In this document: positions 1-64,000 of the stretch, piece by piece
How positions within the stretch are numbered: the first letter of the stretch is position 1
How the letters are laid out: every line of letters begins with the position of its first letter
Assembly (NCBI RefSeq): GCF_937425535.1
Contig: NZ_OW485601.1
Span: 1,452,501-1,516,500, forward strand
Length of the DNA: 64,000 nt
Source of the DNA: Rhodovastum atsumiense
GTDB lineage: Bacteria; Pseudomonadota; Alphaproteobacteria; Acetobacterales; Acetobacteraceae
Direction: 5' to 3'
Made by a program: the position numbers and the translations under genes
The notes under the pieces: model-generated
Database searches by the model: none
Seen by the model: the letters and a program-made list of their open reading frames with translations, nothing else
What the model was told of the DNA's origin: nothing

Positions 1-1
1 C

Positions 2-337
2 GTCCACAAGATGCTCGACGAGTTCCGCACCGACGTCGACGAATATGTCGACACGATCGCAGAGCGCGTCAGCCAGCTCGGCGCCATCGCGCTCGGCACC
101 TCGCAGGCCGTCGCGCAGACCAGCCAGCTCGCCCCCTACCCCACCGACATCATTGCCGTTGAAGCACATCTGCAGGCCCTGCTCGAACGCACCGCCGTGC
201 TGGCCAACCAGGTCCGTCGCAACATCGACGAGGTGGCCGAGGCCGGCGACGCCAATTCCGCCGATATCTTCACCGAAGTCTCGCGCGGCCTCGACAAGTG
301 GCTGTGGTTCCTGGAAGCACATCAGCGGCAGGGCTGA
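2..337 (+). CDS. dps: Dps-family DNA-binding ferritin-like protein, 3' part only
   Basis: The gene is cut by the left edge of the window; the reading frame is open from base 2 and only the C-terminal 111 or so residues are visible. The piece reads VHKMLDEFRTDVDEYVDTIAER, then a segment with ALGTSQAV and LAPYPTDI, and ends DKWLWFLEAHQRQG, which matches the C-terminal two helices of Dps. Dps proteins form 12-subunit shells that store iron, use hydrogen peroxide as oxidant and coat DNA in stationary phase. The ferroxidase residues lie in the missing N-terminal part, so activity cannot be judged here. The identification is firm from the C-terminal pattern. Confidence 0.9.
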   Translation, partial: VHKMLDEFRTDVDEYVDTIAERVSQLGAIALGTSQAVAQTSQLAPYPTDIIAVEAHLQALLERTAVLANQVRRNIDEVAEAGDANSADIFTEVSRGLDKWLWFLEAHQRQG

Positions 338-359
338 CACCGCCCGTGCTTGCTCCGAC

Positions 360-387
360 GCGGCCGCCCTGGTTAGAGTGCGGCCGC
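360..387. terminator. GC-rich hairpin between dps and parE
   Basis: Two copies of the self-complementary octamer GCGGCCGC (360-367 and 380-387) flank a 12-nt loop and can pair as an 8-bp stem. It starts 22 nt after the dps stop and ends 16 nt before the parE start. There is no following T-tract, so it could be a terminator for dps or a leader structure of parE. Either role is inference. Confidence 0.35.
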
Positions 388-403
388 GGCACGGGAACAC
401 AGC

Positions 404-2392
404 ATGAACGACGATCTGTTCGGTGCGTCTTCCAAGAAGGGGGGGCGCGATTCGGCGGAGTATTCCGCCAAGGATATCGAGGTCCTTGAAGGGCTCGAGC
501 CCGTCCGGCGCCGTCCCGGCATGTATATCGGCGGCACCGACGAGGCCGCCCTGCACCACCTCGCCGCCGAGATGCTCGACAACGCCATGGACGAGGCCGT
601 GGCCGGCCATGCCGACCGGATCGAGGTGCGGCTGGAGAGCGGCAATTTCCTCACCGTCCGGGACAATGGCCGCGGCATCCCGGTGGATCCGCATCCCAAG
701 TTCAAGCATCTCTCCGCTCTGGAGGTGATTCTCACCACCCTCCATTCCGGCGGGAAGTTCAGCGGCAAGATCTACAACACCTCGGGCGGTCTGCACGGCG
801 TCGGCTCCTCGGTGGTGAACGCCCTGTCGGACCTGCTGCAGGTGGAAGTCGCGCGCGACCGTACATTGTGGAAGCAGGATTATACCCGCGGCAAGCCGAA
901 GACCAAGCTGACCAATGCCGGCAGCGTCCAGAACCGCCGCGGCACCTCCATCCGCTTCCATCCCGACCCGCAGATCTTCGGCGACCTGCAGTTCCAGCCG
1001 GCGCGGCTCTATCGCCTGTGCCGCTCCAAGGCGTACCTGTTCCGCGGCGTCGAGATACGCTGGGCCTGCGATCCCGCCCTGATCAAGAAGGACGACACCC
1101 CGGCCGAGGCGGTGCTGCACTTCCCCGGCGGCCTGCGCGACAGCCTGGAAGCCGACATCAACGGCGCATCCCGGGTTGCCCCGATCTGGGCGGGCGAGGC
1201 CGAATTCCCCCTTGGACCGGACGGGCAGAAAGCCGGCCGCGTCGAATGGGCGGTGGTCTGGCTCGATTCGGGGGAAGGCGCGCTCGATTCCTATTGCAAC
1301 ACCATCCCGACATCACAGGGCGGCACGCATGAGGCCGGATTCCGCGCGGCCCTGCTGAAGGGCCTGCGAGCCTGGGGCGAGCAGCGCAACAACCGCCGTG
1401 CCGCCGCCATCGTCGCCGAAGACCTGACAGGCGGCATGGCCGCGAAGCTTTCGGCCTTCGTGCGCGAGCCGCAATTCCAGGGCCAGACCAAGGAAAAGCT
1501 CACCAGCCCTGAAGCCGCGCGCCTGGTGGAATCGGCCCTGCGTGACCGCTTCGACCATTTCCTTGCCGGGGACCCGACCACCGCCGACAACCTCCTCGCC
1601 TACGTCATCGAGCGCGCCGAGGAACGGCTGCGCCGGCGGGAGTTGAAGGATACGCCACGTAAATCGGCCACCCGCCGGCTGCGCCTGCCGGGCAAGCTCG
1701 CCGATTGCAGTGTGGAAGACGCCGAACGCACCGAGATCTTCCTGGTGGAGGGCGACAGCGCCGGCGGCTCGGCCAAGCAGGCGCGTGACCGCGCGACCCA
1801 GGCGGTGCTGCCGCTGCGTGGAAAAATCCTGAATGTCGCAAGCGCTTCGGCCGACAAGCTTCGCCAGAACCAGGAACTGAAGGATCTGATCGAGGCGCTG
1901 GGCTGTGGCGTCGGTGATCGCTTCGACCGCAGCAAGCTGCGCTATGGACGCATCGTCATCATGACCGATGCTGACGTCGACGGCGCCCACATCGCTTCTT
2001 TGTTGATGACGTTCTTCTACCGTGAGCTGCCGGAACTTATGCGAAACGGTCACGTCTTCCTGGCGCAGCCGCCGCTGTACCGGCTGACGCAGGGCGCGAA
2101 ATCGGTCTACGCCATGGACGACGCCGATCGCGACCGCAAACTTCGGCAGCATTTCAAGGCCAATGCCAAGGTTGAGGTCAGCCGCTTCAAGGGCTTAGGC
2201 GAAATGCCGCCGGCGCAGCTCAAGGAAACCACAATGGATCCGATGCGGCGGACGCTGCTGAAGGTGGTCGCCCCGCAGGAAGATCGGGCGCGCACCAGCG
2301 AACTGGTCGAAAGCCTGATGGGGCGCAAGCCGGAGCTGCGCTTCGCCTTCATCCAGGAACATGCCCGGACGGTCCAGGACGTGGACATCTGA
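404..2392 (+). CDS. parE: DNA topoisomerase IV subunit B (ParE)
   Basis: This is the ATPase subunit of topoisomerase IV, which with ParC decatenates daughter chromosomes. At 662 residues it has the length of alphaproteobacterial ParE and lacks the large insertion of many GyrB proteins. The GHKL ATPase motifs are visible: EMLDNAMDEAV (about 56-66), DNGRGIPVD (about 87-95) and GGLHGVGSSVVNALS. The TOPRIM domain follows with FLVEGDSAGGSAKQ (Glu about 449) and MTDADVDGAHIASLL (about 520-534), giving the acidic Mg-binding residues. The C-terminus has the conserved RFKGLGEMPP. The ATG at 404 is the natural start. GyrB is the alternative, but length and the TDADVDGAHIASLL form favour ParE. parC is not in the window. 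Confidence 0.95.
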   Translation: MNDDLFGASSKKGGRDSAEYSAKDIEVLEGLEPVRRRPGMYIGGTDEAALHHLAAEMLDNAMDEAVAGHADRIEVRLESGNFLTVRDNGRGIPVDPHPKFKHLSALEVILTTLHSGGKFSGKIYNTSGGLHGVGSSVVNALSDLLQVEVARDRTLWKQDYTRGKPKTKLTNAGSVQNRRGTSIRFHPDPQIFGDLQFQPARLYRLCRSKAYLFRGVEIRWACDPALIKKDDTPAEAVLHFPGGLRDSLEADINGASRVAPIWAGEAEFPLGPDGQKAGRVEWAVVWLDSGEGALDSYCNTIPTSQGGTHEAGFRAALLKGLRAWGEQRNNRRAAAIVAEDLTGGMAAKLSAFVREPQFQGQTKEKLTSPEAARLVESALRDRFDHFLAGDPTTADNLLAYVIERAEERLRRRELKDTPRKSATRRLRLPGKLADCSVEDAERTEIFLVEGDSAGGSAKQARDRATQAVLPLRGKILNVASASADKLRQNQELKDLIEALGCGVGDRFDRSKLRYGRIVIMTDADVDGAHIASLLMTFFYRELPELMRNGHVFLAQPPLYRLTQGAKSVYAMDDADRDRKLRQHFKANAKVEVSRFKGLGEMPPAQLKETTMDPMRRTLLKVVAPQEDRARTSELVESLMGRKPELRFAFIQEHARTVQDVDI

Positions 2393-2427
2393 CGCGAGGC
2401 CGACGCCGCTTTTCCTCGCCAGCCGAT

Positions 2428-2450
2428 CTGCTTTCGCCGCGCGAAAGCAG
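2428..2450. terminator. Perfect 10-bp hairpin between convergent parE and hup
   Basis: CTGCTTTCGC (2428-2437), a CGC loop, and GCGAAAGCAG (2441-2450) form a perfect stem. It lies 35 nt after the parE stop and 38 nt beyond the hup stop on the other strand. It is symmetric and can serve both converging transcripts. There is no clear T-run on either side. Confidence 0.6.
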
Positions 2451-2461
2451 AACGACGGGAT

Positions 2462-2480
2462 CCAGGGGCGGTGCCCCTGG
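2462..2480. repeat. Single-hairpin member (copy E) of the intergenic hairpin family
   Basis: CCAGGGGC (2462-2469), a GGT loop, and GCCCCTGG (2473-2480) form a perfect 8-bp stem. Read on the minus strand it lies 9 nt after the hup stop and continues as ATCCC, the same tail that follows the third hairpin in the larger copies near 20.9 and 59.8 kb. Only this one module is present here. See the finding on the hairpin family. Confidence 0.6.
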
Positions 2481-2488
2481 CCCTTCCG

Positions 2489-2758
2489 TCAGACCGCCTT
2501 CTTCAGCGTAGGCGAGGCCTTGAAGCGAACGGTTTTTCCCGCCTTCACCTTGATCGCCTCGCCGGTGCGCGGGTTCAGGCCCTTGCGCGCCTTGGTCTTG
2601 CGGACAATGAAAGTGCCAAAGCTGGGCAGCGTGAAGCGGCCGTTCTTCTTCAGTTCCTTGACGATGGCAGCCATCAGGTCGCCCGCGGCGCGGTTCGAGG
2701 CCGTGCCGGTCAGGTTGGTGGACTCCTGGATGACCTGTGCGATGAAGGCTTTCGACAT
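2489..2758 (-). CDS. hup: HU-family DNA-binding protein
   Basis: This is an 89-residue nucleoid protein of the HU/IHF family that binds and bends DNA as a dimer. The start at 2758 (MSKAFIAQVI) is chosen because AAGGAAA sits just upstream and the product then has normal HU length; a longer open frame to 2854 adds 32 residues that match no HU. The DNA-binding arm is visible as FGTFIVRKTKARKGLNPRTG followed by GEAIKVKAGKTVRFKAS. The gene is convergent with parE. It is annotated as HU rather than IHF because the arm and C-terminus follow the HU pattern and only one such gene is seen here. Confidence 0.93.
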   Translation of the reverse strand: MSKAFIAQVIQESTNLTGTASNRAAGDLMAAIVKELKKNGRFTLPSFGTFIVRKTKARKGLNPRTGEAIKVKAGKTVRFKASPTLKKAV

Positions 2759-2965
2759 GCGGTTTGGTTTCCTTCCGCTGTGTGGTGACGGCCGACTCGC
2801 TTTCGGCGAATCGGATGCGGCGTATGATACTCTGACAAAGACGACAAGCAGCAACAGGGGTTTTCCGCAGCAGGGCGGAATTCTTCGTCCTGCACGGCGG
2901 AAACGGAAGCCACACCGGTCCTGTTCGTGGGGATATGGTCATTTTCCGACTGCCCCGAAGGGTCA

Positions 2966-3922
2966 ATGCGCCAGCGCACCGGTTATGAAAGGTTAAGCTC
3001 ACCCGTGCAGACTCCCACAACCGGGCGGGGAGACCTTCCCGCCACCGAGACGGTCAGCCGGCGCTACCAGGATCTTGATCGCTGGCCGGCAACGGATGCG
3101 CTGCTCGCCATGTGGGAAGGCCAGCTCAGCGCCGTTGCGGCGGTGCAGCCGGCCCTGCCGGCGATCGCCGAGGCGGCCGAGGCAGCCCTGCCCCGACTCG
3201 CGCAGGGCGGGCGACTCGTCTACGCCGGCGCCGGGACCTCCGGGCGCATCGGCGTCCAGGACGGCGCGGAACTGCCGCCCACCTTCGACTGGCCGGAAGA
3301 CCGTCTCGTCCTGCTGATGGCCGGCGGCACGCGGGCTTTCACGCAGGCCGTGGAAAACGCCGAGGATGACCGCGACGCCGCCCGAAGCGACGTTGCCGCA
3401 CACGCCATCTCGGCGCAGGACGTGGTCATCGGCATCGCCGCGAGCGGCTCGACCCCCTACACCACCACCGTGATCGAGGCTGCCGCCGAACGCGGGGCCC
3501 TGACCATCGGCATCGCCAACAGTCCGGGCGGCAGCTTGCTGGCCGCCGCCGCGCATCCGATCCTGGTGTCGACCGGCGCCGAGGCGATCGCCGGATCGAC
3601 CAGGATGAAGGCAGGGACGGCACAGAAGGTCGTCCTCAACCTGTTCTCGACGCTGGTGATGCTGCGCCTCGGGCGGGTCCATCGTGGACTGATGGTGGAC
3701 ATGAACGCCCGCAACGCCAAGTTGCGGACCCGCGCCGTGCGCATGCTGCGCGAGCTGACCGGTCGCGACGACACCGCGATCGCGGCGGCGCTGGAAGCGG
3801 CCGGCGGGCGCGTGAAAACCGCCATCCTGCTGCTGCGCGGCCTGGATCGTGCCGCCGCCGACGCCTTGCTGGCCCGCCACGGCGGCCATCTGCATGCGGC
3901 CCTGACGGAGCTGGCGCCATGA
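2966..3922 (+). CDS. murQ: N-acetylmuramic acid 6-phosphate etherase (MurQ)
   Basis: MurQ cleaves the lactyl ether of MurNAc-6-phosphate to give GlcNAc-6-phosphate and D-lactate in peptidoglycan recycling. The SIS (sugar isomerase) fold is marked by YAGAGTSGRIGVQDGAELPP, whose Glu is the expected catalytic residue, by GIAASGSTPYTTTVIEAA, and by GSTRMKAGTAQKVVLNL. The start is uncertain. ATG 2966 gives 318 residues; GTG 3005, preceded by AAAGG, gives about 305, closer to the family norm; an in-frame ATG at 2927 is also open. The stop overlaps the nagA start by 4 nt (ATGA), so the two genes are translationally coupled. Together they feed cell-wall amino sugars to the GlcNAc-6-P pool. Confidence 0.92.
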   Translation: MRQRTGYERLSSPVQTPTTGRGDLPATETVSRRYQDLDRWPATDALLAMWEGQLSAVAAVQPALPAIAEAAEAALPRLAQGGRLVYAGAGTSGRIGVQDGAELPPTFDWPEDRLVLLMAGGTRAFTQAVENAEDDRDAARSDVAAHAISAQDVVIGIAASGSTPYTTTVIEAAAERGALTIGIANSPGGSLLAAAAHPILVSTGAEAIAGSTRMKAGTAQKVVLNLFSTLVMLRLGRVHRGLMVDMNARNAKLRTRAVRMLRELTGRDDTAIAAALEAAGGRVKTAILLLRGLDRAAADALLARHGGHLHAALTELAP

Positions 3923-5049
3923 CCGTGATCCGGGCCGCCCGCCTGTTCGACGGCCAGTCCCTGCACGAGGATTGCGCCGTCTGGCTGGAGGACGCTCGCA
4001 TCGTCGCGGTGCGACCGGGCACCGAGGCCCCGACCAACGCCGAGCGATTGCCCGCCTCCCTGCTGCTCGCGCCGGGATTCATCGACCTGCAGGTGAACGG
4101 TGGCGGCGGCGTGCTGTTCAACGACCAGATCGATGCCAGGGCCCTGGGCCGCATCGCCGCCGCCCATGCCCACGCTGGCAGCACCGCCATCCTGCCCACG
4201 CTGATCAGCGGCACGCGGCCGCAGCTCCAGGCCGCCCTGCAGGCCGCCGACGATGCCATGGCACAACAGGTGCCCGGCATCGTCGGCCTGCATCTCGAAG
4301 GCCCGTTCATCGCCGGCACCCGCCGCGGCATCCATCCGGCCGACGCGGTCACCTCCCTGACCGATGCCGATGTCGAGATGCTCTGCCGCCCCTTCCCTGC
4401 CCCGCTGCTGGTCACGCTCGCACCGGAAACCACCACGCCCGCGCGGATCCACCGCCTGGCGCAGGCCGGAATCATCGTCTTCGCCGGACATACCGAAGCC
4501 ACCTACGAGCAGGTGCTGGCAGGGCTGGAAGCCGGCATCAGCGGCTTTACACACTTGTACAATGCCATGTCAGCCTTCACCTCGCGCGCGCCCGGGACGG
4601 TGGGCGCCGCCCTGGACCGGGCCACGGTCCCGGCCGGCATCATCGCCGACGGGCTGCACGTGCATCTGGCCAGCCTGCGCATCGCCTTCGCGGCGAAGGG
4701 GCCGGATGCGCTGTTCCTGGTCTCTGATGCCATGCCGACAGCCGGCTCGGACTGCACCGGTTTCAGCCTTGGCGGCGAACGGATCCACTTGCACGAAGGC
4801 CGCCTGGTCAATGACGCCGGCACGCTCGCGGGGGCGCACCTGACCTTGGCGGAAGCCGTGCGCGTCGTCGTCCGGGACGCCGGCCTGCCTCTGGAAGCGG
4901 CACTGCGCATGGCCACGGCGACGCCCGCACGCGTCGCCCGGCTGGCCGACCGTGGCCGCATCGGCGCTGGCCATGTCGCCGATCTGGTGGCACTCGACAC
5001 GGGCCTTGCGGTCACTGCCGTGTGGCAGAGCGGGATGCGCCTGCGCTGA
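3919..5049 (+). CDS. nagA: N-acetylglucosamine-6-phosphate deacetylase (NagA)
   Basis: NagA removes acetate from GlcNAc-6-phosphate, the product of the upstream MurQ, to give glucosamine-6-phosphate. The 376-residue protein has the amidohydrolase barrel signature LLAPGFIDLQVNGGGG near residue 55, the metal-ligand motif GLHLEGPFIAG, the histidine segments VFAGHTEATY and FTHLYNAMS, and the catalytic SDAMPTAG. The start overlaps the murQ stop. No nagB (glucosamine-6-phosphate deaminase) or PTS gene is next to it, so the glucosamine-6-phosphate may go back to wall synthesis; that is inference. A multi-hairpin element begins 11 nt after its stop. Confidence 0.94.
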   Translation: MTVIRAARLFDGQSLHEDCAVWLEDARIVAVRPGTEAPTNAERLPASLLLAPGFIDLQVNGGGGVLFNDQIDARALGRIAAAHAHAGSTAILPTLISGTRPQLQAALQAADDAMAQQVPGIVGLHLEGPFIAGTRRGIHPADAVTSLTDADVEMLCRPFPAPLLVTLAPETTTPARIHRLAQAGIIVFAGHTEATYEQVLAGLEAGISGFTHLYNAMSAFTSRAPGTVGAALDRATVPAGIIADGLHVHLASLRIAFAAKGPDALFLVSDAMPTAGSDCTGFSLGGERIHLHEGRLVNDAGTLAGAHLTLAEAVRVVVRDAGLPLEAALRMATATPARVARLADRGRIGAGHVADLVALDTGLAVTAVWQSGMRLR

Positions 5050-5059
5050 AGCGGCGTTG

Positions 5060-5209
5060 GCGGGGCGTTGCCCCGCACCCTACCAGGAGGCTTCGCCTCC
5101 TGGACCTCCACCAAGGGCTACGCCCTTGGAACCCATGACTCTGTGCCGCGCAGCGAGAATGGGATCCAAGGGCCTTGTGGCCCTTGGTGGGTCAAGGGCA
5201 AAGCCCTTG
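5060..5209. repeat. Five-hairpin intergenic element, copy A
   Basis: Five perfect hairpins lie between the convergent nagA and gabD stops. They are GCGGGGC/GCCCCGC (5060-5076, GTT loop), CCAGGAGGC/GCCTCCTGG (5083-5103, TTC loop), CCAAGGGC/GCCCTTGG (5111-5129, TAC loop), CCAAGGGCC/GGCCCTTGG (5166-5187, TTGT loop) and CAAGGGC/GCCCTTG (5193-5209, AAA loop). Hairpins 1-3 read away from nagA, starting 11 nt past its stop. Hairpin 5 starts 8 nt past the gabD stop on the other strand. The 36-nt segment between hairpins 3 and 4 is shared almost exactly with copy C near 36.74 kb. Confidence 0.85.
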
Positions 5210-5216
5210 CCTTGGC

Positions 5217-6662
5217 TTAAGCTTCTGCCTGGGTAATGAACTTCGTGTTCAGATAGGCCTCGATCGCCTCGCTGCCGCCTTCCGAGCCATAGCCGGAATC
5301 CTTGATCCCGCCAAAGGGCACTTCCGGCAGGGCCAGACCGTGGTGATTGATCGACATCATCCCGCTTTCAACGGCTGCGGCGATGGCCGAAGCGGTCTTC
5401 ACCGAACGGGTGTACGCGTAGGAAGCCAACCCAAAGGGAAGACGGTTCGCCTCCGCCACGGCATCGTCGAAGCCGTGGAACGGCATCATCAGGGCAAGCG
5501 GGCCGAACGGCTCCTCGTTCATCACCCGCATCTCGCGCGTCACCCCGGTCAGCACCGTTGGCTCGAAGAAATTGCCTTTGTTGCCAATGCGCTTGCCGCC
5601 CGTGCGCAGTTCGGCGCCCTTCTGAACGGCGTCCTGCACGAAGCCTTCCATCGCCGTCACGCGGCGGGGGTTGGCCAACGGGCCCATCGTCGTGCCCGGC
5701 TGCAGGCCATCGCCCACCTTCACCGCCCTGGCAAAATCGACAAAGCGGCCGACGAAATCCTCGTACACGCTCTCCTGCACCAGGAAGCGTGTCGGCGAGA
5801 TGCAGACCTGTCCGGCGTTGCGGAACTTGTTGGCGGCGAGGATGCGGGCGGCAGCGGCGATGTCGGCATCCTCGAACACGATGACCGGCGCGTGCCCGCC
5901 CAGTTCCATCGTCACCCGCTTCATGTGCGCCCCGGCCAGGGCGGTGAGGTGTTTGCCCACGACGGTCGAGCCGGTAAAGGAAATCTTCTTCACCGTCGGA
6001 TGCGGGATCAGGTACTCGGAAATCTCGGCCGGCACGCCGAAGACCAGTTGCACCACCCCCGGCGGCAGCCCTGCGTCCTGGTAGACCCGGACAAGCTCCG
6101 CGCAGGAAGCCGGGGTTTCCTCGGGTCCCTTCAGGATCACCGCGCATCCGGCCGCCACCCCCGCCGAGATCTTGCGCACGGCCTGGTTGACCGGGAAGTT
6201 CCACGGGGTGAAGGCGGCGACCACGCCGACCGGCTCCTTGACGACGAGCTGGGTGACCCCTTCGGCGCGCGCCGGAATCACCCGTCCATAGGTGCGACGG
6301 GCCTCCTCGGCGAACCATTCGATGATGTCGCCGGCAAACAGCAGCTCGCCCTTTGCCTCCGCCAGCGGCTTGCCCTGCTCCAGGGTCATCAGCCGGGCGA
6401 TGCTGTCGGCCCGCTCGCGAATCAGGGTGGCCGCCTTGCGCATCACCTTGGCGCGGTCATGGGCCGACACTTTCCGCCAGACGGCGAAGCCGCGCTCCGC
6501 GGCCGCCAGGGCCTGGTCCAGGTCCTCCGTACCGGCATGGGCCAGCGTGCCCAGCGCCTCGCCGGTCGCAGGGTTGACCACCGTCAGGGTCTTGCCCGAC
6601 CGGGCTGGCGTCCAGGCGCCGTCAATGAACAACGGGACGGCAGGATAATCTGCGGACGACAT
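5217..6662 (-). CDS. gabD: NAD(P)-dependent succinate-semialdehyde dehydrogenase
   Basis: This aldehyde dehydrogenase of 481 residues most closely fits succinate-semialdehyde dehydrogenase, which oxidises the semialdehyde from GABA breakdown to succinate. Visible motifs are [16 protein letters not shown] (typical of GabD), [19 protein letters not shown] for cofactor binding, [18 protein letters not shown] with the general-base Glu, and [12 protein letters not shown] with the catalytic Cys. The start at 6662 is chosen because GGGGAG lies 9 nt upstream; an ATG at 6671 and an in-frame extension to 6710 are less well placed. It is not in an obvious gab operon: the upstream neighbour on the same strand is phoB. 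Substrate range within the family cannot be fixed from sequence alone. Confidence 0.88.
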
Positions 6663-6788
6663 CGATGGCATCTCCCCACGCATGAGCAAGCAACAGCCAT
6701 GATGCGTCATACCATGCCCGGCGGTCGAGCCGGCGGCGCAGATTATCCTGCAGGTTGGATGGTTCGGCGGGCCCGCGCCGGCGACGGA

Positions 6789-7505
6789 TCAGACAGGCTC
6801 CGTATCCAGCGCGTATCCCGCCGCGCGCACCGTGCGCACCACGTCCAGCTCCCCTTCGGCGTTCAGCGCCTTGCGCAGCCGGCGGATATGCACGTCCACC
6901 GTGCGCGGCTCGACATGGATGTCGGCGCCCCACACCGCGTCCAGCACCTCCTCGCGGGAGAACACCCGGCGCGGATGCCGCAGGAAGAATTCCAGCAGGC
7001 GGTACTCGGTCGGCCCCAGGTGCACCGCACGGCCACCGCGCTGCACACGGTGCGCCGCCTGGTCCATGGTGATGTCATGGAAGCTCAGCGTGCCCTTCGC
7101 CGGCACCGCACCGGCCCGGCGCAGCAGGGCGCGCATCCGCGCCAGCAGCGCATCCATGTTGAAGGGCTTGGTGATGTAGTCGTCCGCCCCGGTGTTCAGG
7201 CCGCGCACCGCATCCTGGTCCTCGGTGCGCGCGGTCACCATGATCACCGGCAGGTTGCGCGTTTCCGAGCGGCGACGGATCTGCCGGCACACCTCGATCC
7301 CCGACATCACCGGCAGCATCCAGTCCAGCAGCACCAGATCGGGCGGCGCCTCGGAAATGCGGGTCAGCGCCTCCTGTCCGTCGGCCGCCTCGTCCACCCG
7401 GAAACCCTGCTTTTCCAGGTTGTAGCGAAGCATCGTCGCCAACGCCGCTTCGTCCTCCACCACGAGCACCAATGGCCTGGCCAGCGACGAGATCAGCTCC
7501 GCCAT
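6789..7505 (-). CDS. phoB: Phosphate-regulon response regulator PhoB
   Basis: PhoB is the OmpR-type response regulator that activates the phosphate-starvation regulon. Residues 1-120 are the receiver domain, with the acidic pair in VVEDEAA, phospho-acceptor Asp61 in VLLDWMLPVMSG and Lys113 in ITKPF. The C-terminal winged helix carries GPTEYRLLEFFLRHP, FSREEVLDAVWG and RTVDVHIRRLRKAL. ATG 7505 is preferred over GTG 7511 because GGGAG lies 9 nt upstream. The gene starts 6 nt after the phoU stop and closes the pst operon. No phoR histidine kinase follows: the next gene is gabD, so the kinase must be encoded elsewhere. Confidence 0.95.
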   Translation of the reverse strand: MAELISSLARPLVLVVEDEAALATMLRYNLEKQGFRVDEAADGQEALTRISEAPPDLVLLDWMLPVMSGIEVCRQIRRRSETRNLPVIMVTARTEDQDAVRGLNTGADDYITKPFNMDALLARMRALLRRAGAVPAKGTLSFHDITMDQAAHRVQRGGRAVHLGPTEYRLLEFFLRHPRRVFSREEVLDAVWGADIHVEPRTVDVHIRRLRKALNAEGELDVVRTVRAAGYALDTEPV

Positions 7506-7511
7506 GTGCAC

Positions 7512-8234
7512 TTACTCCCGTGGGCTGCGGACCACGGCATAGGCCGAGCTGTCCCCCTTGGGCCGCACTTCCGGGATCGGCTCCCCCTTCACCGCATAGT
7601 ACACCATCTCGGCGATGTTGGTGGCGTGATCGCCGATCCGTTCGAGGTTCTTGGCGATGAACAGAAGATGCGCGCAGGGGGTGATGTTGCGCGGATCCTC
7701 CATCATGTAGGTGATCAGCTCGCGGAACAGCGCGTTGTAGATGGCGTCCACCGCCTCGTCGGAGCGCCACACCTCCATCGCGCGATCGGCGTCGTTCTCG
7801 CCCAGCGCGTCGATGATGGATTTCAGGTTCTGCTGCACCAGCTGCGACATGTGCGCGAGCCCGGTGAGCGGATAGGGCATGCTGAACTGGTCCAGCACGA
7901 TGCTCCGCTTGGCGACGTTCTTGGCATAGTCGCCAACACGCTCCAGCTCGCCACTGATCTTCAGCGCCGCGACGATGTGGCGGAGATCCTGCGCCATCGG
8001 CTGGCGCAGGGCCAGCAGGCGGATGACGAACTGCTCCACCTCGCGTTCCAGCGCATCGACCTTGGGATCGGCCTCGACCGCCTGGGCGGCGGCGTCGGAA
8101 TCGCGCTCCAGCACCGCGTCGCAGGCCAGCGCCACCTGGCGCTCCACCATGCCGCCCATATCCGTGATCTGCGTCCGCAGGCGAACCAGTTCCTGCTCGA
8201 AGCTTTTCACGATGTGCTCCGCCATGTCAGACAT
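7512..8234 (-). CDS. phoU: Phosphate signalling protein PhoU
   Basis: PhoU is a cytoplasmic helical protein that links PstSCAB transport state to PhoR/PhoB and keeps the regulon off when phosphate is plentiful. The 240-residue protein shows the two PhoU repeats, each with an acidic metal-binding signature: ISGELERVGDYAKNVAKRS in the first and AKNLERIGDHATNIAEMV in the second. The start at 8234 (MSDMAEHIVKSFEQEL) is preceded by AGGGGG; the open frame extends upstream through pstB in another frame, which is an artefact of GC-rich DNA. It lies between pstB (15-nt gap) and phoB (6-nt gap). Confidence 0.95.
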   Translation of the reverse strand: MSDMAEHIVKSFEQELVRLRTQITDMGGMVERQVALACDAVLERDSDAAAQAVEADPKVDALEREVEQFVIRLLALRQPMAQDLRHIVAALKISGELERVGDYAKNVAKRSIVLDQFSMPYPLTGLAHMSQLVQQNLKSIIDALGENDADRAMEVWRSDEAVDAIYNALFRELITYMMEDPRNITPCAHLLFIAKNLERIGDHATNIAEMVYYAVKGEPIPEVRPKGDSSAYAVVRSPRE

Positions 8235-8248
8235 GACGCCCCCTTTCT

Positions 8249-9079
8249 TCAACCGAAGCGACCGGTAATGTATTCCTGGGTCCGCCGTTGCCGCGGTGCC
8301 GTGAACATCTGCGTCGCGGTGCCCACCTCGATCAGTTCGCCGAGGTAGAAGAACGCGACCTGATCGGCGCAACGCGCCGCCTGCTGCATGTTGTGGGTGA
8401 CGATGGCGATGGTGAAGTCCTGCTTCAGCTCGTCGATCAGTTCCTCGATCTTCAGCGTGCTGATCGGGTCGAGCGCGCTGGTCGGCTCGTCGAACAGGAT
8501 CACTTCCGGCCGGGTGGCGATCGTCCGGGCGATGCACAGGCGCTGCTGCTGGCCGCCCGACAGCCCCATGGCGGAACTGTGCACGCGGTCCTTGACCTCG
8601 TCCCACAGCGCGGCGCGCGACAGCGCCCATTCCACCCGCTCGTCCAGGTCGGCCTTGTTCAGACGCTCGTGCAGCTTCACCCCGAAGGTGATGTTCTCGT
8701 AGATCGTCATCGGGAAGGGGGTAGGCTTCTGGAACACCATGCCGACGCGGCTGCGCAGCTGGTTCAGGTCGACGCCGGCATCAAGAATATTCTGCCCATC
8801 CAGCAGCACCTCACCGACTGCGCGTTGCCCAGGGTACAAATCGTACATCCGGTTGAGGACGCGCAGCAACGTCGATTTGCCGCACCCGGAGGGACCGATC
8901 ATGCCGGTCACCTGCCGCTCCGGCAGGTCGAGGTCGATGGCCTTCAGGGCACGGTTGCTGCCGTAGAAGAAGTCAAGGTTGCGGATGGCAATCCTTGGTT
9001 GATTGAGCACGACCTCGGCGCGCGCCGTCATCGTGCTAATCGCGGGGGGCTGCTGCGTCTCGTTCATGATGTTGCTCAT
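8249..9079 (-). CDS. pstB: Phosphate ABC transporter ATP-binding protein PstB
   Basis: PstB is the ATPase of the high-affinity phosphate importer. The 276-residue protein contains Walker [18 protein letters not shown], the Q-loop region [15 protein letters not shown] characteristic of PstB, the signature [15 protein letters not shown], Walker [14 protein letters not shown] and the switch His in [11 protein letters not shown]. The ATG at 9079 has GAGG upstream. The N-terminal 25 or so residues before the ABC domain are a short poorly conserved lead. It is fourth in the pst operon and presumably under the Pho box before pstS. Confidence 0.96.
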
Positions 9080-9098
9080 CAGCAGGGGCCTCGTTGCG

Positions 9099-9974
9099 TC
9101 AGGTGCGCGGGCGCAGGGCGAAGCGCGCGACGATGTTCAGGGCCAGCACGCCCAGGGTGATCAGCAAGGCGCCGGTCCAGGCCAGCGATACCCAGTCATC
9201 GAAGGCCGAGCCGGCATACTGGTAGATGGTCACCGGCAGGCTGGACATCGGTGCGGTCAGGCTCAGCGACCAGTTCAGGTTGCCCAATGAGGTGAACAGC
9301 AGCGGCGCGGTCTCTCCGGCGACCCGCGCCACCGCCAGCAGCACGCCGGTGGCGATGCCGTCCAGGGCGGCCCGGTAGCAGACCAGGATCACCACCCGCC
9401 ATTTCGGCGCCCCCAGGGCGAAGGCCGCTTCCCGCAGCGGGACGGGGATCAGCCGCAGCATGTCCTCGGTGGTGCGCACCACGATCGGGATCACGATCAC
9501 CGCCAGCGCCACGCAGCCGGCGATGCCGGAGAACCCGCCGAACGGCCCCACCATGATAGTGTAGACGAACAGGCCAACCAGGATCGACGGCGCCGAGAGC
9601 AGCACGTCGGAGACGAAGCGCACCGCGTTCCCAAGCGCGGAGTTGCGGGCGTATTCGGCGAGGTAGGTGCCGACCAGCAGGCCGATCGGCATGCCGATCA
9701 GGGTGCCGATCAGGGTCTGGATCAGGCTGCCGATGATCGCGTTCAGCAACCCGCCATTCGACCCGGGGGGGCGCGTGATGTCGGTGAACACGTGCAGATC
9801 CAGGCCGGCAAAGCCGCGCCACAGCAAGGTGGCCAGGATCGAGGCCAGGAAAGCCAGGCCGATGATGGTGGCGACGGTGCAGAGCAGCTTCACCACCCCG
9901 TTCGTCCGCCGCCGCCGGCGCGACAGCCGCGCGGCGACCGTGGGATTGCGGGTGGTCTTCAGGGCGATGCTCAT
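9099..9974 (-). CDS. pstA: Phosphate ABC transporter permease PstA
   Basis: PstA is one of the two inner-membrane channel subunits of the PstSCAB importer. The 291-residue protein has a basic N-terminus (RLSRRRRR) followed by about six hydrophobic segments. The cytoplasmic EAA loop that docks on PstB is visible as [19 protein letters not shown]. The motif [19 protein letters not shown] is typical of PstA. The start at 9974 follows GGGGGAT and lies 16 nt after the pstC stop. Confidence 0.95.
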
Positions 9975-9990
9975 CGATGGATCCCCCCGC

Positions 9991-10977
9991 TCACGCCGAA
10001 CGCGGCCGCAGCAGCGTACGCGAGATCGCGAGCACGATGAACGAGATCACGAACAGGATGAAGCCCAGTGCCAGCAGCGAGGACAGCTTCAGGCTGCCGG
10101 CCGGGCTTTCCGGGAATTCGAGCGCCACGATCGAGGCGATGGTGTTGCCGGGATCGAACAGCGAGGTCGCGATGCGGTTGGTGTTGCCGATCACGAAGGT
10201 CACCGCCATGGTCTCGCCCAGCGCCCGCCCGAGCCCGAGCATGATGCCGCCGACCACCGAGGCGCGGGTGTACGGCAGCACGATGCTGCGTATCACCTCC
10301 CAGGTGGTGCAGCCGACGCCGTAGGCGGATTCCTTGTAGACGGCCGGCACTGTCATGAACACGTCGCGCATGGTGGCGGCGATGAAGGGGATGACCATCA
10401 CCGCCAGCACCAGGGATGCCGTCAGGATGCCGGTGCCGAAGGGCGGCCCCTGGAACAGGATGCCGATCAGCGGCGTCTCGCCCAGGGTGTCGGAGAGGAA
10501 GGGCTGGACGTATTCCGACATGACCGGAACGATTACGAAGAAGCCCCACATGCCATAGATGATGGAGGGCACCGCGGCGAGCAGCTCGATGGCCGTGCCG
10601 ACCGGACGACGGAACCAGACCGGGGCGATCTCGGTGAGGTAGACGGCGATGCCGAACGCGAGCGGCACCGCGATCAGCAGGGCCAGGAAGGCCGTGACCA
10701 GGGTGCCGAAGATCGGCACGCCGGCGCCGAAGACCTGCTGCACCGGGTCCCATTCGGTATCGAATACGAAACCGATCCCGAAGGCGCGGAAGCTCGGCAG
10801 CCCGCCCATGAACAGCGAGACGATGATCGCCCCCAGCAGAACCAGCACGAACACGCCGGCGGCGATGGTAGCGGCGCCGAACACCTTGTCGGCGGCCGAG
10901 GAAGCCCCATGGCGGCGGGCAGGAGGAGCGGCAATGGTTGCGGCTTGGGACAAGACGAACGTTCCCTGGCTAGTCAT
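9991..10977 (-). CDS. pstC: Phosphate ABC transporter permease PstC
   Basis: PstC pairs with PstA as the membrane channel for phosphate. With the start at 10977 ([11 protein letters not shown]) it has 328 residues, a cytoplasmic N-terminus of about 30 residues, then about six membrane spans. The docking loop is [19 protein letters not shown] and the conserved [19 protein letters not shown] is present. A GTG at 11034 would add 19 residues but would place the start upstream of a strong hairpin (10992-11023), so 10977 is preferred even though no strong ribosome site is seen. Confidence 0.93.
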
Positions 10978-10991
10978 TCGGTCAGCCGAAA

Positions 10992-11023
10992 CCGGGCCGG
11001 GCACCCTGCGGCGCCCGGCCCGG
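10992..11023 (-). promoter_or_regulatory. Strong hairpin between pstS and pstC
   Basis: Perfect 11-nt arms CCGGGCCGGGC (10992-11002) and GCCCGGCCCGG (11013-11023) flank a 10-nt loop. It lies 17 nt after the pstS stop and 15 nt before the chosen pstC start. In binding-protein ABC operons, hairpins at this place often stop or stabilise the transcript so that the binding protein is made in excess. That role is inferred from position. Confidence 0.6.
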
Positions 11024-11039
11024 CGGAGGAGCACGTTAC

Positions 11040-12074
11040 TTACTTGTAGACGGGGGCGCCGTCTGCCCCGCGGATCTCCGTGCGCCAGGAGGCCCGCACC
11101 GAATCCTTCACCGCGCCCGGCAGCGGAATGTATTCCAGGCCCTGCGCGATCTGGTCGCCGTTGCGATAGGCGTAGTCGAAGAACTTGATGACGTTGGCGC
11201 TGCGGGTCGCGTCCTTCGGATCCTTCGGCAGCAGGATGAAGGTGGCCGACACGATCGGCCAGGCCTTGGCGCCGGCGGTGTCGATCAGGTTCACGGCGTA
11301 GTTCGGCGCCGCCCGCCAGTCGCCCGCCTCGGCCGCCGCGGTGAAGGCCGGCAGGGTCGGCTCGACGAACTGGCCGGCCTTGTTGCGCAGCTGCGTGGTG
11401 GTCAGCTTGTTCTGCGTCGCATAGGCGTTCTCGACATAGCCGATGCCGCCGCGCACCTGCTTGACCGTCGCCGCCACGCCGTCATTGCCCTTGGCGCCGT
11501 TGCCGACCACCCACTTCACGCTCGTGCTCGCGCCCACCTGCGACTTCCAGTCCGGCGACACCGCGGACAGGTAGGAGGTGAACACGAAGGTGGTGCCGGA
11601 GCCGTCGGCCCGATAGACCGGGGCGATGGCGAGGTTCGGCAGCTTCAGGTCCCGGTTCAGCTCGGCCAGCTTCGGATCGTTCCACTTGGTGATCTTGCCG
11701 AGGTAGATCTCGGTCAGCAGCTCACCGGTCAGCTTCAGCTTGTTCGGCTCGATGCCCGGCAGGTTCACGATCGGAACCACGGCGCCCATCACCGTCGGGA
11801 ACTGCAGCAGGCGGTTCGATTCCAGCCGGGCGGTGTCCACCGGCGCGTCGGAAGCCCCGAAATCGACAGTCCGATTGATGATCTGGTTCTGCCCGCCGCC
11901 GGAGCCGATGGCCTGGTAATTCAGTTCGAGTCCGGTCGCCTGCTTCGCGGCCTCACCCCACTTGGCATAGACGGGAGCCGGGAAGGTCGCCCCCGCGCCG
12001 GTGATCTGCTGCGCCTGCGCGGCAAAGGTGAAGCCGGCCATGGCAATGGCCAGCGTCGTGGAAACCAGCTTCAT
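11040..12074 (-). CDS. pstS: Phosphate-binding periplasmic protein PstS
   Basis: PstS captures phosphate in the periplasm for PstCA. The 344-residue precursor starts with a Sec signal peptide (MKLVSTTLAIAMAGFTFAAQA) followed by the mature start QQITGAGATFPAP, the family hallmark. Phosphate-contact motifs include GSGGGQNQIINRTVDFGASD and YRADGSGTTFVFTSYLS. The ribosome site AAGGAGGG lies directly before the ATG. It is first in the operon, with a Pho box about 115 nt upstream. Confidence 0.97.
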   Translation of the reverse strand: MKLVSTTLAIAMAGFTFAAQAQQITGAGATFPAPVYAKWGEAAKQATGLELNYQAIGSGGGQNQIINRTVDFGASDAPVDTARLESNRLLQFPTVMGAVVPIVNLPGIEPNKLKLTGELLTEIYLGKITKWNDPKLAELNRDLKLPNLAIAPVYRADGSGTTFVFTSYLSAVSPDWKSQVGASTSVKWVVGNGAKGNDGVAATVKQVRGGIGYVENAYATQNKLTTTQLRNKAGQFVEPTLPAFTAAAEAGDWRAAPNYAVNLIDTAGAKAWPIVSATFILLPKDPKDATRSANVIKFFDYAYRNGDQIAQGLEYIPLPGAVKDSVRASWRTEIRGADGAPVYK

Positions 12075-12189
12075 GATCCCTCCTTGGGAGCTTCAGTCGC
12101 ACCCGCAGGGGCGGGCATGGGCTGGCGGGCAGCTCCCCACCCCCCGGTGTGTGCGTGCCGGCACCGTATGCAGCGTCGGCGACCGCCAG

Positions 12190-12218
12190 ATTGCAGTTCG
12201 ATGAAACTTCGATGACAC
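12190..12218 (-). promoter_or_regulatory. Pho box upstream of pstS
   Basis: On the minus strand the sequence reads GTGTCAT-CGAA-GTTTCAT-CGAA-CTGCAAT: three 7-nt units with an 11-nt period and identical CGAA spacers. This is the geometry of PhoB sites (direct repeats related to CTGTCAT, 4-nt spacers). It lies about 115 nt before the pstS start. A -10 element downstream was not assigned with confidence. Confidence 0.75.
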
Positions 12219-12255
12219 ACTCTTGCCGATTGGCATCGAAACCGGCAGGCCGGCG

Positions 12256-13281
12256 TCAACCGGCGGGGAAGAACGACGCCGCGCGCAGATCCAGCCCCCA
12301 GGTGCTGCCGACCCGTGGCGGGGCCTCGCCGACCGGCAGGACCACTTCCACCACCCGCCCGCCGACCTCCAGTTCCACCATGGCCGCCGGCCCGGCGGCG
12401 AACACCGCCCGCACCCGCGCCCCCGCCCCTTCCACCAACCCGACCTGGTGCGGGCGCAGCATGGCCAGCGCCGGGCCATCGGCGAGCGGCGCCGGCAACG
12501 TCGGCAGGCCGGGCGTCTCGAAGCGGGCGATCTGGCCTCGGATGATGCAGGGCAATTCGACCGTCTCCCCCACAAAACGGTAGACGAAGGGGTTGCCCGG
12601 GGTCGTCCACAGCCCGGCCGGCGTGTCCACCTGCTCCAGCCGCCCGGCCCGCAGGATCGCCACCCGGTCGGCCACCTCCATCGCCTCCGCCCGGTCATGC
12701 GTCACCATCACCGTGGTCAGTCCGGTGCGGTCGTGCAGTTCGCGCAGCCAGCGCCGCAGGTCGCGCCGCACCGCCGGGTCAAGCGCCCCGAACGGCTCGT
12801 CGAGCAGCAGCACCCGCGGCTCGATCGCCAGCGCCCGGGCCAGCGCCACGCGCTGCCGCTGCCCGCCCGAGAGCTGGTCGGGATAGCGGCCGGCGAGCTC
12901 GGGCATCTGCACCAGCGCGAGCAACTCGGCGACCCGCGTCTGGATCGCCGCGCGGCCGGGCCGGCGCGCACGCGGGCGCACGCGCAGGCCGAAGGCGATG
13001 TTCTCGGCGACGGTCATGTGCCGGAACAGGGCGTAATGCTGGAAGACGAACCCGACCCCCCGCGCGCGCGCCGGCACGCCCTCCATGTCCTGGCCGCCGA
13101 TCAGCACCTGCCCGCCATCCGCTTCGTCGAGCCCGGCCAGGATGCGCAGCAGCGTCGTCTTGCCCGACCCGGATGGGCCCAGCAGGGCCAGGAACTCGCC
13201 CTCCGCCGCTTCCAGCTCGATGCCGCTCAGCGCCGCGGCCGGCCCGAACCGCTTGGAAACCCCGTGCAGGGCGACGCTCAT
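12256..13281 (-). CDS. cysA: Sulfate/thiosulfate ABC transporter ATP-binding protein CysA
   Basis: CysA is the ATPase of the sulfate/thiosulfate importer. The 341-residue protein has Walker [19 protein letters not shown], the Q-loop [21 protein letters not shown], signature [15 protein letters not shown], Walker [14 protein letters not shown] and switch [14 protein letters not shown]. The last 110 or so residues form the regulatory TOBE-like domain. The start at 13281 ([13 protein letters not shown]) overlaps the cysW stop by 4 nt; a longer open frame to 13881 overlaps cysW and is spurious. It is last in the cysPTWA operon. Confidence 0.94.
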
Positions 13282-14111
13282 GCCGCAGTCTCCACGGCCC
13301 GGGACGCGCCTCGTCCCGTGCGCCATTCCAGCACGGTCTTGGCCGCGAGCGTGACCAGGGCAAGCAAGGCCAGCAGCGCCGCCATGGCGAAGGCCGCGGC
13401 CCCCTGGAAGTCGTTGTACAAGGCCTCGATCTGCAGCGGCATGGTGAGCGTCTGCCCGCGGATGCGCCCGGAGACGACGGCGACCGCGCCGAACTCGCCC
13501 ATCGCCCGGGCATTGGTCAGCAATACCCCCTGCAGCAACGCCCAGCGGACATTCGGCAGCGTGACATGCCAGAACATCCGCCAGGGACCGGCCCCGAGGG
13601 TCAGCGCCGCCTCTTCCTCGCCGCTGCCCTGCGCCTGCATCAGCGGCACCACCTGGCGCACCACGAAGGGGAAGGTCACGAACAGCGTCGCCAGCACCAG
13701 GCCGGGGGTGGCGAAGACGATGCTGAAGCCGGTTCCCTCCAGCGCCGGCCCGAACCAGCCGCGGGCACCGAACAGCAGCACCCAGACCAGGCCGGAGATC
13801 ACCGGCGAGACGCTCAGGGGCAGTTCGATGAAGGTCAGCAGCACGCCGCGGCCCGGAAACGAGAACCGGGCGATGCACCATGATGCCGCCAGCCCGCCGA
13901 TCGTGTTCACCGGCACGGTGATCGCCGCGATCAGCAGCGTCAGCCGGATCGCGGCGACCGATTCGGGATCGTGGAAGGTAGCCAGGCCACGGTCGATCCC
14001 CTGGGCCACCACCTCGGCGAACACCGCCAGCAACGGCAGCACCACCAGCACCAGCAATGCCGCCAGCGCCAGCAACACCGTGGGAAGGGGGGCGCCCAGT
14101 CGTACCGTCAT
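13278..14111 (-). CDS. cysW: Sulfate ABC transporter permease CysW
   Basis: CysW is an inner-membrane channel subunit of the sulfate importer. The 277-residue protein has about six hydrophobic segments and the EAA docking loop [22 protein letters not shown]. The motif [21 protein letters not shown] is typical of CysW, as is [20 protein letters not shown]. It overlaps cysA by 4 nt and follows cysT after 38 nt. Confidence 0.93.
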
Positions 14112-14149
14112 CGGCTCAGGATCACCGCAGGAATGTCATGGTCGGCGTT

Positions 14150-14983
14150 TCACCGGGCCGCGCGGAACAGTTTCTGCTGCAGCAAATTGACCGTCCCCAG
14201 GATCAGGAAGGCCAGCACCAGCATCGCCAGGGCGAGCGCCGCCGCACCGGCATAGTCGAACTGCTCCAGCCGGATCACGATCAGCAGCGGCGCGATTTCG
14301 GTCTGGCCCGGCATGTTGCCGGCGATGAAGATCACCGAGCCATACTCCCCAACCGCCCGGGCGAAGGCCATGGCAAAGCCGGTCATCGCCGCCGGTGCGA
14401 TTGCCGGCAGCACGATGCGCCAGAAGACCTGCGCCGGCCGGGCCCCCAGCGTCGCCGCCGCCTCTTCCACATCGGCCGCAAGATCCATCAGGACCGGCTG
14501 CACCGTCCGCACGACATAGGGAAGGCCGACGAACATCAATGCTATCATGATGCCCGGAAGTGCATAGGCCACATTCACGCCGATCGGTGCAAGCCAGGAA
14601 CCAACCCACCCGTTGGAGGCGTAAATGGCGGTCAGGGCGATGCCCGCCACCGCGGTCGGCAACGCAAACGGCAGGTCGACGAGGGAATCGAGCAGCCTGC
14701 GGCCGGGAAAGCGGCCGCGCACCAGCACCCAGGCGATCAGCAACCCGAGCGGCACATCGATCGCCGCCGCCGCCAGCGCCGCCCCGAAACTCAGGCGCAG
14801 CGCCGCCATCACCCGCGTCCCCGACAGCGAGTCGACCACCCCCGCGATCCCGAGCTCCCAGGGCCGCAGCACCAGGGCGGCCAGCGGGATCAGCACGATC
14901 AGCGAGACCCAGGTCAAGGTCAGGCCGAAGGCCGTGCCGAACCCGGGAAGCGGACTCGGGCTGGCCAGCCGCATCGATCCCAT
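14150..14983 (-). CDS. cysT: Sulfate ABC transporter permease CysT (CysU)
   Basis: CysT is the partner permease of CysW. With the start at 14983 it has 277 residues. It contains the family segment LVDLPFALPTAVAGIALTAI, the docking loop VEEAAATLGARPAQVFWRIVLP and ARAVGEYGSVIFIAGNMPGQTE cut here into visible pieces ARAVGEYGSVIFIAGN and MPGQTEIAPLLIVIRLEQF. The start lies 7 nt after the cysP stop; an in-frame ATG at 14974 is also possible. The longer open frame to 15367 runs through cysP in another frame and is not real. Confidence 0.93.
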   Translation of the reverse strand: MGSMRLASPSPLPGFGTAFGLTLTWVSLIVLIPLAALVLRPWELGIAGVVDSLSGTRVMAALRLSFGAALAAAAIDVPLGLLIAWVLVRGRFPGRRLLDSLVDLPFALPTAVAGIALTAIYASNGWVGSWLAPIGVNVAYALPGIMIALMFVGLPYVVRTVQPVLMDLAADVEEAAATLGARPAQVFWRIVLPAIAPAAMTGFAMAFARAVGEYGSVIFIAGNMPGQTEIAPLLIVIRLEQFDYAGAAALALAMLVLAFLILGTVNLLQQKLFRAAR

Positions 14984-14990
14984 GAGCCCG

Positions 14991-16004
14991 CTACCGGACC
15001 TGTGCCGCCACGCGGTCGAACACGCCGCCATCGGCGAAGTGGCGTGCCTGCGCCTCGGCCCAGCCGCCGAACATGTCGATCCCGAAGGTCGGCACCGGCG
15101 GGAACTTGGTGACGTAACGGGCCGCCACGGCGGGATCGCGCGGCCGGAAATGGTGCCTGGCGCAGATCTCCTGGCCCTCGGGCGTGTACAGGAAGCGCAG
15201 ATAGGCATCCGCCACGGCCCGGCTGCCGCGCCGGTCCACCACCGCGTCCACCACGGCGACGGGCGGCTCGGCCAGGATGGAAACTGACGGATAGACGATC
15301 TCGAACCGGCCGGCCCCGAACTCGGCGAGCGCCAGCAGGGCCTCGTTTTCCCAGGCCAGCAGCACATCGCCCAGGCCGCGCTGCACGAAGGTGGCGGTGG
15401 CGCCGCGCGCGCCGGTGTCCAGCACCGGCACGCGCGCGAACAGTTCGCGCAGGAACGCCTCGCCCGAGGCTTCCGTGGCGCCCGGCTGGCGCAATGCCCA
15501 GCCCAGCGCCGCCAGGTAGTTCCACCGCGCCCCGCCGGAGGTCTTCGGATTCGGCGTGATCACCTGCACGCCCGGCCGCACCAGGTCCGGCCAGTCGTGA
15601 ATTCCCTTGGGATTGCCCGCCCGCACCAGCAGGACGATCGTACTTGTATACGGGGTGGCCCGCTCCGGCAGACGTGTCTGCCAGTCGCCGGCGACCAGCC
15701 CCCGCGCGGCGAGCGCGTCGATGTCGGACGCCAGGGCCAGCGTCACCACGTCGGCTGGCAGGCCGTCCAGCACCGCCCGCGCCTGGGCTCCCGATCCGCC
15801 ATGCGACGCCTTCACCTGGACGGTCCGGCCGGTGTCGCGTTGCCAGGCGGCGGCGAAGCCACGATTGATGTCGCGATAAAGCTCGCGCGTCGGGTCATAG
15901 GACGCGTTCAGCAGCGAGTCCTGGGCCGCCACCGGTCCCATGAGGAATGGCGCGATGAGCAGAACCGCCGCCAGCGCGATCGTCAGGCCAAGCCTCTTGT
16001 TCAT
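14991..16004 (-). CDS. cysP: Sulfate/thiosulfate-binding periplasmic protein
   Basis: This protein captures sulfate or thiosulfate for CysTWA. The 337-residue precursor starts at [20 protein letters not shown] with a signal peptide ending near VAAQDS. Family signatures are [17 protein letters not shown] at the mature N-terminus, [15 protein letters not shown] and [20 protein letters not shown], which line the sulfate pocket. It is first in the operon, with cysT, cysW and cysA following closely on the same strand. Sbp and CysP cannot be separated reliably by eye; the symbol is a best guess. Confidence 0.9.
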
Positions 16005-16137
16005 GGGACCGGACTCTAGCAGGCAGGCGGCCATGGGGGAACAAACCTCGTGGCCACGCCCCCCGCCCGGCCCGGTGCCCTGGACAGGGCTCTCGGGCTC
16101 ACGCGACGGGGCGGAGACATCTGTCGCGACCGAAGCG

Positions 16138-16590
16138 CTAGATGGCGAAGTTGATCGGTTCCGTGGTGGGCCGCCGCAACCCGGCGGCCGCGGCCCGGCG
16201 CAGCAGGTCATCGAGCGTCAACGCCGACAGCTTTTCCTGCATCGCCGTCTCCAGCTCGTTCCACAGCCCGTCGACCACGACCTCCTGCAGCCGCCCGACC
16301 GGCCCGTCCGTCGGCTCGGCCTCGTCATTGGCCATGGCGACGGTGATGATATCGGAGATGCGGATATCCCGGCGCGGCCGGCCGAGTCGGTAGCCACCGC
16401 GCGGTCCGCGCACGCTCTCGAGCAGCCCGGCACGGGAGAGCGACTGCAGCAGCGGCTCCATGCCGCGCCGCGCCAGTCCCAGCCGCTCGGCAATCTCGGC
16501 CGCGCTCACCGTGGCGGTCCGCCCGCCATGGAACGCGACATCCAATAGTACGGTCACCGCTACCATCCCGCGGTCACGCCGTATCAACAT
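16138..16590 (-). CDS. Rrf2-family transcriptional regulator beside cysK
   Basis: This is a 150-residue Rrf2-family winged-helix regulator. The DNA-binding region has [24 protein letters not shown] followed, as separate pieces, by [20 protein letters not shown], whose RGPRGGYRL wing is diagnostic. There are no cysteines, so it does not hold an Fe-S cluster as IscR and NsrR do. Cysteine-free Rrf2 proteins such as CymR regulate cysteine metabolism, and the divergent position to cysK fits that. A short palindrome (16642-16654) in the shared intergenic region is a candidate operator. The link to cysK is inferred from context. Confidence 0.88.
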
Positions 16591-16641
16591 GAGGCCCCAC
16601 CCTTTCGCCGCGGCGCCATGAAACCACGTGCGCCCTTCGTG

Positions 16642-16654
16642 ATACAGCCTGTAT
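16642..16654. promoter_or_regulatory. Palindrome between the Rrf2 gene and cysK
   Basis: ATACA-GCC-TGTAT (16642-16654) is a perfect inverted repeat in the divergent intergenic region, 17 nt before the chosen cysK start and 51 nt before the Rrf2 start. Its placement suits an operator for the neighbouring Rrf2 regulator. Short palindromes arise by chance, so the assignment is tentative. Confidence 0.35.
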
Positions 16655-16671
16655 GTGTTAAGCCTGTCGTC

Positions 16672-17664
16672 ATGTCAAAATCCGCATCCCGCGCGCGTAG
16701 CGCGTCCGTTTCGCTTCCTCCGGCCCGGGGCCGGATTCACGGCAGCATCCTCGAAACCATCGGCGCCACCCCTCTCGTGCGCATTCCCCGTCTGGCCGCC
16801 GAGGAAAAGCTGCTGGCCGATGTCGCCCTGAAGCTGGAGTTCTTCAACCCGCTCGGTTCGGTGAAGGATCGCATCGGACTGGCCATGGTGGAGCGTGCCG
16901 AAGCCGAGGGCACCATCGCCCCGGATCGTTCCGTGCTGGTCGAGCCGACCTCCGGCAATACCGGGATCGCGCTGGCCTTCGTCGCCGCCGCGCGTGGCTA
17001 CCGGCTGATCGTGACCATGCCGGAAGGAGCCTCGGTCGAGCGGCGCAAGATGCTGCGCCTGCTCGGGGCCGAAGTGCAGCTCACGCCGGCGCGCCAGGGC
17101 ATGGCCGGCGCCATTTCCCGTGCCGAGGCGATCGTGGCGGCGACTCCGGGCGCCTGGATGCCGCGCCAGTTCGACAACCCGGCCAATCCCGATATCCATG
17201 CCACTACCACGGCCCAGGAGATCTGGGCGGATACCGACGGCGCCATCGACATCCTGGTGAGCGGGGCGGGCACCGGCGGCACGCTGACCGGCATCGCCCG
17301 CGCGCTCAAGCAGCGCCGCCCCGAATTGCGCGTCGTGCTGGTCGAACCTTCGGAAAGCGCGGTGCTGTCCGGTGACGAGCCCGGCCCGCACGGCATCCAG
17401 GGCATCGGTCCCGGCTTCATCCCCTCGGTGCTGGACACGAAGCTGGTGGACGAGATCGCCCGCGTCTCGGAACGCGACGCGATCGCCACGGCGCGGCGCG
17501 TGGCCCGGCTGGACGGGCTGCCGGTCGGCATTTCCTCCGGGGCCTCGCTGCACGCGGCCCTGGCGCTGGCACGCGACCCGGCCAACACCGGCAAGCTGAT
17601 CGTCAGCATCGCCCCCAGCTTTGCCGAACGCTATCTCTCGACGCCGCTGTTCGCCGGCCTCTGA
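16672..17664 (+). CDS. cysK: Cysteine synthase A (O-acetylserine sulfhydrylase)
   Basis: CysK makes L-cysteine from O-acetylserine and sulfide using PLP. The Schiff-base Lys is in EFFNPLGSVKDRIGLAMVE, the substrate loop is PTSGNTGIALAFVAA, and the phosphate-binding glycine loop is VSGAGTGGTLTGIARAL. The C-terminal GISSGASLHAALALA fits the family. ATG 16672 gives 330 residues; an in-frame ATG at 16618 adds 18 residues that look unlike CysK and would cover the candidate operator. It sits beside the sulfate importer and a cysteine-free Rrf2 regulator, which supports a sulfur-assimilation cluster. Confidence 0.93.
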   Translation: MSKSASRARSASVSLPPARGRIHGSILETIGATPLVRIPRLAAEEKLLADVALKLEFFNPLGSVKDRIGLAMVERAEAEGTIAPDRSVLVEPTSGNTGIALAFVAAARGYRLIVTMPEGASVERRKMLRLLGAEVQLTPARQGMAGAISRAEAIVAATPGAWMPRQFDNPANPDIHATTTAQEIWADTDGAIDILVSGAGTGGTLTGIARALKQRRPELRVVLVEPSESAVLSGDEPGPHGIQGIGPGFIPSVLDTKLVDEIARVSERDAIATARRVARLDGLPVGISSGASLHAALALARDPANTGKLIVSIAPSFAERYLSTPLFAGL

Positions 17665-17671
17665 CCCGGGC

Positions 17672-17694
17672 GCGCTGACCGTTCCGGTCAGCGC
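17672..17694 (+). terminator. Terminator hairpin after cysK
   Basis: GCGCTGACC (17672-17680), a GTTCC loop and GGTCAGCGC (17686-17694) form a perfect 9-bp stem beginning 8 nt after the cysK stop. It lies between cysK and a convergent small gene. No T-tract follows. Confidence 0.6.
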
Positions 17695-17718
17695 CTCCCC
17701 CGCCTGGCCGGGACCGCC

Positions 17719-18003
17719 CTAAAGAAATTGCCCGCGCAGGAAGCCCAGCGCGGGCAAGGGCTTCCATTTGCGCGGGAGATCGGTGCGGCGGATGGGCGTG
17801 ACGCTGTAGCGCGGCACCGCCTGCCGGCAGCTTTCCAGGAAGGCGGCGTAGGCCCGCACCTGCGATTCGCGCCAGGCGCGATCGGCCAGGGCCGCCCCGC
17901 GGGTGGGAAAAACCTCGGCGACGCGCGTGGTCTTGCCCACCGACGCAACGACCGCCCAGATCGTGTCATCCTGGGCGCGGACGAGGCGAATCACCTCATT
18001 CAT
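17719..18003 (-). CDS. Small protein of unknown function (94 aa)
   Basis: I do not recognise this protein. It begins MNEVIRLVRAQDDTIWAVVA at 18003, has a mixed N-terminal half with SVGKTTRVAEVFPTRGAA, and ends with a basic, Pro-rich tail (RTDLPRKWKPLPALGFLRGQ). It has no signal peptide, membrane segment or cysteine pattern. It is convergent with cysK and lies 99 nt from the end of the PLP-enzyme gene. A TTG at 18009 is a possible alternative start. No clear ribosome site precedes either start, so its reality rests on its open frame and non-random composition. Confidence 0.55.
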   Translation of the reverse strand: MNEVIRLVRAQDDTIWAVVASVGKTTRVAEVFPTRGAALADRAWRESQVRAYAAFLESCRQAVPRYSVTPIRRTDLPRKWKPLPALGFLRGQFL

Positions 18004-18102
18004 TGGCAATCGCTGGCGTCGTTGGCTGCGTCACGCCCGGCATGCTAGCCATCCGGGCGGCGTCGCGCCAGTGTCCTGCCGGGACGGCTCCCGCCGCTGC
18101 GA

Positions 18103-19164
18103 TCAGCCGGTCAGCCCCCGCGCCGCCACCGGCCATTGCGCCTCGACCCGCTCGCCCCGCACCCCCCAGAGCCGGTCGTGCAGGTTCGTCACCACACAGG
18201 CATGGTTCGGCACCACCCGCACGCGCTCGCCGATTTCGGGCCGGCCGATGCAGCGCGACAGATCGACGGTGCCATGCTCCTCGTTCAGCCGCAGGATCAC
18301 CGCCTCGGGATAGGTCAGGATATGGCCGTGGCCCAGCCCCGGGCCGAGTGGGTCGGCGGCCAGCGATTTCGAGCCGCAGTCGAGGATCGCCCGGTCATGG
18401 GTGGGACGGCTGACCACCGTCGCCAGCACGGTCATGGCGCAGTCGTCCAGCGAGGCCGATCCCGCCTGCATCTGCATGCGATCATTGAAGATATAGGTAC
18501 CGGCGCGGTGCTCGGTGACGCCCCCTTCCCGCGAGGCCTGCCACAGATCCGGGGTGCCGCCGCTGCTGACCACCGCCGCCTCCAGCCCCTTCGCCCGGCA
18601 CAACGCCAGCGCCTCGGCGAGAAAGGCGCGCGGCCGTTCCACGTCTCCCTTTGGGGGATAGGTCATGAATCCGGCGAAGCGGATGCCGGAACGGTTGGAC
18701 AGGCGCTCGGCCAGGGCGACCGCCTCGGCCGGGGTCTGCACGCCATTGCGGCCAGCGCCGGTATCGACCTCGACCAACACGTCCAGGCGCAGCCCCGCCG
18801 CTGCGAAGGCCGCGGACAGCCCCTCCGCTACCACGTCGTTGTCGCACACCACCGACAGCCTGACCCGCCGCGCCAGGGCAACGGCCCGCGCCAGCTTCGC
18901 CGCGCCGATCAGGTTGAAGGTGATCAGGATGTCGTCGAGCCCCGCATCCGCCATCACCTCGGCCTCGCCGAGCTTCTGGCAGGTGATGCCCTTCGCCCCG
19001 AGCCCGACCTGCAGCCGGGCGAGTTCGGGAATCTTGTGGGTCTTGATGTGCGGCCGGTTGGCCAGCCCGAGCGCGTCGCAATGCGCCTGCCAGCGCCGCA
19101 GGTTGCGCTCCATGATGTCGAGGTCGATGAGGACGGCGGGCGTGTCGAGGTCGTTGATGTGCAT
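18103..19164 (-). CDS. D-threonine aldolase / D-serine dehydratase-like PLP enzyme
   Basis: This 353-residue protein belongs to the fold-III PLP enzymes with an alanine-racemase-like N-terminal barrel and a metal-dependent C-terminal domain. The PLP Lys is in NRPHIKTHKIPELARLQ, the typical LVEVDTGAGRNGV follows, and the metal site is PNHACVVTNLHD near the C-terminus, with His and Cys ligands. Such enzymes cleave D-threonine or related beta-hydroxy-D-amino acids, or dehydrate D-serine. Which reaction applies here cannot be decided by eye. It is divergent from a cyclase/SDR pair, with a strong inverted repeat in between. Confidence 0.85.
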   Translation of the reverse strand: MHINDLDTPAVLIDLDIMERNLRRWQAHCDALGLANRPHIKTHKIPELARLQVGLGAKGITCQKLGEAEVMADAGLDDILITFNLIGAAKLARAVALARRVRLSVVCDNDVVAEGLSAAFAAAGLRLDVLVEVDTGAGRNGVQTPAEAVALAERLSNRSGIRFAGFMTYPPKGDVERPRAFLAEALALCRAKGLEAAVVSSGGTPDLWQASREGGVTEHRAGTYIFNDRMQMQAGSASLDDCAMTVLATVVSRPTHDRAILDCGSKSLAADPLGPGLGHGHILTYPEAVILRLNEEHGTVDLSRCIGRPEIGERVRVVPNHACVVTNLHDRLWGVRGERVEAQWPVAARGLTG

Positions 19165-19200
19165 GGGGCTGGCGGGTCCGGACGCTGGGGCCGGCCAGGA

Positions 19201-19231
19201 TGCCCGGTGACGACGGTGCTGTCACCGGGCA
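19201..19231. promoter_or_regulatory. 11-bp inverted repeat between divergent genes
   Basis: TGCCCGGTGAC (19201-19211) and GTCACCGGGCA (19221-19231) are perfect arms around a 9-nt spacer. It lies 36 nt upstream of the PLP-enzyme start and 159 nt before the divergent cyclase gene. It could be an operator or a hairpin in the leader of the minus-strand gene. No regulator gene lies next to it. Confidence 0.5.
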
Positions 19232-19390
19232 GGGGAAACCACACGGCGCCACTCCCGTTTTCCGTCGGCTTCCGCCATCTGCAGCATGCGCAAGGGGCTT
19301 TCCCGACATAGCCGGATGCCGTGAAAATGCTGGAGCGGGCAAGCGCCGCCGGTCTCTAATCCGCACCGAAACCGGAGGGGAACATCACTG

Positions 19391-20164
19391 ATGAGCAGTC
19401 TTGCCGCGTTTGCCGCCGACCTGCTGGCCGGGCGGATCAAGGTGATCGACCTCACCCAGACCCTCTCTCCCGACATCCCCGTGGTCAGCCTGCCGGCCGA
19501 GTTCGGACAATGCGCCCCGTTCCGCCTGGAAGAGATTTCCCGCTACGACAGCCGCGGCCCCGACTGGTACTGGAACAACTTCACCTGCGGCGAGCACACC
19601 GGCACGCATTTCGACGCCCCCGTCCATTGGATCTCGGGCAAGGACCTGCCGCAGAACACCACCGACACGATCCCCCCCGAGCACTTCATCGCCCCCGCCT
19701 GCGTCATCGACTGCTCGGCCGAGGCCCGGGCGGATCCCGACTTCCTCCTGACCGTCGACACCCTGCAGGCCTGGGAGGCAAGCCACGGCACGATCCCCGC
19801 CCGTGCCTGGGTGCTGCTGCGCACGGAATGGTCGAAGCGGCGCGGCGCCGTCTTCGTCAACCTGCACCAGGACGGCGCCCATACTCCCGGCCCCGATGCC
19901 GACGCCATCCGCTTCCTCTTCGAGCAACGTGACATCCTGGGCCTGGGTGTGGAAACAATGAGCACGGATGCCGGCCAGGCCCATCGCTTCACGCCTCCCT
20001 ACCCGGCGCATTCCACCATGCACGGCCGTGGCCGCTACGGCCTGCAATGCCTGTGCAACCTCGACCGGCTGCCCCCCACCGGCGCCCTGATCGTCAGCCC
20101 GCCGCTCAAGATCCGCGGCGGATCCGGCAGCCCGCTGCGCGTGCTCGCCCTGGTCGCGGCATGA
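19391..20164 (+). CDS. Cyclase-family (kynurenine-formamidase-like) metal-dependent hydrolase
   Basis: This 257-residue protein belongs to the cyclase family (PF04199), whose members include bacterial kynurenine formamidase and isatin hydrolase. The metal-binding motif HTGTHFDAPVHW is seen near residue 73, preceded by WYWNNFTCGEHTG, and the C-terminal THPAYP-like segment FTPPYPAHSTMHGRGRYG follows. GGAGGGG precedes the ATG at 19391. Its stop overlaps the next gene by 4 nt, so the two are co-translated. Substrate is unknown; no tryptophan-degradation genes are nearby. Confidence 0.85.
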   Translation: MSSLAAFAADLLAGRIKVIDLTQTLSPDIPVVSLPAEFGQCAPFRLEEISRYDSRGPDWYWNNFTCGEHTGTHFDAPVHWISGKDLPQNTTDTIPPEHFIAPACVIDCSAEARADPDFLLTVDTLQAWEASHGTIPARAWVLLRTEWSKRRGAVFVNLHQDGAHTPGPDADAIRFLFEQRDILGLGVETMSTDAGQAHRFTPPYPAHSTMHGRGRYGLQCLCNLDRLPPTGALIVSPPLKIRGGSGSPLRVLALVAA

Positions 20165-20862
20165 CCACGCCTCACGTCGCCCTGGTCACCGGAGGCTCCT
20201 CCGGCATCGGCGCCGAGATCTGCCGGCAATTGCTGCAGGCCGGCACCGAGGTGGTGTCGCTGGCCCGTCGCGCCCCGTCCTGGCAGCATCCGCGGCTGCA
20301 CGCCGTCACCGCCGACCTGATGGATACCACCGCGACCCGCCAGGTGGCGGCCGAGCTGGCCAGCCGCTTCCAGATCACCCATGTCATCCACAATGCCAGC
20401 GCCCTCCGGCCCGACCCGCTGGAGGAGATGAAACTGCAGGACCTCGGCGCGCTGGTGCAGCTTCACCTCGCCGCCCCCGTGTTGCTGGTGCAGGCCGCGC
20501 TGCCCGCCATGAAAGGCGCCAAGTTCGGCCGGATCGTATTGCTGTCCTCCCGCGCGGCGCTGGGGCAGCCGACCCGCAGCGCCGATTCGGCCACCCGGGC
20601 CGGCCTGATCGGGATGGCCCGCACCTGGGCCCTGGAACTCGCCCCGCACGGCATCACCGTCAACGTGGTCGCCCCCGGACCGATCGCCGGCGCCTCGCCC
20701 TTCCAGGAAACGGCACCTTCCGGCATCCCGGTCGGCCGGCCCGGCACGGCCGCGGACGTGGCCCGCGCCGTGCTGTTCTTCGCCGCCGCCGAGAACGGCT
20801 TCGTCACCGGCCAAACCCTGTTCGTGTGCGGCGGCACCTCCGTGGGCAGCGCGCCGATCTGA
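20161..20862 (+). CDS. SDR-family protein lacking the catalytic Tyr and Lys
   Basis: This 233-residue protein has the short-chain dehydrogenase fold: cofactor loop VTGGSSGIGAEICRQLL at residues 8-24, the HNASAL strand in place of NNAG, and the Ser of VLLSSRAALG. In the position where SDRs have YxxxK, the sequence reads SADSATRAGLIGMARTW, so Tyr is Asp (GAT codon) and Lys is Arg (CGG codon). The rest of the region matches active relatives closely. It may be catalytically inactive, bind cofactor only, or use different chemistry. It starts inside the cyclase stop (ATGA) and is followed 5 nt later by a multi-hairpin element. Confidence 0.88.
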   Translation: MTTPHVALVTGGSSGIGAEICRQLLQAGTEVVSLARRAPSWQHPRLHAVTADLMDTTATRQVAAELASRFQITHVIHNASALRPDPLEEMKLQDLGALVQLHLAAPVLLVQAALPAMKGAKFGRIVLLSSRAALGQPTRSADSATRAGLIGMARTWALELAPHGITVNVVAPGPIAGASPFQETAPSGIPVGRPGTAADVARAVLFFAAAENGFVTGQTLFVCGGTSVGSAPI

Positions 20863-20866
20863 ACGC

Positions 20867-21098
20867 GCGGGGCGCTGCCCCGCCCCCGCCAGGAGGCTTT
20901 GCCTCCTGGACCTCCACCAAGGGCCAAAGGCCCTTGGATCCCATGTTTGGTTCCTGGGAGGGGGGGGCATCCTCGCCGGTGACGGGTCCGTGCCGGTTCG
21001 CCCCCCTCCCAGGAACCAAACACCCGGGGTGCAGGGGTCTTCGACCCCTGCCGGAGTCCAGAGGCGGAGCCTCTGGCGGGGCCGGGGCAGCGCCCCGG
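20867..21098. repeat. Composite multi-hairpin intergenic element, copy B
   Basis: Seven inverted repeats fill the gap between the convergent SDR and livM genes. Reading from the SDR: GCGGGGC/GCCCCGC (20867-20883), CCAGGAGGC/GCCTCCTGG (20889-20909) and CCAAGGGCC/GGCCCTTGG (20917-20937). A long 22-bp inverted repeat (20944-21022) sits in the middle. Reading from livM on the minus strand: CCGGGGC/GCCCCGG (21082-21098), CCAGAGGC/GCCTCTGG (21058-21076) and GCAGGGGTC/GACCCCTGC (21031-21051). Both sides have the same three-module order, starting 5 nt and 2 nt after the respective stop codons. Confidence 0.85.
20944..21022. repeat. 22-bp perfect inverted repeat inside copy B
   Basis: Arms 20944-20965 and 21001-21022 are perfectly complementary over 22 nt (starting TGTTTGGTTCC and ending GGAACCAAACA) around a 35-nt loop. 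The loop holds a smaller ACGG/CCGT hairpin. It is much longer than any other stem in the window and is unlike the neighbouring modules in sequence. It resembles the terminal repeats of a tiny non-autonomous insertion, but no target-site duplication is clear. Confidence 0.7.
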
Positions 21099-21099
21099 G

Positions 21100-22032
21100 C
21101 TACAGTTTCAGCCGCAGCGCGGCGGCCAGTTCGCCGATCACGCCGCGGCGGAACGCGATCACGCAGACGACGAAGATGACCCCCTGTGTCACCGTCACCC
21201 AGGAGCCGAACTGGGCGAGGTAGTTTTCCATGCCGGTCAGGATCAGGGCGCCCATGACCGGTCCGAACACGGTGCCGAGTCCGCCCACCAGGCTCATCAG
21301 CACCACCTCGCCGTGCATCGACCAGTGCACGTCGGTCAGCGTGGCGATGCCGAACACCAGGGCCTTGGTGCCGCCGGCGATCCCGGCGAGGAAGGTGGAC
21401 AGCACGAAGGCCAGCCACTTGTAGTCATCGGTGCGATAGCCGAGCGAGGTCGCGCGTGGCTCGTTCTCGCGGATCGCCTTCATCACCTGGCCGAACGGCG
21501 AATGGACGATGCGGTGGATCAGCAGGAAGCCGATCAGGAAGATGACGGCGACCAGCCAGTACAGCGCCATGTCGTTCTGCAGCGGGATCAGGCCGAAGAG
21601 CGGGGCGCGGGGCACCTGCTGGATGCCGTCCTCACCGCCGGTGAAAGGCGCCTGCAGGCAGAAGAAATAGACCATCTGCGCCAGCGCGAGCGTGATCATC
21701 GAGAAGTAGATGCCCGAGCGCCGGATGGCGAGCCAGCCGAACACCGTGCCCAGGGCCGCGCCGGTCAGCCCCCCGAACAGGATGGCGAGTTCGGCCGACA
21801 CGCCCCAGTTCTTGGCGGTCCAGGCAGCGATGTAGCTGCCCATGCCGAAATACGCGGCATGGCCGAAGGACAGCAGCCCGACATAGCCGACCAGCAGGTT
21901 GAAGGCGCAGGCGAACAGCGCGAAGCACAGCACCTTCATCAGGAACACGGGATACAGCAGGAAGGGTGCCACGGCGATCAGGGCGACCATCACCAGGAAG
22001 GCGACGGCCTGGGCGCGGGTGAAGCCGGACAT
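21100..22032 (-). CDS. livM: Branched-chain amino acid ABC transporter permease LivM
   Basis: LivM is one of two membrane subunits of the LIV-I type importer. The 310-residue protein starts MSGFTRAQAVAFLVM and has about eight to ten hydrophobic segments. The family signatures NLLVGYVGLLSFGHAAYFGMG and FGQVMKAIRENEPRATSLGY are clear; the latter is the loop that meets the ATPase. The start lies 1 nt after the livH stop. It is last in the operon; a hairpin element begins 2 nt after its stop on the minus strand. Confidence 0.94.
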   Translation of the reverse strand: MSGFTRAQAVAFLVMVALIAVAPFLLYPVFLMKVLCFALFACAFNLLVGYVGLLSFGHAAYFGMGSYIAAWTAKNWGVSAELAILFGGLTGAALGTVFGWLAIRRSGIYFSMITLALAQMVYFFCLQAPFTGGEDGIQQVPRAPLFGLIPLQNDMALYWLVAVIFLIGFLLIHRIVHSPFGQVMKAIRENEPRATSLGYRTDDYKWLAFVLSTFLAGIAGGTKALVFGIATLTDVHWSMHGEVVLMSLVGGLGTVFGPVMGALILTGMENYLAQFGSWVTVTQGVIFVVCVIAFRRGVIGELAAALRLKL

Positions 22033-22033
22033 C

Positions 22034-22918
22034 TCAAGCCCTTCCGAACAGGCCAGCCGGACGGGCCAGCAGCACGATCACCATCACCACGAAGATCACC
22101 GTCGCCGAGGCTTGCGGGTAATAGACCTTGGTCAGCCCCTCGAGGATGCCCAGGCCGAAGCCGGTGACGATGGAGCCCAGGATCGACCCCATCCCGCCGA
22201 TCACCACCACCGCGAACACCGCGATGATGAAGGACGATCCCATGTTGGGATTGACCGAATAGATCGGCGCGGCCAGCACGCCGGCGAAGGCCGCCAGCGC
22301 CACGCCCGCGCCGTAGGTCAGCGTGACCAGGCGCGGCACGTTGACGCCGAAGGCCTGCACCAGTGGCGCGTTCTCGGTGGCGGCGCGCAGCGTCGAGCCG
22401 ATCGGGGTCTTCTCGATCACCAGCCAGGTCAGCAGGCACATCGTCGCCGCCGCGATCACCACCCAGCCACGATAGTTCGGCAGGATCATGAAGCCGAGAT
22501 CGGTCGCCCCCTGCAGGGCCGCCGGGATGGCATAGGGCATGCCGGAGGAGCCGAACTCGTTGCGGGCCAACCCCTCGATGATCAGCGCCACGCCGAAGGT
22601 CAGCAGCAGGCCGTAGATATGATCCAGCTTGTAGAGCTTGTTGATCAGCGTGCGTTCCAGCACCACCCCGAAGGCGCCGACGATCAGCGGTGCCAAAACC
22701 AGCGCCGCCCAGTAGCCGATGCCAAGGTAGTTCAGCAATCCCCACGCCACGAAGGCGCCGAGCATGAACAGGGCGCCATGGGCGAAGTTGATGATGTTCA
22801 GCATGCCGAAGATGACGGCGAGCCCCAGCGACAGCAGCGCGTAGAACGCGCCGTTGATCAGGCCGAGCAGGAGCTGGCCGTACAGCAGGACCAGCGGCTT
22901 TCCGAAGATCATGATCAT
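22034..22918 (-). CDS. livH: Branched-chain amino acid ABC transporter permease LivH
   Basis: LivH is the second membrane subunit. The 294-residue protein shows LINGAFYALLSLGLAVIFGM and LNIINFAHGALFMLGAF near the N-terminus, and the ATPase-contact loop IGSTLRAATENAPLVQAFGV. The C-terminal VIGGMGSILGSIVTGFGLG is typical. It sits between the second binding protein and livM. An in-frame ATG at 22912 is an alternative start. Confidence 0.94.
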   Translation of the reverse strand: MIMIFGKPLVLLYGQLLLGLINGAFYALLSLGLAVIFGMLNIINFAHGALFMLGAFVAWGLLNYLGIGYWAALVLAPLIVGAFGVVLERTLINKLYKLDHIYGLLLTFGVALIIEGLARNEFGSSGMPYAIPAALQGATDLGFMILPNYRGWVVIAAATMCLLTWLVIEKTPIGSTLRAATENAPLVQAFGVNVPRLVTLTYGAGVALAAFAGVLAAPIYSVNPNMGSSFIIAVFAVVVIGGMGSILGSIVTGFGLGILEGLTKVYYPQASATVIFVVMVIVLLARPAGLFGRA

Positions 22919-22957
22919 GGACGCTGAACCACTCCGGGCATCGGGATCACGGCTCCT

Positions 22958-24184
22958 TCAGGCTTTCACGTAATAGCAATGGCCATCGGCGAGCGGGCGC
23001 CAGGCCTGGTCGGGCGGGGTGGTCTGGATCAGCTTGTAGTAATCCCAGGGCCCCTTGCTCTGGGCGGGCGACTTCACCTCGAAGAGATAGGCGTTGAACA
23101 GGCCGCGCCCGTCCTGGCGGATCGATCCCTTGCCGAAGGCGTCGTCATCGACCGGGATGGACTTCATCTTCGTGGCGATCGCGCTGCCGCTTTTCTTCGC
23201 CTCGGCCACCCCCATGGCGGAAACCGCCTTCAGGAAATGCAGCGTGGCCGAGTAATTGCCGGCATGGCTCATGTTCGGCCAGTTGTTGGGCGAGCGCGGC
23301 AGGAAGCGCTTGGTGAAGGCACGGGTGCGGTCGTTCAGGTCCCAGTAGAAGCTCTCAGTCAGCCGCAGCCCCTTGGCGACCGGCAGCCCGAGCGCATGCA
23401 CGTCGGTGATGTACATCAGCATCGCCGCCAGCGTCATGCTGCCGGTCAGGCCGAACTCGTTGGCCTGCTTGATGCTGTTCACCGTATCGGCGCCGGCGTT
23501 GCACAGGCCCAGCACCTTCGCCCCGGAAGCCTGGGCCTGCAGCAGGAAGGACGAGAAATCGCTGGTGCCCGGAAATGGATAGGTGGAGCTGCCCAGCACC
23601 TTGCCGCCGGCGGCGGTGACGAAGGTGCTGGTATCGGCCTGCAACTGCTTGCCGAAGGCATAGTCGGCGGTGATGAAGTACCAGCTCGTGCCGCCGGCCT
23701 TGACCGTGGCACCGCCGGTGGACTTCGCCAGCATGTAGGTGTCGTAGGTGTAATGGATCACGCTCGGCGCGCAGTTGCTGCCGGTCAGCGCCGCGGTGGC
23801 GGCGCCGTTGTTGATGTTCAGCTTGTCCTTCTGCTTGGCGACGCCGGCGACCGCCAGCGCCACCGAGGAGGTCGGCACGTCGATGATCAGGTCGACATTG
23901 TCGTTGTCGTACCACTGCGCCGCGATCGAGGCGCCGAGATCGGGCTTGTTCTGGTGGTCGGCGGAGATGACCTCCACGGTGAAGCCCTTGGCGCCGAACT
24001 CCTCCACCGCCATCCGCACCGCCGCGACCCCGCTCTGGCCGGTCACGTCGCGATAGGGACCGGACTGGTCATTCAGCACGCCGATTTTGATGGTGTTGGC
24101 CTGGGCACGCGCGCGCCGTCCGGATGCCGCCACGGTGGTGGCGGCGGCGGCGGTGCCGAGCAGAACGCGGCGGGAGAGTGCCAT
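22958..24184 (-). CDS. Branched-chain amino acid-type ABC substrate-binding protein (second of a tandem pair)
   Basis: This 408-residue periplasmic binding protein belongs to the Leu/Ile/Val-binding type (PF13458). It starts MALSRRVLLGTAAAATTVAA, with a twin-arginine SRRVLLG signal rather than a plain Sec signal, and the mature part begins near NTIKIGVLNDQSGPYRDVTG. It has the same length and a closely parallel sequence to the neighbour at 24227-25453, including YYKLIQTTPPDQAWRPLADG versus YYKLLATTPADQAFRPLEAG near the C-terminus. The pair is therefore a tandem duplication. The ligand may not be a branched-chain amino acid; this subfamily often takes other small organics. Confidence 0.9.
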   Translation of the reverse strand: MALSRRVLLGTAAAATTVAASGRRARAQANTIKIGVLNDQSGPYRDVTGQSGVAAVRMAVEEFGAKGFTVEVISADHQNKPDLGASIAAQWYDNDNVDLIIDVPTSSVALAVAGVAKQKDKLNINNGAATAALTGSNCAPSVIHYTYDTYMLAKSTGGATVKAGGTSWYFITADYAFGKQLQADTSTFVTAAGGKVLGSSTYPFPGTSDFSSFLLQAQASGAKVLGLCNAGADTVNSIKQANEFGLTGSMTLAAMLMYITDVHALGLPVAKGLRLTESFYWDLNDRTRAFTKRFLPRSPNNWPNMSHAGNYSATLHFLKAVSAMGVAEAKKSGSAIATKMKSIPVDDDAFGKGSIRQDGRGLFNAYLFEVKSPAQSKGPWDYYKLIQTTPPDQAWRPLADGHCYYVKA

Positions 24185-24226
24185 GCATGTCCTCCTGTCG
24201 TTCCCGGTGCGGATGATCGGTCGGCG

Positions 24227-25453
24227 TCAGGCACGAACGAGCGGACAGGCGCCGGCCTCCAGCGGACGGAACGCCTGGTCGGCCGGGGTGGTGGCGAGCA
24301 ATTTGTAGTAGTCCCAGGCTCCCCGGCTCTCGGAAGGCTTCTTCACCTCGAACAGATAGGCCGGGTGCAGCTTGCGCCCGTCGGGGCGGATGCTGCCGCG
24401 GCCGAAGCAATCGTCCTCGGTCGGCGTCGCGCGCAGTTGCGCGGTGGTGGCCGCGCCATCGGCCTTGGCCTGGGCCACCCCCATCGCCTGCGCCACCTTC
24501 AGGTAATGCAGCGTGCTGGAATAGACGCCGGCCTGCACCATGGTCGGGCGCCGCCCCGGCAGGCGGCGGATGAACTTGTCGGAGAAGCGGCGGGTGCCAT
24601 CGTTCAGGTCCCAGTAGAAGCTCTCGGTCAGGGTCAGCCCCTGCGCCACCTCCAGCCCGAGCGAATGCACGTCGGAGAGGAAGATCAGCAGCCCGGCGAG
24701 CCGCATCCGCTGCGAGATGCCGAATTCCTTCGCCTGCTTGATGCTGTTGATCACGTCGGCACCGGCGCTGGCCAGCCCCAGCACCTTGGCGCCGGAAGCC
24801 TGCGCCTGCAGCAGGAAGGAAGAGAAGTCGCTGGTGCCGGGGAAGGGATAGCGCACCGTCCCCAGCACCTTGCCGCCGGCCTGTTCGACGAAGGCGGTGG
24901 TGTCGCGCTGCAGCGCATGGCCGAAGGCGTAGTCGGCGGCGACGATGAACCAGGAATCGCCGCCGGTCTTCACCATCGCCCCGCCGGTGGATTTCGCCAG
25001 CATGTAGGTGTCGTACACCCAGTGGATGGTGTTGGCGTTGCACTGGGCCCCGGTGAGGTCGGAGGTGGCGGCACCGGAATTGATGTAGACCTTGTTCTTC
25101 TCCTTCGCGACATTTGCCACCGCCAGCCCGACCGCCGAATTGGCGCATTCGAGGATGATGTCGACACCGTCGCGGTCGAACCATTGCCGGGCGACGTTGG
25201 TGCCGATATCGGCCTTGTTCTGGTGGTCGGCCGAGAGCACCTCGACATTCATGCCTTTGGCGGAAACGCCGAAATCCGCCAGCGCCAGCCGGGCGGACTC
25301 GATCGCCCCCGGTCCCGCCAGGTCCTTGTACGGCCCGGACAGATCGGTCAGCACGCCGATCTTCAGCGTCGCTCCCTGCGCGCGCGCACGCAGGCCCGGC
25401 AGGCTCGCGGCCGCCGCCGCCGATCCGAGAAGTACACGTCGGCTCAGTCGCAT
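24227..25453 (-). CDS. Branched-chain amino acid-type ABC substrate-binding protein (first of a tandem pair)
   Basis: This is the paralogue of the next gene downstream, also 408 residues. The start at 25453 (MRLSRRVLLGSAAAAASLPG) follows GGGAGAACGG and gives a twin-arginine signal; the longer open frame to 25600 overlaps livF and is spurious. The mature part starts near ATLKIGVLTDLSGPYKDLAG. The C-terminus reads YKLLATTPADQAFRPLEAGA. It lies between livF and the second binding protein, so the importer has two ligand receptors for one channel. Confidence 0.9.
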   Translation of the reverse strand: MRLSRRVLLGSAAAAASLPGLRARAQGATLKIGVLTDLSGPYKDLAGPGAIESARLALADFGVSAKGMNVEVLSADHQNKADIGTNVARQWFDRDGVDIILECANSAVGLAVANVAKEKNKVYINSGAATSDLTGAQCNANTIHWVYDTYMLAKSTGGAMVKTGGDSWFIVAADYAFGHALQRDTTAFVEQAGGKVLGTVRYPFPGTSDFSSFLLQAQASGAKVLGLASAGADVINSIKQAKEFGISQRMRLAGLLIFLSDVHSLGLEVAQGLTLTESFYWDLNDGTRRFSDKFIRRLPGRRPTMVQAGVYSSTLHYLKVAQAMGVAQAKADGAATTAQLRATPTEDDCFGRGSIRPDGRKLHPAYLFEVKKPSESRGAWDYYKLLATTPADQAFRPLEAGACPLVRA

Positions 25454-25520
25454 CTTTTCCGTTCTCCCTGCAGCGGCCTGTTTCGGCCGGTCTGTTCTTG
25501 ATCTTGATAAAGCGGGGCGG

Positions 25521-26205
<685 letters not shown>

Positions 26206-26213
<8 letters not shown>

Positions 26214-26958
26214 CGACCGTTCCCAGATAGGCGGAGATGACCTCCGGATTGTTGGACACGGCGGCGTAGTCGCCTTCCGCCAGGACGCGGCCACGGGTCA
26301 GCACCGTCAGCGTGTCGCACAGCCCTTCCACCACCGAGAGATTGTGCTCCACCATCAGGATGGTGCGGCCGCGGCGGACCCGCCGGATCAGCGCCACGAT
26401 CCGTTCCACGTCCTCGTGCGTCATGCCCGCGGTCGGCTCGTCGAGCAGCATCATCTCCGGATCGAGGGCGAGCGTGGTCGCGATTTCCAGCGCCCGCTTG
26501 CGGCCATAGGACAGGGCAACCGCGGGCGTATCGACATGATCCCCCAGCCCCACGTCCTCGAGCAGTTCGCGCGCACGGTGGTCGTAATGGTGCAGCACCT
26601 CTTCGCTGCGCCAGAAATCGAAGCTGCCGCCGCGGGCGCGCTGCAGCGCCACCCGCACGTTTTCCAGCGCGCTCAGATGGGCGAACACCGCCGAGATCTG
26701 GAAGCTGCGCACCAGCCCCAGCCGCGCCACCTCGGCCGGCCGCATCCCGGTGATGTCACGGTCCTTGAAGTGGATGGTCCCGCGCGTCGGCTGCAGGAAC
26801 TTGGTCAGCAGGTTGAAGCAGGTGGTCTTGCCGGCCCCGTTCGGGCCGATCAGCGCGTGGATCGTTCCGGCCCGCACCCGCAAGGTGACATCGTTCACGG
26901 CGATGAAGCCGCGAAACTCCTTGGTCAGCCCCTCCGTCGCCAGGATGATGTCGGACAC
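26206..26958 (-). CDS. livG: Branched-chain amino acid ABC transporter ATP-binding protein LivG
   Basis: LivG is the partner ATPase and the first gene of the operon livG-livF-two binding proteins-livH-livM. A GTG at 26958 is chosen as start because GGGAGG lies 9 nt upstream and the product (250 residues, [18 protein letters not shown]) has family length. An ATG at 27000 or an open frame to 27096 would add residues unlike LivG. Motifs: Walker [17 protein letters not shown], signature [19 protein letters not shown], Walker [12 protein letters not shown] and MVEHNLSVV. Confidence 0.93.
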
Positions 26959-27647
26959 CCCCGGACGCCTCCCATTATTTTCGTCAACCCTGATTTGCAT
27001 AAGGCCGGGCCCAGCGCAAGATTGTCTGAGCGCAACCAACAGTAAAACCTCGGGCAGATGACATGAAAGCGTTGTGCATCGCAGCGTAAGCGTCATTCAT
27101 GACTGCCCGTTGCCTCCCGACGGCGCGGATGCCCTTCGAGTCATTTCATGAACAGTGACTCCATCCCCAACGCGGCTGCCACGGGGCGGCTGGTCAGCAC
27201 GTCCGGAAACCGGACGCCCCATGTCGGCAAAGCCGACACCCCACCCGAGATGAAACCCGCCGGAGGCGGGAAACACGCCGCCCAGAGCATGGCATGACAG
27301 TTGCAGTGCGCGGGCCGTCCGCAATACGGCCCGGCTGCTGCGCCCTGGCCGCCAGTGATGGAGGCCGACATGACGCGCGCCGCGCCGGGACGGGAAAGTC
27401 CCGTCGCAGTCGTGGCACGGGCGCCGGAGATGGTGGCCCGGTTCAGGCACTGCGGCGGGAGCATCCACTGCATGAACCGCCGCGTTGCCCTCCGCCTGGG
27501 AAGAAGATCCCCAACGTGTTTACAACCACTGATATTTCTAGGCTGCGTGCCCTCACGTCGCTATATGAGCCCCGCCACAGCTCGAGGATTTTCGCCGCCG
27601 CCCTCCGGGGCTGAGACCGGAGCCGGTCGCGCATATCGCATATCCGG
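26959..27647. other. Divergent intergenic region with a cluster of hairpins
   Basis: This 0.7-kb gap between livG (minus) and the efflux operon (plus) holds no convincing gene; small open frames here show no ribosome site or recognisable sequence. It contains six perfect inverted repeats: 27138-27161 (GAGTCA/TGACTC), 27201-27215 (GTCCGG/CCGGAC, AAA loop), 27222-27238 (TGTCGGC/GCCGACA, AAA loop), 27256-27270 (CCCGCC/GGCGGG, GGA loop), 27311-27333 (CGGGCCGT/ACGGCCCG) and 27389-27405 (GACGGGA/TCCCGTC, AAG loop). Base composition is more AT-rich from about 27500 to 27560, where the efflux-operon promoter may lie. Confidence 0.6.
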
Positions 27648-29129
27648 ATGACCCTCCCCTCCCCCCCGGGCCTTCGCGCCGTGCTCCCGGTGCTGGCCGT
27701 CGTGCCGCTGCTCGCCGCCTGCACTCTCGGCCCTGCCTATCAGCGGCCCGATGCCGCCCAGCCCGTCGCGTGGCAGGCAGATGCGCCGGCCGGCGCCCCG
27801 GTCTGGCCCGCGGCGGACTGGTGGAAGGGTTTTCGCTCCGCCGAGCTCGATGCCCTGATCGCCCAGGCGCAGACGGCCAATTTCGACATCGCCGCCGCCA
27901 CCGCGCGCATCCGCCAGGCCGATGCGGCGCTGCGCATTGCCGGCGCCCCGCTGCTGCCTTCGGTCAGCGCCACCGGTCAGGAAACCTGGAACCGCGTGGC
28001 GCTGTCCCGCCGCACCGGTTCCAGCAGCCTCGGCGGCATCTCCAAAAGCACCTATTACGAAACCCGCAACTACGAGCTCAGCCTCTCGGCCTCCTACGAG
28101 ATCGACCTGTGGGGCCGGCTGCGCGCCACGCGTGATGCGGCGCTCGGCACGGCGCTGGCCAGCCGCTTCGACCAGCAGACGGTGGCGCTGACCGCGGTCA
28201 CCGGGGTCGCCAACGCCTGGTTCCAGGTGCTGGCGCTGCAGGACCGGCTGGACATCGCCGAGCGCAACCTCCGCGACGCCGAGACGACGCTGCGCGCCAT
28301 CGAAGGCCGCGCCTCGGTCGGCACCGCCTCCCTGCTCGACGTCTCCCAACAGCAGGCGCTGGTGGCCGGGCTGCGGGCGCAGGTGCCGGCGCTGCGCAGT
28401 CAGCTGACGCAACAGCTCAACGGGCTGGGCATCCTGACCGGCCAGTTGCCCGAGGCGATCACCGCCCGCCCGGGCACGCTGAACACGCTGGCCCTGCCGG
28501 AAGTCGCCCCCGGCCTGCCCTCCGAACTGCTGGCCCGCCGCCCCGACATCGCCAATGCCGAGGCGCAGCTCATGGCGGCGAACGCGGATATCCGGGTGGC
28601 GCGCGCCGCCTTCTTCCCGCAGGTGCCGCTGACCCTGTCGGGCGGCTGGCAGGTCTACAGCGTCAACGCCCTGTTCGGCCCGGGCTCGCTGTTCGCCCAG
28701 GCCGCCATCGGCGCCACCCAGCAGATCTTCAACAACGGCCAGCTCTCCGCCCAGCTCGAACAGCAGAAGGCCCGCTACGACGAACTGGTCGCCACCTACC
28801 GCAAGGCGGTGGTGCAGGCCTTCACCGATGTCGAGAACGCCCTCGCCGCCTATCGCTACACCACCGAGCAGGAACGGCTGGAGCGCGACGCCGTCACCAC
28901 CGCGCAGCGTGCCGCCGACATCGCCCGCGCCCAGTTGCTGGCCGGCACCAGCGACATCGTGCAGGTGCTGCAGGCGCAGACCACGCTGTTCAACAACCTC
29001 GACCTGCTGGCGCAGGTGCGGCTGACCCGGTTCCAGGCGCTGGTGGACCTGTACAAGGCGCTCGGCGGCGGTTGGACTCGCGACGCGACGGCCCCACCTG
29101 AAACCAAACTGTTCCAGGGCGTCCTATGA
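27648..29129 (+). CDS. RND efflux outer-membrane lipoprotein (NodT/OprM family)
   Basis: This is the TolC-like outer-membrane channel for the efflux pump encoded next. The 493-residue precursor has a lipoprotein signal ending VVPLLAACTLGP, with Cys25 as the lipidated residue. The mature part has the duplicated outer-membrane efflux domain, with YELSLSASYEIDLWGRLRA and ELLARRPDIANAEAQLMAAN, both diagnostic of the NodT branch. It is first in the operon, 28 nt before the membrane-fusion gene. Having the channel first, before adaptor and pump, is one of the usual arrangements. Confidence 0.92.
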   Translation: MTLPSPPGLRAVLPVLAVVPLLAACTLGPAYQRPDAAQPVAWQADAPAGAPVWPAADWWKGFRSAELDALIAQAQTANFDIAAATARIRQADAALRIAGAPLLPSVSATGQETWNRVALSRRTGSSSLGGISKSTYYETRNYELSLSASYEIDLWGRLRATRDAALGTALASRFDQQTVALTAVTGVANAWFQVLALQDRLDIAERNLRDAETTLRAIEGRASVGTASLLDVSQQQALVAGLRAQVPALRSQLTQQLNGLGILTGQLPEAITARPGTLNTLALPEVAPGLPSELLARRPDIANAEAQLMAANADIRVARAAFFPQVPLTLSGGWQVYSVNALFGPGSLFAQAAIGATQQIFNNGQLSAQLEQQKARYDELVATYRKAVVQAFTDVENALAAYRYTTEQERLERDAVTTAQRAADIARAQLLAGTSDIVQVLQAQTTLFNNLDLLAQVRLTRFQALVDLYKALGGGWTRDATAPPETKLFQGVL

Positions 29130-29157
29130 GCTTCCCCCAACCCGATCGTGAGCTGTG

Positions 29158-30396
29158 ATGCGCCGTCTGCTGATCCTGCTGCTCGTCCTCGGCGCCATCG
29201 GGGGAGGCGTGTACTGGTGGACGCATCTGCGCGTGCCGTCGGCGCCGCCCGTTGCCCAGGGCGGGCGCAGCGGACGCCCCATGGGGGGACCGGCCGACAT
29301 CATTCCCGTGCTGGTCGCCCCGGCCGGCCGGCAGGACGTGCCGATCTACCTGGAGGGCCTGGGCACCGTGCAGGCTTCCGCCACCGTCACCGTCAGGGCG
29401 ATGGTGGACGGCCCGCTGCTGGAAGTGCGGTTCCGCGAGGGCCAGGACGTGCGCGCGGGCGACGTGCTGGCGCGGATCGACCCGCGCACCTATCAGGCCG
29501 CGCTCGACCAGGCGATCGCCAAGAAGAAGCAGGACGAGGCGCAACTGGCCAATGCGCGGCTGGACGCCGCCCGCTACGCCAAGCTGGCGAGCACCAATTT
29601 CATCTCGGCGCAGCAGGCCGACACCGCGCGCGCCCAGGTGGCGCAACTGGAGGCTCAGGTGCAGTCCGATCAGGCACAGATCGACAGCGCCCGCACCCAG
29701 CTTTCCTACACCACCATCACCGCCCCGATCGAAGGCCGCGTCGGCTTCCGTCAGGTCGATGCCGGCAACATCGTCCGCGCCGGTGACCAGACCGGGCTCG
29801 CGGTGATCACCACGCTGCGGCCGATCCTGGTGCAGTTCACCCTGCCGCAGCAGGCACTGGCCCAGGTGGCAGCCGCCATGGCCGAGGGTCCGGCCGAGGT
29901 GCTGGCGGTGCCGCAGGACACCGCGCCGGTGCCGACCCGCCCGGTGCTCGACCGCGGCGTCCTCACGGTGCTCGACAACCAGGTGGATGCCGCCACCGGC
30001 ACCATCCGCCTGCGCGCCCGCTTCCCCAACGAGCGCCTCGCGCTCTGGCCGGGCGCCTTCGTGACCGCGCGGCTGAAGGTCGAAACCCTGCGCGACACCA
30101 CCGTGGTGCCGCCGGTCGCGGTGCAGCGCGGGCCGCAGGGGCCTTATGTCTATGTCGCCAACGCCAATGACACCGCCTCGCGCCGGCTGGTGAAGGTGGG
30201 ACACGAGGACATGCTGCTCGCCGTCGTCACCGAGGGGCTGGCCCCGGGGGAGCAGGTCGTGGTGGACGGCGCCTCGCGCCTGACCGACGGCGCGAAGATC
30301 AGCATCGTCCGGCCATCCGGAGCCGAGCCGCCCGCGTCGCAGCCACGCCGCGGGCCGCCGGAAACCGCGAGCCGGCGCGCCCCCGGCGCGACATGA
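29158..30396 (+). CDS. mdtA: RND efflux membrane-fusion (periplasmic adaptor) protein, MdtA type
   Basis: The 412-residue adaptor joins the inner-membrane pump to the outer-membrane channel. The N-terminal RRLLILLLVLGAIGGGVYWW is a membrane anchor rather than a lipoprotein signal. The lipoyl half-motifs are ASATVTVRAMVDGPLLEVRF and SYTTITAPIEGRVGFRQVDA, with a coiled-coil hairpin between (Gln/Ala-rich, about 115-185). DAATGTIRLRARFPN is typical of MdtA. A GTG at 29155 directly precedes the chosen ATG. The C-terminus is Pro/Arg-rich. Confidence 0.92.
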   Translation: MRRLLILLLVLGAIGGGVYWWTHLRVPSAPPVAQGGRSGRPMGGPADIIPVLVAPAGRQDVPIYLEGLGTVQASATVTVRAMVDGPLLEVRFREGQDVRAGDVLARIDPRTYQAALDQAIAKKKQDEAQLANARLDAARYAKLASTNFISAQQADTARAQVAQLEAQVQSDQAQIDSARTQLSYTTITAPIEGRVGFRQVDAGNIVRAGDQTGLAVITTLRPILVQFTLPQQALAQVAAAMAEGPAEVLAVPQDTAPVPTRPVLDRGVLTVLDNQVDAATGTIRLRARFPNERLALWPGAFVTARLKVETLRDTTVVPPVAVQRGPQGPYVYVANANDTASRRLVKVGHEDMLLAVVTEGLAPGEQVVVDGASRLTDGAKISIVRPSGAEPPASQPRRGPPETASRRAPGAT

Positions 30397-30427
30397 CCTG
30401 CGCGCCCCCCGCCGGGACGCGGTCGCC

Positions 30428-33400
30428 ATGAACATCTCCGCCCCGTTCATCGCCCGCCCGATCGCGACCGGGCTGCTGGCGGTCGCGGTCATGCTGGCCG
30501 GGCTGCTCGGCTACCGGGCGCTGCCGGTCTCGGCGCTGCCGCAGGTCGATTTCCCCACCATCCAGGTCACCACCCAATTGCCGGGCGCCAACCCGGACAC
30601 GGTGGCGACGCTGATCACCGCCTCGCTGGAGCGGCAGTTCGGCCAGATCCAGGGCCTGAGCACGATGACCTCCACCAGCTCGGAGGGCACCAGCCAGATC
30701 ACCCTGCAATTCTCGCTCGAACGCAGCATCGACAGCGCGGCGCAGGACGTGCAGGCCGCCATCAACGCCTCGGCCGGCACGCTGCCGGTCAACCTGCCCT
30801 ACCCGCCGGTCTATGCGAAGGTGAACCCGGCCGACGCGCCCATCCTGACCCTGGCGCTGATGTCGGAGGCGATCACGCTCGACCGGGTCAGCGACGCCGC
30901 GGATACGCTGCTGCAACCCAAGCTCAGCCAGATCGACGGCGTCGGCCGGGTCGCCGTGCAGGGCAACATGCGCCCGGCGGTGCGGGTGCGGGTCGATCCC
31001 GCGCGCCTCGCCGCCTACGGCCTGTCGCTCGAGGACGTGCGCAGCGCGGTCGCCGCGGCCAACGTGAACGGTGCCAAGGGCGGCTTCGACGGCCCCCGCC
31101 AGGCCTTCGCCCTGGACGCCAACGACCAGCTGGTCTCGCCGGAGGCCTATCGGGACCTGGTGATCGCCTGGCGCAGCACCGCCCCGGTGCGGCTGAGCGA
31201 TGTCGGCAGCGTGATCGGGGGTGTGGAGAACGACCGCGTCGCCGCCTGGTACCACGGCCCCGACGGGCAGACCCGCAAGGCCGTGCTGCTGGACATCCAG
31301 CGCCAGCCCGGTGCCAACATCGTGCAGACCGTCGAGCGCATCCGGCAGGCCCTGCCCCAGTTGCAGCGCGCCATGCCCTCGGCGATCCGCATGGTGGTGG
31401 TCACCGACCGCACCGAGACGATCCGCGCCAGCGTCGCCGATGTCCAGTTCACCCTGGTCCTGGCGATCGTGCTGGTGGTGCTGGTGATCTACGTCTTCCT
31501 GCGCTCCTGGCGCGCCACCGCGATCCCGGCGGTGGCGCTGCCGTTGTCGCTGATCGGCACCTTCGGGGTGATGGCGCTGTGCGGCTACGGCCTGGACAAC
31601 CTCTCGTTGATGGCCCTGACCGTCGCCACCGGCTTCGTGGTCGATGACGCCATCGTCATGATCGAGAACGTGGTCCGCTACATCGAGGCCGGGGAAGGCC
31701 CGCTCGCCGCCGCCTACAAGGGGGCGCGGCAGATCGGCTTCACCATCGTCTCGCTGACCGTCTCGCTGATCGCGGTGTTCATCCCGCTGCTGTTCATGAC
31801 CGGCGTGGTCGGCCGGCTGTTCAGCGAATTCGCGGTGACGCTGTCGGTCGCGGTGGTGGTCTCGGCGGTGATCTCGCTCACGCTGACGCCGATGATGTGC
31901 GGGCGGCTGCTGCGCCCGTCGGCGGAGGAAAAGCCCGGCTGGGTGGCGCGCGCCTTCGATGCCGGATTCCACCGGCTGCTGGCCGGCTACGCCACCACCC
32001 TGCGCTGGTCGCTGCGGCATCAGACGCTGATGCTGGTGCTCGCCGCCGCCACCCTCGCCGGCACCGTCGCGCTCTATGTCGTGGTGCCGAAGGGCTTCCT
32101 GCCGCAGCAGGACACCGGCGTCATCGTCGCCGTCACCGAAGCGGCGCAGAGCATCTCCATCCCGCGCATGAGCGCCCTGCAGGAACGCGCCGCCGACATC
32201 GTCCGCGAGGACCCGGCGGTGGTCTCGGTGGCGAGCTTCGTCGGCGCCGGCGCGATCAATCCCACCCCCAACACCGGCCGCCTGACCATCGCGCTGAAGC
32301 CGCGCCGGCAGCGCGACGCGGACGCCGCGACCATTGCCGCCCGGCTGCAGCAGCGCCTCGCCGGGATCCCCGGCCTGTCGATCTTCATGCAGCCGGTGCA
32401 GGACATCCAGATCGGCACCCGCGTCAGCCGCACCCAGTACCAGTACACGCTGATGGACACCGACCCGGTGGAACTCAGCCGCTGGGCGCCGCGCCTGCTG
32501 GAGCGGCTGCGCGCGAGCCCGGTGCTGCGCGACGTCGCCAGCGACCAGCAGGACGAGGGCTTCCGCACCTTCGTGCGCATCGACCGCGACGCCGCGCTGC
32601 GGCTGGGGGTGTCGATGCAGGCAGTGCAGGACACGCTGTACGACGCCTTCGGCCAGCGCCAGATCTCCACCATCTTCGCCCAGGCCAACCAGTACCGCGT
32701 GGTGCTGGAGGCCGATCCGGCCTGGCAGGCCGATCCGAACGCGCTGCAGCGCCTGCGCGTGCCCGGCTCCGCCGCGACCGTGGGCAACAACCAGGTGCCG
32801 CTGTCGGCCATCGCCCGCATCGAGCGCGTCACCGCCCCGCTCGCCGTCACCCGACAGGCGCAGTTCCCCTCGGTGACGCTCAGCTTCAACCTCGCCCCCG
32901 ACGCCTCGCTCGGGGAGGCGGTGCGGACGGTGGCCGAGGCCGAACAGGAGATCGGCCTGCCCGCCACCATCTCGGGCAATTATTCCGGCGACGCGGCCGA
33001 GTTCCAGAAATCACTGTCCAGCCAGCCCTGGCTGATCCTGGCCGCGGTCGTGGTGATCTACATCGTGCTCGGCGTGCTGTACGAAAGCCTGATCCACCCC
33101 GTCACCATTCTCTCCACCCTGCCCTCGGCCGGCATCGGCGCGCTGCTGGCGCTGATGCTGGTGGGGGAGGACCTGTCACTGGTGGCGCTGGTCGGGCTGG
33201 TGTTGCTGATGGGCATCGTCAAGAAGAACGCCATCATGATGGTGGACTTCGCCATCGAGGCCGAGCGCGAGCGCGGCATCGCCCCGGAAGCGGCGATCGA
33301 GGAGGCCAGCCTGCTGCGCTTCCGCCCGATCATGATGACGACGATGGCCGCCCTGCTCGGCGCGCTGCCGCTGGTGATCGAGCAGGGCACCGGCAGCGAG

Positions 33401-33547
33401 CTGCGCTTCCCGCTCGGCGTCACCATCGTCGGCGGGCTGCTGCTCAGCCAGGTGCTGACGCTCTACACCACGCCGGCGATTTATCTGGCCTTCGAGAAGC
33501 TGCGGCTGCGCTTCTTCCGCGCGCCACGGACCGCGCCGGCGGAATGA
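30428..33547 (+). CDS. mdtB: RND multidrug efflux pump subunit, MdtB type
   Basis: This 1039-residue inner-membrane proton/drug antiporter has the 12-span RND layout with two large periplasmic loops. N-terminal FIARPIATGLLAVAVMLAGL is the first span. TM4 has TGFVVDDAIVMIENVVRYI with the paired Asp of the proton relay, and TM10 has LLMGIVKKNAIMMVDFAIEA with the Lys. PSAIRMVVVTDRTETIRASV and QFSLERSIDSAAQDVQAAIN are family signatures. With the following gene it should form the heteromeric MdtBC pump. Drug range is not visible in the sequence. Confidence 0.93.
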   Translation: MNISAPFIARPIATGLLAVAVMLAGLLGYRALPVSALPQVDFPTIQVTTQLPGANPDTVATLITASLERQFGQIQGLSTMTSTSSEGTSQITLQFSLERSIDSAAQDVQAAINASAGTLPVNLPYPPVYAKVNPADAPILTLALMSEAITLDRVSDAADTLLQPKLSQIDGVGRVAVQGNMRPAVRVRVDPARLAAYGLSLEDVRSAVAAANVNGAKGGFDGPRQAFALDANDQLVSPEAYRDLVIAWRSTAPVRLSDVGSVIGGVENDRVAAWYHGPDGQTRKAVLLDIQRQPGANIVQTVERIRQALPQLQRAMPSAIRMVVVTDRTETIRASVADVQFTLVLAIVLVVLVIYVFLRSWRATAIPAVALPLSLIGTFGVMALCGYGLDNLSLMALTVATGFVVDDAIVMIENVVRYIEAGEGPLAAAYKGARQIGFTIVSLTVSLIAVFIPLLFMTGVVGRLFSEFAVTLSVAVVVSAVISLTLTPMMCGRLLRPSAEEKPGWVARAFDAGFHRLLAGYATTLRWSLRHQTLMLVLAAATLAGTVALYVVVPKGFLPQQDTGVIVAVTEAAQSISIPRMSALQERAADIVREDPAVVSVASFVGAGAINPTPNTGRLTIALKPRRQRDADAATIAARLQQRLAGIPGLSIFMQPVQDIQIGTRVSRTQYQYTLMDTDPVELSRWAPRLLERLRASPVLRDVASDQQDEGFRTFVRIDRDAALRLGVSMQAVQDTLYDAFGQRQISTIFAQANQYRVVLEADPAWQADPNALQRLRVPGSAATVGNNQVPLSAIARIERVTAPLAVTRQAQFPSVTLSFNLAPDASLGEAVRTVAEAEQEIGLPATISGNYSGDAAEFQKSLSSQPWLILAAVVVIYIVLGVLYESLIHPVTILSTLPSAGIGALLALMLVGEDLSLVALVGLVLLMGIVKKNAIMMVDFAIEAERERGIAPEAAIEEASLLRFRPIMMTTMAALLGALPLVIEQGTGSELRFPLGVTIVGGLLLSQVLTLYTTPAIYLAFEKLRLRFFRAPRTAPAE

Positions 33548-33563
33548 CAGCGGCGGGGCTGCG

Positions 33564-36500
33564 ATGAGTTTCTCCACCCCCTTCATCCTCCGTCCGGTCG
33601 CCACCGTCCTGCTGGCGATCGGCATCCTGCTGGCCGGCGCGGTCGCCTATCGCTTCCTGCCGGTGGCGGCGCTGCCGAGCGTGGACATCCCCACCGTGGT
33701 GGTCTTCGCCAGCCGCCCCGGCGCCGATCCGGAGACCATGGCGACCTCGATCGCCGCCCCGCTGGAACGCCGCCTTGGCGAGATCGCCGGCGTCACCGAG
33801 CTGACCTCCACCTCGGCGGTCGGCTCGACCAGCATCGTCGTGCAGTTCGACCTCAGCCGCGACATCGACGGCGCCGCCCACGACGTGCAGGCCGCCATCA
33901 ACGCCGCCACCCCCGACCTGCCCTCCGACCTGCCGACCCGCCCGTATTTCCGCAAGTTCAACCCGGCGGAAATGCCGGTCATCACCCTCGCCCTGACCTC
34001 CGACACGCTGTCGCCGGCGCAGGTCTACGACGCCGCCGACAGCGTGCTCGCCCAGCGGCTGTCCCAGGTGGAGGGGGTCGCGGCGGTGCAGGTGAACGGC
34101 GCCGAGAAGCCGGCGGTGCGGGTGCGGCTCAATCCGGCGGCACTGGCCGCGGCGGGGCTCTCCGCCCAGGACGTCACCACCGCGATCCGGGCGGCCAACG
34201 TCAACGGGCCGCTCGGCGGCTTTCAGGGCCCGGACCGCGCCGAGACCATCGGGCTGAACAACCAACTGATGAAGGCGGCCGATTACCGTGGGCTGGTGCT
34301 GAAATCCAGCAACGGCGCCACGCTGCGCCTGTCCGATGTCGCCAGCGTGATCGATGGCGTCGCCAATACCCGCCTCGCCGCCTGGTTCGGCCGGCATCCG
34401 GCGATCCTGCTGAACGTCACCAAGACCGCCGGCGCCAACGTCATCGAGACGGTGGACCGGGTCAAGGCGGTGCTGCCGTTGCTGCAATCCTGGATGCCGC
34501 CGGACATCCACCTCACCATCCTCTCCGACCGCACCCAGAGCATCCGCGCCAGCGTCGACGACGTGCAGCTCACGCTGCTGATGTCGGTGGGGCTGGTGCT
34601 GATGGTGGTGGCGCTGTTCATGCGCCGGCTGGTGCCCACCATCGCCGCCATGGTCACCGTGCCGCTCTCGATCGCCGGGACGCTGGCGGCGATGTGGCTC
34701 TATGGCTTCTCGCTGAACAATTTCTCGCTGATGGCGCTGACTGTCGCCACCGGCTTCGTGGTCGACGACGCCATCGTCATGATCGAGAACATCGTCCGCC
34801 ACATGGAACGCGGCACCCCGCCGCTGCAGGCGGCGATCGTGGGCGCGCGGCAGATCGGCTTCACCGTGGTGTCGATCAGCCTCTCGCTGGTGGCGGTGTT
34901 CATCCCCGTGCTGTTCATGGGCGGCATCCTCGGCCGGCTGTTCCACGAATTCGCCACCACCCTCACCCTCGCCATCGCCATCTCGGCCGTGGTGTCGCTG
35001 ACGCTGACGCCGATGCTGTGCGGGCAGTTCATGCGGCCGGACCAGCCGGGGACCGCCGCGGCGCCCCGGCGGGCCAGCCTGTGGACGCGCCTCGACGCGC
35101 TGCTGGACCGCGGCTTCCGGCGCCTGCAGCACGGCTATGCCGACAGCCTGGCCTGGGCGCTGCGCTGGCGCTGGCTGATGCTGCTGGCGACCTTCGCCAC
35201 CATCGGCCTGACCATCTGGCTCTACACCGCCGTGCCCAAGGGCTTCCTGCCGACACAGGATACCGGGCTGCTGCAGGGCTCCACCCTGGCCGGGCCGGAG
35301 ATCTCCTTCGCCGCCATGACCGAGCGCCAGCGCGCCGTGGTGGAGGTGCTGCTTGCCGATCCGGCCATCGAGGCGGTGGGATCCACCATCGGCGTCAGCA
35401 GCGGCTGGGGGTCACAGAATCGCGGCCAGCTTACCATCGCACTCAAGCCTTACGCCCAACGCGGCGTCACCGCCGACCAGGTGATCGCACGGCTGCGGCC
35501 GCAGCTCGCCCGGGTCGGCGCCATGCAGACCTTCCTGTGGGCGGCGCAGGACATGCGTGGCGGCGGCCGCCAGGGGGCGGACAACCAGTTCGTGCTGCTC
35601 GGCCCCGACCTCGCCGAAGTGCGCCAGTGGTCGGAGCGGCTGACCGCCCGGTTGCGCGTCACCCCCGGCATCACCGACGTCTCCAGCGACCAGGACCGTG
35701 CCGGGCCGCAGGCCAACCTGGTGATCGACCGCGAGGCGGCAGCCCGGCTCGGCGTCTCGGTCAACGCGATCGACGCGGCGCTCGACAACGCCTTCGCGCA
35801 GCGCCAGGTCTCGATCATCTACACCGCCCGCAACCAGTACCGCGTGGTGGTCGAGGTCGATCCGCGGCTGCAGGACGATCCCACCGACCTGTTCCACCTG
35901 TTCGTGCCCGGCCGCAACGGCACCCAGGTGCCGATCGGCGCGGTGACCCGGCTGGAGCGCGGCTCGGCCCCGCTCGCGGTGCGCCACCAGGGCCAGTTCC
36001 CCGCCGCCACCATCAGCTACGGCACCGCGCCCGGCACCGCCGAAGGCAGCGCCGCCGCCGCCGTGCAGCAGGCGGCACTGGATCTGCGCATGCCCGACAC
36101 GCTGCGCACCGATTTCGCCGGCAACGCCCGCTGGCTGGCGCAGAGCCTGAGCAGCCAGCCCTACCTGATCGGGGCCGCCTTCCTCGCGATCTACATCGTG
36201 CTCGGCGTGCTGTACGAAAGCCTGACCCAGCCGATCACCATCATCTCCACCCTGCCCTCGGCCGGGCTCGGAGCGCTGCTGGCGATGCTGGTCACCAATA
36301 CGCCGCTCGGCATCATGGGCATCATCGGCATCCTGCTGCTGATGGGCATCGTGAAGAAAAACGCCATCATGATGATCGACTTCGCGCTGGAGCAGGAACG
36401 CCAGCACGGGCTCTCGCCGCAGCAGGCGATCCACGCCGCCTGCCTGGAACGCTTCCGCCCGATCATGATGACCACGCTCGCGGCCCTGCTCAGCGCGGTG

Positions 36501-36668
36501 CCGCTGGCGCTCGGCTTCGGCACCGGCGGGGAATTGCGCCAGCCACTCGGCATCGCCGTCATCGGCGGGCTGATCGTCAGCCAGGCCCTGACGCTCTATA
36601 CCACGCCAATCATCTCCCTGGCCCTGCAGCGGCGGCGGTCCAAGGCAGTGCCCGCACCAGCGGAATAG
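33564..36668 (+). CDS. mdtC: RND multidrug efflux pump subunit, MdtC type
   Basis: This 1034-residue RND protein follows mdtB by 16 nt and is its paralogue. It starts MSFSTPFILRPVATVLLAIG. The proton-relay segments are TGFVVDDAIVMIENIVRHME and LLMGIVKKNAIMMIDFALEQ. In MdtBC pumps the two subunits are unequal, one transporting protons and one binding drug; which is which here is not decidable by eye. The stop codon TAG shares its G with the first base of hairpin element C. Confidence 0.93.
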   Translation: MSFSTPFILRPVATVLLAIGILLAGAVAYRFLPVAALPSVDIPTVVVFASRPGADPETMATSIAAPLERRLGEIAGVTELTSTSAVGSTSIVVQFDLSRDIDGAAHDVQAAINAATPDLPSDLPTRPYFRKFNPAEMPVITLALTSDTLSPAQVYDAADSVLAQRLSQVEGVAAVQVNGAEKPAVRVRLNPAALAAAGLSAQDVTTAIRAANVNGPLGGFQGPDRAETIGLNNQLMKAADYRGLVLKSSNGATLRLSDVASVIDGVANTRLAAWFGRHPAILLNVTKTAGANVIETVDRVKAVLPLLQSWMPPDIHLTILSDRTQSIRASVDDVQLTLLMSVGLVLMVVALFMRRLVPTIAAMVTVPLSIAGTLAAMWLYGFSLNNFSLMALTVATGFVVDDAIVMIENIVRHMERGTPPLQAAIVGARQIGFTVVSISLSLVAVFIPVLFMGGILGRLFHEFATTLTLAIAISAVVSLTLTPMLCGQFMRPDQPGTAAAPRRASLWTRLDALLDRGFRRLQHGYADSLAWALRWRWLMLLATFATIGLTIWLYTAVPKGFLPTQDTGLLQGSTLAGPEISFAAMTERQRAVVEVLLADPAIEAVGSTIGVSSGWGSQNRGQLTIALKPYAQRGVTADQVIARLRPQLARVGAMQTFLWAAQDMRGGGRQGADNQFVLLGPDLAEVRQWSERLTARLRVTPGITDVSSDQDRAGPQANLVIDREAAARLGVSVNAIDAALDNAFAQRQVSIIYTARNQYRVVVEVDPRLQDDPTDLFHLFVPGRNGTQVPIGAVTRLERGSAPLAVRHQGQFPAATISYGTAPGTAEGSAAAAVQQAALDLRMPDTLRTDFAGNARWLAQSLSSQPYLIGAAFLAIYIVLGVLYESLTQPITIISTLPSAGLGALLAMLVTNTPLGIMGIIGILLLMGIVKKNAIMMIDFALEQERQHGLSPQQAIHAACLERFRPIMMTTLAALLSAVPLALGFGTGGELRQPLGIAVIGGLIVSQALTLYTTPIISLALQRRRSKAVPAPAE

Positions 36669-36841
36669 CGGGGCGCTGCCCCGCCCCCGCCAGGAGGCTT
36701 CGCCTCCTGGACCTCCACCAAGGGCAAAGCCCTTGGAACCCGATACTCTGTGCCGCGCAGCGCGAATGGGATCCAAGGGCCTTGTGGCCCGTCACGCGAA
36801 GGCGTGCCTGCGCACGACGTGGGTCAAGGGCGAAGCCCTTG
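36668..36841. repeat. Multi-hairpin intergenic element, copy C, with an inserted module
   Basis: Between the convergent mdtC and GH15 stops are GCGGGGC/GCCCCGC (36668-36684, GCT loop), CCAGGAGGC/GCCTCCTGG (36690-36710, TTC loop), CCAAGGGC/GCCCTTGG (36718-36736, AAA loop) and CAAGGGC/GCCCTTG (36825-36841, GAA loop). The fourth hairpin of copy A is broken here: CCAAGGGCCTTGTGGCCC is followed not by TTGG but by about 29 nt containing CACGC-GAAG-GCGTG. The first hairpin overlaps the mdtC stop codon; the last begins 3 nt past the GH15 stop on the minus strand. Confidence 0.85.
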
Positions 36842-36843
36842 CC

Positions 36844-38706
36844 TTACGCCGCCCCGGCCCGCGTCGGACGTGTCTGCGCCGCGCCGTTGCGAACCAGCGT
36901 GACCGCCGTATTGACCAGGGCGATATGGCTGAACGCCTGCGGGAAGTTCCCCACCTGGCGCCCCGCGGCGGGATCATATTCCTCGGCCAGCAACCCAACA
37001 TCGTTGCGCAAGCCGAGCAGGCGCTCGAACAGGGCCCGCGCCTCCGTAGTCCGTCCCTGCAGCGTGTAATTCTCGGCCAGCCAGAAGCTGCAGGCCAGGA
37101 AGGCGCCTTCGCCGCTCGGCAGGCCGTCCGCGCCGTCCCCGGTGTCGTAGCGGTAGACAAAGCCGTCGATCACCAGTTCGCGCTCGATCGCGGCCAGGGT
37201 CCCCCGCACCCGTGGATCGTCCGGCGGCAGGAACCCGATCAGCGGGATCAGCAGCAGGCTCGCGTCCAGGGCGCGCGCGCCAAAGCTCTGCACGAAGCTG
37301 TTGCGCTGCGCATCGAAGCCGCGGGCGCAGATGGTGTCATGCATGGTACGGCGCAGGGCCCGCCAGCGGTCGAGCGGCCCCTCCAGCCCGAACTGCTCGG
37401 CGCTGCGGATAGCCCGGTCGAGCGCCACCCAGGCCATGACCTTGGAATGGGTGAAATGCCGCCGCCCGCCCCGGACTTCCCAGATGCCCTCGTCGGGCTG
37501 GTCCCAGATCTCGGCCAGGTGCTCGGTCAGCCGGCGCTGCAACTGCCAGCTTGCCGGCACGGCGGGCAGGCCCATGGCACGGGCGTGGTACAGCGCGTCG
37601 GCCACCTCGCCATAGACGTCGAGCTGCAATTGCCCATGCGCCGCGTTGCCGATGCGCACCGGCCGGGAGCCCTGGTAGCCCGGCAGCCAGTCGGCCTCCC
37701 ACTCGGCCAGGCGACGCTCGCCGGCGAGGCCGTACATGATCTGGATCTGGTCGGGCCGGCCGGCGACGCTGCGGTGCAGCCAGTCACGCCAGGCCCTGGC
37801 CTCCTCGACGTAGCCGCCATCCATCAGCGCGAGCAGGGTCAGCGTGGCATCGCGCAACCAGCAATAGCGATAGTCCCAGTTCCGGCTGCCGCCGAGCTGC
37901 TCGGGCAGCGAGGTGGTCGGGGCGGCGACGATTCCCCCCGTCGGCCGATAGGTCAGTGCCTTCAGCGTGATCAGCGAGCGCTGCACCGCCGGCTGGTACG
38001 GGCCTTCGTAGGTGCCGGCGGCGGCCCATTCGGTCCAGAACCGCTCGGTGCGCGCAAGCGCCGCCAACGGGTCGAGCGGAGCCGGCAGGTCGAGATGGCT
38101 CGCCACGTGGGTCATCACGAAGGGGATAGTCTCGCCGGCGGCGACGCTGAACTCGGCCACCGTCATCAGGCCGCGGCCATGCAGCGGCACCGGCGTGCGC
38201 AGCACCACCCGCTCCGGCCCGGCGACCGCGGTAAGGCCGCCGCCCTCCGGCAACCGCGTCACCCAGGGCACCGCCGCGCCGTAGTCGAAGCGCAACGCCA
38301 GCAGCAGGCGCATCGGCACCCGCCCGCGCCGCCCCTGCACCAGGCGGACGAGGTGGGAGAGGTTCTCGCCCACCGGCATGAAGTCGATCAGCGCGACCTC
38401 GCCCTCCGGCGTGGCGAACACGGTCTCCAGGATGACGGTGCCGTTCCGGTACGTCCGATGGATCCGTGGCCGGGGAGCCAGCGGGGCGATGCGCCAGGTG
38501 CCCTGCGAGGCCTCGCCGAGCAGGGCAGCGAAACAGGCGGCGCTGTCGAAACGTGGCCAGCACAGCCAGTCCACGGCCCCCTCGCGGCTGACCAGGGCCG
38601 CGGTGGTGCAGTCGCCGATCAGGGCGTAGTCCTCGATCGGCGCGGCCCGCCACGCCTCGACCGGCGCGCCGGTCAGTGCCCCGGGTCCCACGATCGGGCG
38701 TCCCAC
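36844..38706 (-). CDS. Glycoside hydrolase family 15 protein (glucoamylase/trehalase-like)
   Basis: This cytoplasmic GH15 enzyme hydrolyses alpha-glucosidic bonds with inversion; bacterial members include trehalases and glucoamylases. The N-terminal domain begins PIEDYALIGDCTTAALVSRE and GAVDWLCWPRFDS. The catalytic barrel has LGGSRNWDYRYCWLRDATLT, with the general-acid region, and SGEGAFLACSFWLAENY with the second Glu. The start is not certain. GTG 38706 overlaps the stop of the upstream gene as TAGTG and suggests coupled translation (620 residues); GTG 38691 is also possible, and no ATG is well placed. The substrate cannot be chosen between trehalose and malto-oligosaccharides. Confidence 0.88.
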   Translation of the reverse strand: MGRPIVGPGALTGAPVEAWRAAPIEDYALIGDCTTAALVSREGAVDWLCWPRFDSAACFAALLGEASQGTWRIAPLAPRPRIHRTYRNGTVILETVFATPEGEVALIDFMPVGENLSHLVRLVQGRRGRVPMRLLLALRFDYGAAVPWVTRLPEGGGLTAVAGPERVVLRTPVPLHGRGLMTVAEFSVAAGETIPFVMTHVASHLDLPAPLDPLAALARTERFWTEWAAAGTYEGPYQPAVQRSLITLKALTYRPTGGIVAAPTTSLPEQLGGSRNWDYRYCWLRDATLTLLALMDGGYVEEARAWRDWLHRSVAGRPDQIQIMYGLAGERRLAEWEADWLPGYQGSRPVRIGNAAHGQLQLDVYGEVADALYHARAMGLPAVPASWQLQRRLTEHLAEIWDQPDEGIWEVRGGRRHFTHSKVMAWVALDRAIRSAEQFGLEGPLDRWRALRRTMHDTICARGFDAQRNSFVQSFGARALDASLLLIPLIGFLPPDDPRVRGTLAAIERELVIDGFVYRYDTGDGADGLPSGEGAFLACSFWLAENYTLQGRTTEARALFERLLGLRNDVGLLAEEYDPAAGRQVGNFPQAFSHIALVNTAVTLVRNGAAQTRPTRAGAA

Positions 38707-39065
38707 TACCGGGCGCGGCCCCAGGCCTGCTCGCCATTGCCACTGCAGGTGCAGGCATTGCCGATCGGCGTGACCTGCGGCAACGGGCACACCCATGGCC
38801 CGGCGTAGCAGGCCGACGCTGCGGGCGGCGGACCGGCAGTACCGGGTGAGGACGGGGCGTACACCACCGGCGGCGGGTAGTAATACGCCGGGGGCGCGAC
38901 GTAGACCGGGGGCGCGACGTAGACCGGGGGCGGCACGTAGACGGGCGGCGGCGCCACGCCGACGAACACGCCGCCACGCCAGTAGGCGTGCGCGGAGGGC
39001 GGCAGCGCCAGCACCGCGACGGCAAGAAGCAGCGCACAGCGGCGCAGGGTGCGGATCCCGATCAT
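38706..39065 (-). CDS. Small exported Pro/Tyr-repeat protein with Cys-rich tail (119 aa)
   Basis: The start at 39065 (MIGIRTLRRCALLLAVAVLA) gives a Sec signal peptide ending near PPSAHA. The mature part is about 40 residues of repeats of the type PPPVYV/APPVYVAPP, encoded by imperfect 18-bp DNA repeats (about 38890-38950), followed by AYYYPPP. The C-terminus, CYAGPWVCPLPQVTPIGN and ACTCSGNGEQAWGRAR, has four Cys. I cannot give it a function; it looks like a secreted or envelope-associated structural protein. Its stop overlaps the likely GTG start of the GH15 gene. The longer open frame to 39245 is not supported. Confidence 0.75.
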   Translation of the reverse strand: MIGIRTLRRCALLLAVAVLALPPSAHAYWRGGVFVGVAPPPVYVPPPVYVAPPVYVAPPAYYYPPPVVYAPSSPGTAGPPPAASACYAGPWVCPLPQVTPIGNACTCSGNGEQAWGRAR

Positions 39066-39234
39066 GGCTGTTTGTCCCTTTCGGGTTTGGGCGGACATGT
39101 TGCCATCAGTGTTCCGCTGGCGACAGATGCGTCCGCCGAGTCGTGTGTACCCACATACACAATCCAGAACTGCTGCTGCGGCCCGGCAACATCCATCGCC
39201 ACGGAGACGGCAACGCTTTCGCCGCACCGCTGCG

Positions 39235-39936
39235 TCAGAGCGCATCCTCCATCCAGGCGCGCAGCAACTCGATGATGCTGTCCGGCTGCTCCATCGGCGG
39301 CAGGTGGCCGGCCTCGGGCACCATGCGCAGCGCCGCGCCCGGAATGGCCTCGGCCATCTCCTCGCTCAGCGCGGGGGGCGTCACGGCATCATGGCTGCCG
39401 ACCACCACCAGCGTGCGCACGCCGATCTCGCGCAGGCCGGGGCGGCTGTCCGGCCGGTGCAGGATGGCGTGCTGCTGGCGCAGGAAGGCCTGGCGGCCGA
39501 CCCGGTCGGCCATGTCCATCACCTCCTGGCACAGGGCCGCGTCGCCGAGCCGGTCAGGATGCAGCAATTGCGGCAGCAGCCGCGGCGTCACGCCGCGGAA
39601 ACGGTTCCCCCGGGTCAGCGCGATCAGGCCGCGGCGCCGCCGCATCTGTTCCGGCGTGTCGGGACGTGCCGTGGTGTCCATCAGGCACAGCCGCGTGACC
39701 CGCTCGGGCGCGAGCCGCATGACGGCAAGGGCGACGTATCCGCCCATCGACAGCCCGCACAGGGCGAAGCGGCCGGGCACGGCGGCCAGCGCGTGGCGTG
39801 CCATGTCGTCGATTTTGTCGTGATGTGTCAGGTCGGCAACGATCGGCTCCACCGGTCCGGCCAGGGCGTTCATCTGATCGCGCCACAGCCTTGCATCGCA
39901 CAGCAACCCGGGGAGCAGGAGCAACGTTTGAGGCAT
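39235..39936 (-). CDS. Alpha/beta-hydrolase fold protein
   Basis: This 233-residue protein starts MPQTLLLLPGLLCDARLWRD. The nucleophile elbow is ALCGLSMGGYVALAVM, the acid is in VVVGSHDAVTPPALSEEMAE and the catalytic His is in VPEAGHLPPMEQPDSI, so the Ser-Asp-His triad is complete. It is close to small esterases and to 3-oxoadipate enol-lactonase-like hydrolases. No pathway genes adjoin it. A longer frame to 39960 adds eight residues without a better start. Confidence 0.85.
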   Translation of the reverse strand: MPQTLLLLPGLLCDARLWRDQMNALAGPVEPIVADLTHHDKIDDMARHALAAVPGRFALCGLSMGGYVALAVMRLAPERVTRLCLMDTTARPDTPEQMRRRRGLIALTRGNRFRGVTPRLLPQLLHPDRLGDAALCQEVMDMADRVGRQAFLRQQHAILHRPDSRPGLREIGVRTLVVVGSHDAVTPPALSEEMAEAIPGAALRMVPEAGHLPPMEQPDSIIELLRAWMEDAL

Positions 39937-40076
39937 CCGTGCCTTGTAGGCAGCAGCCAAGCCCAGGCCAACCTTGACTTTCCCCTTCCCTTTCCTGATA
40001 TGCCAGCGTCACGCGTGCGACCATCGCGCGTGCCGTTGCGCGCCGCCCCCGGCGCCGCCCTGAAGGCACATCGAGT

Positions 40077-41954
<1,878 letters not shown>

Positions 41955-41956
41955 CC

Positions 41957-43171
41957 ATGACCAGCGAAGCTCCCGTGGTTTCCGGGAGCAAGGGCAAGTT
42001 GGGGCGATTTCACTGGGACGACGCCCTGCTGCTCGAAGACCAGTTGACCGAGGACGAGCGCGCCATTCGCGACGCCGCCCACGCCTACTGCCAGGAAAAG
42101 CTGGCGCCGCGCATCCTCATGGCCAACCGGCACGAGCATTTCGACCGGGAGATCATGAACGAGTTCGGCGCGATGGGTTTCCTCGGCGCCACGCTCGACA
42201 GCCATGGCTGCGCCGACGTCTCCTATGTCGCCTACGGCCTGATCGCCCGCGAGGTCGAGCGCGTCGATTCCGGTTATCGCAGCGCCTTCTCGGTGCAGTC
42301 CTCGCTGGTCATGTACCCGATCCACGCCTTCGGCTCGGAGGCGCAGAAGGATAAGTACCTGCCCCGGCTGCGCACCGGCGAATGGGTCGGCTGCTTCGGG
42401 CTGACCGAGCCCGACGGCGGATCGGACCCCGGCAGCATGCGCACCCGCGCCCGCCGCACCGCCGACGGCTACGTGCTGAACGGCTCGAAGACCTGGATTT
42501 CCAATTCGCCGATCGCCGATGTCTTCCTGGTCTGGGCCAAGGATGACGAAGGCGACATCCGCGGCTTCCTGATCGATCGCGGCACCCAGGGACTGAGCGC
42601 CCCCAAGATCGAAGGCAAGTTCAGCCTGCGCGCCTCGACGACGGGCATGATCATGCTCTCGGACGTGCACGTGCCGGAGGATGCGGTGCTGCCCAAGGTG
42701 AAAGGGCTGCGCGGTCCATTCTCCTGCCTCAACAATGCCCGCTACGGCATCGCCTGGGGCGCGCTCGGGGCGGCCGAGTTCTGCTGGCGCGCGGCGCGCG
42801 ACTACGTGCTGGACCGCAAGGTGTTCGGGCGACCCCTGGCGGCCACCCAACTGGTGCAGAAGAAGCTCGCCGACATGCAGACCGAGATCACGCTCGGGCT
42901 GCAGGCGGTGCTGCGGGTCGGCCGCCTGCTCGACGAGGGCCGCGCGGCGCCCGAGATGATCAGCCTGGTGAAGCGCAATTCCTGCGGCAAGGCGCTCGAC
43001 ATCGCCCGCATTGCGCGTGACATGCACGGCGGCAACGGCATCGTCGACGAGTATCACGTCATCCGCCACGTCATGAACCTCGAGACGGTGAACACGTACG
43101 AGGGTACACATGACGTGCATGCCCTGATCCTGGGACGGGCCCAGACCGGCATTGCCGCCTTCGCCGGATAA
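41957..43171 (+). CDS. gcdH: Glutaryl-CoA dehydrogenase
   Basis: This flavoprotein oxidises and decarboxylates glutaryl-CoA to crotonyl-CoA in lysine and aromatic degradation. The 404-residue protein matches the GcdH pattern throughout: [74 protein letters not shown], and the catalytic-Glu segment [23 protein letters not shown] 41957 has GGAGG 7 nt upstream; the open frame extends back into the helicase gene but is not coding there. No CoA-transferase partner is adjacent. Confidence 0.94.
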
Positions 43172-44483
43172 GACTGGCCGGGGCGCCGCCGCGCGCGCCC
43201 GGCCTCCTCTTCCCCTGCTGCCCGGCGAGGTCGCGATTTCGCGCATGGGCGCGGATGGGGACGGCATCGCCGCCCTGGCGGACGGAACCCCGCTTTATCT
43301 TCCCGGCACCCTGCCCGGTGAACACGTGCACGCCCACGCGATCGCGGCGCGCGGCGAGGGCTGGGCCTGCGGCGTGGACGCGGTGGTGGCGCCGAGCCCC
43401 GACCGTGTTCCCCCTCCCTGCCCGCATTTCGGCACCTGCGGCGGCTGCACGCTGCAGCACTGGCGGCAGGATGCCTACCTGGCCTGGAAGGCCGGGCTGC
43501 TGGCGACGTCGCTGCGTGGCACCGCCCCCCCCGCCCCGGTGGCGGTCACGCCGCCGGGGACACGCCGCCGGATGGACCTGGCCTTGCGCCGCCGCGGCGC
43601 CGGGGTGGTGGTCGGCCTGCATGCCCCGCGCTCGACCGAGGTCATCGACCTGGAGGGATGCGCGGTCCTGCATCCCGGGCTCGCCGGACTGCTCCCCCGA
43701 CTGCGCGAACTGCTGCGCGCCACGACAGTGTTGCGCCGGGAGGGCTCGGCGATCGTCAACCTGCTCGATGACGGTCCGGACCTGCTGCTGCGCACCGATG
43801 CCCCGCCATCTTCCGCCGACCGCACGAAGCTGGCCGCCTTCGCCCAGGCCCATGGGCTGCCCCGCATCTCCTGGGCCGCCGGCAACGGCGTGCCGGAAAC
43901 GGTCTGCCTGCTGCGCCCGGCGCGCATCACCCTGGCCGGGGTCGCGGTGCAGCCGCCGCCGGGCGCCTTCCTGCAGGCGAGCGAAAGCGGCGAGGCGGCG
44001 ATCGTCCAGGCGGTGCTCGCGGGCCTGCCACCCCGGCTGCCGGCCCGCGCGCGGGTGGCCGAGCTGTACGCCGGCTGCGGCACGCTGACCTTCGCCCTGG
44101 CCCGCCAGGTCCGGGTTGCCGCCTACGAAGGCGACGCGGCGGCCGCGGGCGCGCTGCACAACGCGGTGAACGCGAACGGCCTGGCCGGACGGGTCAGCGT
44201 GGATATCCGGGATCTCGTGCGCCGGCCCTTGCTGGAAACGGAACTCGGCGGCTTCGCCGCGGTGGTGCTGGATCCGCCTTATGCGGGCGCGGCGGCCCAG
44301 ATTGCCCGGATCGCGGCAGCGCGGGTGGCGCGGGTGATTTATGTCAGTTGCAATCCGGCGGCCCTGGCGCAAGACGCCAGAAGCTTGCAGGCGGCCGGTT
44401 ATCAGGTGCTGTCGGCAGTGCCGGTCGACCAGTTCCTGTGGTCAACCCGGCTGGAGAGCGTCGTGACTTTCGCCCGGGTCTGA
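43152..44483 (+). CDS. 23S rRNA (uracil-5-)-methyltransferase-like RNA methyltransferase (RumA/RlmD family)
   Basis: This SAM-dependent enzyme makes 5-methyluridine in RNA. After an N-terminal TRAM-like domain ([20 protein letters not shown]), the Fe-S cluster motif is [15 protein letters not shown]. The SAM site is [19 protein letters not shown], followed by [11 protein letters not shown] and the catalytic Cys in [14 protein letters not shown]. The start is uncertain: TTG 43152 overlaps the end of gcdH by 20 nt and gives 443 residues with a complete TRAM domain; the first ATG would truncate it. RlmD and RlmC/TrmA relatives cannot be separated by eye. Confidence 0.88.
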
Positions 44484-44484
44484 C

Positions 44485-44518
44485 CGCCTGCCGGCGTGCC
44501 CCCTGTCACGCCCAGGCG
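44485..44518 (+). terminator. Two-tier terminator hairpin after the RNA methyltransferase gene
   Basis: An outer stem CGCCTG/CAGGCG (44485-44490 with 44513-44518) encloses an inner stem GGCGTG/CACGCC (44493-44498 with 44507-44512), separated by a CC bulge. It begins 1 nt past the methyltransferase stop and lies before the convergent small membrane-protein gene. There is no T-tract. Confidence 0.55.
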
Positions 44519-44542
44519 ACGGAGCCGTCCGTCAAACGCGCC

Positions 44543-44776
44543 TCAGGACAGCCAGGTCCAGATCAGGGCCCCGAGCAGCAACCAACAGGCAGCCCCCAGC
44601 AACATGCCCCGGGCCAGGCCGCGCGCCGGCGCCAATCCGTCCGCATCGATATCGCTGTCAGCCTCGGTATTGGAAACCTCATCCATGAAAAGCGGGGCCG
44701 TGCGCTCGTTTCGCAGATGGTGTTTGCGGACCGGAGGCCTCATTTGAACCGGCAATTCCGTGACCACACTGGACAT
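44543..44776 (-). CDS. Small single-span membrane protein (77 aa)
   Basis: I do not recognise a family. GGGAG lies 9 nt before the ATG at 44776, which supports a real gene. The product begins MSSVVTELPVQMRPPVRKHH, has an acidic middle (MDEVSNTEADSDIDADG) and ends with one hydrophobic span, ARGMLLGAACWLLLGALIWT, followed by WLS. It is therefore a tail-anchored type protein with the bulk in the cytoplasm. It is isolated, transcribed from an AT-rich region and convergent with the RNA methyltransferase. Confidence 0.6.
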   Translation of the reverse strand: MSSVVTELPVQMRPPVRKHHLRNERTAPLFMDEVSNTEADSDIDADGLAPARGLARGMLLGAACWLLLGALIWTWLS

Positions 44777-45202
44777 CTCGCAAAACTCCCTTGCTTGAGT
44801 GTTTGGCCAGCAGCCATCACCCGATAACGCCCCCGCGAGACTCTTTTAACAGTTTCGTGAGATGACGGTAAGTCGGAATGATCTTCGGGGAATACTCAAC
44901 CATATGGCGATTTAGCATGTCCACAACTTCCGGTCATAAATTCCACGAGATTTGTTGCCCTGGATTTCGTGCCCGATCAGCCTTGCGTCGTCCCGTCACT
45001 TCGCAAGCAAGCTGTTAACGCAATTGCCCGGCTAATGACTACGATAGTACATAACCCTTACATCCGGCAGGACAGCATCACGGCAGGACTTTCATCCTCG
45101 CCGCGCATCATCCTTGCGTGATCCGCCGGAAGAAAAATGATCCGATACGATGGTATTGTGGGTGGCGCGACGGCCCGGGCGCTCCGCCCCGAAGCCTCTG
45201 CC
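44777..45202. other. AT-richer intergenic region, no gene seen
   Basis: This 0.43-kb stretch lies upstream of the small membrane-protein gene and downstream of the SDR gene. It is visibly poorer in G and C than its neighbours, with pieces such as CTCTTTTAACAG and CCATATGG. It probably carries the promoter of the 77-residue gene. I could not assign -35 and -10 elements with confidence. Near 45177-45210 lie two hairpins that belong to the SDR 3' end. Confidence 0.45.
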
Positions 45203-45210
45203 TCAGAGGC
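45177..45210 (-). terminator. Paired hairpins at the end of the suf-linked SDR gene
   Basis: GCCTCTG (45194-45200), a CCT loop and CAGAGGC (45204-45210) form a 7-bp stem that contains the SDR stop codon. A second stem GGGCG/CGCCC (45177-45189, CTC loop) follows on the minus strand. They could end the long suf transcript. No T-tract is seen. Confidence 0.45.
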
Positions 45211-46012
45211 CCGGGGTTTCCCCGTTATCGGCCGCGAGGGCCGCGGCCTTCTCCGGTGGCAGATCGCTGCGCCACCGGGAGGCGATGAAACGCCGCCCGC
45301 TCACGTCCCCGGCGGACGGGCCGGTCAGCCAGAGCAATGGCGGCACCATGATCGTGGGATCGAGCATCTGTGCCCGCACCGCCTCGGACACCCCGGGCGG
45401 GATCATGCCGGTCCGGACGGGCCCGCCCGGCGTCAGCACGTTGACGGTTACGCCCGTGCCAGCCAGGTCATGGGCCCAGATGGCGCTTTCGGCCTCCAAC
45501 GCCGCCTTGGAAGGTCCGTAGGGCGAAAATCCGGCATGATGCATAGTTTCGTGATTGACCGAGACATTCACGATCCGCCCGTGCCGGGCCGCCAGCATGA
45601 TCGGCACCACCGCGCGCGCCATCAGGAAAGGCCCGTTCACGTTGGTGTCCACCACCAGCCGCCAGTCGTCGGGCTCGATCTCCCAGAACCGCACCGGCGT
45701 GACCGGGAAGCTCTCGTTGACCGCCCGCATGCCGCGGCCGGCATTGTTGACCAGGATATCGATGCCGCCGAAGCGGTCGACCGCGGCGACGGCGACCCGG
45801 GTGCAGTCCTCTTCCTTGGTCACGTCGGCGAGCACCGGCACCAGGTGCTCCTCGCCAAGCTCGGCCGCCAGGCTTTCCAGTTCCCCGGTCTGCCTCGCGG
45901 CGATGGCGACCACCGACGCCCCCGCCCCCACCAGCCCCCGCGCGATCGCCCGGCCGATCCCGCGCCCGGCACCCGTGACGATCGCGACCTGGCCTGCGAG
46001 GGGATGGGTCAT
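45203..46012 (-). CDS. SDR-family oxidoreductase at the end of the suf operon
   Basis: This 269-residue short-chain dehydrogenase has VAIVTGAGRGIGRAIARGL, the strand motif DILVNNAGRG, and an intact active site in FSPYGPSKAALEAESAIW, with Tyr and Lys present. Its start (46012) is separated from the sufA stop by a single base, so it is co-transcribed with the Fe-S assembly genes. Its substrate is unknown and no Fe-S role is known for such enzymes, so the link may be only transcriptional. Confidence 0.88.
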   Translation of the reverse strand: MTHPLAGQVAIVTGAGRGIGRAIARGLVGAGASVVAIAARQTGELESLAAELGEEHLVPVLADVTKEEDCTRVAVAAVDRFGGIDILVNNAGRGMRAVNESFPVTPVRFWEIEPDDWRLVVDTNVNGPFLMARAVVPIMLAARHGRIVNVSVNHETMHHAGFSPYGPSKAALEAESAIWAHDLAGTGVTVNVLTPGGPVRTGMIPPGVSEAVRAQMLDPTIMVPPLLWLTGPSAGDVSGRRFIASRWRSDLPPEKAAALAADNGETPGL

Positions 46013-46013
46013 G

Positions 46014-46391
46014 TCACACGTGGAAGCTCTCGCCGCAGCCGCAGCGGCCTTTTTCATTGGGATTGGTGAAGGTGAAGCCGGCGGACAGGGCTTGCACCTG
46101 GTAGTCCATCACCGTGCCGATCAGGAACAGGCTCGCCTTGCGATCGACCAGCACGGTCACGTCCTGGTCCGTCACCACCTCGTCCCCCGGGCCGGGCGCG
46201 TCCACGAAGTCCATCACGTAGGACATCCCGGAACAGCCCTTGGTGGCGACGGAGACGCGCAGCAACTTACCCTGGCCTCCCTTGGCATAGAGGCTGCGAA
46301 GACGTTCGGCGGCGGCCTCGCTCACGCGCATGAGCGGCGGCAGGGACCGGGCCGGGGCGGGGGTCGAAACAGTGCCGGACATGCGATTCAT
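46014..46391 (-). CDS. sufA: A-type iron-sulfur carrier protein (SufA/ErpA/IscA family)
   Basis: The 125-residue protein carries [2Fe-2S] or [4Fe-4S] clusters from the Suf scaffold to target enzymes. The three cluster cysteines are in VATKGCSGMSYVMDF and in the C-terminal GRCGCGESFHV. The N-terminal 20 residues are a Pro/Ala-rich lead; an in-frame ATG at 46382 is an alternative start. It lies downstream of the sufT-like gene by 10 nt. SufA, IscA and ErpA are not separable by eye; operon position supports SufA. Confidence 0.92.
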   Translation of the reverse strand: MNRMSGTVSTPAPARSLPPLMRVSEAAAERLRSLYAKGGQGKLLRVSVATKGCSGMSYVMDFVDAPGPGDEVVTDQDVTVLVDRKASLFLIGTVMDYQVQALSAGFTFTNPNEKGRCGCGESFHV

Positions 46392-46401
46392 ATCGCCCTT
46401 A

Positions 46402-46779
46402 TCAGAACATGTTCAAGGACAGACGCGCGTCGTCGCTCATGCGGCCGGGGTGCCAGGGCGGATCCCAGACCACGTCGACGTCGCAATCGGCAACCCCCGG
46501 CAGGGCCAGCACCGCCTCGCGCACCTGTACCGGCAGTTCCTGCGCGCTCGGGCAGCCGGGCGCGGTCAGCGTCATCTCCACCTTCACCCGGGCATCGTCG
46601 CCGATCTCGATCGCGTAGATCAGGCCGAGCTCGTAGATGTTCACCGGAATCTCGGGATCGTACACCGTCGCGCAGGCGCCGATGATGGCATCCTCGCTGG
46701 GTCGCGGCGGGGTCTCGCCGGCGGGTGTCCAACTGCCGACCGCGCCCGGTTCCGGCATCTTCGCGTTGGCGTCATTCAC
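46402..46779 (-). CDS. sufT: SUF-associated DUF59 (MIP18-like) Fe-S assembly protein
   Basis: This is a small DUF59 protein of the kind linked to SUF operons (SufT), thought to help mature Fe-S proteins. Family motifs are ATVYDPEIPVNIYELGLIYA, and MTLTAPGCPSAQELPVQVRE with the conserved Cys; DVVWDPPWHPGRMSDDAR follows near the C-terminus. A GTG at 46779 is preferred as start because GGGGGAGG lies about 10 nt upstream and it overlaps the sufU stop. An ATG at 46800 overlaps sufU by 29 nt and has no ribosome site. It sits between sufU and sufA. Confidence 0.88.
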   Translation of the reverse strand: MNDANAKMPEPGAVGSWTPAGETPPRPSEDAIIGACATVYDPEIPVNIYELGLIYAIEIGDDARVKVEMTLTAPGCPSAQELPVQVREAVLALPGVADCDVDVVWDPPWHPGRMSDDARLSLNMF

Positions 46780-47233
46780 TGCTTGCCTGACCTCCCCCAT
46801 CGAGCGCCGCCATCAGCGCATGCCATGGCAGCGTCGCGCACTTCACCCGGCTGGGGTACTCGTGCACACCTGCGAGCGGCCGCAGCCGCTCCATCGTCGC
46901 GTCGCAATCGGGGCACTGCCCCGTCCGGGCCATCTCGGTGAACCGCGAGACCAGCGTGCGGGCCTCGGCGGGGGCGCGGCCCTGCACCGTCTCGGCCATC
47001 AGGTCGGCCGAGGCGACGCTGATGGCGCAGCCGCGGGCCTCGAAACTGGTCCGGGCGATGCTTCCATCCGGGCCATAGCGGAGGAACACCTGCACGCGGT
47101 CGCCGCACATCGGGTTGTCGCCCCGCGCGGTCGCATCGAACGTCTCCGGCCGCCCCGCATGGCGCGGGTGGCGGCCGTGCTCCAGGATCACTTCCTGATA
47201 GAGGTCGCGCAGGTCCCCGAAGGCCCCGCTCAT
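46772..47233 (-). CDS. sufU: SufU-type Fe-S assembly protein (sulfur acceptor of SufS)
   Basis: SufU accepts persulfide sulfur from SufS, and in some bacteria holds zinc. The 153-residue protein starts at 47233 (MSGAFGDLRDLYQEVILEHG) after GAGGAGGAGGG; a GTG at 47251 is less likely. The three conserved cysteines appear in RGDNPMCGDRVQVFL, FEARGCAISVASADLMAE and SRVKCATLPWHALMAAL, with Asp in the first motif, giving the SufU/IscU ligand set. The 20-residue insertion relative to IscU marks it as SufU-like. It starts 11 nt beyond the sufS stop. Confidence 0.92.
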   Translation of the reverse strand: MSGAFGDLRDLYQEVILEHGRHPRHAGRPETFDATARGDNPMCGDRVQVFLRYGPDGSIARTSFEARGCAISVASADLMAETVQGRAPAEARTLVSRFTEMARTGQCPDCDATMERLRPLAGVHEYPSRVKCATLPWHALMAALDGGGQASSE

Positions 47234-47243
47234 GCCCTCCTCC

Positions 47244-48485
47244 TCACGCAAAGAATTCCCGCACGCGCGCCAGCGTGTCGGCCAGGAAATCGATCTCCTC
47301 GATCGTGGTGTAGACGCCGAAGCTGGCGCGGGCCGTGCTTTCCAGGCCGAAGCGGTGCATCAGCGGCTCGGCGCAGTGATGCCCCGCGCGCACGGCGATG
47401 CCGCTGCGGTCGAGCAGGGTGGCCACGTCATGCGCATGCGCACGGTCGAGGATGAAGCTGACGACCCCGCCGCGGTCCTGGGCCCGGCCGAGGATGGTGA
47501 TCCCCTCGATCGCCGAGAGCCGCGCCAGCGCATGCTCGGTCAGCGCCGCCTCGTGCGCGGCGATGGCATCGTAGCCGATCGCCTCGACATACTCGATCGC
47601 CGCGCGCAGCCCGATGCCTTCCAGGATCGCCGGCGTGCCCGCTTCGAACTTGTGCGGCACCGCCGCCCAGGTGCAGCGCTCGTACGAGACCGAGGAGATC
47701 ATGTCGCCACCACCCAGGAAGGGCGGCATCGCCTCCAGCAGCTCGCGCCTTGCCCAGAGCACGCCGATGCCGGTGGGGCCGTACAGCTTGTGCCCGGTGA
47801 AGGCGTAGAAATCGCAGCCGAGCGCCTGCACGTCGACCCGGCGATGCACCACCGCCTGGCTGCCGTCCAGCAGCACCTTGGCCCCGTAGGCGTGCGCCAC
47901 CTGCACGATGCGCTCCGCCGGGGTGTAGGTGCCCAGCACGTTCGACATGTGCGTGATCGCCACCAGCCCGACCTTGCCGTCGGCCAGCAGCCGCTCGAAC
48001 CCCTCCATGTCGAGCTCGCCGGCATCGGTTACCGGAGCCACGCGCAATTCCACGCCCCGTTCCTCGCGGAGCTGGTACCAGGGCACGATGTTGGAATGGT
48101 GCTCCATGCCGGAGATCAGCACCGCCTGCCCGGGCCGCAGGATCGCCCGCCCATAGGTATGGGCGACCAGGTTGATCGCCTCGGTGCTGTTGCGGGTGAA
48201 CACGATCTCGGCCCGGTCGGGGGCGTTGACCAGCCGCGCCACCGCATCGCGGGTGGATTCGTAGGCTTCGGTGGTGCGCTCGCTCATCCAGTGCAGGCCG
48301 CGATGGATGTTCGCGTACTGCGTCTCCATGGCCTCGACCATGGCATTGATCACCGCGCGCGGCTTCTGGGCGGAGGCGGCGCTGTCGAGGAAAACCAGGG
48401 GCTTGCCGCGCACGGTCTGGGTCAGGATCGGGAAATCCTCGCGGATGCGGGCGACATCCACCCCTGCCGTCCCCACCACGCTCAT
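47244..48485 (-). CDS. sufS: Cysteine desulfurase SufS
   Basis: SufS removes sulfur from L-cysteine with PLP and passes it to SufU. The 413-residue protein has KPLVFLDSAASAQKPRAVIN at the N-terminus, the PLP Lys in FYAFTGHKLYGPTGIGVLWA and the active-site Cys in VRAGHHCAEPLMHRFGLE. The short Cys loop marks a group II (SufS-type) desulfurase. The start overlaps the sufD stop by 4 nt. Confidence 0.96.
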   Translation of the reverse strand: MSVVGTAGVDVARIREDFPILTQTVRGKPLVFLDSAASAQKPRAVINAMVEAMETQYANIHRGLHWMSERTTEAYESTRDAVARLVNAPDRAEIVFTRNSTEAINLVAHTYGRAILRPGQAVLISGMEHHSNIVPWYQLREERGVELRVAPVTDAGELDMEGFERLLADGKVGLVAITHMSNVLGTYTPAERIVQVAHAYGAKVLLDGSQAVVHRRVDVQALGCDFYAFTGHKLYGPTGIGVLWARRELLEAMPPFLGGGDMISSVSYERCTWAAVPHKFEAGTPAILEGIGLRAAIEYVEAIGYDAIAAHEAALTEHALARLSAIEGITILGRAQDRGGVVSFILDRAHAHDVATLLDRSGIAVRAGHHCAEPLMHRFGLESTARASFGVYTTIEEIDFLADTLARVREFFA

Positions 48486-49716
48486 GCCGAAGCTCCCTCC
48501 CAGAACGTCTCGATCATGCCTTCCATCGCCTCGCGTGCCTCCTCATGTCCGATCGGATCGAGGGCCTCGTTCAGGAAGGCCCGCACCAGGATGCTGCGCG
48601 ACGCCGGCTCGGGAATGCCGCGGCTGCGCAGGTAGAACAGCTGCTCGGGATCGAGTTCGCCCACCGTGGCGCCATGGCTGCACTTCACGTCGTCGGCGTA
48701 GATCTCGAGCTGCGGCTTGCTGTCGATCTCGGCCTCGGGGCTGAGCAGCAGCGCCTGGTTCATCTGGTAGCCATCGGTCTTCTGGGCGGCGCGGGCGACC
48801 TCGATCTTGCCCTGGAACACGCCGCGCGACGCCCCGGTCAGCACGTTCTTCACCGTCTGCCGGCTGGTGGTGCAGGGCGCGTCATGCGTGACCACGGTGG
48901 TGAAATCGGCATGCTGCGTGCCGCGCAGCAACTGCGCCGCGTTCAGATGCGCCGTCGCGCGCTCGCCGGCGAGCCGCGCATGCACCTCCATGCGCGCGAG
49001 CCGCCCGCCGAGCGTGAGCAGGAAGCTGTCATAAGTGCCCCGTGCCGCCACCTCGGCATAAAGCGTGGAGAGGTGGAAGGCGGTCTCGGCCTCGCGCTGG
49101 ATGCGCAGATGCACAAGCGTCGCGTCCTCGGCGACCACCGCGGTGAAGACGGGGTTGTGCAGGTAGCTCCCCTCGCCCACGCTCGCCTCGATCAGCTCGA
49201 GCCGGGCGCCGCGGCCAAGCCGGATCTCGTGGCGCGGGTGGAAGGCGCCGCCATTGGCCAGTTGCACCAGCAGCAGCGTGCCGGCATCCACGCCGTCGGG
49301 CACCTCGATGCGGGCGCCGTCCTCGGCCAGCATGGTGTTCAGCGCGACCAGCTTTTCCCGCTCGGGCCGGGCGATGCCGCCGAAGGCCGGGGCGCCGGTG
49401 CGCACATCGATGCCGTCGGGCAGGGTGGAGAGATCCGGCCGGAACCGGCCATTGGCGAACACGATCCGTGGCCCGGCGATCGCCGGCAGCAACGCCGCGA
49501 GCCCGGCCGGATCGCCGGCCGGTTCGTCGAAGCTGGCATCCGTGAGCGGGCGCAGCAGCGTGTAGCGCCAGGCTTCCTCGCGCGGGGCCGGCAGGCCGGC
49601 GTCACGGAACAGCGCCGCCGCCCGCTCCTGCTCCGGCAGGGGCTGCGCCCGCGCCGCGAAGCGCGAGACGAACGCATCGGCCGCCGCCTGCAGCGCGGTG
49701 CGCGGGGCCGGGGCGT

Positions 49717-49720
<4 letters not shown>
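48482..49720 (-). CDS. sufD: Fe-S cluster assembly protein SufD
   Basis: SufD is the partner of SufB in the SufBC2D scaffold. The 412-residue protein starts MNAPAPRTALQAAADAFVSR and has the beta-helix core and the C-terminal SufBD signature VKCSHGATVGELDPEQLFYL and RSRGIPEPASRSILVRAFLN. It overlaps sufS and the sufC stop by 4 nt each, indicating tight co-translation. Confidence 0.94.
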
Positions 49721-50466
<746 letters not shown>

Positions 50467-50480
50467 CTTCGCTTCCCCTG

Positions 50481-51968
50481 TCAGCCGACCGAGCCTTCGA
50501 GGCTCACGGCGAGCAGCTTCTGTGCCTCGACGGCGAATTCCATCGGCAGCTCCTTCAGGACTTCCTTGCAGAAGCCGTTGACGATGAGATTGACGGCGTC
50601 TTCTTCCGAAAGCCCGCGCTGGCGGCAGTAGAACAACTGGTCGTCGGCGATCTTCGAGGTGGTCGCCTCGTGCTCGACCTTGGCCGAGGGATTGCGGTTC
50701 TCGATGTAGGGCACGGTATGCGCGCCGCACTGGTCGCCGATCAGCAGGCTGTCGCACTGCGTGTGGTTGCGCGCGCCATGCGCCCGCGGCATCACCCGCA
50801 CCAACCCGCGATAGGTGTTGTCCGACCGCCCGGCGCTGATGCCCTTGCTGACGATGGTGCTGCGGGTGTTGCGGCCGATATGGATCATCTTGGTCCCGGT
50901 ATCGGCCTGCTGGCGGTTGGTGGTCACGGCGACGGAATAGAACTCGCCGACGCTGTCGTCGCCCTGCAGGATGCAGCTCGGGTATTTCCAGGTGATCGCC
51001 GAGCCGGTCTCCACCTGGGTCCAGGAAATCTTCGAGCGCGCGCCGCGACAGGCGCCGCGCTTGGTGACGAAGTTGTAGATGCCGCCGCGGCCCTCGGCAT
51101 CGCCGGGGTACCAGTTCTGCACCGTGCTGTACTTGATCTGCGCATCGTCCAGCGCGATCAGCTCCACCACCGCCGCATGCAACTGGTTCTCGTCGCGCTG
51201 CGGCGCCGTGCAGCCTTCCAGGTAGGACACCGAGGCGCGCTCGTCGGCGATGATCAGCGTGCGCTCGAACTGGCCGGTGTTGCGCGCATTGATGCGGAAA
51301 TAGGTGGACAGCTCCATCGGGCAGCGCACCCCCTTGGGGATGTAGACGAAGCTGCCATCGGTGAAGACCGCCGAATTCAGGGCCGCGTAGTAATTGTCGC
51401 TGATCGGCACCACGCTGCCCAGGTACTGGCGCACCAGTTCCGGGTGCTCGCGCACCGCCTCGCTGATCGGGCAGAAGATCACCCCGGCCTTGGCCAGGGT
51501 CTCGCGGAAGGTGGTGGCGACCGAGACGCTGTCGAACACCGCGTCCACCGCGACCTGCGGCCGTTCCTCTTCCCCCGCCCCCTCCACGCCGGCCAGGATC
51601 GCCCGCTCCTTCAGCGGGATGCCCAGCTTCTCGTAGGTCGCCAGCAATTCGGGATCGACCTCGTCGAGGCTCTTCGGGCCGGCCTTCTGCTTGGGCGCAG
51701 CGTAGTAGTGGATGTCCTGGTAATCAATCTTCTCGTGATGCAGCTTCGCCCAGTGCGGCTCCTCCATCGTCAGCCACGCCGCATAGGCCTTCAGCCGCCA
51801 GGCCAGCAGCCATTCCGGCTCCTGCTTGCGCGCCGAGATCAGCCGGATGATGTCCTCGTTCAGCCCCTTGGGGGCCAGTTCCATCTCGATGTCGGTGGAA
51901 AAGCCCCATTTGTAGCCGGACTGGGTGACGGCCTGGACGGTATCGAGGGTTTCCGCGACTGCGGGCAT
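50481..51968 (-). CDS. sufB: Fe-S cluster assembly protein SufB
   Basis: SufB is the scaffold subunit on which Fe-S clusters are built. The 495-residue protein starts [20 protein letters not shown] after GGAAGGG. Signatures include [20 protein letters not shown], where the Cys is a proposed sulfur acceptor, [20 protein letters not shown], and the C-terminal [20 protein letters not shown]. It is the first structural gene after the Rrf2 regulator, 15 nt away. Confidence 0.96.
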
Positions 51969-51983
51969 GGTGTCACCCTTCCG

Positions 51984-52460
51984 TTAATCAGAAATGGGGA
52001 GATGGGCCGGCGTGCCGGCGGGCGTGCCGATGCGAAAGGCCGTCGGGATGGACGCCTCGCGCATGTCGGCCAGCGTGATCCGGCCGAGCGCATGCCGGAT
52101 GGCGTCGTTCACCAGGTCCCAGCGGCCCTTGACGGCGCAGAGCTTCCCCACCTCGCAGGCCGAGGCGGAGCCGTCCACGCAGGCGGCCAGCGCGATCGGC
52201 CCGTCCACCGCGGTGATCACGTCGGCAATGGCGATCTCTTCCAATGGTCGCATCAGCCGGTAGCCACCCCGGGCCCCGCGCTGGGACGCCACGATCTGGG
52301 CAGTGGCCAGGCATTTCAGCACCTTGGCGACCGTCGGTTCAGGCACGCCGGTCGCCGTGGCAATGCCGGGGGAGGTCTGCACGGCGTCCCCGGAGTCGGA
52401 CTCCGAAAGGCGCAGCAGCACCACCACGGCATAGTCGGTCAGCTTGGAGAGCCTGAGCAT
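51984..52460 (-). CDS. Rrf2-family SUF operon regulator (IscR-like, with three Cys)
   Basis: This 158-residue regulator heads the suf operon. It begins MLRLSKLTDYAVVVLLRLSE, a pattern shared by the SUF-system regulators of the Rrf2 family, and has the wing QRGARGGYRLMRPLEEIAI. Three cysteines, in AACVDGSASACEVGKLCAVK, match in number and place the [2Fe-2S] ligands of IscR, with spacings of 7 and 5 residues. It most likely senses Fe-S status and adjusts suf expression. A near-palindrome 16 nt upstream of its start is a candidate autoregulatory site. Confidence 0.9.
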   Translation of the reverse strand: MLRLSKLTDYAVVVLLRLSESDSGDAVQTSPGIATATGVPEPTVAKVLKCLATAQIVASQRGARGGYRLMRPLEEIAIADVITAVDGPIALAACVDGSASACEVGKLCAVKGRWDLVNDAIRHALGRITLADMREASIPTAFRIGTPAGTPAHLPISD

Positions 52461-52475
52461 GGCGGCAACGACCCT

Positions 52476-52499
52476 AATCGGACCTTGTGGGTCCTGATT
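52476..52499. promoter_or_regulatory. Imperfect palindrome upstream of the suf regulator
   Basis: AATCGGACC (52476-52484), a TTGTG spacer and GGTCCTGATT (52490-52499) form an inverted repeat broken by one extra base. It is 15 nt before the regulator start on the minus strand. Its position suits an operator for the Rrf2 protein. Confirmation needs binding data. Confidence 0.4.
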
Positions 52500-53012
52500 G
52501 CCCGCAGATGGCCCATCATGCTTGTTCCGTCAAGGCGCGAAGCTGAGGGAATGCAGGATTGGAAGATCCGGCCGGCATGGCTTGCGCAATCCCGCCGCGC
52601 ATGGTGTCGCGCCGCATGGGTGACGAAGCGGCCAGGATATGCGGGCTGGCGGCGAAGCTGTCCCCTGCGCACGCCGCAGCACAGCTCCGCGGCGACACGG
52701 TAGCTCCGGGACCACCGGCCAGGCCCGGCGCGCAGGCGGCGTCACGGGACCGGGGAGACGCAACCGGGGATCATCCGACGGCTGCCGCCGGCCGAATGGA
52801 TGGGTACAACACACGGCGCCAGCTTGCACTTTCGCCGCCGCCCCCTACCTGAAGAGCGGGGCCCCGGGGTGTGTGCCCCACCACGGGGATGACTCCTTCC
52901 GCCCGCGCGCCGCGGGCCTGCCGGTACGACAAGGCCGGGCGCGCGGGCGGTTGTTATCCTGGGATTTCAGGTGAAATGCCGGCATCCGGGGCATGTCCCC
53001 GTGCCGTGTGGA

Positions 53013-53041
53013 CGGGAACGCCGCGAACCCGGTCGTTCCCG
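53013..53041 (-). terminator. Inverted repeat after the phasin gene
   Basis: CGGGAACG (53013-53020) and CGTTCCCG (53034-53041) are perfect 8-nt arms with a 13-nt loop, starting 10 nt past the phasin stop on the minus strand. No T-tract follows. A terminator role is inferred from position. Confidence 0.4.
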
Positions 53042-53051
53042 TATCGTCGCC

Positions 53052-53708
53052 TCAGCCGCGGATCGGGTGCCCCCGTTCCTGCAGCGGGCGTGCCGCTTCC
53101 TCCACGATCTGCCCGGCCAGTCGCAGCAGCCGCGTGTTGGCGCCCAGCATGTCCTCGACGGCCTCGAGATACATGTCCCGCTGCACCTCGGCCAGCGCCA
53201 CCATGGACCGGCAGCCCAGCAGGTCATGATGCCGGCGCTGCGCCCGCCCGAAAGCATTCTGCATCAGCTCGAACCAGGTATTCTGCCAATGCTGGGCGCC
53301 GCGGCTGAGACTGGCGAAGGAGGCGACCATGGCCTGCACGTCGCCCGCCGAGCGCTCGCTCGCCTCGCGATAGGCCTCGGTCATGCGGATCGTGGCCTCG
53401 GCGAAGCGCCGTCCCTGCTCCAGCCCGGCCTGGGCGAACGGCTCCTGCAGGCCCGCCATCGCGCGCAGACTGGCCGCCGTCGCCTCGCTGCCGTCTTCCC
53501 CGACCTGCCGGACGCGCCCGGCAGCGGCCTGCGAAGCCTGCGCGATGCTATCGGCCGATTGCGCTGCCTGCGTTTCCGTCTTTTGCGCCGCATCCTGCAT
53601 TGCGCGCTCCTCATCGGTGGTAACGGTGCGCAGCCACGGCGCCTGTTCCTCGGTGCCCGGACGATCGGATGCGTCCTGCCCACGCCGTGAAGCATGCGTT
53701 TGAGCCAT
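53052..53708 (-). CDS. Phasin-family protein
   Basis: Phasins coat polyhydroxyalkanoate granules and affect their size. The start at 53708 (MAQTHASRRGQDASDRPGTE) is fixed by AAGGAGGT a dozen bases upstream and gives 218 residues. After a Gln/Ala-rich low-complexity lead, the helical phasin_2 type core contains GLQEPFAQAGLEQGRRFAEA, YREASERSAGDVQAMVASFA and HWQNTWFELMQNAFGRAQRR, with coiled-coil heptads. No PHA synthase is near. The longer frame to 53912 is not supported. Confidence 0.82.
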   Translation of the reverse strand: MAQTHASRRGQDASDRPGTEEQAPWLRTVTTDEERAMQDAAQKTETQAAQSADSIAQASQAAAGRVRQVGEDGSEATAASLRAMAGLQEPFAQAGLEQGRRFAEATIRMTEAYREASERSAGDVQAMVASFASLSRGAQHWQNTWFELMQNAFGRAQRRHHDLLGCRSMVALAEVQRDMYLEAVEDMLGANTRLLRLAGQIVEEAARPLQERGHPIRG

Positions 53709-54216
53709 TACGGAATTACCTCCTTGTGACACGCGGCCATGCCGCGTGAGCGGGGCCTTGCTCCCGGTCACGACGGCCGCGATGGCAATCGATTCTGCGG
53801 TCCCGGATGGTCGACCCGGCCAGTCGAGACGCTCCTGCCAACCTCCGCGATGCAAACGCTCCGGAAACCAGCGGACATCACGAGCGCACCCGCCGCGGGA
53901 GCGCCGCCACATCCTCGATAATCAAGATGTCCGCCTACCCCCAGGCGCACGAAAGATCATAACATCTGCCCCCGAGAGGTCTACCCCGCCTCCTGACAAC
54001 GTGAGCAAATGCAGATTAGCATTTTCAGAAAAAATGTCGTTTTGATTGACGTTTTGTTAACAAATTATACGCCGTTCACTTCAAGCATGCTTATATAGAA
54101 ATATTATTATGGAGAAATGTTGCGATTTTTATTTATAGAACGTCTCCCCCCGATGTTCAGCAGCCATTCGCCCCCAACAACCAAGGCACGCCGGGAACAT
54201 GCATCCGGCGCGGCCC
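53709..54216. promoter_or_regulatory. AT-rich island upstream of the phasin gene
   Basis: The 0.5-kb gap between ric and the phasin gene includes, at about 53990-54150, the most AT-rich sequence of the window, with runs such as TATATAGAAATATTATTATG. It holds two perfect 10-bp palindromes, TTGTTAACAA (54054-54063) and AAGCATGCTT (54083-54092), and on the minus strand a TATAAT between them. A promoter and regulator sites for the phasin gene are likely here. I see no convincing gene; small frames between 53740 and 53960 lack ribosome sites. Confidence 0.5.
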
Positions 54217-54888
54217 TCAGCCGCTGAAGCGCGAGAAGAGAACGTTGTTCTCCAGATCGATATGCTCCTTCAGGTCCTCGGTCAGCCGCCGCGCCCCGAC
54301 ATACAGGGCCCGCCAGGTCGGGCAGGCCTCGGCGGGCAGCCCGAAGCCATGCGTCAGCCCCTCCAGCCGGCGCAGGCTCTCTTCCGCCTCGCCGTGCTCG
54401 CGCAGCATCACCCCGATCGGCGAGCCGATCATCGGATGTCCCCCTGCGCGCATGAGCGGGAACAGCACCTGTTCCTCCTTCTGCATGTGCGCCTCCAGCT
54501 CATCGGCAAGGCGCTGCAGCAGCGCCGCGATGCCGCGCGGCGCCAGCGGATGCGCGCCATGCACCGCCTCCACCCGCTTCGCCAGCCGCAGCAGCTCCGG
54601 CAGGTCCCGCCGGTGGCCGGCATGGAAACGGGTCTCGATCAGCGCGATCAGGGCCTCGGTGTCCAGCGCCCCCTGTCCCGGCGATCCACGGGCGATCATG
54701 GTGTCGAGCTCCGCTTCCAGCCCGGCGACATCCAGCCCCTTCGCCGCCGCCGCCTCGCCGAGCGGAACCTGGCCACCACAGCAGAAATCGAGCCTGTGAC
54801 GCCGGAACACCGCGGTCGCCCCGGGCAGGTGGGAGGCGATCTCGGCAAGGGTGCGATGGGCGAAGCCGACAGTTTCGGGGGCGGACAT
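54217..54888 (-). CDS. ric: Iron-sulfur cluster repair di-iron protein (RIC/YtfE/ScdA)
   Basis: RIC proteins restore Fe-S clusters damaged by nitric oxide or peroxide. The 223-residue protein starts MSAPETVGFAHRTLAEIASH after AGGAGAAA. It has the ScdA N-terminal domain with RHRLDFCCGGQVPLGEAAA, then a hemerythrin-like four-helix bundle with metal-binding His/Glu in TRFHAGHRRDLPELLRLA, AHMQKEEQVLFPLMRAGG, MLREHGEAEESLRRLEG and DLKEHIDLENNVLFSRF. It is divergent from an NsrR-like gene, with three operator-like repeats between them. Confidence 0.94.
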   Translation of the reverse strand: MSAPETVGFAHRTLAEIASHLPGATAVFRRHRLDFCCGGQVPLGEAAAAKGLDVAGLEAELDTMIARGSPGQGALDTEALIALIETRFHAGHRRDLPELLRLAKRVEAVHGAHPLAPRGIAALLQRLADELEAHMQKEEQVLFPLMRAGGHPMIGSPIGVMLREHGEAEESLRRLEGLTHGFGLPAEACPTWRALYVGARRLTEDLKEHIDLENNVLFSRFSG

Positions 54889-54930
54889 GCGATTTCTCCT
54901 GGACCCGCGGCGAGCGAGGGGGATGATCCG

Positions 54931-55002
54931 GGTATTGGCGATAAAAACTGGTATCGCCAATACCAATTACCCTGGCGCCAGTTTGTGGTATCGTCAATAC
55001 CA
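54931..55002. promoter_or_regulatory. Operator array between ric and nsrR
   Basis: Two perfect copies of TGGTAT-N5-ATACCA lie at 54949-54965 (spacer CGCCA) and 54986-55002 (spacer CGTCA), 37 bp apart. A third, half-degenerate copy GGTATTGGCGATA (54931-54943) is the exact reverse complement of TATCGCCAATACC at 54952-54964. The last site ends 18 nt before the nsrR ATG and the first begins 42 nt from the ric start. The array can control both genes; NsrR itself is the obvious candidate binder. Confidence 0.8.
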
Positions 55003-55020
55003 ATTTCCGGACCCACCATC

Positions 55021-55473
55021 ATGCGCCTGCTTGCCTCCACCGATTTCGCGCTCCGCATTCTCATGCGGCTCTCCGCCGAACCCGACGGCCAGCATCTCAG
55101 CGTGGAGGCGCTCGCCCGTGAACTCGGCGGATTGTCACGCAACCATCTGCACAAGGTGGTGCAGGAACTCGCCGCCCTGGGCGTGGTCCGCACGGTGCGT
55201 GGCGCCCGCGGCGGGGTCGCGCTGGCCCGGCCGGCCAGCGAGATCCGGCTCGGCGAGTTGCTGCGCAGCCTGGAAACCGATCAGTCGCTGGTGGAATGCT
55301 TCCGCAGCGACGGCGGCGCCTGCGTGCTGACCCCGTGCTGCCGGCTGAAGGGCTTCCTCGGCGGCGCCTGGAGCGCCTTCCTGCGCGAGCTCGATCGCCA
55401 CACCCTGGCCGACTGCCTCGTGCGCGAGGGCGGCGTGCCGGTCCTGCCGCTCGTCCACGCGGCGGACGCCTGA
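55021..55473 (+). CDS. nsrR: NsrR-like Rrf2-family nitric oxide-sensing regulator
   Basis: This 150-residue regulator starts MRLLASTDFALRILMRLSAE. The winged helix has LSRNHLHKVVQELAALGVVR and the wing TVRGARGGVALARPASEIRL. The C-terminal half has LVECFRSDGGACVLTPCCRL, with cysteines arranged as in NsrR, which binds an NO-sensitive Fe-S cluster. Divergent position to ric, a known NsrR target in other bacteria, supports the name. IscR is unlikely since the tail CRLKGFLGGAWSAFLRELD is of NsrR type. Confidence 0.9.
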   Translation: MRLLASTDFALRILMRLSAEPDGQHLSVEALARELGGLSRNHLHKVVQELAALGVVRTVRGARGGVALARPASEIRLGELLRSLETDQSLVECFRSDGGACVLTPCCRLKGFLGGAWSAFLRELDRHTLADCLVREGGVPVLPLVHAADA

Positions 55474-55505
55474 GACCGGCCGTCCGCCGCCCGTCCCGCT
55501 CAGGC
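55461..55505. terminator. Overlapping hairpins between convergent nsrR and tam
   Basis: GGCGGAC/GTCCGCC (55461-55467 with 55482-55488) and GCCTGAG/CTCAGGC (55468-55474 with 55499-55505) are two mutually exclusive stems. They cover the nsrR stop codon and the tam stop codon. A bidirectional terminator is the simplest reading. No T-tract is seen. Confidence 0.5.
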
Positions 55506-56273
55506 CGCCGTCGCCACCAGGAACAACCGCCGGAACGGCAGCAAAGTGGTGCCGTCCGGGCGGCGCGGGTAATGCGGCCGCAACGCCGCGCGGTAGGCCG
55601 CCAGGAAACCCTCGCGCAGTTCCGCCGGCAACGGATCGAGGAACGGCCGCAGGCTGGTGCCCATCGCCCACTGCACCACCGCGTCCTCGCCCTGCAGCGC
55701 GTGCATGTACGTGGTTTCCCAAAGATCCAGGGCAGCGCAGCACGGCCGCAGCAGATCCCAGTAGTCGGATGGGGCCAGGATCGCCGGGGCCGACCCGACC
55801 CCGGCCAGCAGCGCCGCCCAGGGGCCGTTCGCCGCCACCTCGTGCTGCAGCGCGCGCAGCGGCGCGGCGTGCATCAGCGGCATCTGCACCGCCAGCATCC
55901 CGCCCGACGCCAGTGTCGCCAGCAGGCGCGGGAACAGCGCCGCATGCCCATCCAGCCAGTGCAGGGCGGCGTTGGAATAGATCAGGTCCGGTGGCACCGC
56001 CGGCTCCCAGGCCGCGATATCGGCCTGCACGAAGGCGCAATCGGGCGCCGCCGCCCGCGCCCGCGCCAGCATCGGCCCCGAGCCGTCCACGCCGGTGATG
56101 TCGGCCGTGGGAAAGCGCTGCCGCAGGATCGCGCTGACATTGCCGGCGCCGCAGCCCAGATCGACCACCCGCGCCGGCGCCGCCAGGGGCACCCGCGCCA
56201 GCAGGTCGAGCGCCGGGCGCAACCTTTCGTCGCCATACCGAAGATAGATTGCCGGATCCCACTCCGCCGCCAT
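55500..56273 (-). CDS. tam: Trans-aconitate 2-methyltransferase
   Basis: Tam methylates trans-aconitate, a by-product that inhibits aconitase, using SAM. The 257-residue protein starts MAAEWDPAIYLRYGDERLRP after AAGGAGAGG. The SAM site is VVDLGCGAGNVSAILRQRF, followed by ITGVDGSGPMLARARAAAPD and the family motif DLIYSNAALHWLDGHAALFP. RPHYPRRPDGTTLLPFRRLF is typical of the Tam C-terminus. It is 15 nt beyond the membrane-protein gene and probably co-transcribed. Confidence 0.9.
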   Translation of the reverse strand: MAAEWDPAIYLRYGDERLRPALDLLARVPLAAPARVVDLGCGAGNVSAILRQRFPTADITGVDGSGPMLARARAAAPDCAFVQADIAAWEPAVPPDLIYSNAALHWLDGHAALFPRLLATLASGGMLAVQMPLMHAAPLRALQHEVAANGPWAALLAGVGSAPAILAPSDYWDLLRPCCAALDLWETTYMHALQGEDAVVQWAMGTSLRPFLDPLPAELREGFLAAYRAALRPHYPRRPDGTTLLPFRRLFLVATAA

Positions 56274-56288
56274 GGGTGCCTCTCCTTC

Positions 56289-57086
56289 TCAGCCGGGCCG
56301 GTCGGCCGGCTCTCCGCCGATCATGGCAACCATTCCCGCCGCCGGACCAGGGGCCGCGTCGCCGGCGCGAACCGCGATCCGGCCTGAAACCCGGTCGCGC
56401 CAGCGCCGCCATGCCACCGGCAGCAGCGACAGCGCCGCGAGCCCGAGCAACGGCCCCAGGACCGACGGCGACCAGATCAGCGACAGGTCCGGCCGCCCGC
56501 CCGCCTCCAGCACGCTGCCCAGCCCGGCGCCGATGCCGGCGAACACGAAGGTGGCGGGGGTGACGCCCAGCAGCGTCGCCGCGGCGAAGGTGCCGAGCCG
56601 CACGCCGAGCAGGGGCGCGGCGAGGTTGCCCAGCCAGAACGGCACCGCCGGCATCAGGCGCATGGCCAGCAGGTAGGAGAAGGCGTCGCGCCGCAGTTCC
56701 GGTCCGATCCGCGCCAGCAACGGCAGCGCGCGCGCCGCCAGCCCTGGCGCCGGCGAGCCGCGGATGATCAGGAACAACAGGCAGGCGCCGGCCGTGGCCC
56801 CGAGCACGGCGAGCCCGCCGCCCGCCACGGTGCCGAACAGCAGCCCCCCGACCACGGTGAACAACGCCCCCAGCGGCACCGAGACGCCGACCGCCGCGGC
56901 ATAGCCGGCCACGTAGGCCGCCGCCGCCGCGACCGGCGCGGCCTCGACGAAGTGCCGCAGCGCCGCCTGGTGCGCGGCCAGCGTCGCCCAGGACAGCGGC
57001 ACGCCCACGGCGGCGGCCCCCAGCAGCAGGGCCAGGAGCAGCAAGGGCCAGAGTCGATGCAGGTGGACGCGGCGCAACCGGGGCAT
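56289..57086 (-). CDS. TVP38/TMEM64-family (SNARE-associated/DedA-like) membrane protein
   Basis: This 265-residue inner-membrane protein has about five to six hydrophobic segments. The start at 57086 (MPRLRRVHLHRLWPLLLLAL) gives a basic N-terminus before the first span. The VTT/SNARE-associated core is seen in VPLGALFTVVGGLLFGTVAG, SYLLAMRLMPAVPFWLGNLA and LLGVTPATFVFAGIGAGLG. The family is linked to lipid scrambling or transport, but no specific role can be assigned. The upstream frame to 57263 overlaps the rpmH promoter and is not used. Confidence 0.85.
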   Translation of the reverse strand: MPRLRRVHLHRLWPLLLLALLLGAAAVGVPLSWATLAAHQAALRHFVEAAPVAAAAAYVAGYAAAVGVSVPLGALFTVVGGLLFGTVAGGGLAVLGATAGACLLFLIIRGSPAPGLAARALPLLARIGPELRRDAFSYLLAMRLMPAVPFWLGNLAAPLLGVRLGTFAAATLLGVTPATFVFAGIGAGLGSVLEAGGRPDLSLIWSPSVLGPLLGLAALSLLPVAWRRWRDRVSGRIAVRAGDAAPGPAAGMVAMIGGEPADRPG

Positions 57087-57166
57087 GGCGCCGCATGGTG
57101 CGCCGCACCGGCGCGCGCTGCGATGCCACCACGATGACAGACGTCCTCCTCCGCAACCGCCGAAGG

Positions 57167-57196
57167 TTGACGCACCCACCAACCCACTCCTATAAG
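57167..57196 (+). promoter_or_regulatory. Sigma-70-type promoter of the rpmH operon
   Basis: TTGACG (57167-57172) and TATAAG (57191-57196) are separated by 18 nt, close to the vegetative consensus. The start of transcription would be near 57203, leaving a leader of about 80 nt before rpmH. It also lies 81 nt upstream of the divergent membrane-protein start. This is the clearest housekeeping promoter in the window. Confidence 0.65.
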
Positions 57197-57282
57197 CCGC
57201 GGCCTGCACGGGACCCGGGCAACGGGCCCCGCGATCCCTCGTTCCGCCATCCGGCGGGCCCAAGCGTTATCGGAGAGTTGTC

Positions 57283-57417
57283 GTGAAGCGCACGTATCAA
57301 CCGTCGAAGCTTGTTCGCAAGCGCCGCCACGGCTTCCGGGCCCGCATGGCGACCGTCGGTGGCCGCAAGGTCCTGGCCAACCGCCGGGCCAAGGGCCGCA
57401 AGCGCCTGTCGGCCTGA
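57283..57417 (+). CDS. rpmH: 50S ribosomal protein L34
   Basis: This 44-residue gene encodes ribosomal protein L34. It starts with GTG at 57283, preceded by GGAGA, and reads [20 protein letters not shown], then [20 protein letters not shown] and RLSA. The sequence matches L34 along its whole length. It opens the conserved rpmH-rnpA-yidD-yidC cluster usually found near the replication origin in many bacteria, though no dnaA or oriC is visible here. Confidence 0.97.
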
Positions 57418-57438
57418 CCGGCAGCCGGGGTTCGGGCC

Positions 57439-57795
57439 ATGGCGCCGGCGCCGCAGCGCCTCAAGCGCCGTGCGGAATTCCTGCGCGTGAGTGCGCGCGG
57501 CCGCCGTGCCGCCGTGCATGGGCTGGTGTTGCAGGCCCTGGCCCGTCCCGAGGACGGGCCGGCGCGCCTGGGCTTCACCGTGACCAAGAAGGTCGGCAAC
57601 GCCGTCGTGCGCAACCGCACGCGACGGCGCCTGAAGGAAGCCGCCCGGCTGCTGCTGCGCGAGCACCCTGTCAGCGGCGTTGACCTGGTGCTGATCGGCC
57701 GTGACTCCACGCGCGGCCGCCGCTTCGACGCGCTGGTCGATGACCTGCGCCGCGCGCTCGCCAAGGCCGGGGTCACCGGGGCGACAGCGCCATGA
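57439..57795 (+). CDS. rnpA: Ribonuclease P protein component
   Basis: RnpA is the protein subunit that helps the RNase P RNA mature tRNA 5' ends. The 118-residue basic protein has KRRAEFLRVSARGRRAAVHG near the N-terminus, LGFTVTKKVGNAVVRNRTRR and the RNA-binding RRLKEAARLLLREHPVSGVD. It starts 21 nt after rpmH and overlaps yidD by 4 nt. Confidence 0.95.
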   Translation: MAPAPQRLKRRAEFLRVSARGRRAAVHGLVLQALARPEDGPARLGFTVTKKVGNAVVRNRTRRRLKEAARLLLREHPVSGVDLVLIGRDSTRGRRFDALVDDLRRALAKAGVTGATAP

Positions 57796-58046
57796 GCGCC
57801 ACTGCCCGCGTGCTTTCGGCCGGCGTCGTGCTCTACCAGTGGACGCTGCGCCCCTTCATCGGCGCGCATTGCCGCTATGAACCCTCCTGCAGCCACTACG
57901 CCCTGGAAGCCCTGGCCCGCCATGGCGCCGCACGCGGCAGCCTGATGGCGGCCCGGCGCGTACTGCGCTGCAATCCCTGGACCCCGGGTGGCTTCGATCC
58001 CGTGCCCCCGCCGCGCCAACCAGACGAACGCCGGAAGGCCCCCTGA
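57792..58046 (+). CDS. yidD: Membrane protein insertion efficiency factor YidD
   Basis: YidD is a small membrane-associated protein that aids YidC-dependent insertion. The 84-residue protein has LYQWTLRPFIGAHCRYEPSC followed by SHYALEALARHGAARGSLMA and RRVLRCNPWTPGGFDPVPP, including the three conserved Cys. The stop overlaps the yidC start by one base (TGATG). Confidence 0.94.
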   Translation: MSATARVLSAGVVLYQWTLRPFIGAHCRYEPSCSHYALEALARHGAARGSLMAARRVLRCNPWTPGGFDPVPPPRQPDERRKAP

Positions 58047-59770
58047 TGGACCAGAAACGCCTTATCCTCGCGATCGCGGCCTCGGTCGCGATCCTTATGG
58101 TGTTCCAGTTCCTGACACCGCCACCGCCCAAGCCGGTGCCGAAATCGGCACAGGTGACCACGTCCCAGCCGGCCCCGCCCGCCGGCGCGCCCGCGGGGGT
58201 GGGCATCCAGGCGACGGCCCCGGCAGTGCCCAGGGAAGTGCCGCGCCTGCGCATCAACGGCGACCGCGTGGCCGGCAGCATCAGCCTGCTCGGCGCGCGC
58301 ATCGACGACATCGTGCTGCGCGACTACCGCCAGACCATCGACAAGAACAGCCCGCTGGTGCGCCTGCTGGAGCCCCGCTCCGAGCCCCAGCCCTACTACC
58401 TGCAGTTCGGCTGGACCGCCGCGGCCGGCACCGCCGTGAAGCTGCCCGGCAACGACACCGTCTGGCAGGGCGCGGGCGAAGTGGCGCCGGGCAAGGCCGC
58501 CACCCTGACCTGGGACAACGGCGAGGGCCAGACCTTCGAGATCAAGGTCTCGCTGGACGAGAACTACATGTTCTCGGTGCAGCAGACCGTGCGCAACGCC
58601 GGCCCCGCTTCGGTCACGCTGTACCCCTGGTCGCGCATCCGCCGCGACTACACGCCGCACACCGAAGGCTACTACATCCTGCACGAGGGCCTGCTCGGCG
58701 TGCTGAACGGCACGCTGAAGGAACAGACCTACTCCACCGTCAAGAGCGACGGTGACAAGCGCGGCGGCCTGTCCTTCGACTCGACCGGCACCGGCGGCTG
58801 GGCCGGCATCACCGACAAATACTGGCTGACCGCCCTGGTGCCCGACCAGTCACTGCCCGGCACCACCAGCTTCCGCCATATCGCCGAAGGCACCAGCGAC
58901 CGCTACCAGGTGGACTTCCTGGCCAGCAATCCCCTGATCATCGCACCGGGGGCCGACGCCTCCCTCACCTCACGCGCCTTCGTGGGGGCGAAGGAAGTGC
59001 ACGCGCTCGCCGCCTACGAACGCCAGGGCGTGCCGCTGTTCTCCTACGCCGTCGATTTCGGCTGGTTCTGGTTCCTCACCAAGCCGATCTTCTACGCGAT
59101 CGACTGGCTGAACTGGCTGTTCGGCAATTTCGGCGTGGCGATCATCGTCTTCACCACGATCATCAAGGGCATCTTCTTCCCGCTGGCGAACAAGTCCTAC
59201 CGGTCGATGAGCAAGATGAAGCTTCTTGCTCCGAAGATGCAGGAACTGCGCGAGCAGTACAAGGAAGACCCGCCCAAGCTTCAGAACGAGATGATGAAGC
59301 TGTACAAGGCGGAGAAGGTGAATCCGGCCAGCGGCTGCCTGCCGATCCTGGTACAGATCCCGGTGTTCTTCGCCCTGTATAAGGTGATCTTCACCACGAT
59401 CGAAATGCGGCACGCGCCGTTCTTCGGCTGGATCCACGACCTCTCGGCCGTCGACCCGACCAACGTCTTCAACCTGTTCGGGCTGCTTCCCTTCGATCCC
59501 GCCCATTCCATCTCCCTGCTGCACCTGGGCGTCTGGCCGCTGCTGATGGGCGTGACGATGTACTTCCAGCAGAAGCTGAACCCGCCGCCGCCCGACCCGG
59601 TGCAGGCCAAGATCTTCCAGTGGATGCCGGTGATCTTCACCTTCATGCTGGCCAACTTCCCGGCCGGTCTGGTGATCTACTGGACCTGGAACAACCTGCT
59701 CACCATCGGGCAACAGTGGCTGATCATGCGTCAGACCACCCTCGACAAACCCCGGCTGGCACGTACCTAA
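58046..59770 (+). CDS. yidC: Membrane protein insertase YidC
   Basis: YidC inserts and folds inner-membrane proteins, alone or with SecYEG. The 574-residue protein starts MDQKRLILAIAASVAILMVF with the first span, then a large periplasmic beta domain (about 60-340) containing DKYWLTALVPDQ. The Oxa1 core follows: LFGNFGVAIIVFTTIIKGIF, KMKLLAPKMQELREQYKEDP, NPASGCLPILVQIPVFFALY and FPAGLVIYWTWNNLLTIGQQ. The conserved Arg-type hydrophilic groove residue falls in the IIKGIFFPLANKSYRSM region as Lys. Hairpin element D starts 5 nt after its stop. Confidence 0.95.
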   Translation: MDQKRLILAIAASVAILMVFQFLTPPPPKPVPKSAQVTTSQPAPPAGAPAGVGIQATAPAVPREVPRLRINGDRVAGSISLLGARIDDIVLRDYRQTIDKNSPLVRLLEPRSEPQPYYLQFGWTAAAGTAVKLPGNDTVWQGAGEVAPGKAATLTWDNGEGQTFEIKVSLDENYMFSVQQTVRNAGPASVTLYPWSRIRRDYTPHTEGYYILHEGLLGVLNGTLKEQTYSTVKSDGDKRGGLSFDSTGTGGWAGITDKYWLTALVPDQSLPGTTSFRHIAEGTSDRYQVDFLASNPLIIAPGADASLTSRAFVGAKEVHALAAYERQGVPLFSYAVDFGWFWFLTKPIFYAIDWLNWLFGNFGVAIIVFTTIIKGIFFPLANKSYRSMSKMKLLAPKMQELREQYKEDPPKLQNEMMKLYKAEKVNPASGCLPILVQIPVFFALYKVIFTTIEMRHAPFFGWIHDLSAVDPTNVFNLFGLLPFDPAHSISLLHLGVWPLLMGVTMYFQQKLNPPPPDPVQAKIFQWMPVIFTFMLANFPAGLVIYWTWNNLLTIGQQWLIMRQTTLDKPRLART

Positions 59771-59774
59771 GCAC

Positions 59775-59845
59775 CCGGGGCGCTGCCCCGGCCCCGGCAG
59801 GAGGCTTTGCCTCCTGCACCTCCACCAAGGGCCATTGGCCCTTGG
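59775..59845 (+). repeat. Three-hairpin intergenic element, copy D, between yidC and engB
   Basis: CCGGGGC/GCCCCGG (59775-59791, GCT loop), GCAGGAGGC/GCCTCCTGC (59797-59817, TTT loop) and CCAAGGGCC/GGCCCTTGG (59825-59845, ATT loop) follow in the standard order. The second stem differs from copies A-C by a compensating C:G to G:C change at its base. This is the only copy between co-directional genes; it ends 30 nt before the engB start. Translating it in frame with engB gives a false N-terminal extension. Confidence 0.85.
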
Positions 59846-59875
59846 ATCCCGGGGCCCTTTTCCTGGAGCCCCACC

Positions 59876-60496
59876 TTGAACGACCTTGAAGCCGGCCGCC
59901 TGCTGTTCGCACGCGAATGCCGCTTTTTCCACGGCGCACAACGACTCGACCACCTCCCGGAACCCGGCCTGCCGGAAGTGGCCTTTGCCGGACGGTCCAA
60001 TGTCGGCAAGTCCTCGCTGGTCAATGCACTGACCGGACGACGCACCCTGGCCCGTGCCTCCAACCAGCCCGGACGCACCCAGCAGCTCAATTTCTTCGAC
60101 CTCGGCAGCCGGCTCGTGCTGGTGGACATGCCGGGCTACGGCTACGCCCAGGCGGCCCAGCAGGTGAAGGAAGACTGGCAGGGCCTGATGTTCGAGTTCC
60201 TGCGCGGCCGCCCGACCCTGCGCCGCGTCGTCCTGCTGCTGGACGCCCGCATCGAGATCAAGCAGAGCGACCTCACGGTGATCGACCTGCTCGACCGCGC
60301 CGCCGTGACCTACCAGCTGGTGGTCACCAAGATCGACAGCGTCAAGCCGCCGGCCCTGGAGCGCAAGCTGGCGGAAGTGTCGGCGCTGGCGCGACGGCAC
60401 CCGGCGGCGCACATGGAGGTGCACGCCACCAGCGCCGAGACCGGGACAGGCATCCCGGAACTGCGCGCAGCCCTGGCCGAACTGGCGCTTCCTTGA
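59876..60496 (+). CDS. engB: Ribosome biogenesis GTPase EngB (YihA/YsxC)
   Basis: EngB is an essential GTPase for large-subunit ribosome assembly. The start is TTG at 59876, with TGGAG 9 nt upstream; an upstream in-frame ATG at 59807 lies inside the hairpin element and gives a non-conserved extension. The 206-residue protein has G1 [18 protein letters not shown], the conserved [20 protein letters not shown] with GYGYA, G4 [13 protein letters not shown] and G5 [14 protein letters not shown]. It lies between yidC and argB. Confidence 0.94.
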
Positions 60497-60548
60497 CCCC
60501 GGGACCGGGGCAACGCACAACCCGCGGACAGGCGCGAGGGACCGCAGC

Positions 60549-61466
60549 ATGACCGAAAACGACACCCCCCCCGCCGACGGCCCCCGGCAGTCGGCCATGG
60601 AGCAGGCGGAGATCCTGGCACACGCCCTGCCCTACCTGCGCCGCTACGCCGGGGCGACCATCGTGGTGAAATACGGCGGCCACGCCATGGGCGAGGACCA
60701 CCTCGCCCAGATGTTCGGCCGCGACATCGCCCTGCTCAAGCAGGTCGGCGTGAACCCGGTGGTGGTGCATGGCGGCGGCCCGCAGATCAACGCCATGCTG
60801 AAGCGACTCGCCATCAAGTCGACCTTCGTGGACGGCCTGCGCGTCACCGACGAGGCCATGGTCGAGGTGGTCGAAATGGTCCTCGCCGGCACCGTCAATA
60901 AGATGGTGGCCGGGCTGATCAACGCCGCCGGCGCGCTCGCGGTGGGCATCTGCGGCAAGGATGGCGGCCTGATCCACGCCCGCAAGCTGCGGCGCACCAA
61001 GCGCGACCCGGATTCCAACATCGAGCGCGCGCTCGACCTCGGCTTCGTCGGCGAACCCGAGCGCGTCGACGTGCGGGTGATCCACGCCCTGACCGGGGCA
61101 GGGCTGATCCCGGTGATCGCGCCGGTGGGCGTCGGCGCGGACGGGCAGACCTACAACATCAACGCCGACACCGTGGCCGGCGCCATCGCCGGGGCGCTCG
61201 GCGCCACCCGGCTGCTGATGCTGACAGACGTGCCCGGTGTGCTGGACGGCGAAAAGAAGCTGATCCCGGAAATGACCGTGGCCGAGGTCGAGGCCGGCAT
61301 CGCCAGCGGCATGATCAGCGGCGGCATGATCCCGAAGGTGGAATGCTGCACCGGGGCGGTGCGGGCCGGCACCAAGGGCGCGGTGATCCTGGATGGCCGC
61401 CACCCGCATGCCTGCCTGCTCGAATTGTTCACCGAAGGCGGCATCGGTACCATCATCCGGGCGTGA
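60549..61466 (+). CDS. argB: N-acetylglutamate kinase
   Basis: ArgB phosphorylates N-acetylglutamate in arginine synthesis. The 305-residue protein has the N-terminal helix [20 protein letters not shown], found in arginine-inhibited hexameric kinases, then [40 protein letters not shown], and the nucleotide-site [40 protein letters not shown] completes the pattern. Feedback inhibition by arginine is inferred from the helix. It follows engB by 52 nt. Confidence 0.95.
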
Positions 61467-61640
61467 AGCGGGATCCCGGCCGGATCGATGCCTGATGGAA
61501 ACGATACCGGCCGCGGCACCGCCCTCCCCGCGCGCGCCCGCATCCGATTGACACCTGCCGGGCGCCTGCGCATCGTCCGCCGCAACCGTCGGCCGGCACG
61601 CGGCATGCGTGTGGCCTGTTCCAGCGAGAGTGCACCTGCC

Positions 61641-62489
61641 ATGTCCGACCATCCGCTCCGCCAGACCATCGAACAGCTTTGGGAGCGCCGGGAGACGCTC
61701 ACCCCCGCCACCACCGGTGAGCCACGCCGCGCGATCGAGCAGGCCCTGGCGCTGCTGGACTGGGGCGAGGCGCGCGTCGCCACGCCCGCCGGGCACAATG
61801 AGGGGGGCTGGCGCGTCAACGAATGGCTCAAGAAGGCGGTGCTGCTGTCGTTCCGGATCAATGACAGCGCGCTGGTGCACGGCGCCGGCGGCGCGCCGGT
61901 CTGGGACAAGGTGCCGATGAAGTTCAGCGGCTGGGATGCCGCCCGCTTCCGCCAGGGCGGCTTCCGGGCCGTGCCGGGCGCGGTGGTGCGCCGCAGCGCC
62001 TACATCGCCCCGGGCGTCGTGCTGATGCCCTGCTTCGTCAATGTCGGCGCCTATGTCGATCGCGGCACCATGATCGATACCTGGGCCACCGTCGGCAGTT
62101 GCGCGCAGATCGGCAAGAACTGCCATCTCTCCGGCGGCGTCGGCATCGGCGGCGTGCTGGAGCCGCTGCAGGCCGCCCCCACCATCATCGAGGACGATTG
62201 CTTCATCGGCGCCCGCTCCGAGGTGGTCGAGGGCGTCATCGTCGAGCGCGGCTCGGTGCTGGCGATGGGCGTGTTCATCAGCGCCAGCACCAAGATCATC
62301 GACCGCAACACCGGCGAGGTGTTCGTCGGCCGCGTGCCCGCCTATTCGGTGGTGGTGCCGGGCAACCTGCCGGGCAAGCCGCTGCCGGACGGCTCGCCGG
62401 GCCCCTCGCTTGCCTGCGCCGTCATCGTCAAGCGCGTGGACGAAGGCACGCGGGCGAAGACCTCCATCAACGAATTGCTGCGCGATTGA
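61641..62489 (+). CDS. dapD: 2,3,4,5-tetrahydropyridine-2,6-dicarboxylate N-succinyltransferase
   Basis: DapD makes N-succinyl-2-amino-6-ketopimelate in lysine and meso-DAP synthesis. ATG 61641 ([20 protein letters not shown]) gives 282 residues; a frame open to 61488 adds unlike sequence. The left-handed beta-helix is visible as repeated V/I-rich turns, including [40 protein letters not shown] and [20 protein letters not shown]. The stop overlaps the dapE TTG by three bases. DapD and DapE form the succinylase route. Confidence 0.95.
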
Positions 62490-63619
62490 CCCCCGCCCCG
62501 CTGCACGACCCGCTGCCGCTCGCCCAGGCGCTGATCCGCTGCGCCTCGGTGACGCCGGCGGATGCGGGCGCCCAGGCCGTGCTCGCCGAGACGCTGGAAC
62601 GGTTGGGCTTCACCGTCACCCGCCTGCGCTTCGGCGAGATCGAGAACCTGTTCGCCCGCATCGGCACCGCCGGCCCGCATCTCTGCTTCGCCGGACACAC
62701 CGACGTGGTGCCGGCGGGTGATGCCGGCTGGTCCGCCGGGCCGTTCGACGGCACCGTGCGCGATGGCATGCTCTATGGCCGCGGCGCCTGCGACATGAAG
62801 GGGGCGGTCGCCGCCTTCGTGGCCGCCTGCGCCGGGCATCTCGCGGATGGCCCGCCGCGCGGCTCGATCAGCCTGCTGATCACCGGCGACGAGGAAGGGG
62901 TCGCGATCGACGGCACGGCGCGCGTGCTGGAATGGATGGCGGAAGCCGGGCAGGTGCCCGATTTCTGCGTCGTCGGCGAGCCCACCAACCCGGCCCGGCT
63001 GGGCGAGATGATCAAGATCGGCCGCCGCGGCAGCCTGAACGCGCGCATCGCCGTGCATGGCCGGCAGGGCCACGTCGCCTATCCGCACCGGGCCGACAAT
63101 CCGGTGCACCGGCTGGTGCACGTGCTCTCGGCGCTGACCGCGGCGCCGCTGGATGCCGGCAGCGACTGGTTCGAGCCCTCCAGCCTGCAGGTCACCAGCA
63201 TCGACGTCGGCAACCCCGCCACCAACGTCATTCCCGCCATCGCCCGCGCCGCGCTGAACATCCGCTTCAACGACCGCCACAGCGGCGCCACGCTCACCGC
63301 CTGGCTGCGGGCGGTGCTGGCGCAACATGCCGGGCAGTTCGAGCTGGAGGTGGCGGTCAGCGGCGAAAGCTTCCTCACCGCGCCCGGCCCGCTGCTGGAG
63401 CGGCTGCAGGCGGCGGTCCACGGCGTCACCGGCCTCGAGCCGCAGCTCGACACCGGCGGCGGCACCTCGGATGCGCGCTTCATCTCCCGGCTCTGCCCGG
63501 TCGCCGAGTTCGGCCTGGTCGGCAGCACCATGCACCAGGTGGACGAGCGCGTGCCGGTCGAGGACCTGCGCCAGCTCGCCCGTGTCTATCGTCACCTGCT
63601 GGACACGGTGCTGACATGA
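62486..63619 (+). CDS. dapE: Succinyl-diaminopimelate desuccinylase
   Basis: DapE removes succinate from N-succinyl-LL-DAP, the step before DAP epimerase. The start is TTG at 62486, overlapping the dapD stop as TTGA, and gives 377 residues. The di-zinc site ligands are seen in [53 protein letters not shown] and CVVGEPTN, with the final His in [17 protein letters not shown]. It is followed by a membrane-protein gene that overlaps its stop by 4 nt. Confidence 0.94.
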
Positions 63620-64000
63620 CTGCCTCCCTGCCGCAACGGCGCAGCGTCATGCGCGGCATCCTGCAACTGGCCCTGCTGCGGGCCGGCGGCATGGAGCAGT
63701 TCGGCGACAGCCGCCAGTGCTTCCTCAACAGCCTCGCCCCGCTGGTTGCCTTTCCGCTGGTGGGCGGCGTGCTCGGCATGGTCTCCGGGGCCGGCGTCGA
63801 CGCCCTGGCCGGGCTGCTCGGCACGCTGGTGGCGCTGCTGACCCCGCCCGTGCTGTCGCACCTGCTGGCGCGGCTGTGGCGGCGCGAGGCGGAATGGCTG
63901 CGCTACGCCACCGCCTTCAACTGGTCGCGCTGGGCGATGCTGCTCGCGCTCAGCACGTCGCTGCTGCTGATCGGCCTGTTCGGCACCATGGGCCTGACGC
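63616..64000 (+). CDS. Membrane protein of unknown function, 5' part only
   Basis: The gene starts at ATG 63616, overlapping the dapE stop (ATGA), and runs off the right edge; 128 residues are visible. It begins [20 protein letters not shown], then [40 protein letters not shown] and [20 protein letters not shown], giving at least three hydrophobic spans. I do not recognise a named family. Its tight coupling to dapE suggests co-expression but not a specific role. Confidence 0.75.

What the first reader, a model, noticed from the sequence alone, without database searches (positions are those of the whole stretch)
5060..59845. A family of ordered multi-hairpin elements that start at stop codons, with compensating changes in the stems
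Seen directly: at 2462-2480, 5060-5209, 20867-21098 (two units facing each other), 36668-36841 and 59775-59845 there are perfect hairpins with 3-4-nt loops in a fixed order. Module 1 is GCGGGGC or CCGGGGC; module 2 is CCAGGAGGC, GCAGGAGGC or CCAGAGGC; module 3 is CCAAGGGC(C), GCAGGGGTC or CCAGGGGC. Each variant stem has the matching change on its other arm. Linkers (CCCCCGCC-like between 1 and 2, ACCTCCACC-like between 2 and 3) and a GGATCCC tail recur. In each case the first module lies 0-11 nt after a stop codon and is oriented away from that gene. Covariation argues for selected RNA or cruciform structure rather than simple repeats. Without T-tracts these are not classical intrinsic terminators. 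Possible roles are Rho-blocking or processing sites, 3'-end stabilisers, or a mobile palindromic family that targets 3' ends. I cannot tell whether this family has already been described.
Basis: partly seen in the sequence, partly recalled or inferred. Interest (0 to 1): 0.75.

Follow-up and report, generated by a model that had tools for sequence, protein, structure and literature searches.

The report
Multi-hairpin repeats between gene ends
A bacterium of the acetic-acid-bacterium family carries a few hundred copies of an ordered, mirror-symmetric set of DNA/RNA hairpins packed right against the ends of its genes, most often where two genes run towards each other; it looks like a new family of a known kind of repeat and may mark where messages stop.

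Summary
The hairpins are real and far from chance. The full unit is ~150 nt: H1-H2-H3, a spacer, then H4-H5-CCTT. H4-H5 is an inverted relative of H2-H3, so the whole is an imperfect inverted repeat. A 1.66-Mb chromosome sample holds 87 units (40 full), so roughly 340 in all; 0 in 0.37 Mb of plasmids. Of 83 placed units, 44 lie between convergent genes (15% of intergenic DNA), 2 between divergent ones. At convergent sites 32 of 44 have both ends within 30 nt of both stop codons. Stems covary strongly (sample: 2,319 Watson-Crick pairs, 1 G-T, 1 A-C, 6 other), without the G-U excess published for RNA terminators. A covariance model finds the family in 195 of 299 Acetobacteraceae genomes, but in the class sample in own plus 3 of 190. 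Orthologous empty sites (stops 0 and 13 nt apart) show precise, lineage-specific gain. No GTAG/CGTC tag, target duplication or RAYT link was found. Best reading: a new REP/BIME-like family gained at 3' ends, probably acting as a two-way transcript boundary. Spread is well supported; boundary function is inferred.

The parts
5060..5076 (+). H1 of full unit 1 (GCGGGGC stem), 10 nt after the amidohydrolase stop
5083..5103 (+). H2 of full unit 1 (CCAGGAGGC stem)
5111..5129 (+). H3 of full unit 1 (CCAAGGGC stem)
5130..5165 (+). spacer AACCCAT ... TGCCGCGCAGCG ... ATGGGAT; parts of its two ends can pair
5166..5187 (+). H4 of full unit 1 (4-nt loop)
5193..5213 (+). H5 of full unit 1 plus CCTT tail; 3 nt before the stop of the opposing aldehyde dehydrogenase gene (5217)
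20867..20937 (+). A half (H1-H2-H3) after the SDR gene (stop ends 20862)
20944..21022 (.). long central inverted repeat (TGTTTGGTTCCTGGGAGGGGGG and complement) joining the two halves; a closely similar centre occurs in L097
21031..21098 (-). second, inverted A half (H3-H2-H1 read on +), 1 nt from the stop of the opposing permease gene (21100)
36668..36736 (+). H1-H2-H3 of full unit 3; H1 overlaps the AcrB-family stop by 1 nt
36773..36824 (+). H4 of unit 3, interrupted by a 30-nt palindromic insert (about 36790-36819, read by eye)
36825..36841 (+). H5 of unit 3, 2 nt from the stop of the opposing GH15 gene (36844)
59775..59851 (+). A-only unit (H1-H2-H3-ATCCC) between yidC and the next gene
2457..2488 (+). 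single B-end module GGGAT, CCAGGGGC hairpin, CCCTTCCG, up to the stop of the opposing HU-like gene
   Evidence: weak HMM match only (E 0.35)
2427..2451 (.). 11-bp perfect hairpin beside the module above; not of the family consensus

Best explanation
This is a family of dispersed non-coding palindromic repeats (REP/BIME-like or MITE-like) of Acetobacteraceae. The unit is an imperfect inverted repeat. Each arm is built of 7-9-bp hairpins followed by C-rich linkers (ACCC, ACCTCC, AACCCAT read from the gene into the unit), and the H5 end carries a CCTT tail. Shown: high copy number, mirror architecture, tight abutment to stop codons, covarying stems, presence in most sampled genomes of the family, lineage-specific gain at sites empty in relatives. 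Inferred: new copies land at, or survive only at, gene 3' ends, and there serve as a two-way boundary. RNA made from either side folds into a run of very stable hairpins that shields the 3' end from exonucleases and helps stop polymerase. The first hairpin would lie under a ribosome at the stop codon; the later ones would lie beyond it. How copies move is unknown.
For: 87 units in 1.664 Mb of sampled chromosome: 44 convergent, 37 tandem, 2 divergent, 4 overlapping called genes; convergent share p=1.4e-15 and divergent share p=2.2e-12 against the bp share of each gap type. Both ends within 30 nt of both stops in 32 of 44 convergent units, at least one end in 44 of 44; 35 of 37 tandem units within 30 nt of the upstream stop (uniform mean 18.9, max 28 of 5000 simulations). 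Pairing: 2,319 WC, 1 GT, 1 AC, 6 other in 288 stems of the 87 units; in 12 hand-picked clean copies 99.8% of 480 cells, 22 double changes, 0 one-sided. Folding z = -6.6 and -6.9 on the two strands of one unit. Empty sites: amidohydrolase/ALDH stops 13 nt and 0 nt apart in two congeners, 167 nt with a unit here; holA/parB gap 0-36 nt without unit in 8 relatives, 181 nt here; no three-hairpin unit after yidC in 49 of 49 relatives read. At parE/HU one congener has a full unit (other neighbour), one a B half, and one a long hairpin with TGGCCTTTTT instead, as if interchangeable with a terminator. Family: 195 of 299 genomes against own plus three of 190 in the class sample.
Against: No transcript data were examined. 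A sense terminator using the CCTT tail predicts H1-first orientation in tandem gaps; full units there are 5 H1-first to 15 H5-first in the sample and 15 to 13 among the 28 further ones; B-only units 1 to 6. Of 205 convergent gaps of 0 nt or more, 164 have no unit, and orthologous sites often lack one, so no locus seems to need it. T-run signals are more frequent in convergent gaps with units (12 of 41) than without (9 of 164), but such gaps also hold more hairpins. Mobility lacks an identified transposase, a target duplication and any plasmid copy in the stretches searched.
Confidence: 0.57

Rival explanations
1. Purely selfish palindromic repeats. They insert wherever they can and persist only in the few places where a 150-bp insert does no harm, the slots just after stop codons; no host function.
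For: Precise lineage-specific gain and loss; nested short palindromes inside units; no conserved occupancy; location next to stops is also reported for GTAG and CGTC REPs.
Against: Divergent gaps hold 34% of intergenic DNA but 2 of 83 units; no copies in 0.37 Mb of plasmids where about 19 would be expected at chromosomal density; stems stay almost perfectly paired while unpaired columns vary more (mean deviation 6.4% paired, 16.6% unpaired).
Confidence: 0.27
2. The paired stem changes come from a DNA-level process (template switching or cruciform correction that copies one arm onto the other) rather than from selection on RNA. This concerns how stems evolve and can be true beside the best explanation.
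For: Hardly any intermediates: 1 GT, 3 AC and 4 other beside 2,985 WC pairs in 76 full copies by best stem (which trims mismatched stem ends); no GT excess over AC in the alignment-based count (8 against 13, with 29 other), whereas B. cereus terminators show 68 GU to 8 AC; H3 loops occur in both senses (TTC/TTT and GAA/AAA).
Against: Transcription from both sides would also remove the GU preference, because GU on one strand is AC on the other; by my reading of the table, most changes that cannot pass through GU sit at the first two pairs of a stem, where selection is also weaker in B. cereus. Mismatches were too few to test by strand.
Confidence: 0.3
3. Intrinsic terminators pure and simple: H5 plus a U-rich tail stops polymerase.
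For: Of 99 H5 ends 83 continue with CCTT, 73 have >=4 T of 8 and 36 >=5 of 8; random unit-free intergenic positions 8% and 2.4%. Replacement by a hairpin with TTTTT at parE/HU in one congener.
Against: The tail starts with CC, has no counterpart at the H1 end, and is often on the wrong side for the sense transcript in tandem gaps; the gene-proximal hairpin is so close to the stop that a ribosome should hinder it (passages of PMC4824070).
Confidence: 0.2
4. Rho-loading modules: hairpins hold apart C-rich, G-poor linkers that act as rut-like sites for RNA read from either gene.
For: In the unit at 5060 the unpaired bases of the first half are 12 C and 2 G of 30 read rightward, 7 C and 0 G of 20 read leftward; similar linkers recur across genera while stems change.
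Against: A-only units in tandem gaps show no sense-strand preference (5 to 5); C-rich on one half is forced by the mirror symmetry.
Confidence: 0.12
5. DNA-level chromosome elements: cruciform or gyrase/nucleoid-protein sites absorbing supercoiling between convergent genes.
For: Convergent enrichment; none in the plasmid stretches searched; near-absence of G-T pairs.
Confidence: 0.1

Closest known systems
REP / BIME repeats, GTAG- and CGTC-tagged superfamilies (PMC3733652; section 15 and passages read)
   Same: High-copy short palindromes, intergenic, mostly between convergent or unidirectional genes, within about 20 bp of both 3' ends at convergent sites, sometimes combined into dimers
   Different: Units are ordered sets of up to five hairpins in mirror arrangement; no GTAG or CGTC tag seen at the two ends (outer tag CCTT at H5); no RAYT link; that paper states CGTC repeats are missing in Acetobacteraceae
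TIR repeat families of TIRYT transposases (PMC3733652, passages of sections 16 and 17)
   Same: Dispersed repeats, some self-complementary or doubly palindromic
   Different: Tied there to tyrosine transposases; here Y1 transposases are in only 36 of 299 family genomes; sequences were not compared
REPs within 15 nt of stop codons that lower translation (Liang et al. 2015, as cited in PMC12306157; passages)
   Same: Same spacing from the stop codon
   Different: Different architecture; translation effect not tested
Bidirectional intrinsic terminators of convergent genes (PMC5381666, passages; PMC4824070, passages)
   Same: GC-rich hairpins between convergent stops; one end has a partly U-rich tail
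   Different: Several hairpins in series, tail begins CCTT and sits at one end, repeated family with empty sites, no GU excess among mismatches
I-shaped or tandem terminators without U trail (classes recalled; one search is a listing only)
   Same: Hairpins without a full U-tract, in series
   Different: Those are structural classes, not a sequence family with conserved order and linkers
MITEs
   Same: Short inverted-repeat, non-coding, dispersed, empty sites in relatives
   Different: No target-site duplication found; an autonomous partner was not searched for

Membership tests
GTAG/CGTC-tagged REP | GTAG or CGTC tetranucleotide next to the hairpin | tested here: not met
   Base composition next to H1 and after H5 fits neither tag (71 copies; 99 and 112 ends); inner junctions were not tested for tags. 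A separate GTAG-type REP pattern occurs in the genome
GTAG REP | association with a RAYT (Y1) transposase | tested here: not met
   Y1_Tnp in 36 of 299 family genomes, units in 195 of 299 (many are drafts); the single own Y1 locus L133 (3.3 kb) has no perfect hairpin of >=7 bp
REP (broad sense) | high-copy intergenic palindromes, convergent/unidirectional gaps, near 3' ends | tested here: met
REP (broad sense) | single 20-40 bp palindromes or dimers | tested here: not met
   full units are about 150 nt with five ordered hairpins; 45 of 87 units are half units with two or three hairpins
Intrinsic terminator | GC-rich hairpin directly followed by a U-tract | tested here: inconclusive
   CCTT plus T-rich tail at the H5 end only; 36 of 99 with >=5 T of 8
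Intrinsic terminator | oriented so that the tail follows the hairpin in the sense transcript | tested here: not met
   no such bias in tandem gaps: full units 20 H1-first, 28 H5-first over both sets without duplicates
Intrinsic terminator | transcripts end there | not testable with these tools
   no RNA data; RNA-seq of the strain is public under PRJNA818516
MITE | empty sites in relatives | tested here: met
MITE | target-site duplication | tested here: not met
   71 copies (of 98 listed, after pattern match and removal of duplicates), k = 3-9, no excess over shuffles
MITE | autonomous partner with the same ends | not tested
   only the spacing of neighbouring units was listed
Known Rfam family | match to a curated model | tested here: not met
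   at E<=1 the window gives one match, mir-598 below its gathering score and outside the units

The most novel reading that the evidence does not exclude
An unrecognised family of palindromic repeats is gained precisely between stop codons without a known transposase, and its stems are kept perfect by a DNA-level copying process that changes both arms at once. RNA-like covariation would then arise without selection on RNA, and the repeats would be a continuing source of ready-made two-way gene boundaries.
Probability: 0.2. Interest if true: 0.75.

Novelty: new variant of a known kind. Interest (0 to 1): 0.5.

Why it matters
If right, it explains what separates many convergent genes in a large, often GC-rich bacterial family and gives a natural experiment (filled and empty sites in relatives) for how transcript ends are gained and lost. 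It is also a warning: strong covariation in palindromic repeats need not prove a functional RNA, because double changes here come almost without intermediates.

Tried and rejected
Rfam: nothing in the units. Plasmid collection, blastn of one unit: no match. A RAYT as the mover: not supported. Target duplications: none seen. Shine-Dalgarno look of H2 (AGGAGG): dropped, because H2 is CCAGGGC or CCAGGGGC in other copies and relatives. Sense-strand rut requirement: weakened by A-only orientation. The aminotransferase/rne junction (30 loci) was uninformative: rne was found as convergent neighbour only here and in L337. The four 'divergent' copies (L108, L112, L191, L203) have no tRNA gene in their loci; missed small genes were not excluded. 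Literature: (open-access PMC only; one search looked for the organism) listed no paper that I recognised as describing this family; PMC4686929, listed with Acetobacteraceae and REP, mentions REPs only in a general sentence (passages). That is not proof of absence.
Full report
WHERE IT IS. G000 has nine contigs, among them 6,482,810 (C1), 220,129 (C2) and 10,690 (C9) bases. PMC9938234 (passages) gives Rhodovastum atsumiense G2-11 a 6.48-Mb chromosome and eight plasmids from 10,690 to 220,129 bp. The window is therefore from that strain (inference from matching lengths).

OBSERVATION. The named hairpins are present. Perfect hairpins with stems of 8 bp or more number 24 in the window, against 4-12 in five Markov-2 simulations. 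Flanking genes by Pfam: amidohydrolase, aldehyde dehydrogenase, SDR, branched-chain permease, AcrB, GH15, YidC, gyrase-B family (one of the nine proteins had no match; parE, HU, holA, parB, engB and rne are my names for neighbours, from recall). Four of the five sites lie between convergent genes; the yidC site is tandem.

ANATOMY. Aligned copies give H1-ACCCNACC-H2-ACCTCCA-H3-RAACCCAT or similar-spacer (often TGCCGCGCAGCG)-ATGGGRT-H4-YGGGTC-H5-CCTT. blastn of one unit against the genome returns 40 same-strand matches at 86-100% and 26 opposite-strand matches at 71-84%, mostly residues 30-146, because H4-H5 is an inverted relative of H2-H3. In the 87 sampled units: full 40, H1-H2-H3 alone (A) 25, H4-H5 alone (B) 20, partial 2; some join an A half to an inverted A half around a long central stem (window 20867-21098; L097). 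Relatives show the same plan with other stems and similar linkers.

COPY NUMBER AND PLACE. An HMM without structure (seeded with 9 clean copies that I picked, then one round over half the sample) run over the window plus 80 evenly spaced 20-kb stretches (1.664 Mb) found 87 units, about 340 per chromosome; the first half alone, with a second-round HMM, had given 50 in 864 kb. The covariance model found matches at all 150 candidates scored, all on C1 (capped at 150). Plasmid stretches (370,690 bp, 46 convergent gaps) gave none. Genes were called with my own codon-usage caller, and some sampled bases read N, so single borders may be wrong. Placement: 44 convergent, 37 tandem, 2 divergent, 4 overlapping a called gene. 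Against the bp share of each gap type (units removed) the convergent excess has p=1.4e-15 and the divergent deficit p=2.2e-12; tandem is as expected (p=0.27). At least one end lies within 30 nt of a stop in 44 of 44 convergent units, both ends in 32. In tandem gaps 35 of 37 lie within 30 nt of the upstream stop; uniform placement gives 18.9 (max 28 of 5000), or 26.6 (max 33) if 40 nt before the start are forbidden. In 60 further loci (even ranks 4-132, five already sampled skipped) 58 full copies were placed: 22 convergent, 33 tandem, 2 divergent, 1 overlapping; 10 of these 58 also fall in the later half of the 1.664-Mb sample. In 34 copies from relatives: 7 convergent, 17 tandem, 2 divergent, 4 overlapping, 4 cut off (one, L223, is from outside the family).

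STEMS. On 12 clean copies picked by me from 18 full ones, 99.8% of 480 cells pair, 22 cells are double changes, none one-sided, one unpaired; shuffles average 94.7% and 6.3. On 76 full copies an alignment-based count gave 2,770 unchanged, 159 double changes, 8 GT, 13 AC, 29 other and 61 gapped cells, several of the mismatches being misalignments of shorter H2 stems; a best-stem count gave 2,985 WC, 1 GT, 3 AC, 4 other, one stem missing, but it cuts mismatched stem ends off. 58 of the 76 copies came through the covariance model and lean towards pairing; the 87 HMM-found units, free of that bias, gave 2,319 WC, 1 GT, 1 AC, 6 other in 288 stems, and 34 relatives (model-found) 993 WC, 3 GT, 4 AC, 2 other in 125 stems with 65 left-arm sequences (only stems scoring 6 or more counted). 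Random segments under the same rule had 144 mismatches (19 GT, 25 AC) beside 2,496 WC. In B. cereus terminators 68 of 76 AU-GC switches with a known intermediate went through GU (PMC5381666). The lack of a GU excess here fits selection on both strands or a DNA-level process and does not by itself prove a functional RNA. Double-change cells count copies, not events.

EVOLUTION. The model matches 195 of 299 Acetobacteraceae genomes, 70 of 102 genera, but only own plus three of 190 in a class sample (strict filters in both). One of six congeners, G005, has no match. Orthologous sites: (a) amidohydrolase/ALDH: TGA and CTA are 13 nt apart in one congener and adjacent in another, 167 nt apart with a full unit here, C-termini of like length; in two further congeners the amidohydrolase has no ALDH beside it or was not informative. 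(b) holA/parB: convergent in 17 of 30 loci read, own included; a unit here (gap 181) and a half unit in L307 (gap 96); eight others have gaps of 0-36 nt and no hairpin, seven have longer gaps without a unit in the stretch read. (c) yidC: none of 49 readable relatives (54 of 80 loci tried, 5 without a stop found) has the three-hairpin unit; L014 has one H1-like hairpin, and L014, L015 and L092 carry a unit after the next gene instead. (d) parE: one module here; among congeners a full unit with another neighbour (L275), a B half before HU (L277), a degenerate one (L276), a long hairpin plus TGGCCTTTTT read by eye (L288), and none (L278); outside the genus a unit in L280 and none in the other three family members read. 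(e) GH15: units in two congeners (L267, L268), none in two (L269, L270), a tail remnant in one (L271). So units come and go lineage by lineage, and at (a) and (b) they sit exactly between stop codons.

TAIL AND ORIENTATION. After H5 the sequence is CCTT (T in 89% at positions 3 and 4 of 99 ends), then often N-C-Y-T; 83 of 99 ends start CCTT and 36 have at least 5 T in 8 nt, random intergenic positions 2.4%. But full units in tandem gaps are H1-first in 5 and H5-first in 15, 15 and 13 in the 28 further ones, so the tail is often not downstream of the sense transcript.

MECHANISM. Shown: abutment to stops, mirror plan, pairing, gain at empty sites. Inferred: a two-way boundary. In E. coli the tR2 terminator is nearly inactive a few bp after a stop and full beyond 27 nt (PMC4824070 passages); here the gene-proximal hairpin would be masked by a ribosome but the later ones would not. 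REPs within 15 nt of a stop can lower translation (passages of PMC12306157, citing Liang 2015), a further possible effect. Exonuclease protection by such hairpins is from general knowledge.

KNOWN OR NEW. REPs of the GTAG and CGTC classes show the same convergent, stop-adjacent placement (PMC3733652 section 15), and that paper says CGTC repeats are missing in Acetobacteraceae and describes further TIR repeat families. RepRanger counted 1,369 REPs in Lichenicola cladoniae (section 11), an Acetobacteraceae member, so REP-richness in the family is in print, without this architecture in the parts I read. I file the finding as REP-like in behaviour, not a member of the GTAG or CGTC classes.

Noticed in passing
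window 36790-36819; L099 11353-11448; L102 7672-7762; L108 8554-8644; L126 11428-11553: A 30-nt palindrome starting CGTC and ending GACG (with variants) is inserted inside H3 or H4 of several units; of 14 pattern hits in the sample (both senses) 9 lie in or near units. Possibly a second, nested repeat family.
   Followed up: partly
L098 about 16340-16436; L102 about 13300; L132 about 11950: A GTAG-type REP pattern (TAGGGCGGA...TCCGCC) occurs in the sampled genome (15 and 17 hits in the two senses, 3 inside units).
   Followed up: partly
L133 (C1:3804268-3804561): The only Y1 transposase match (24.7 bits, 215-aa frame) in the genome; a candidate RAYT for the GTAG-type REP.
   Followed up: partly
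window 20944-21022; L097; L013; L019; L143: Long central inverted repeats, differing between species, sit between the two arms of some units.
   Followed up: no
L014 just after yidC: A lone H1-like hairpin followed by ACCCCGG, which may be a one-module precursor or remnant of a unit.
   Followed up: no
genome contigs C2-C9 (stretches L204-L222): No unit in 370,690 bp of plasmid sequence although about 19 would be expected at chromosomal density; plasmids may have a different history.
   Followed up: partly
window 2427-2451: An 11-bp perfect hairpin (TCTGCTTTCGC...) next to the single B module between the parE-like and HU-like genes.
   Followed up: no
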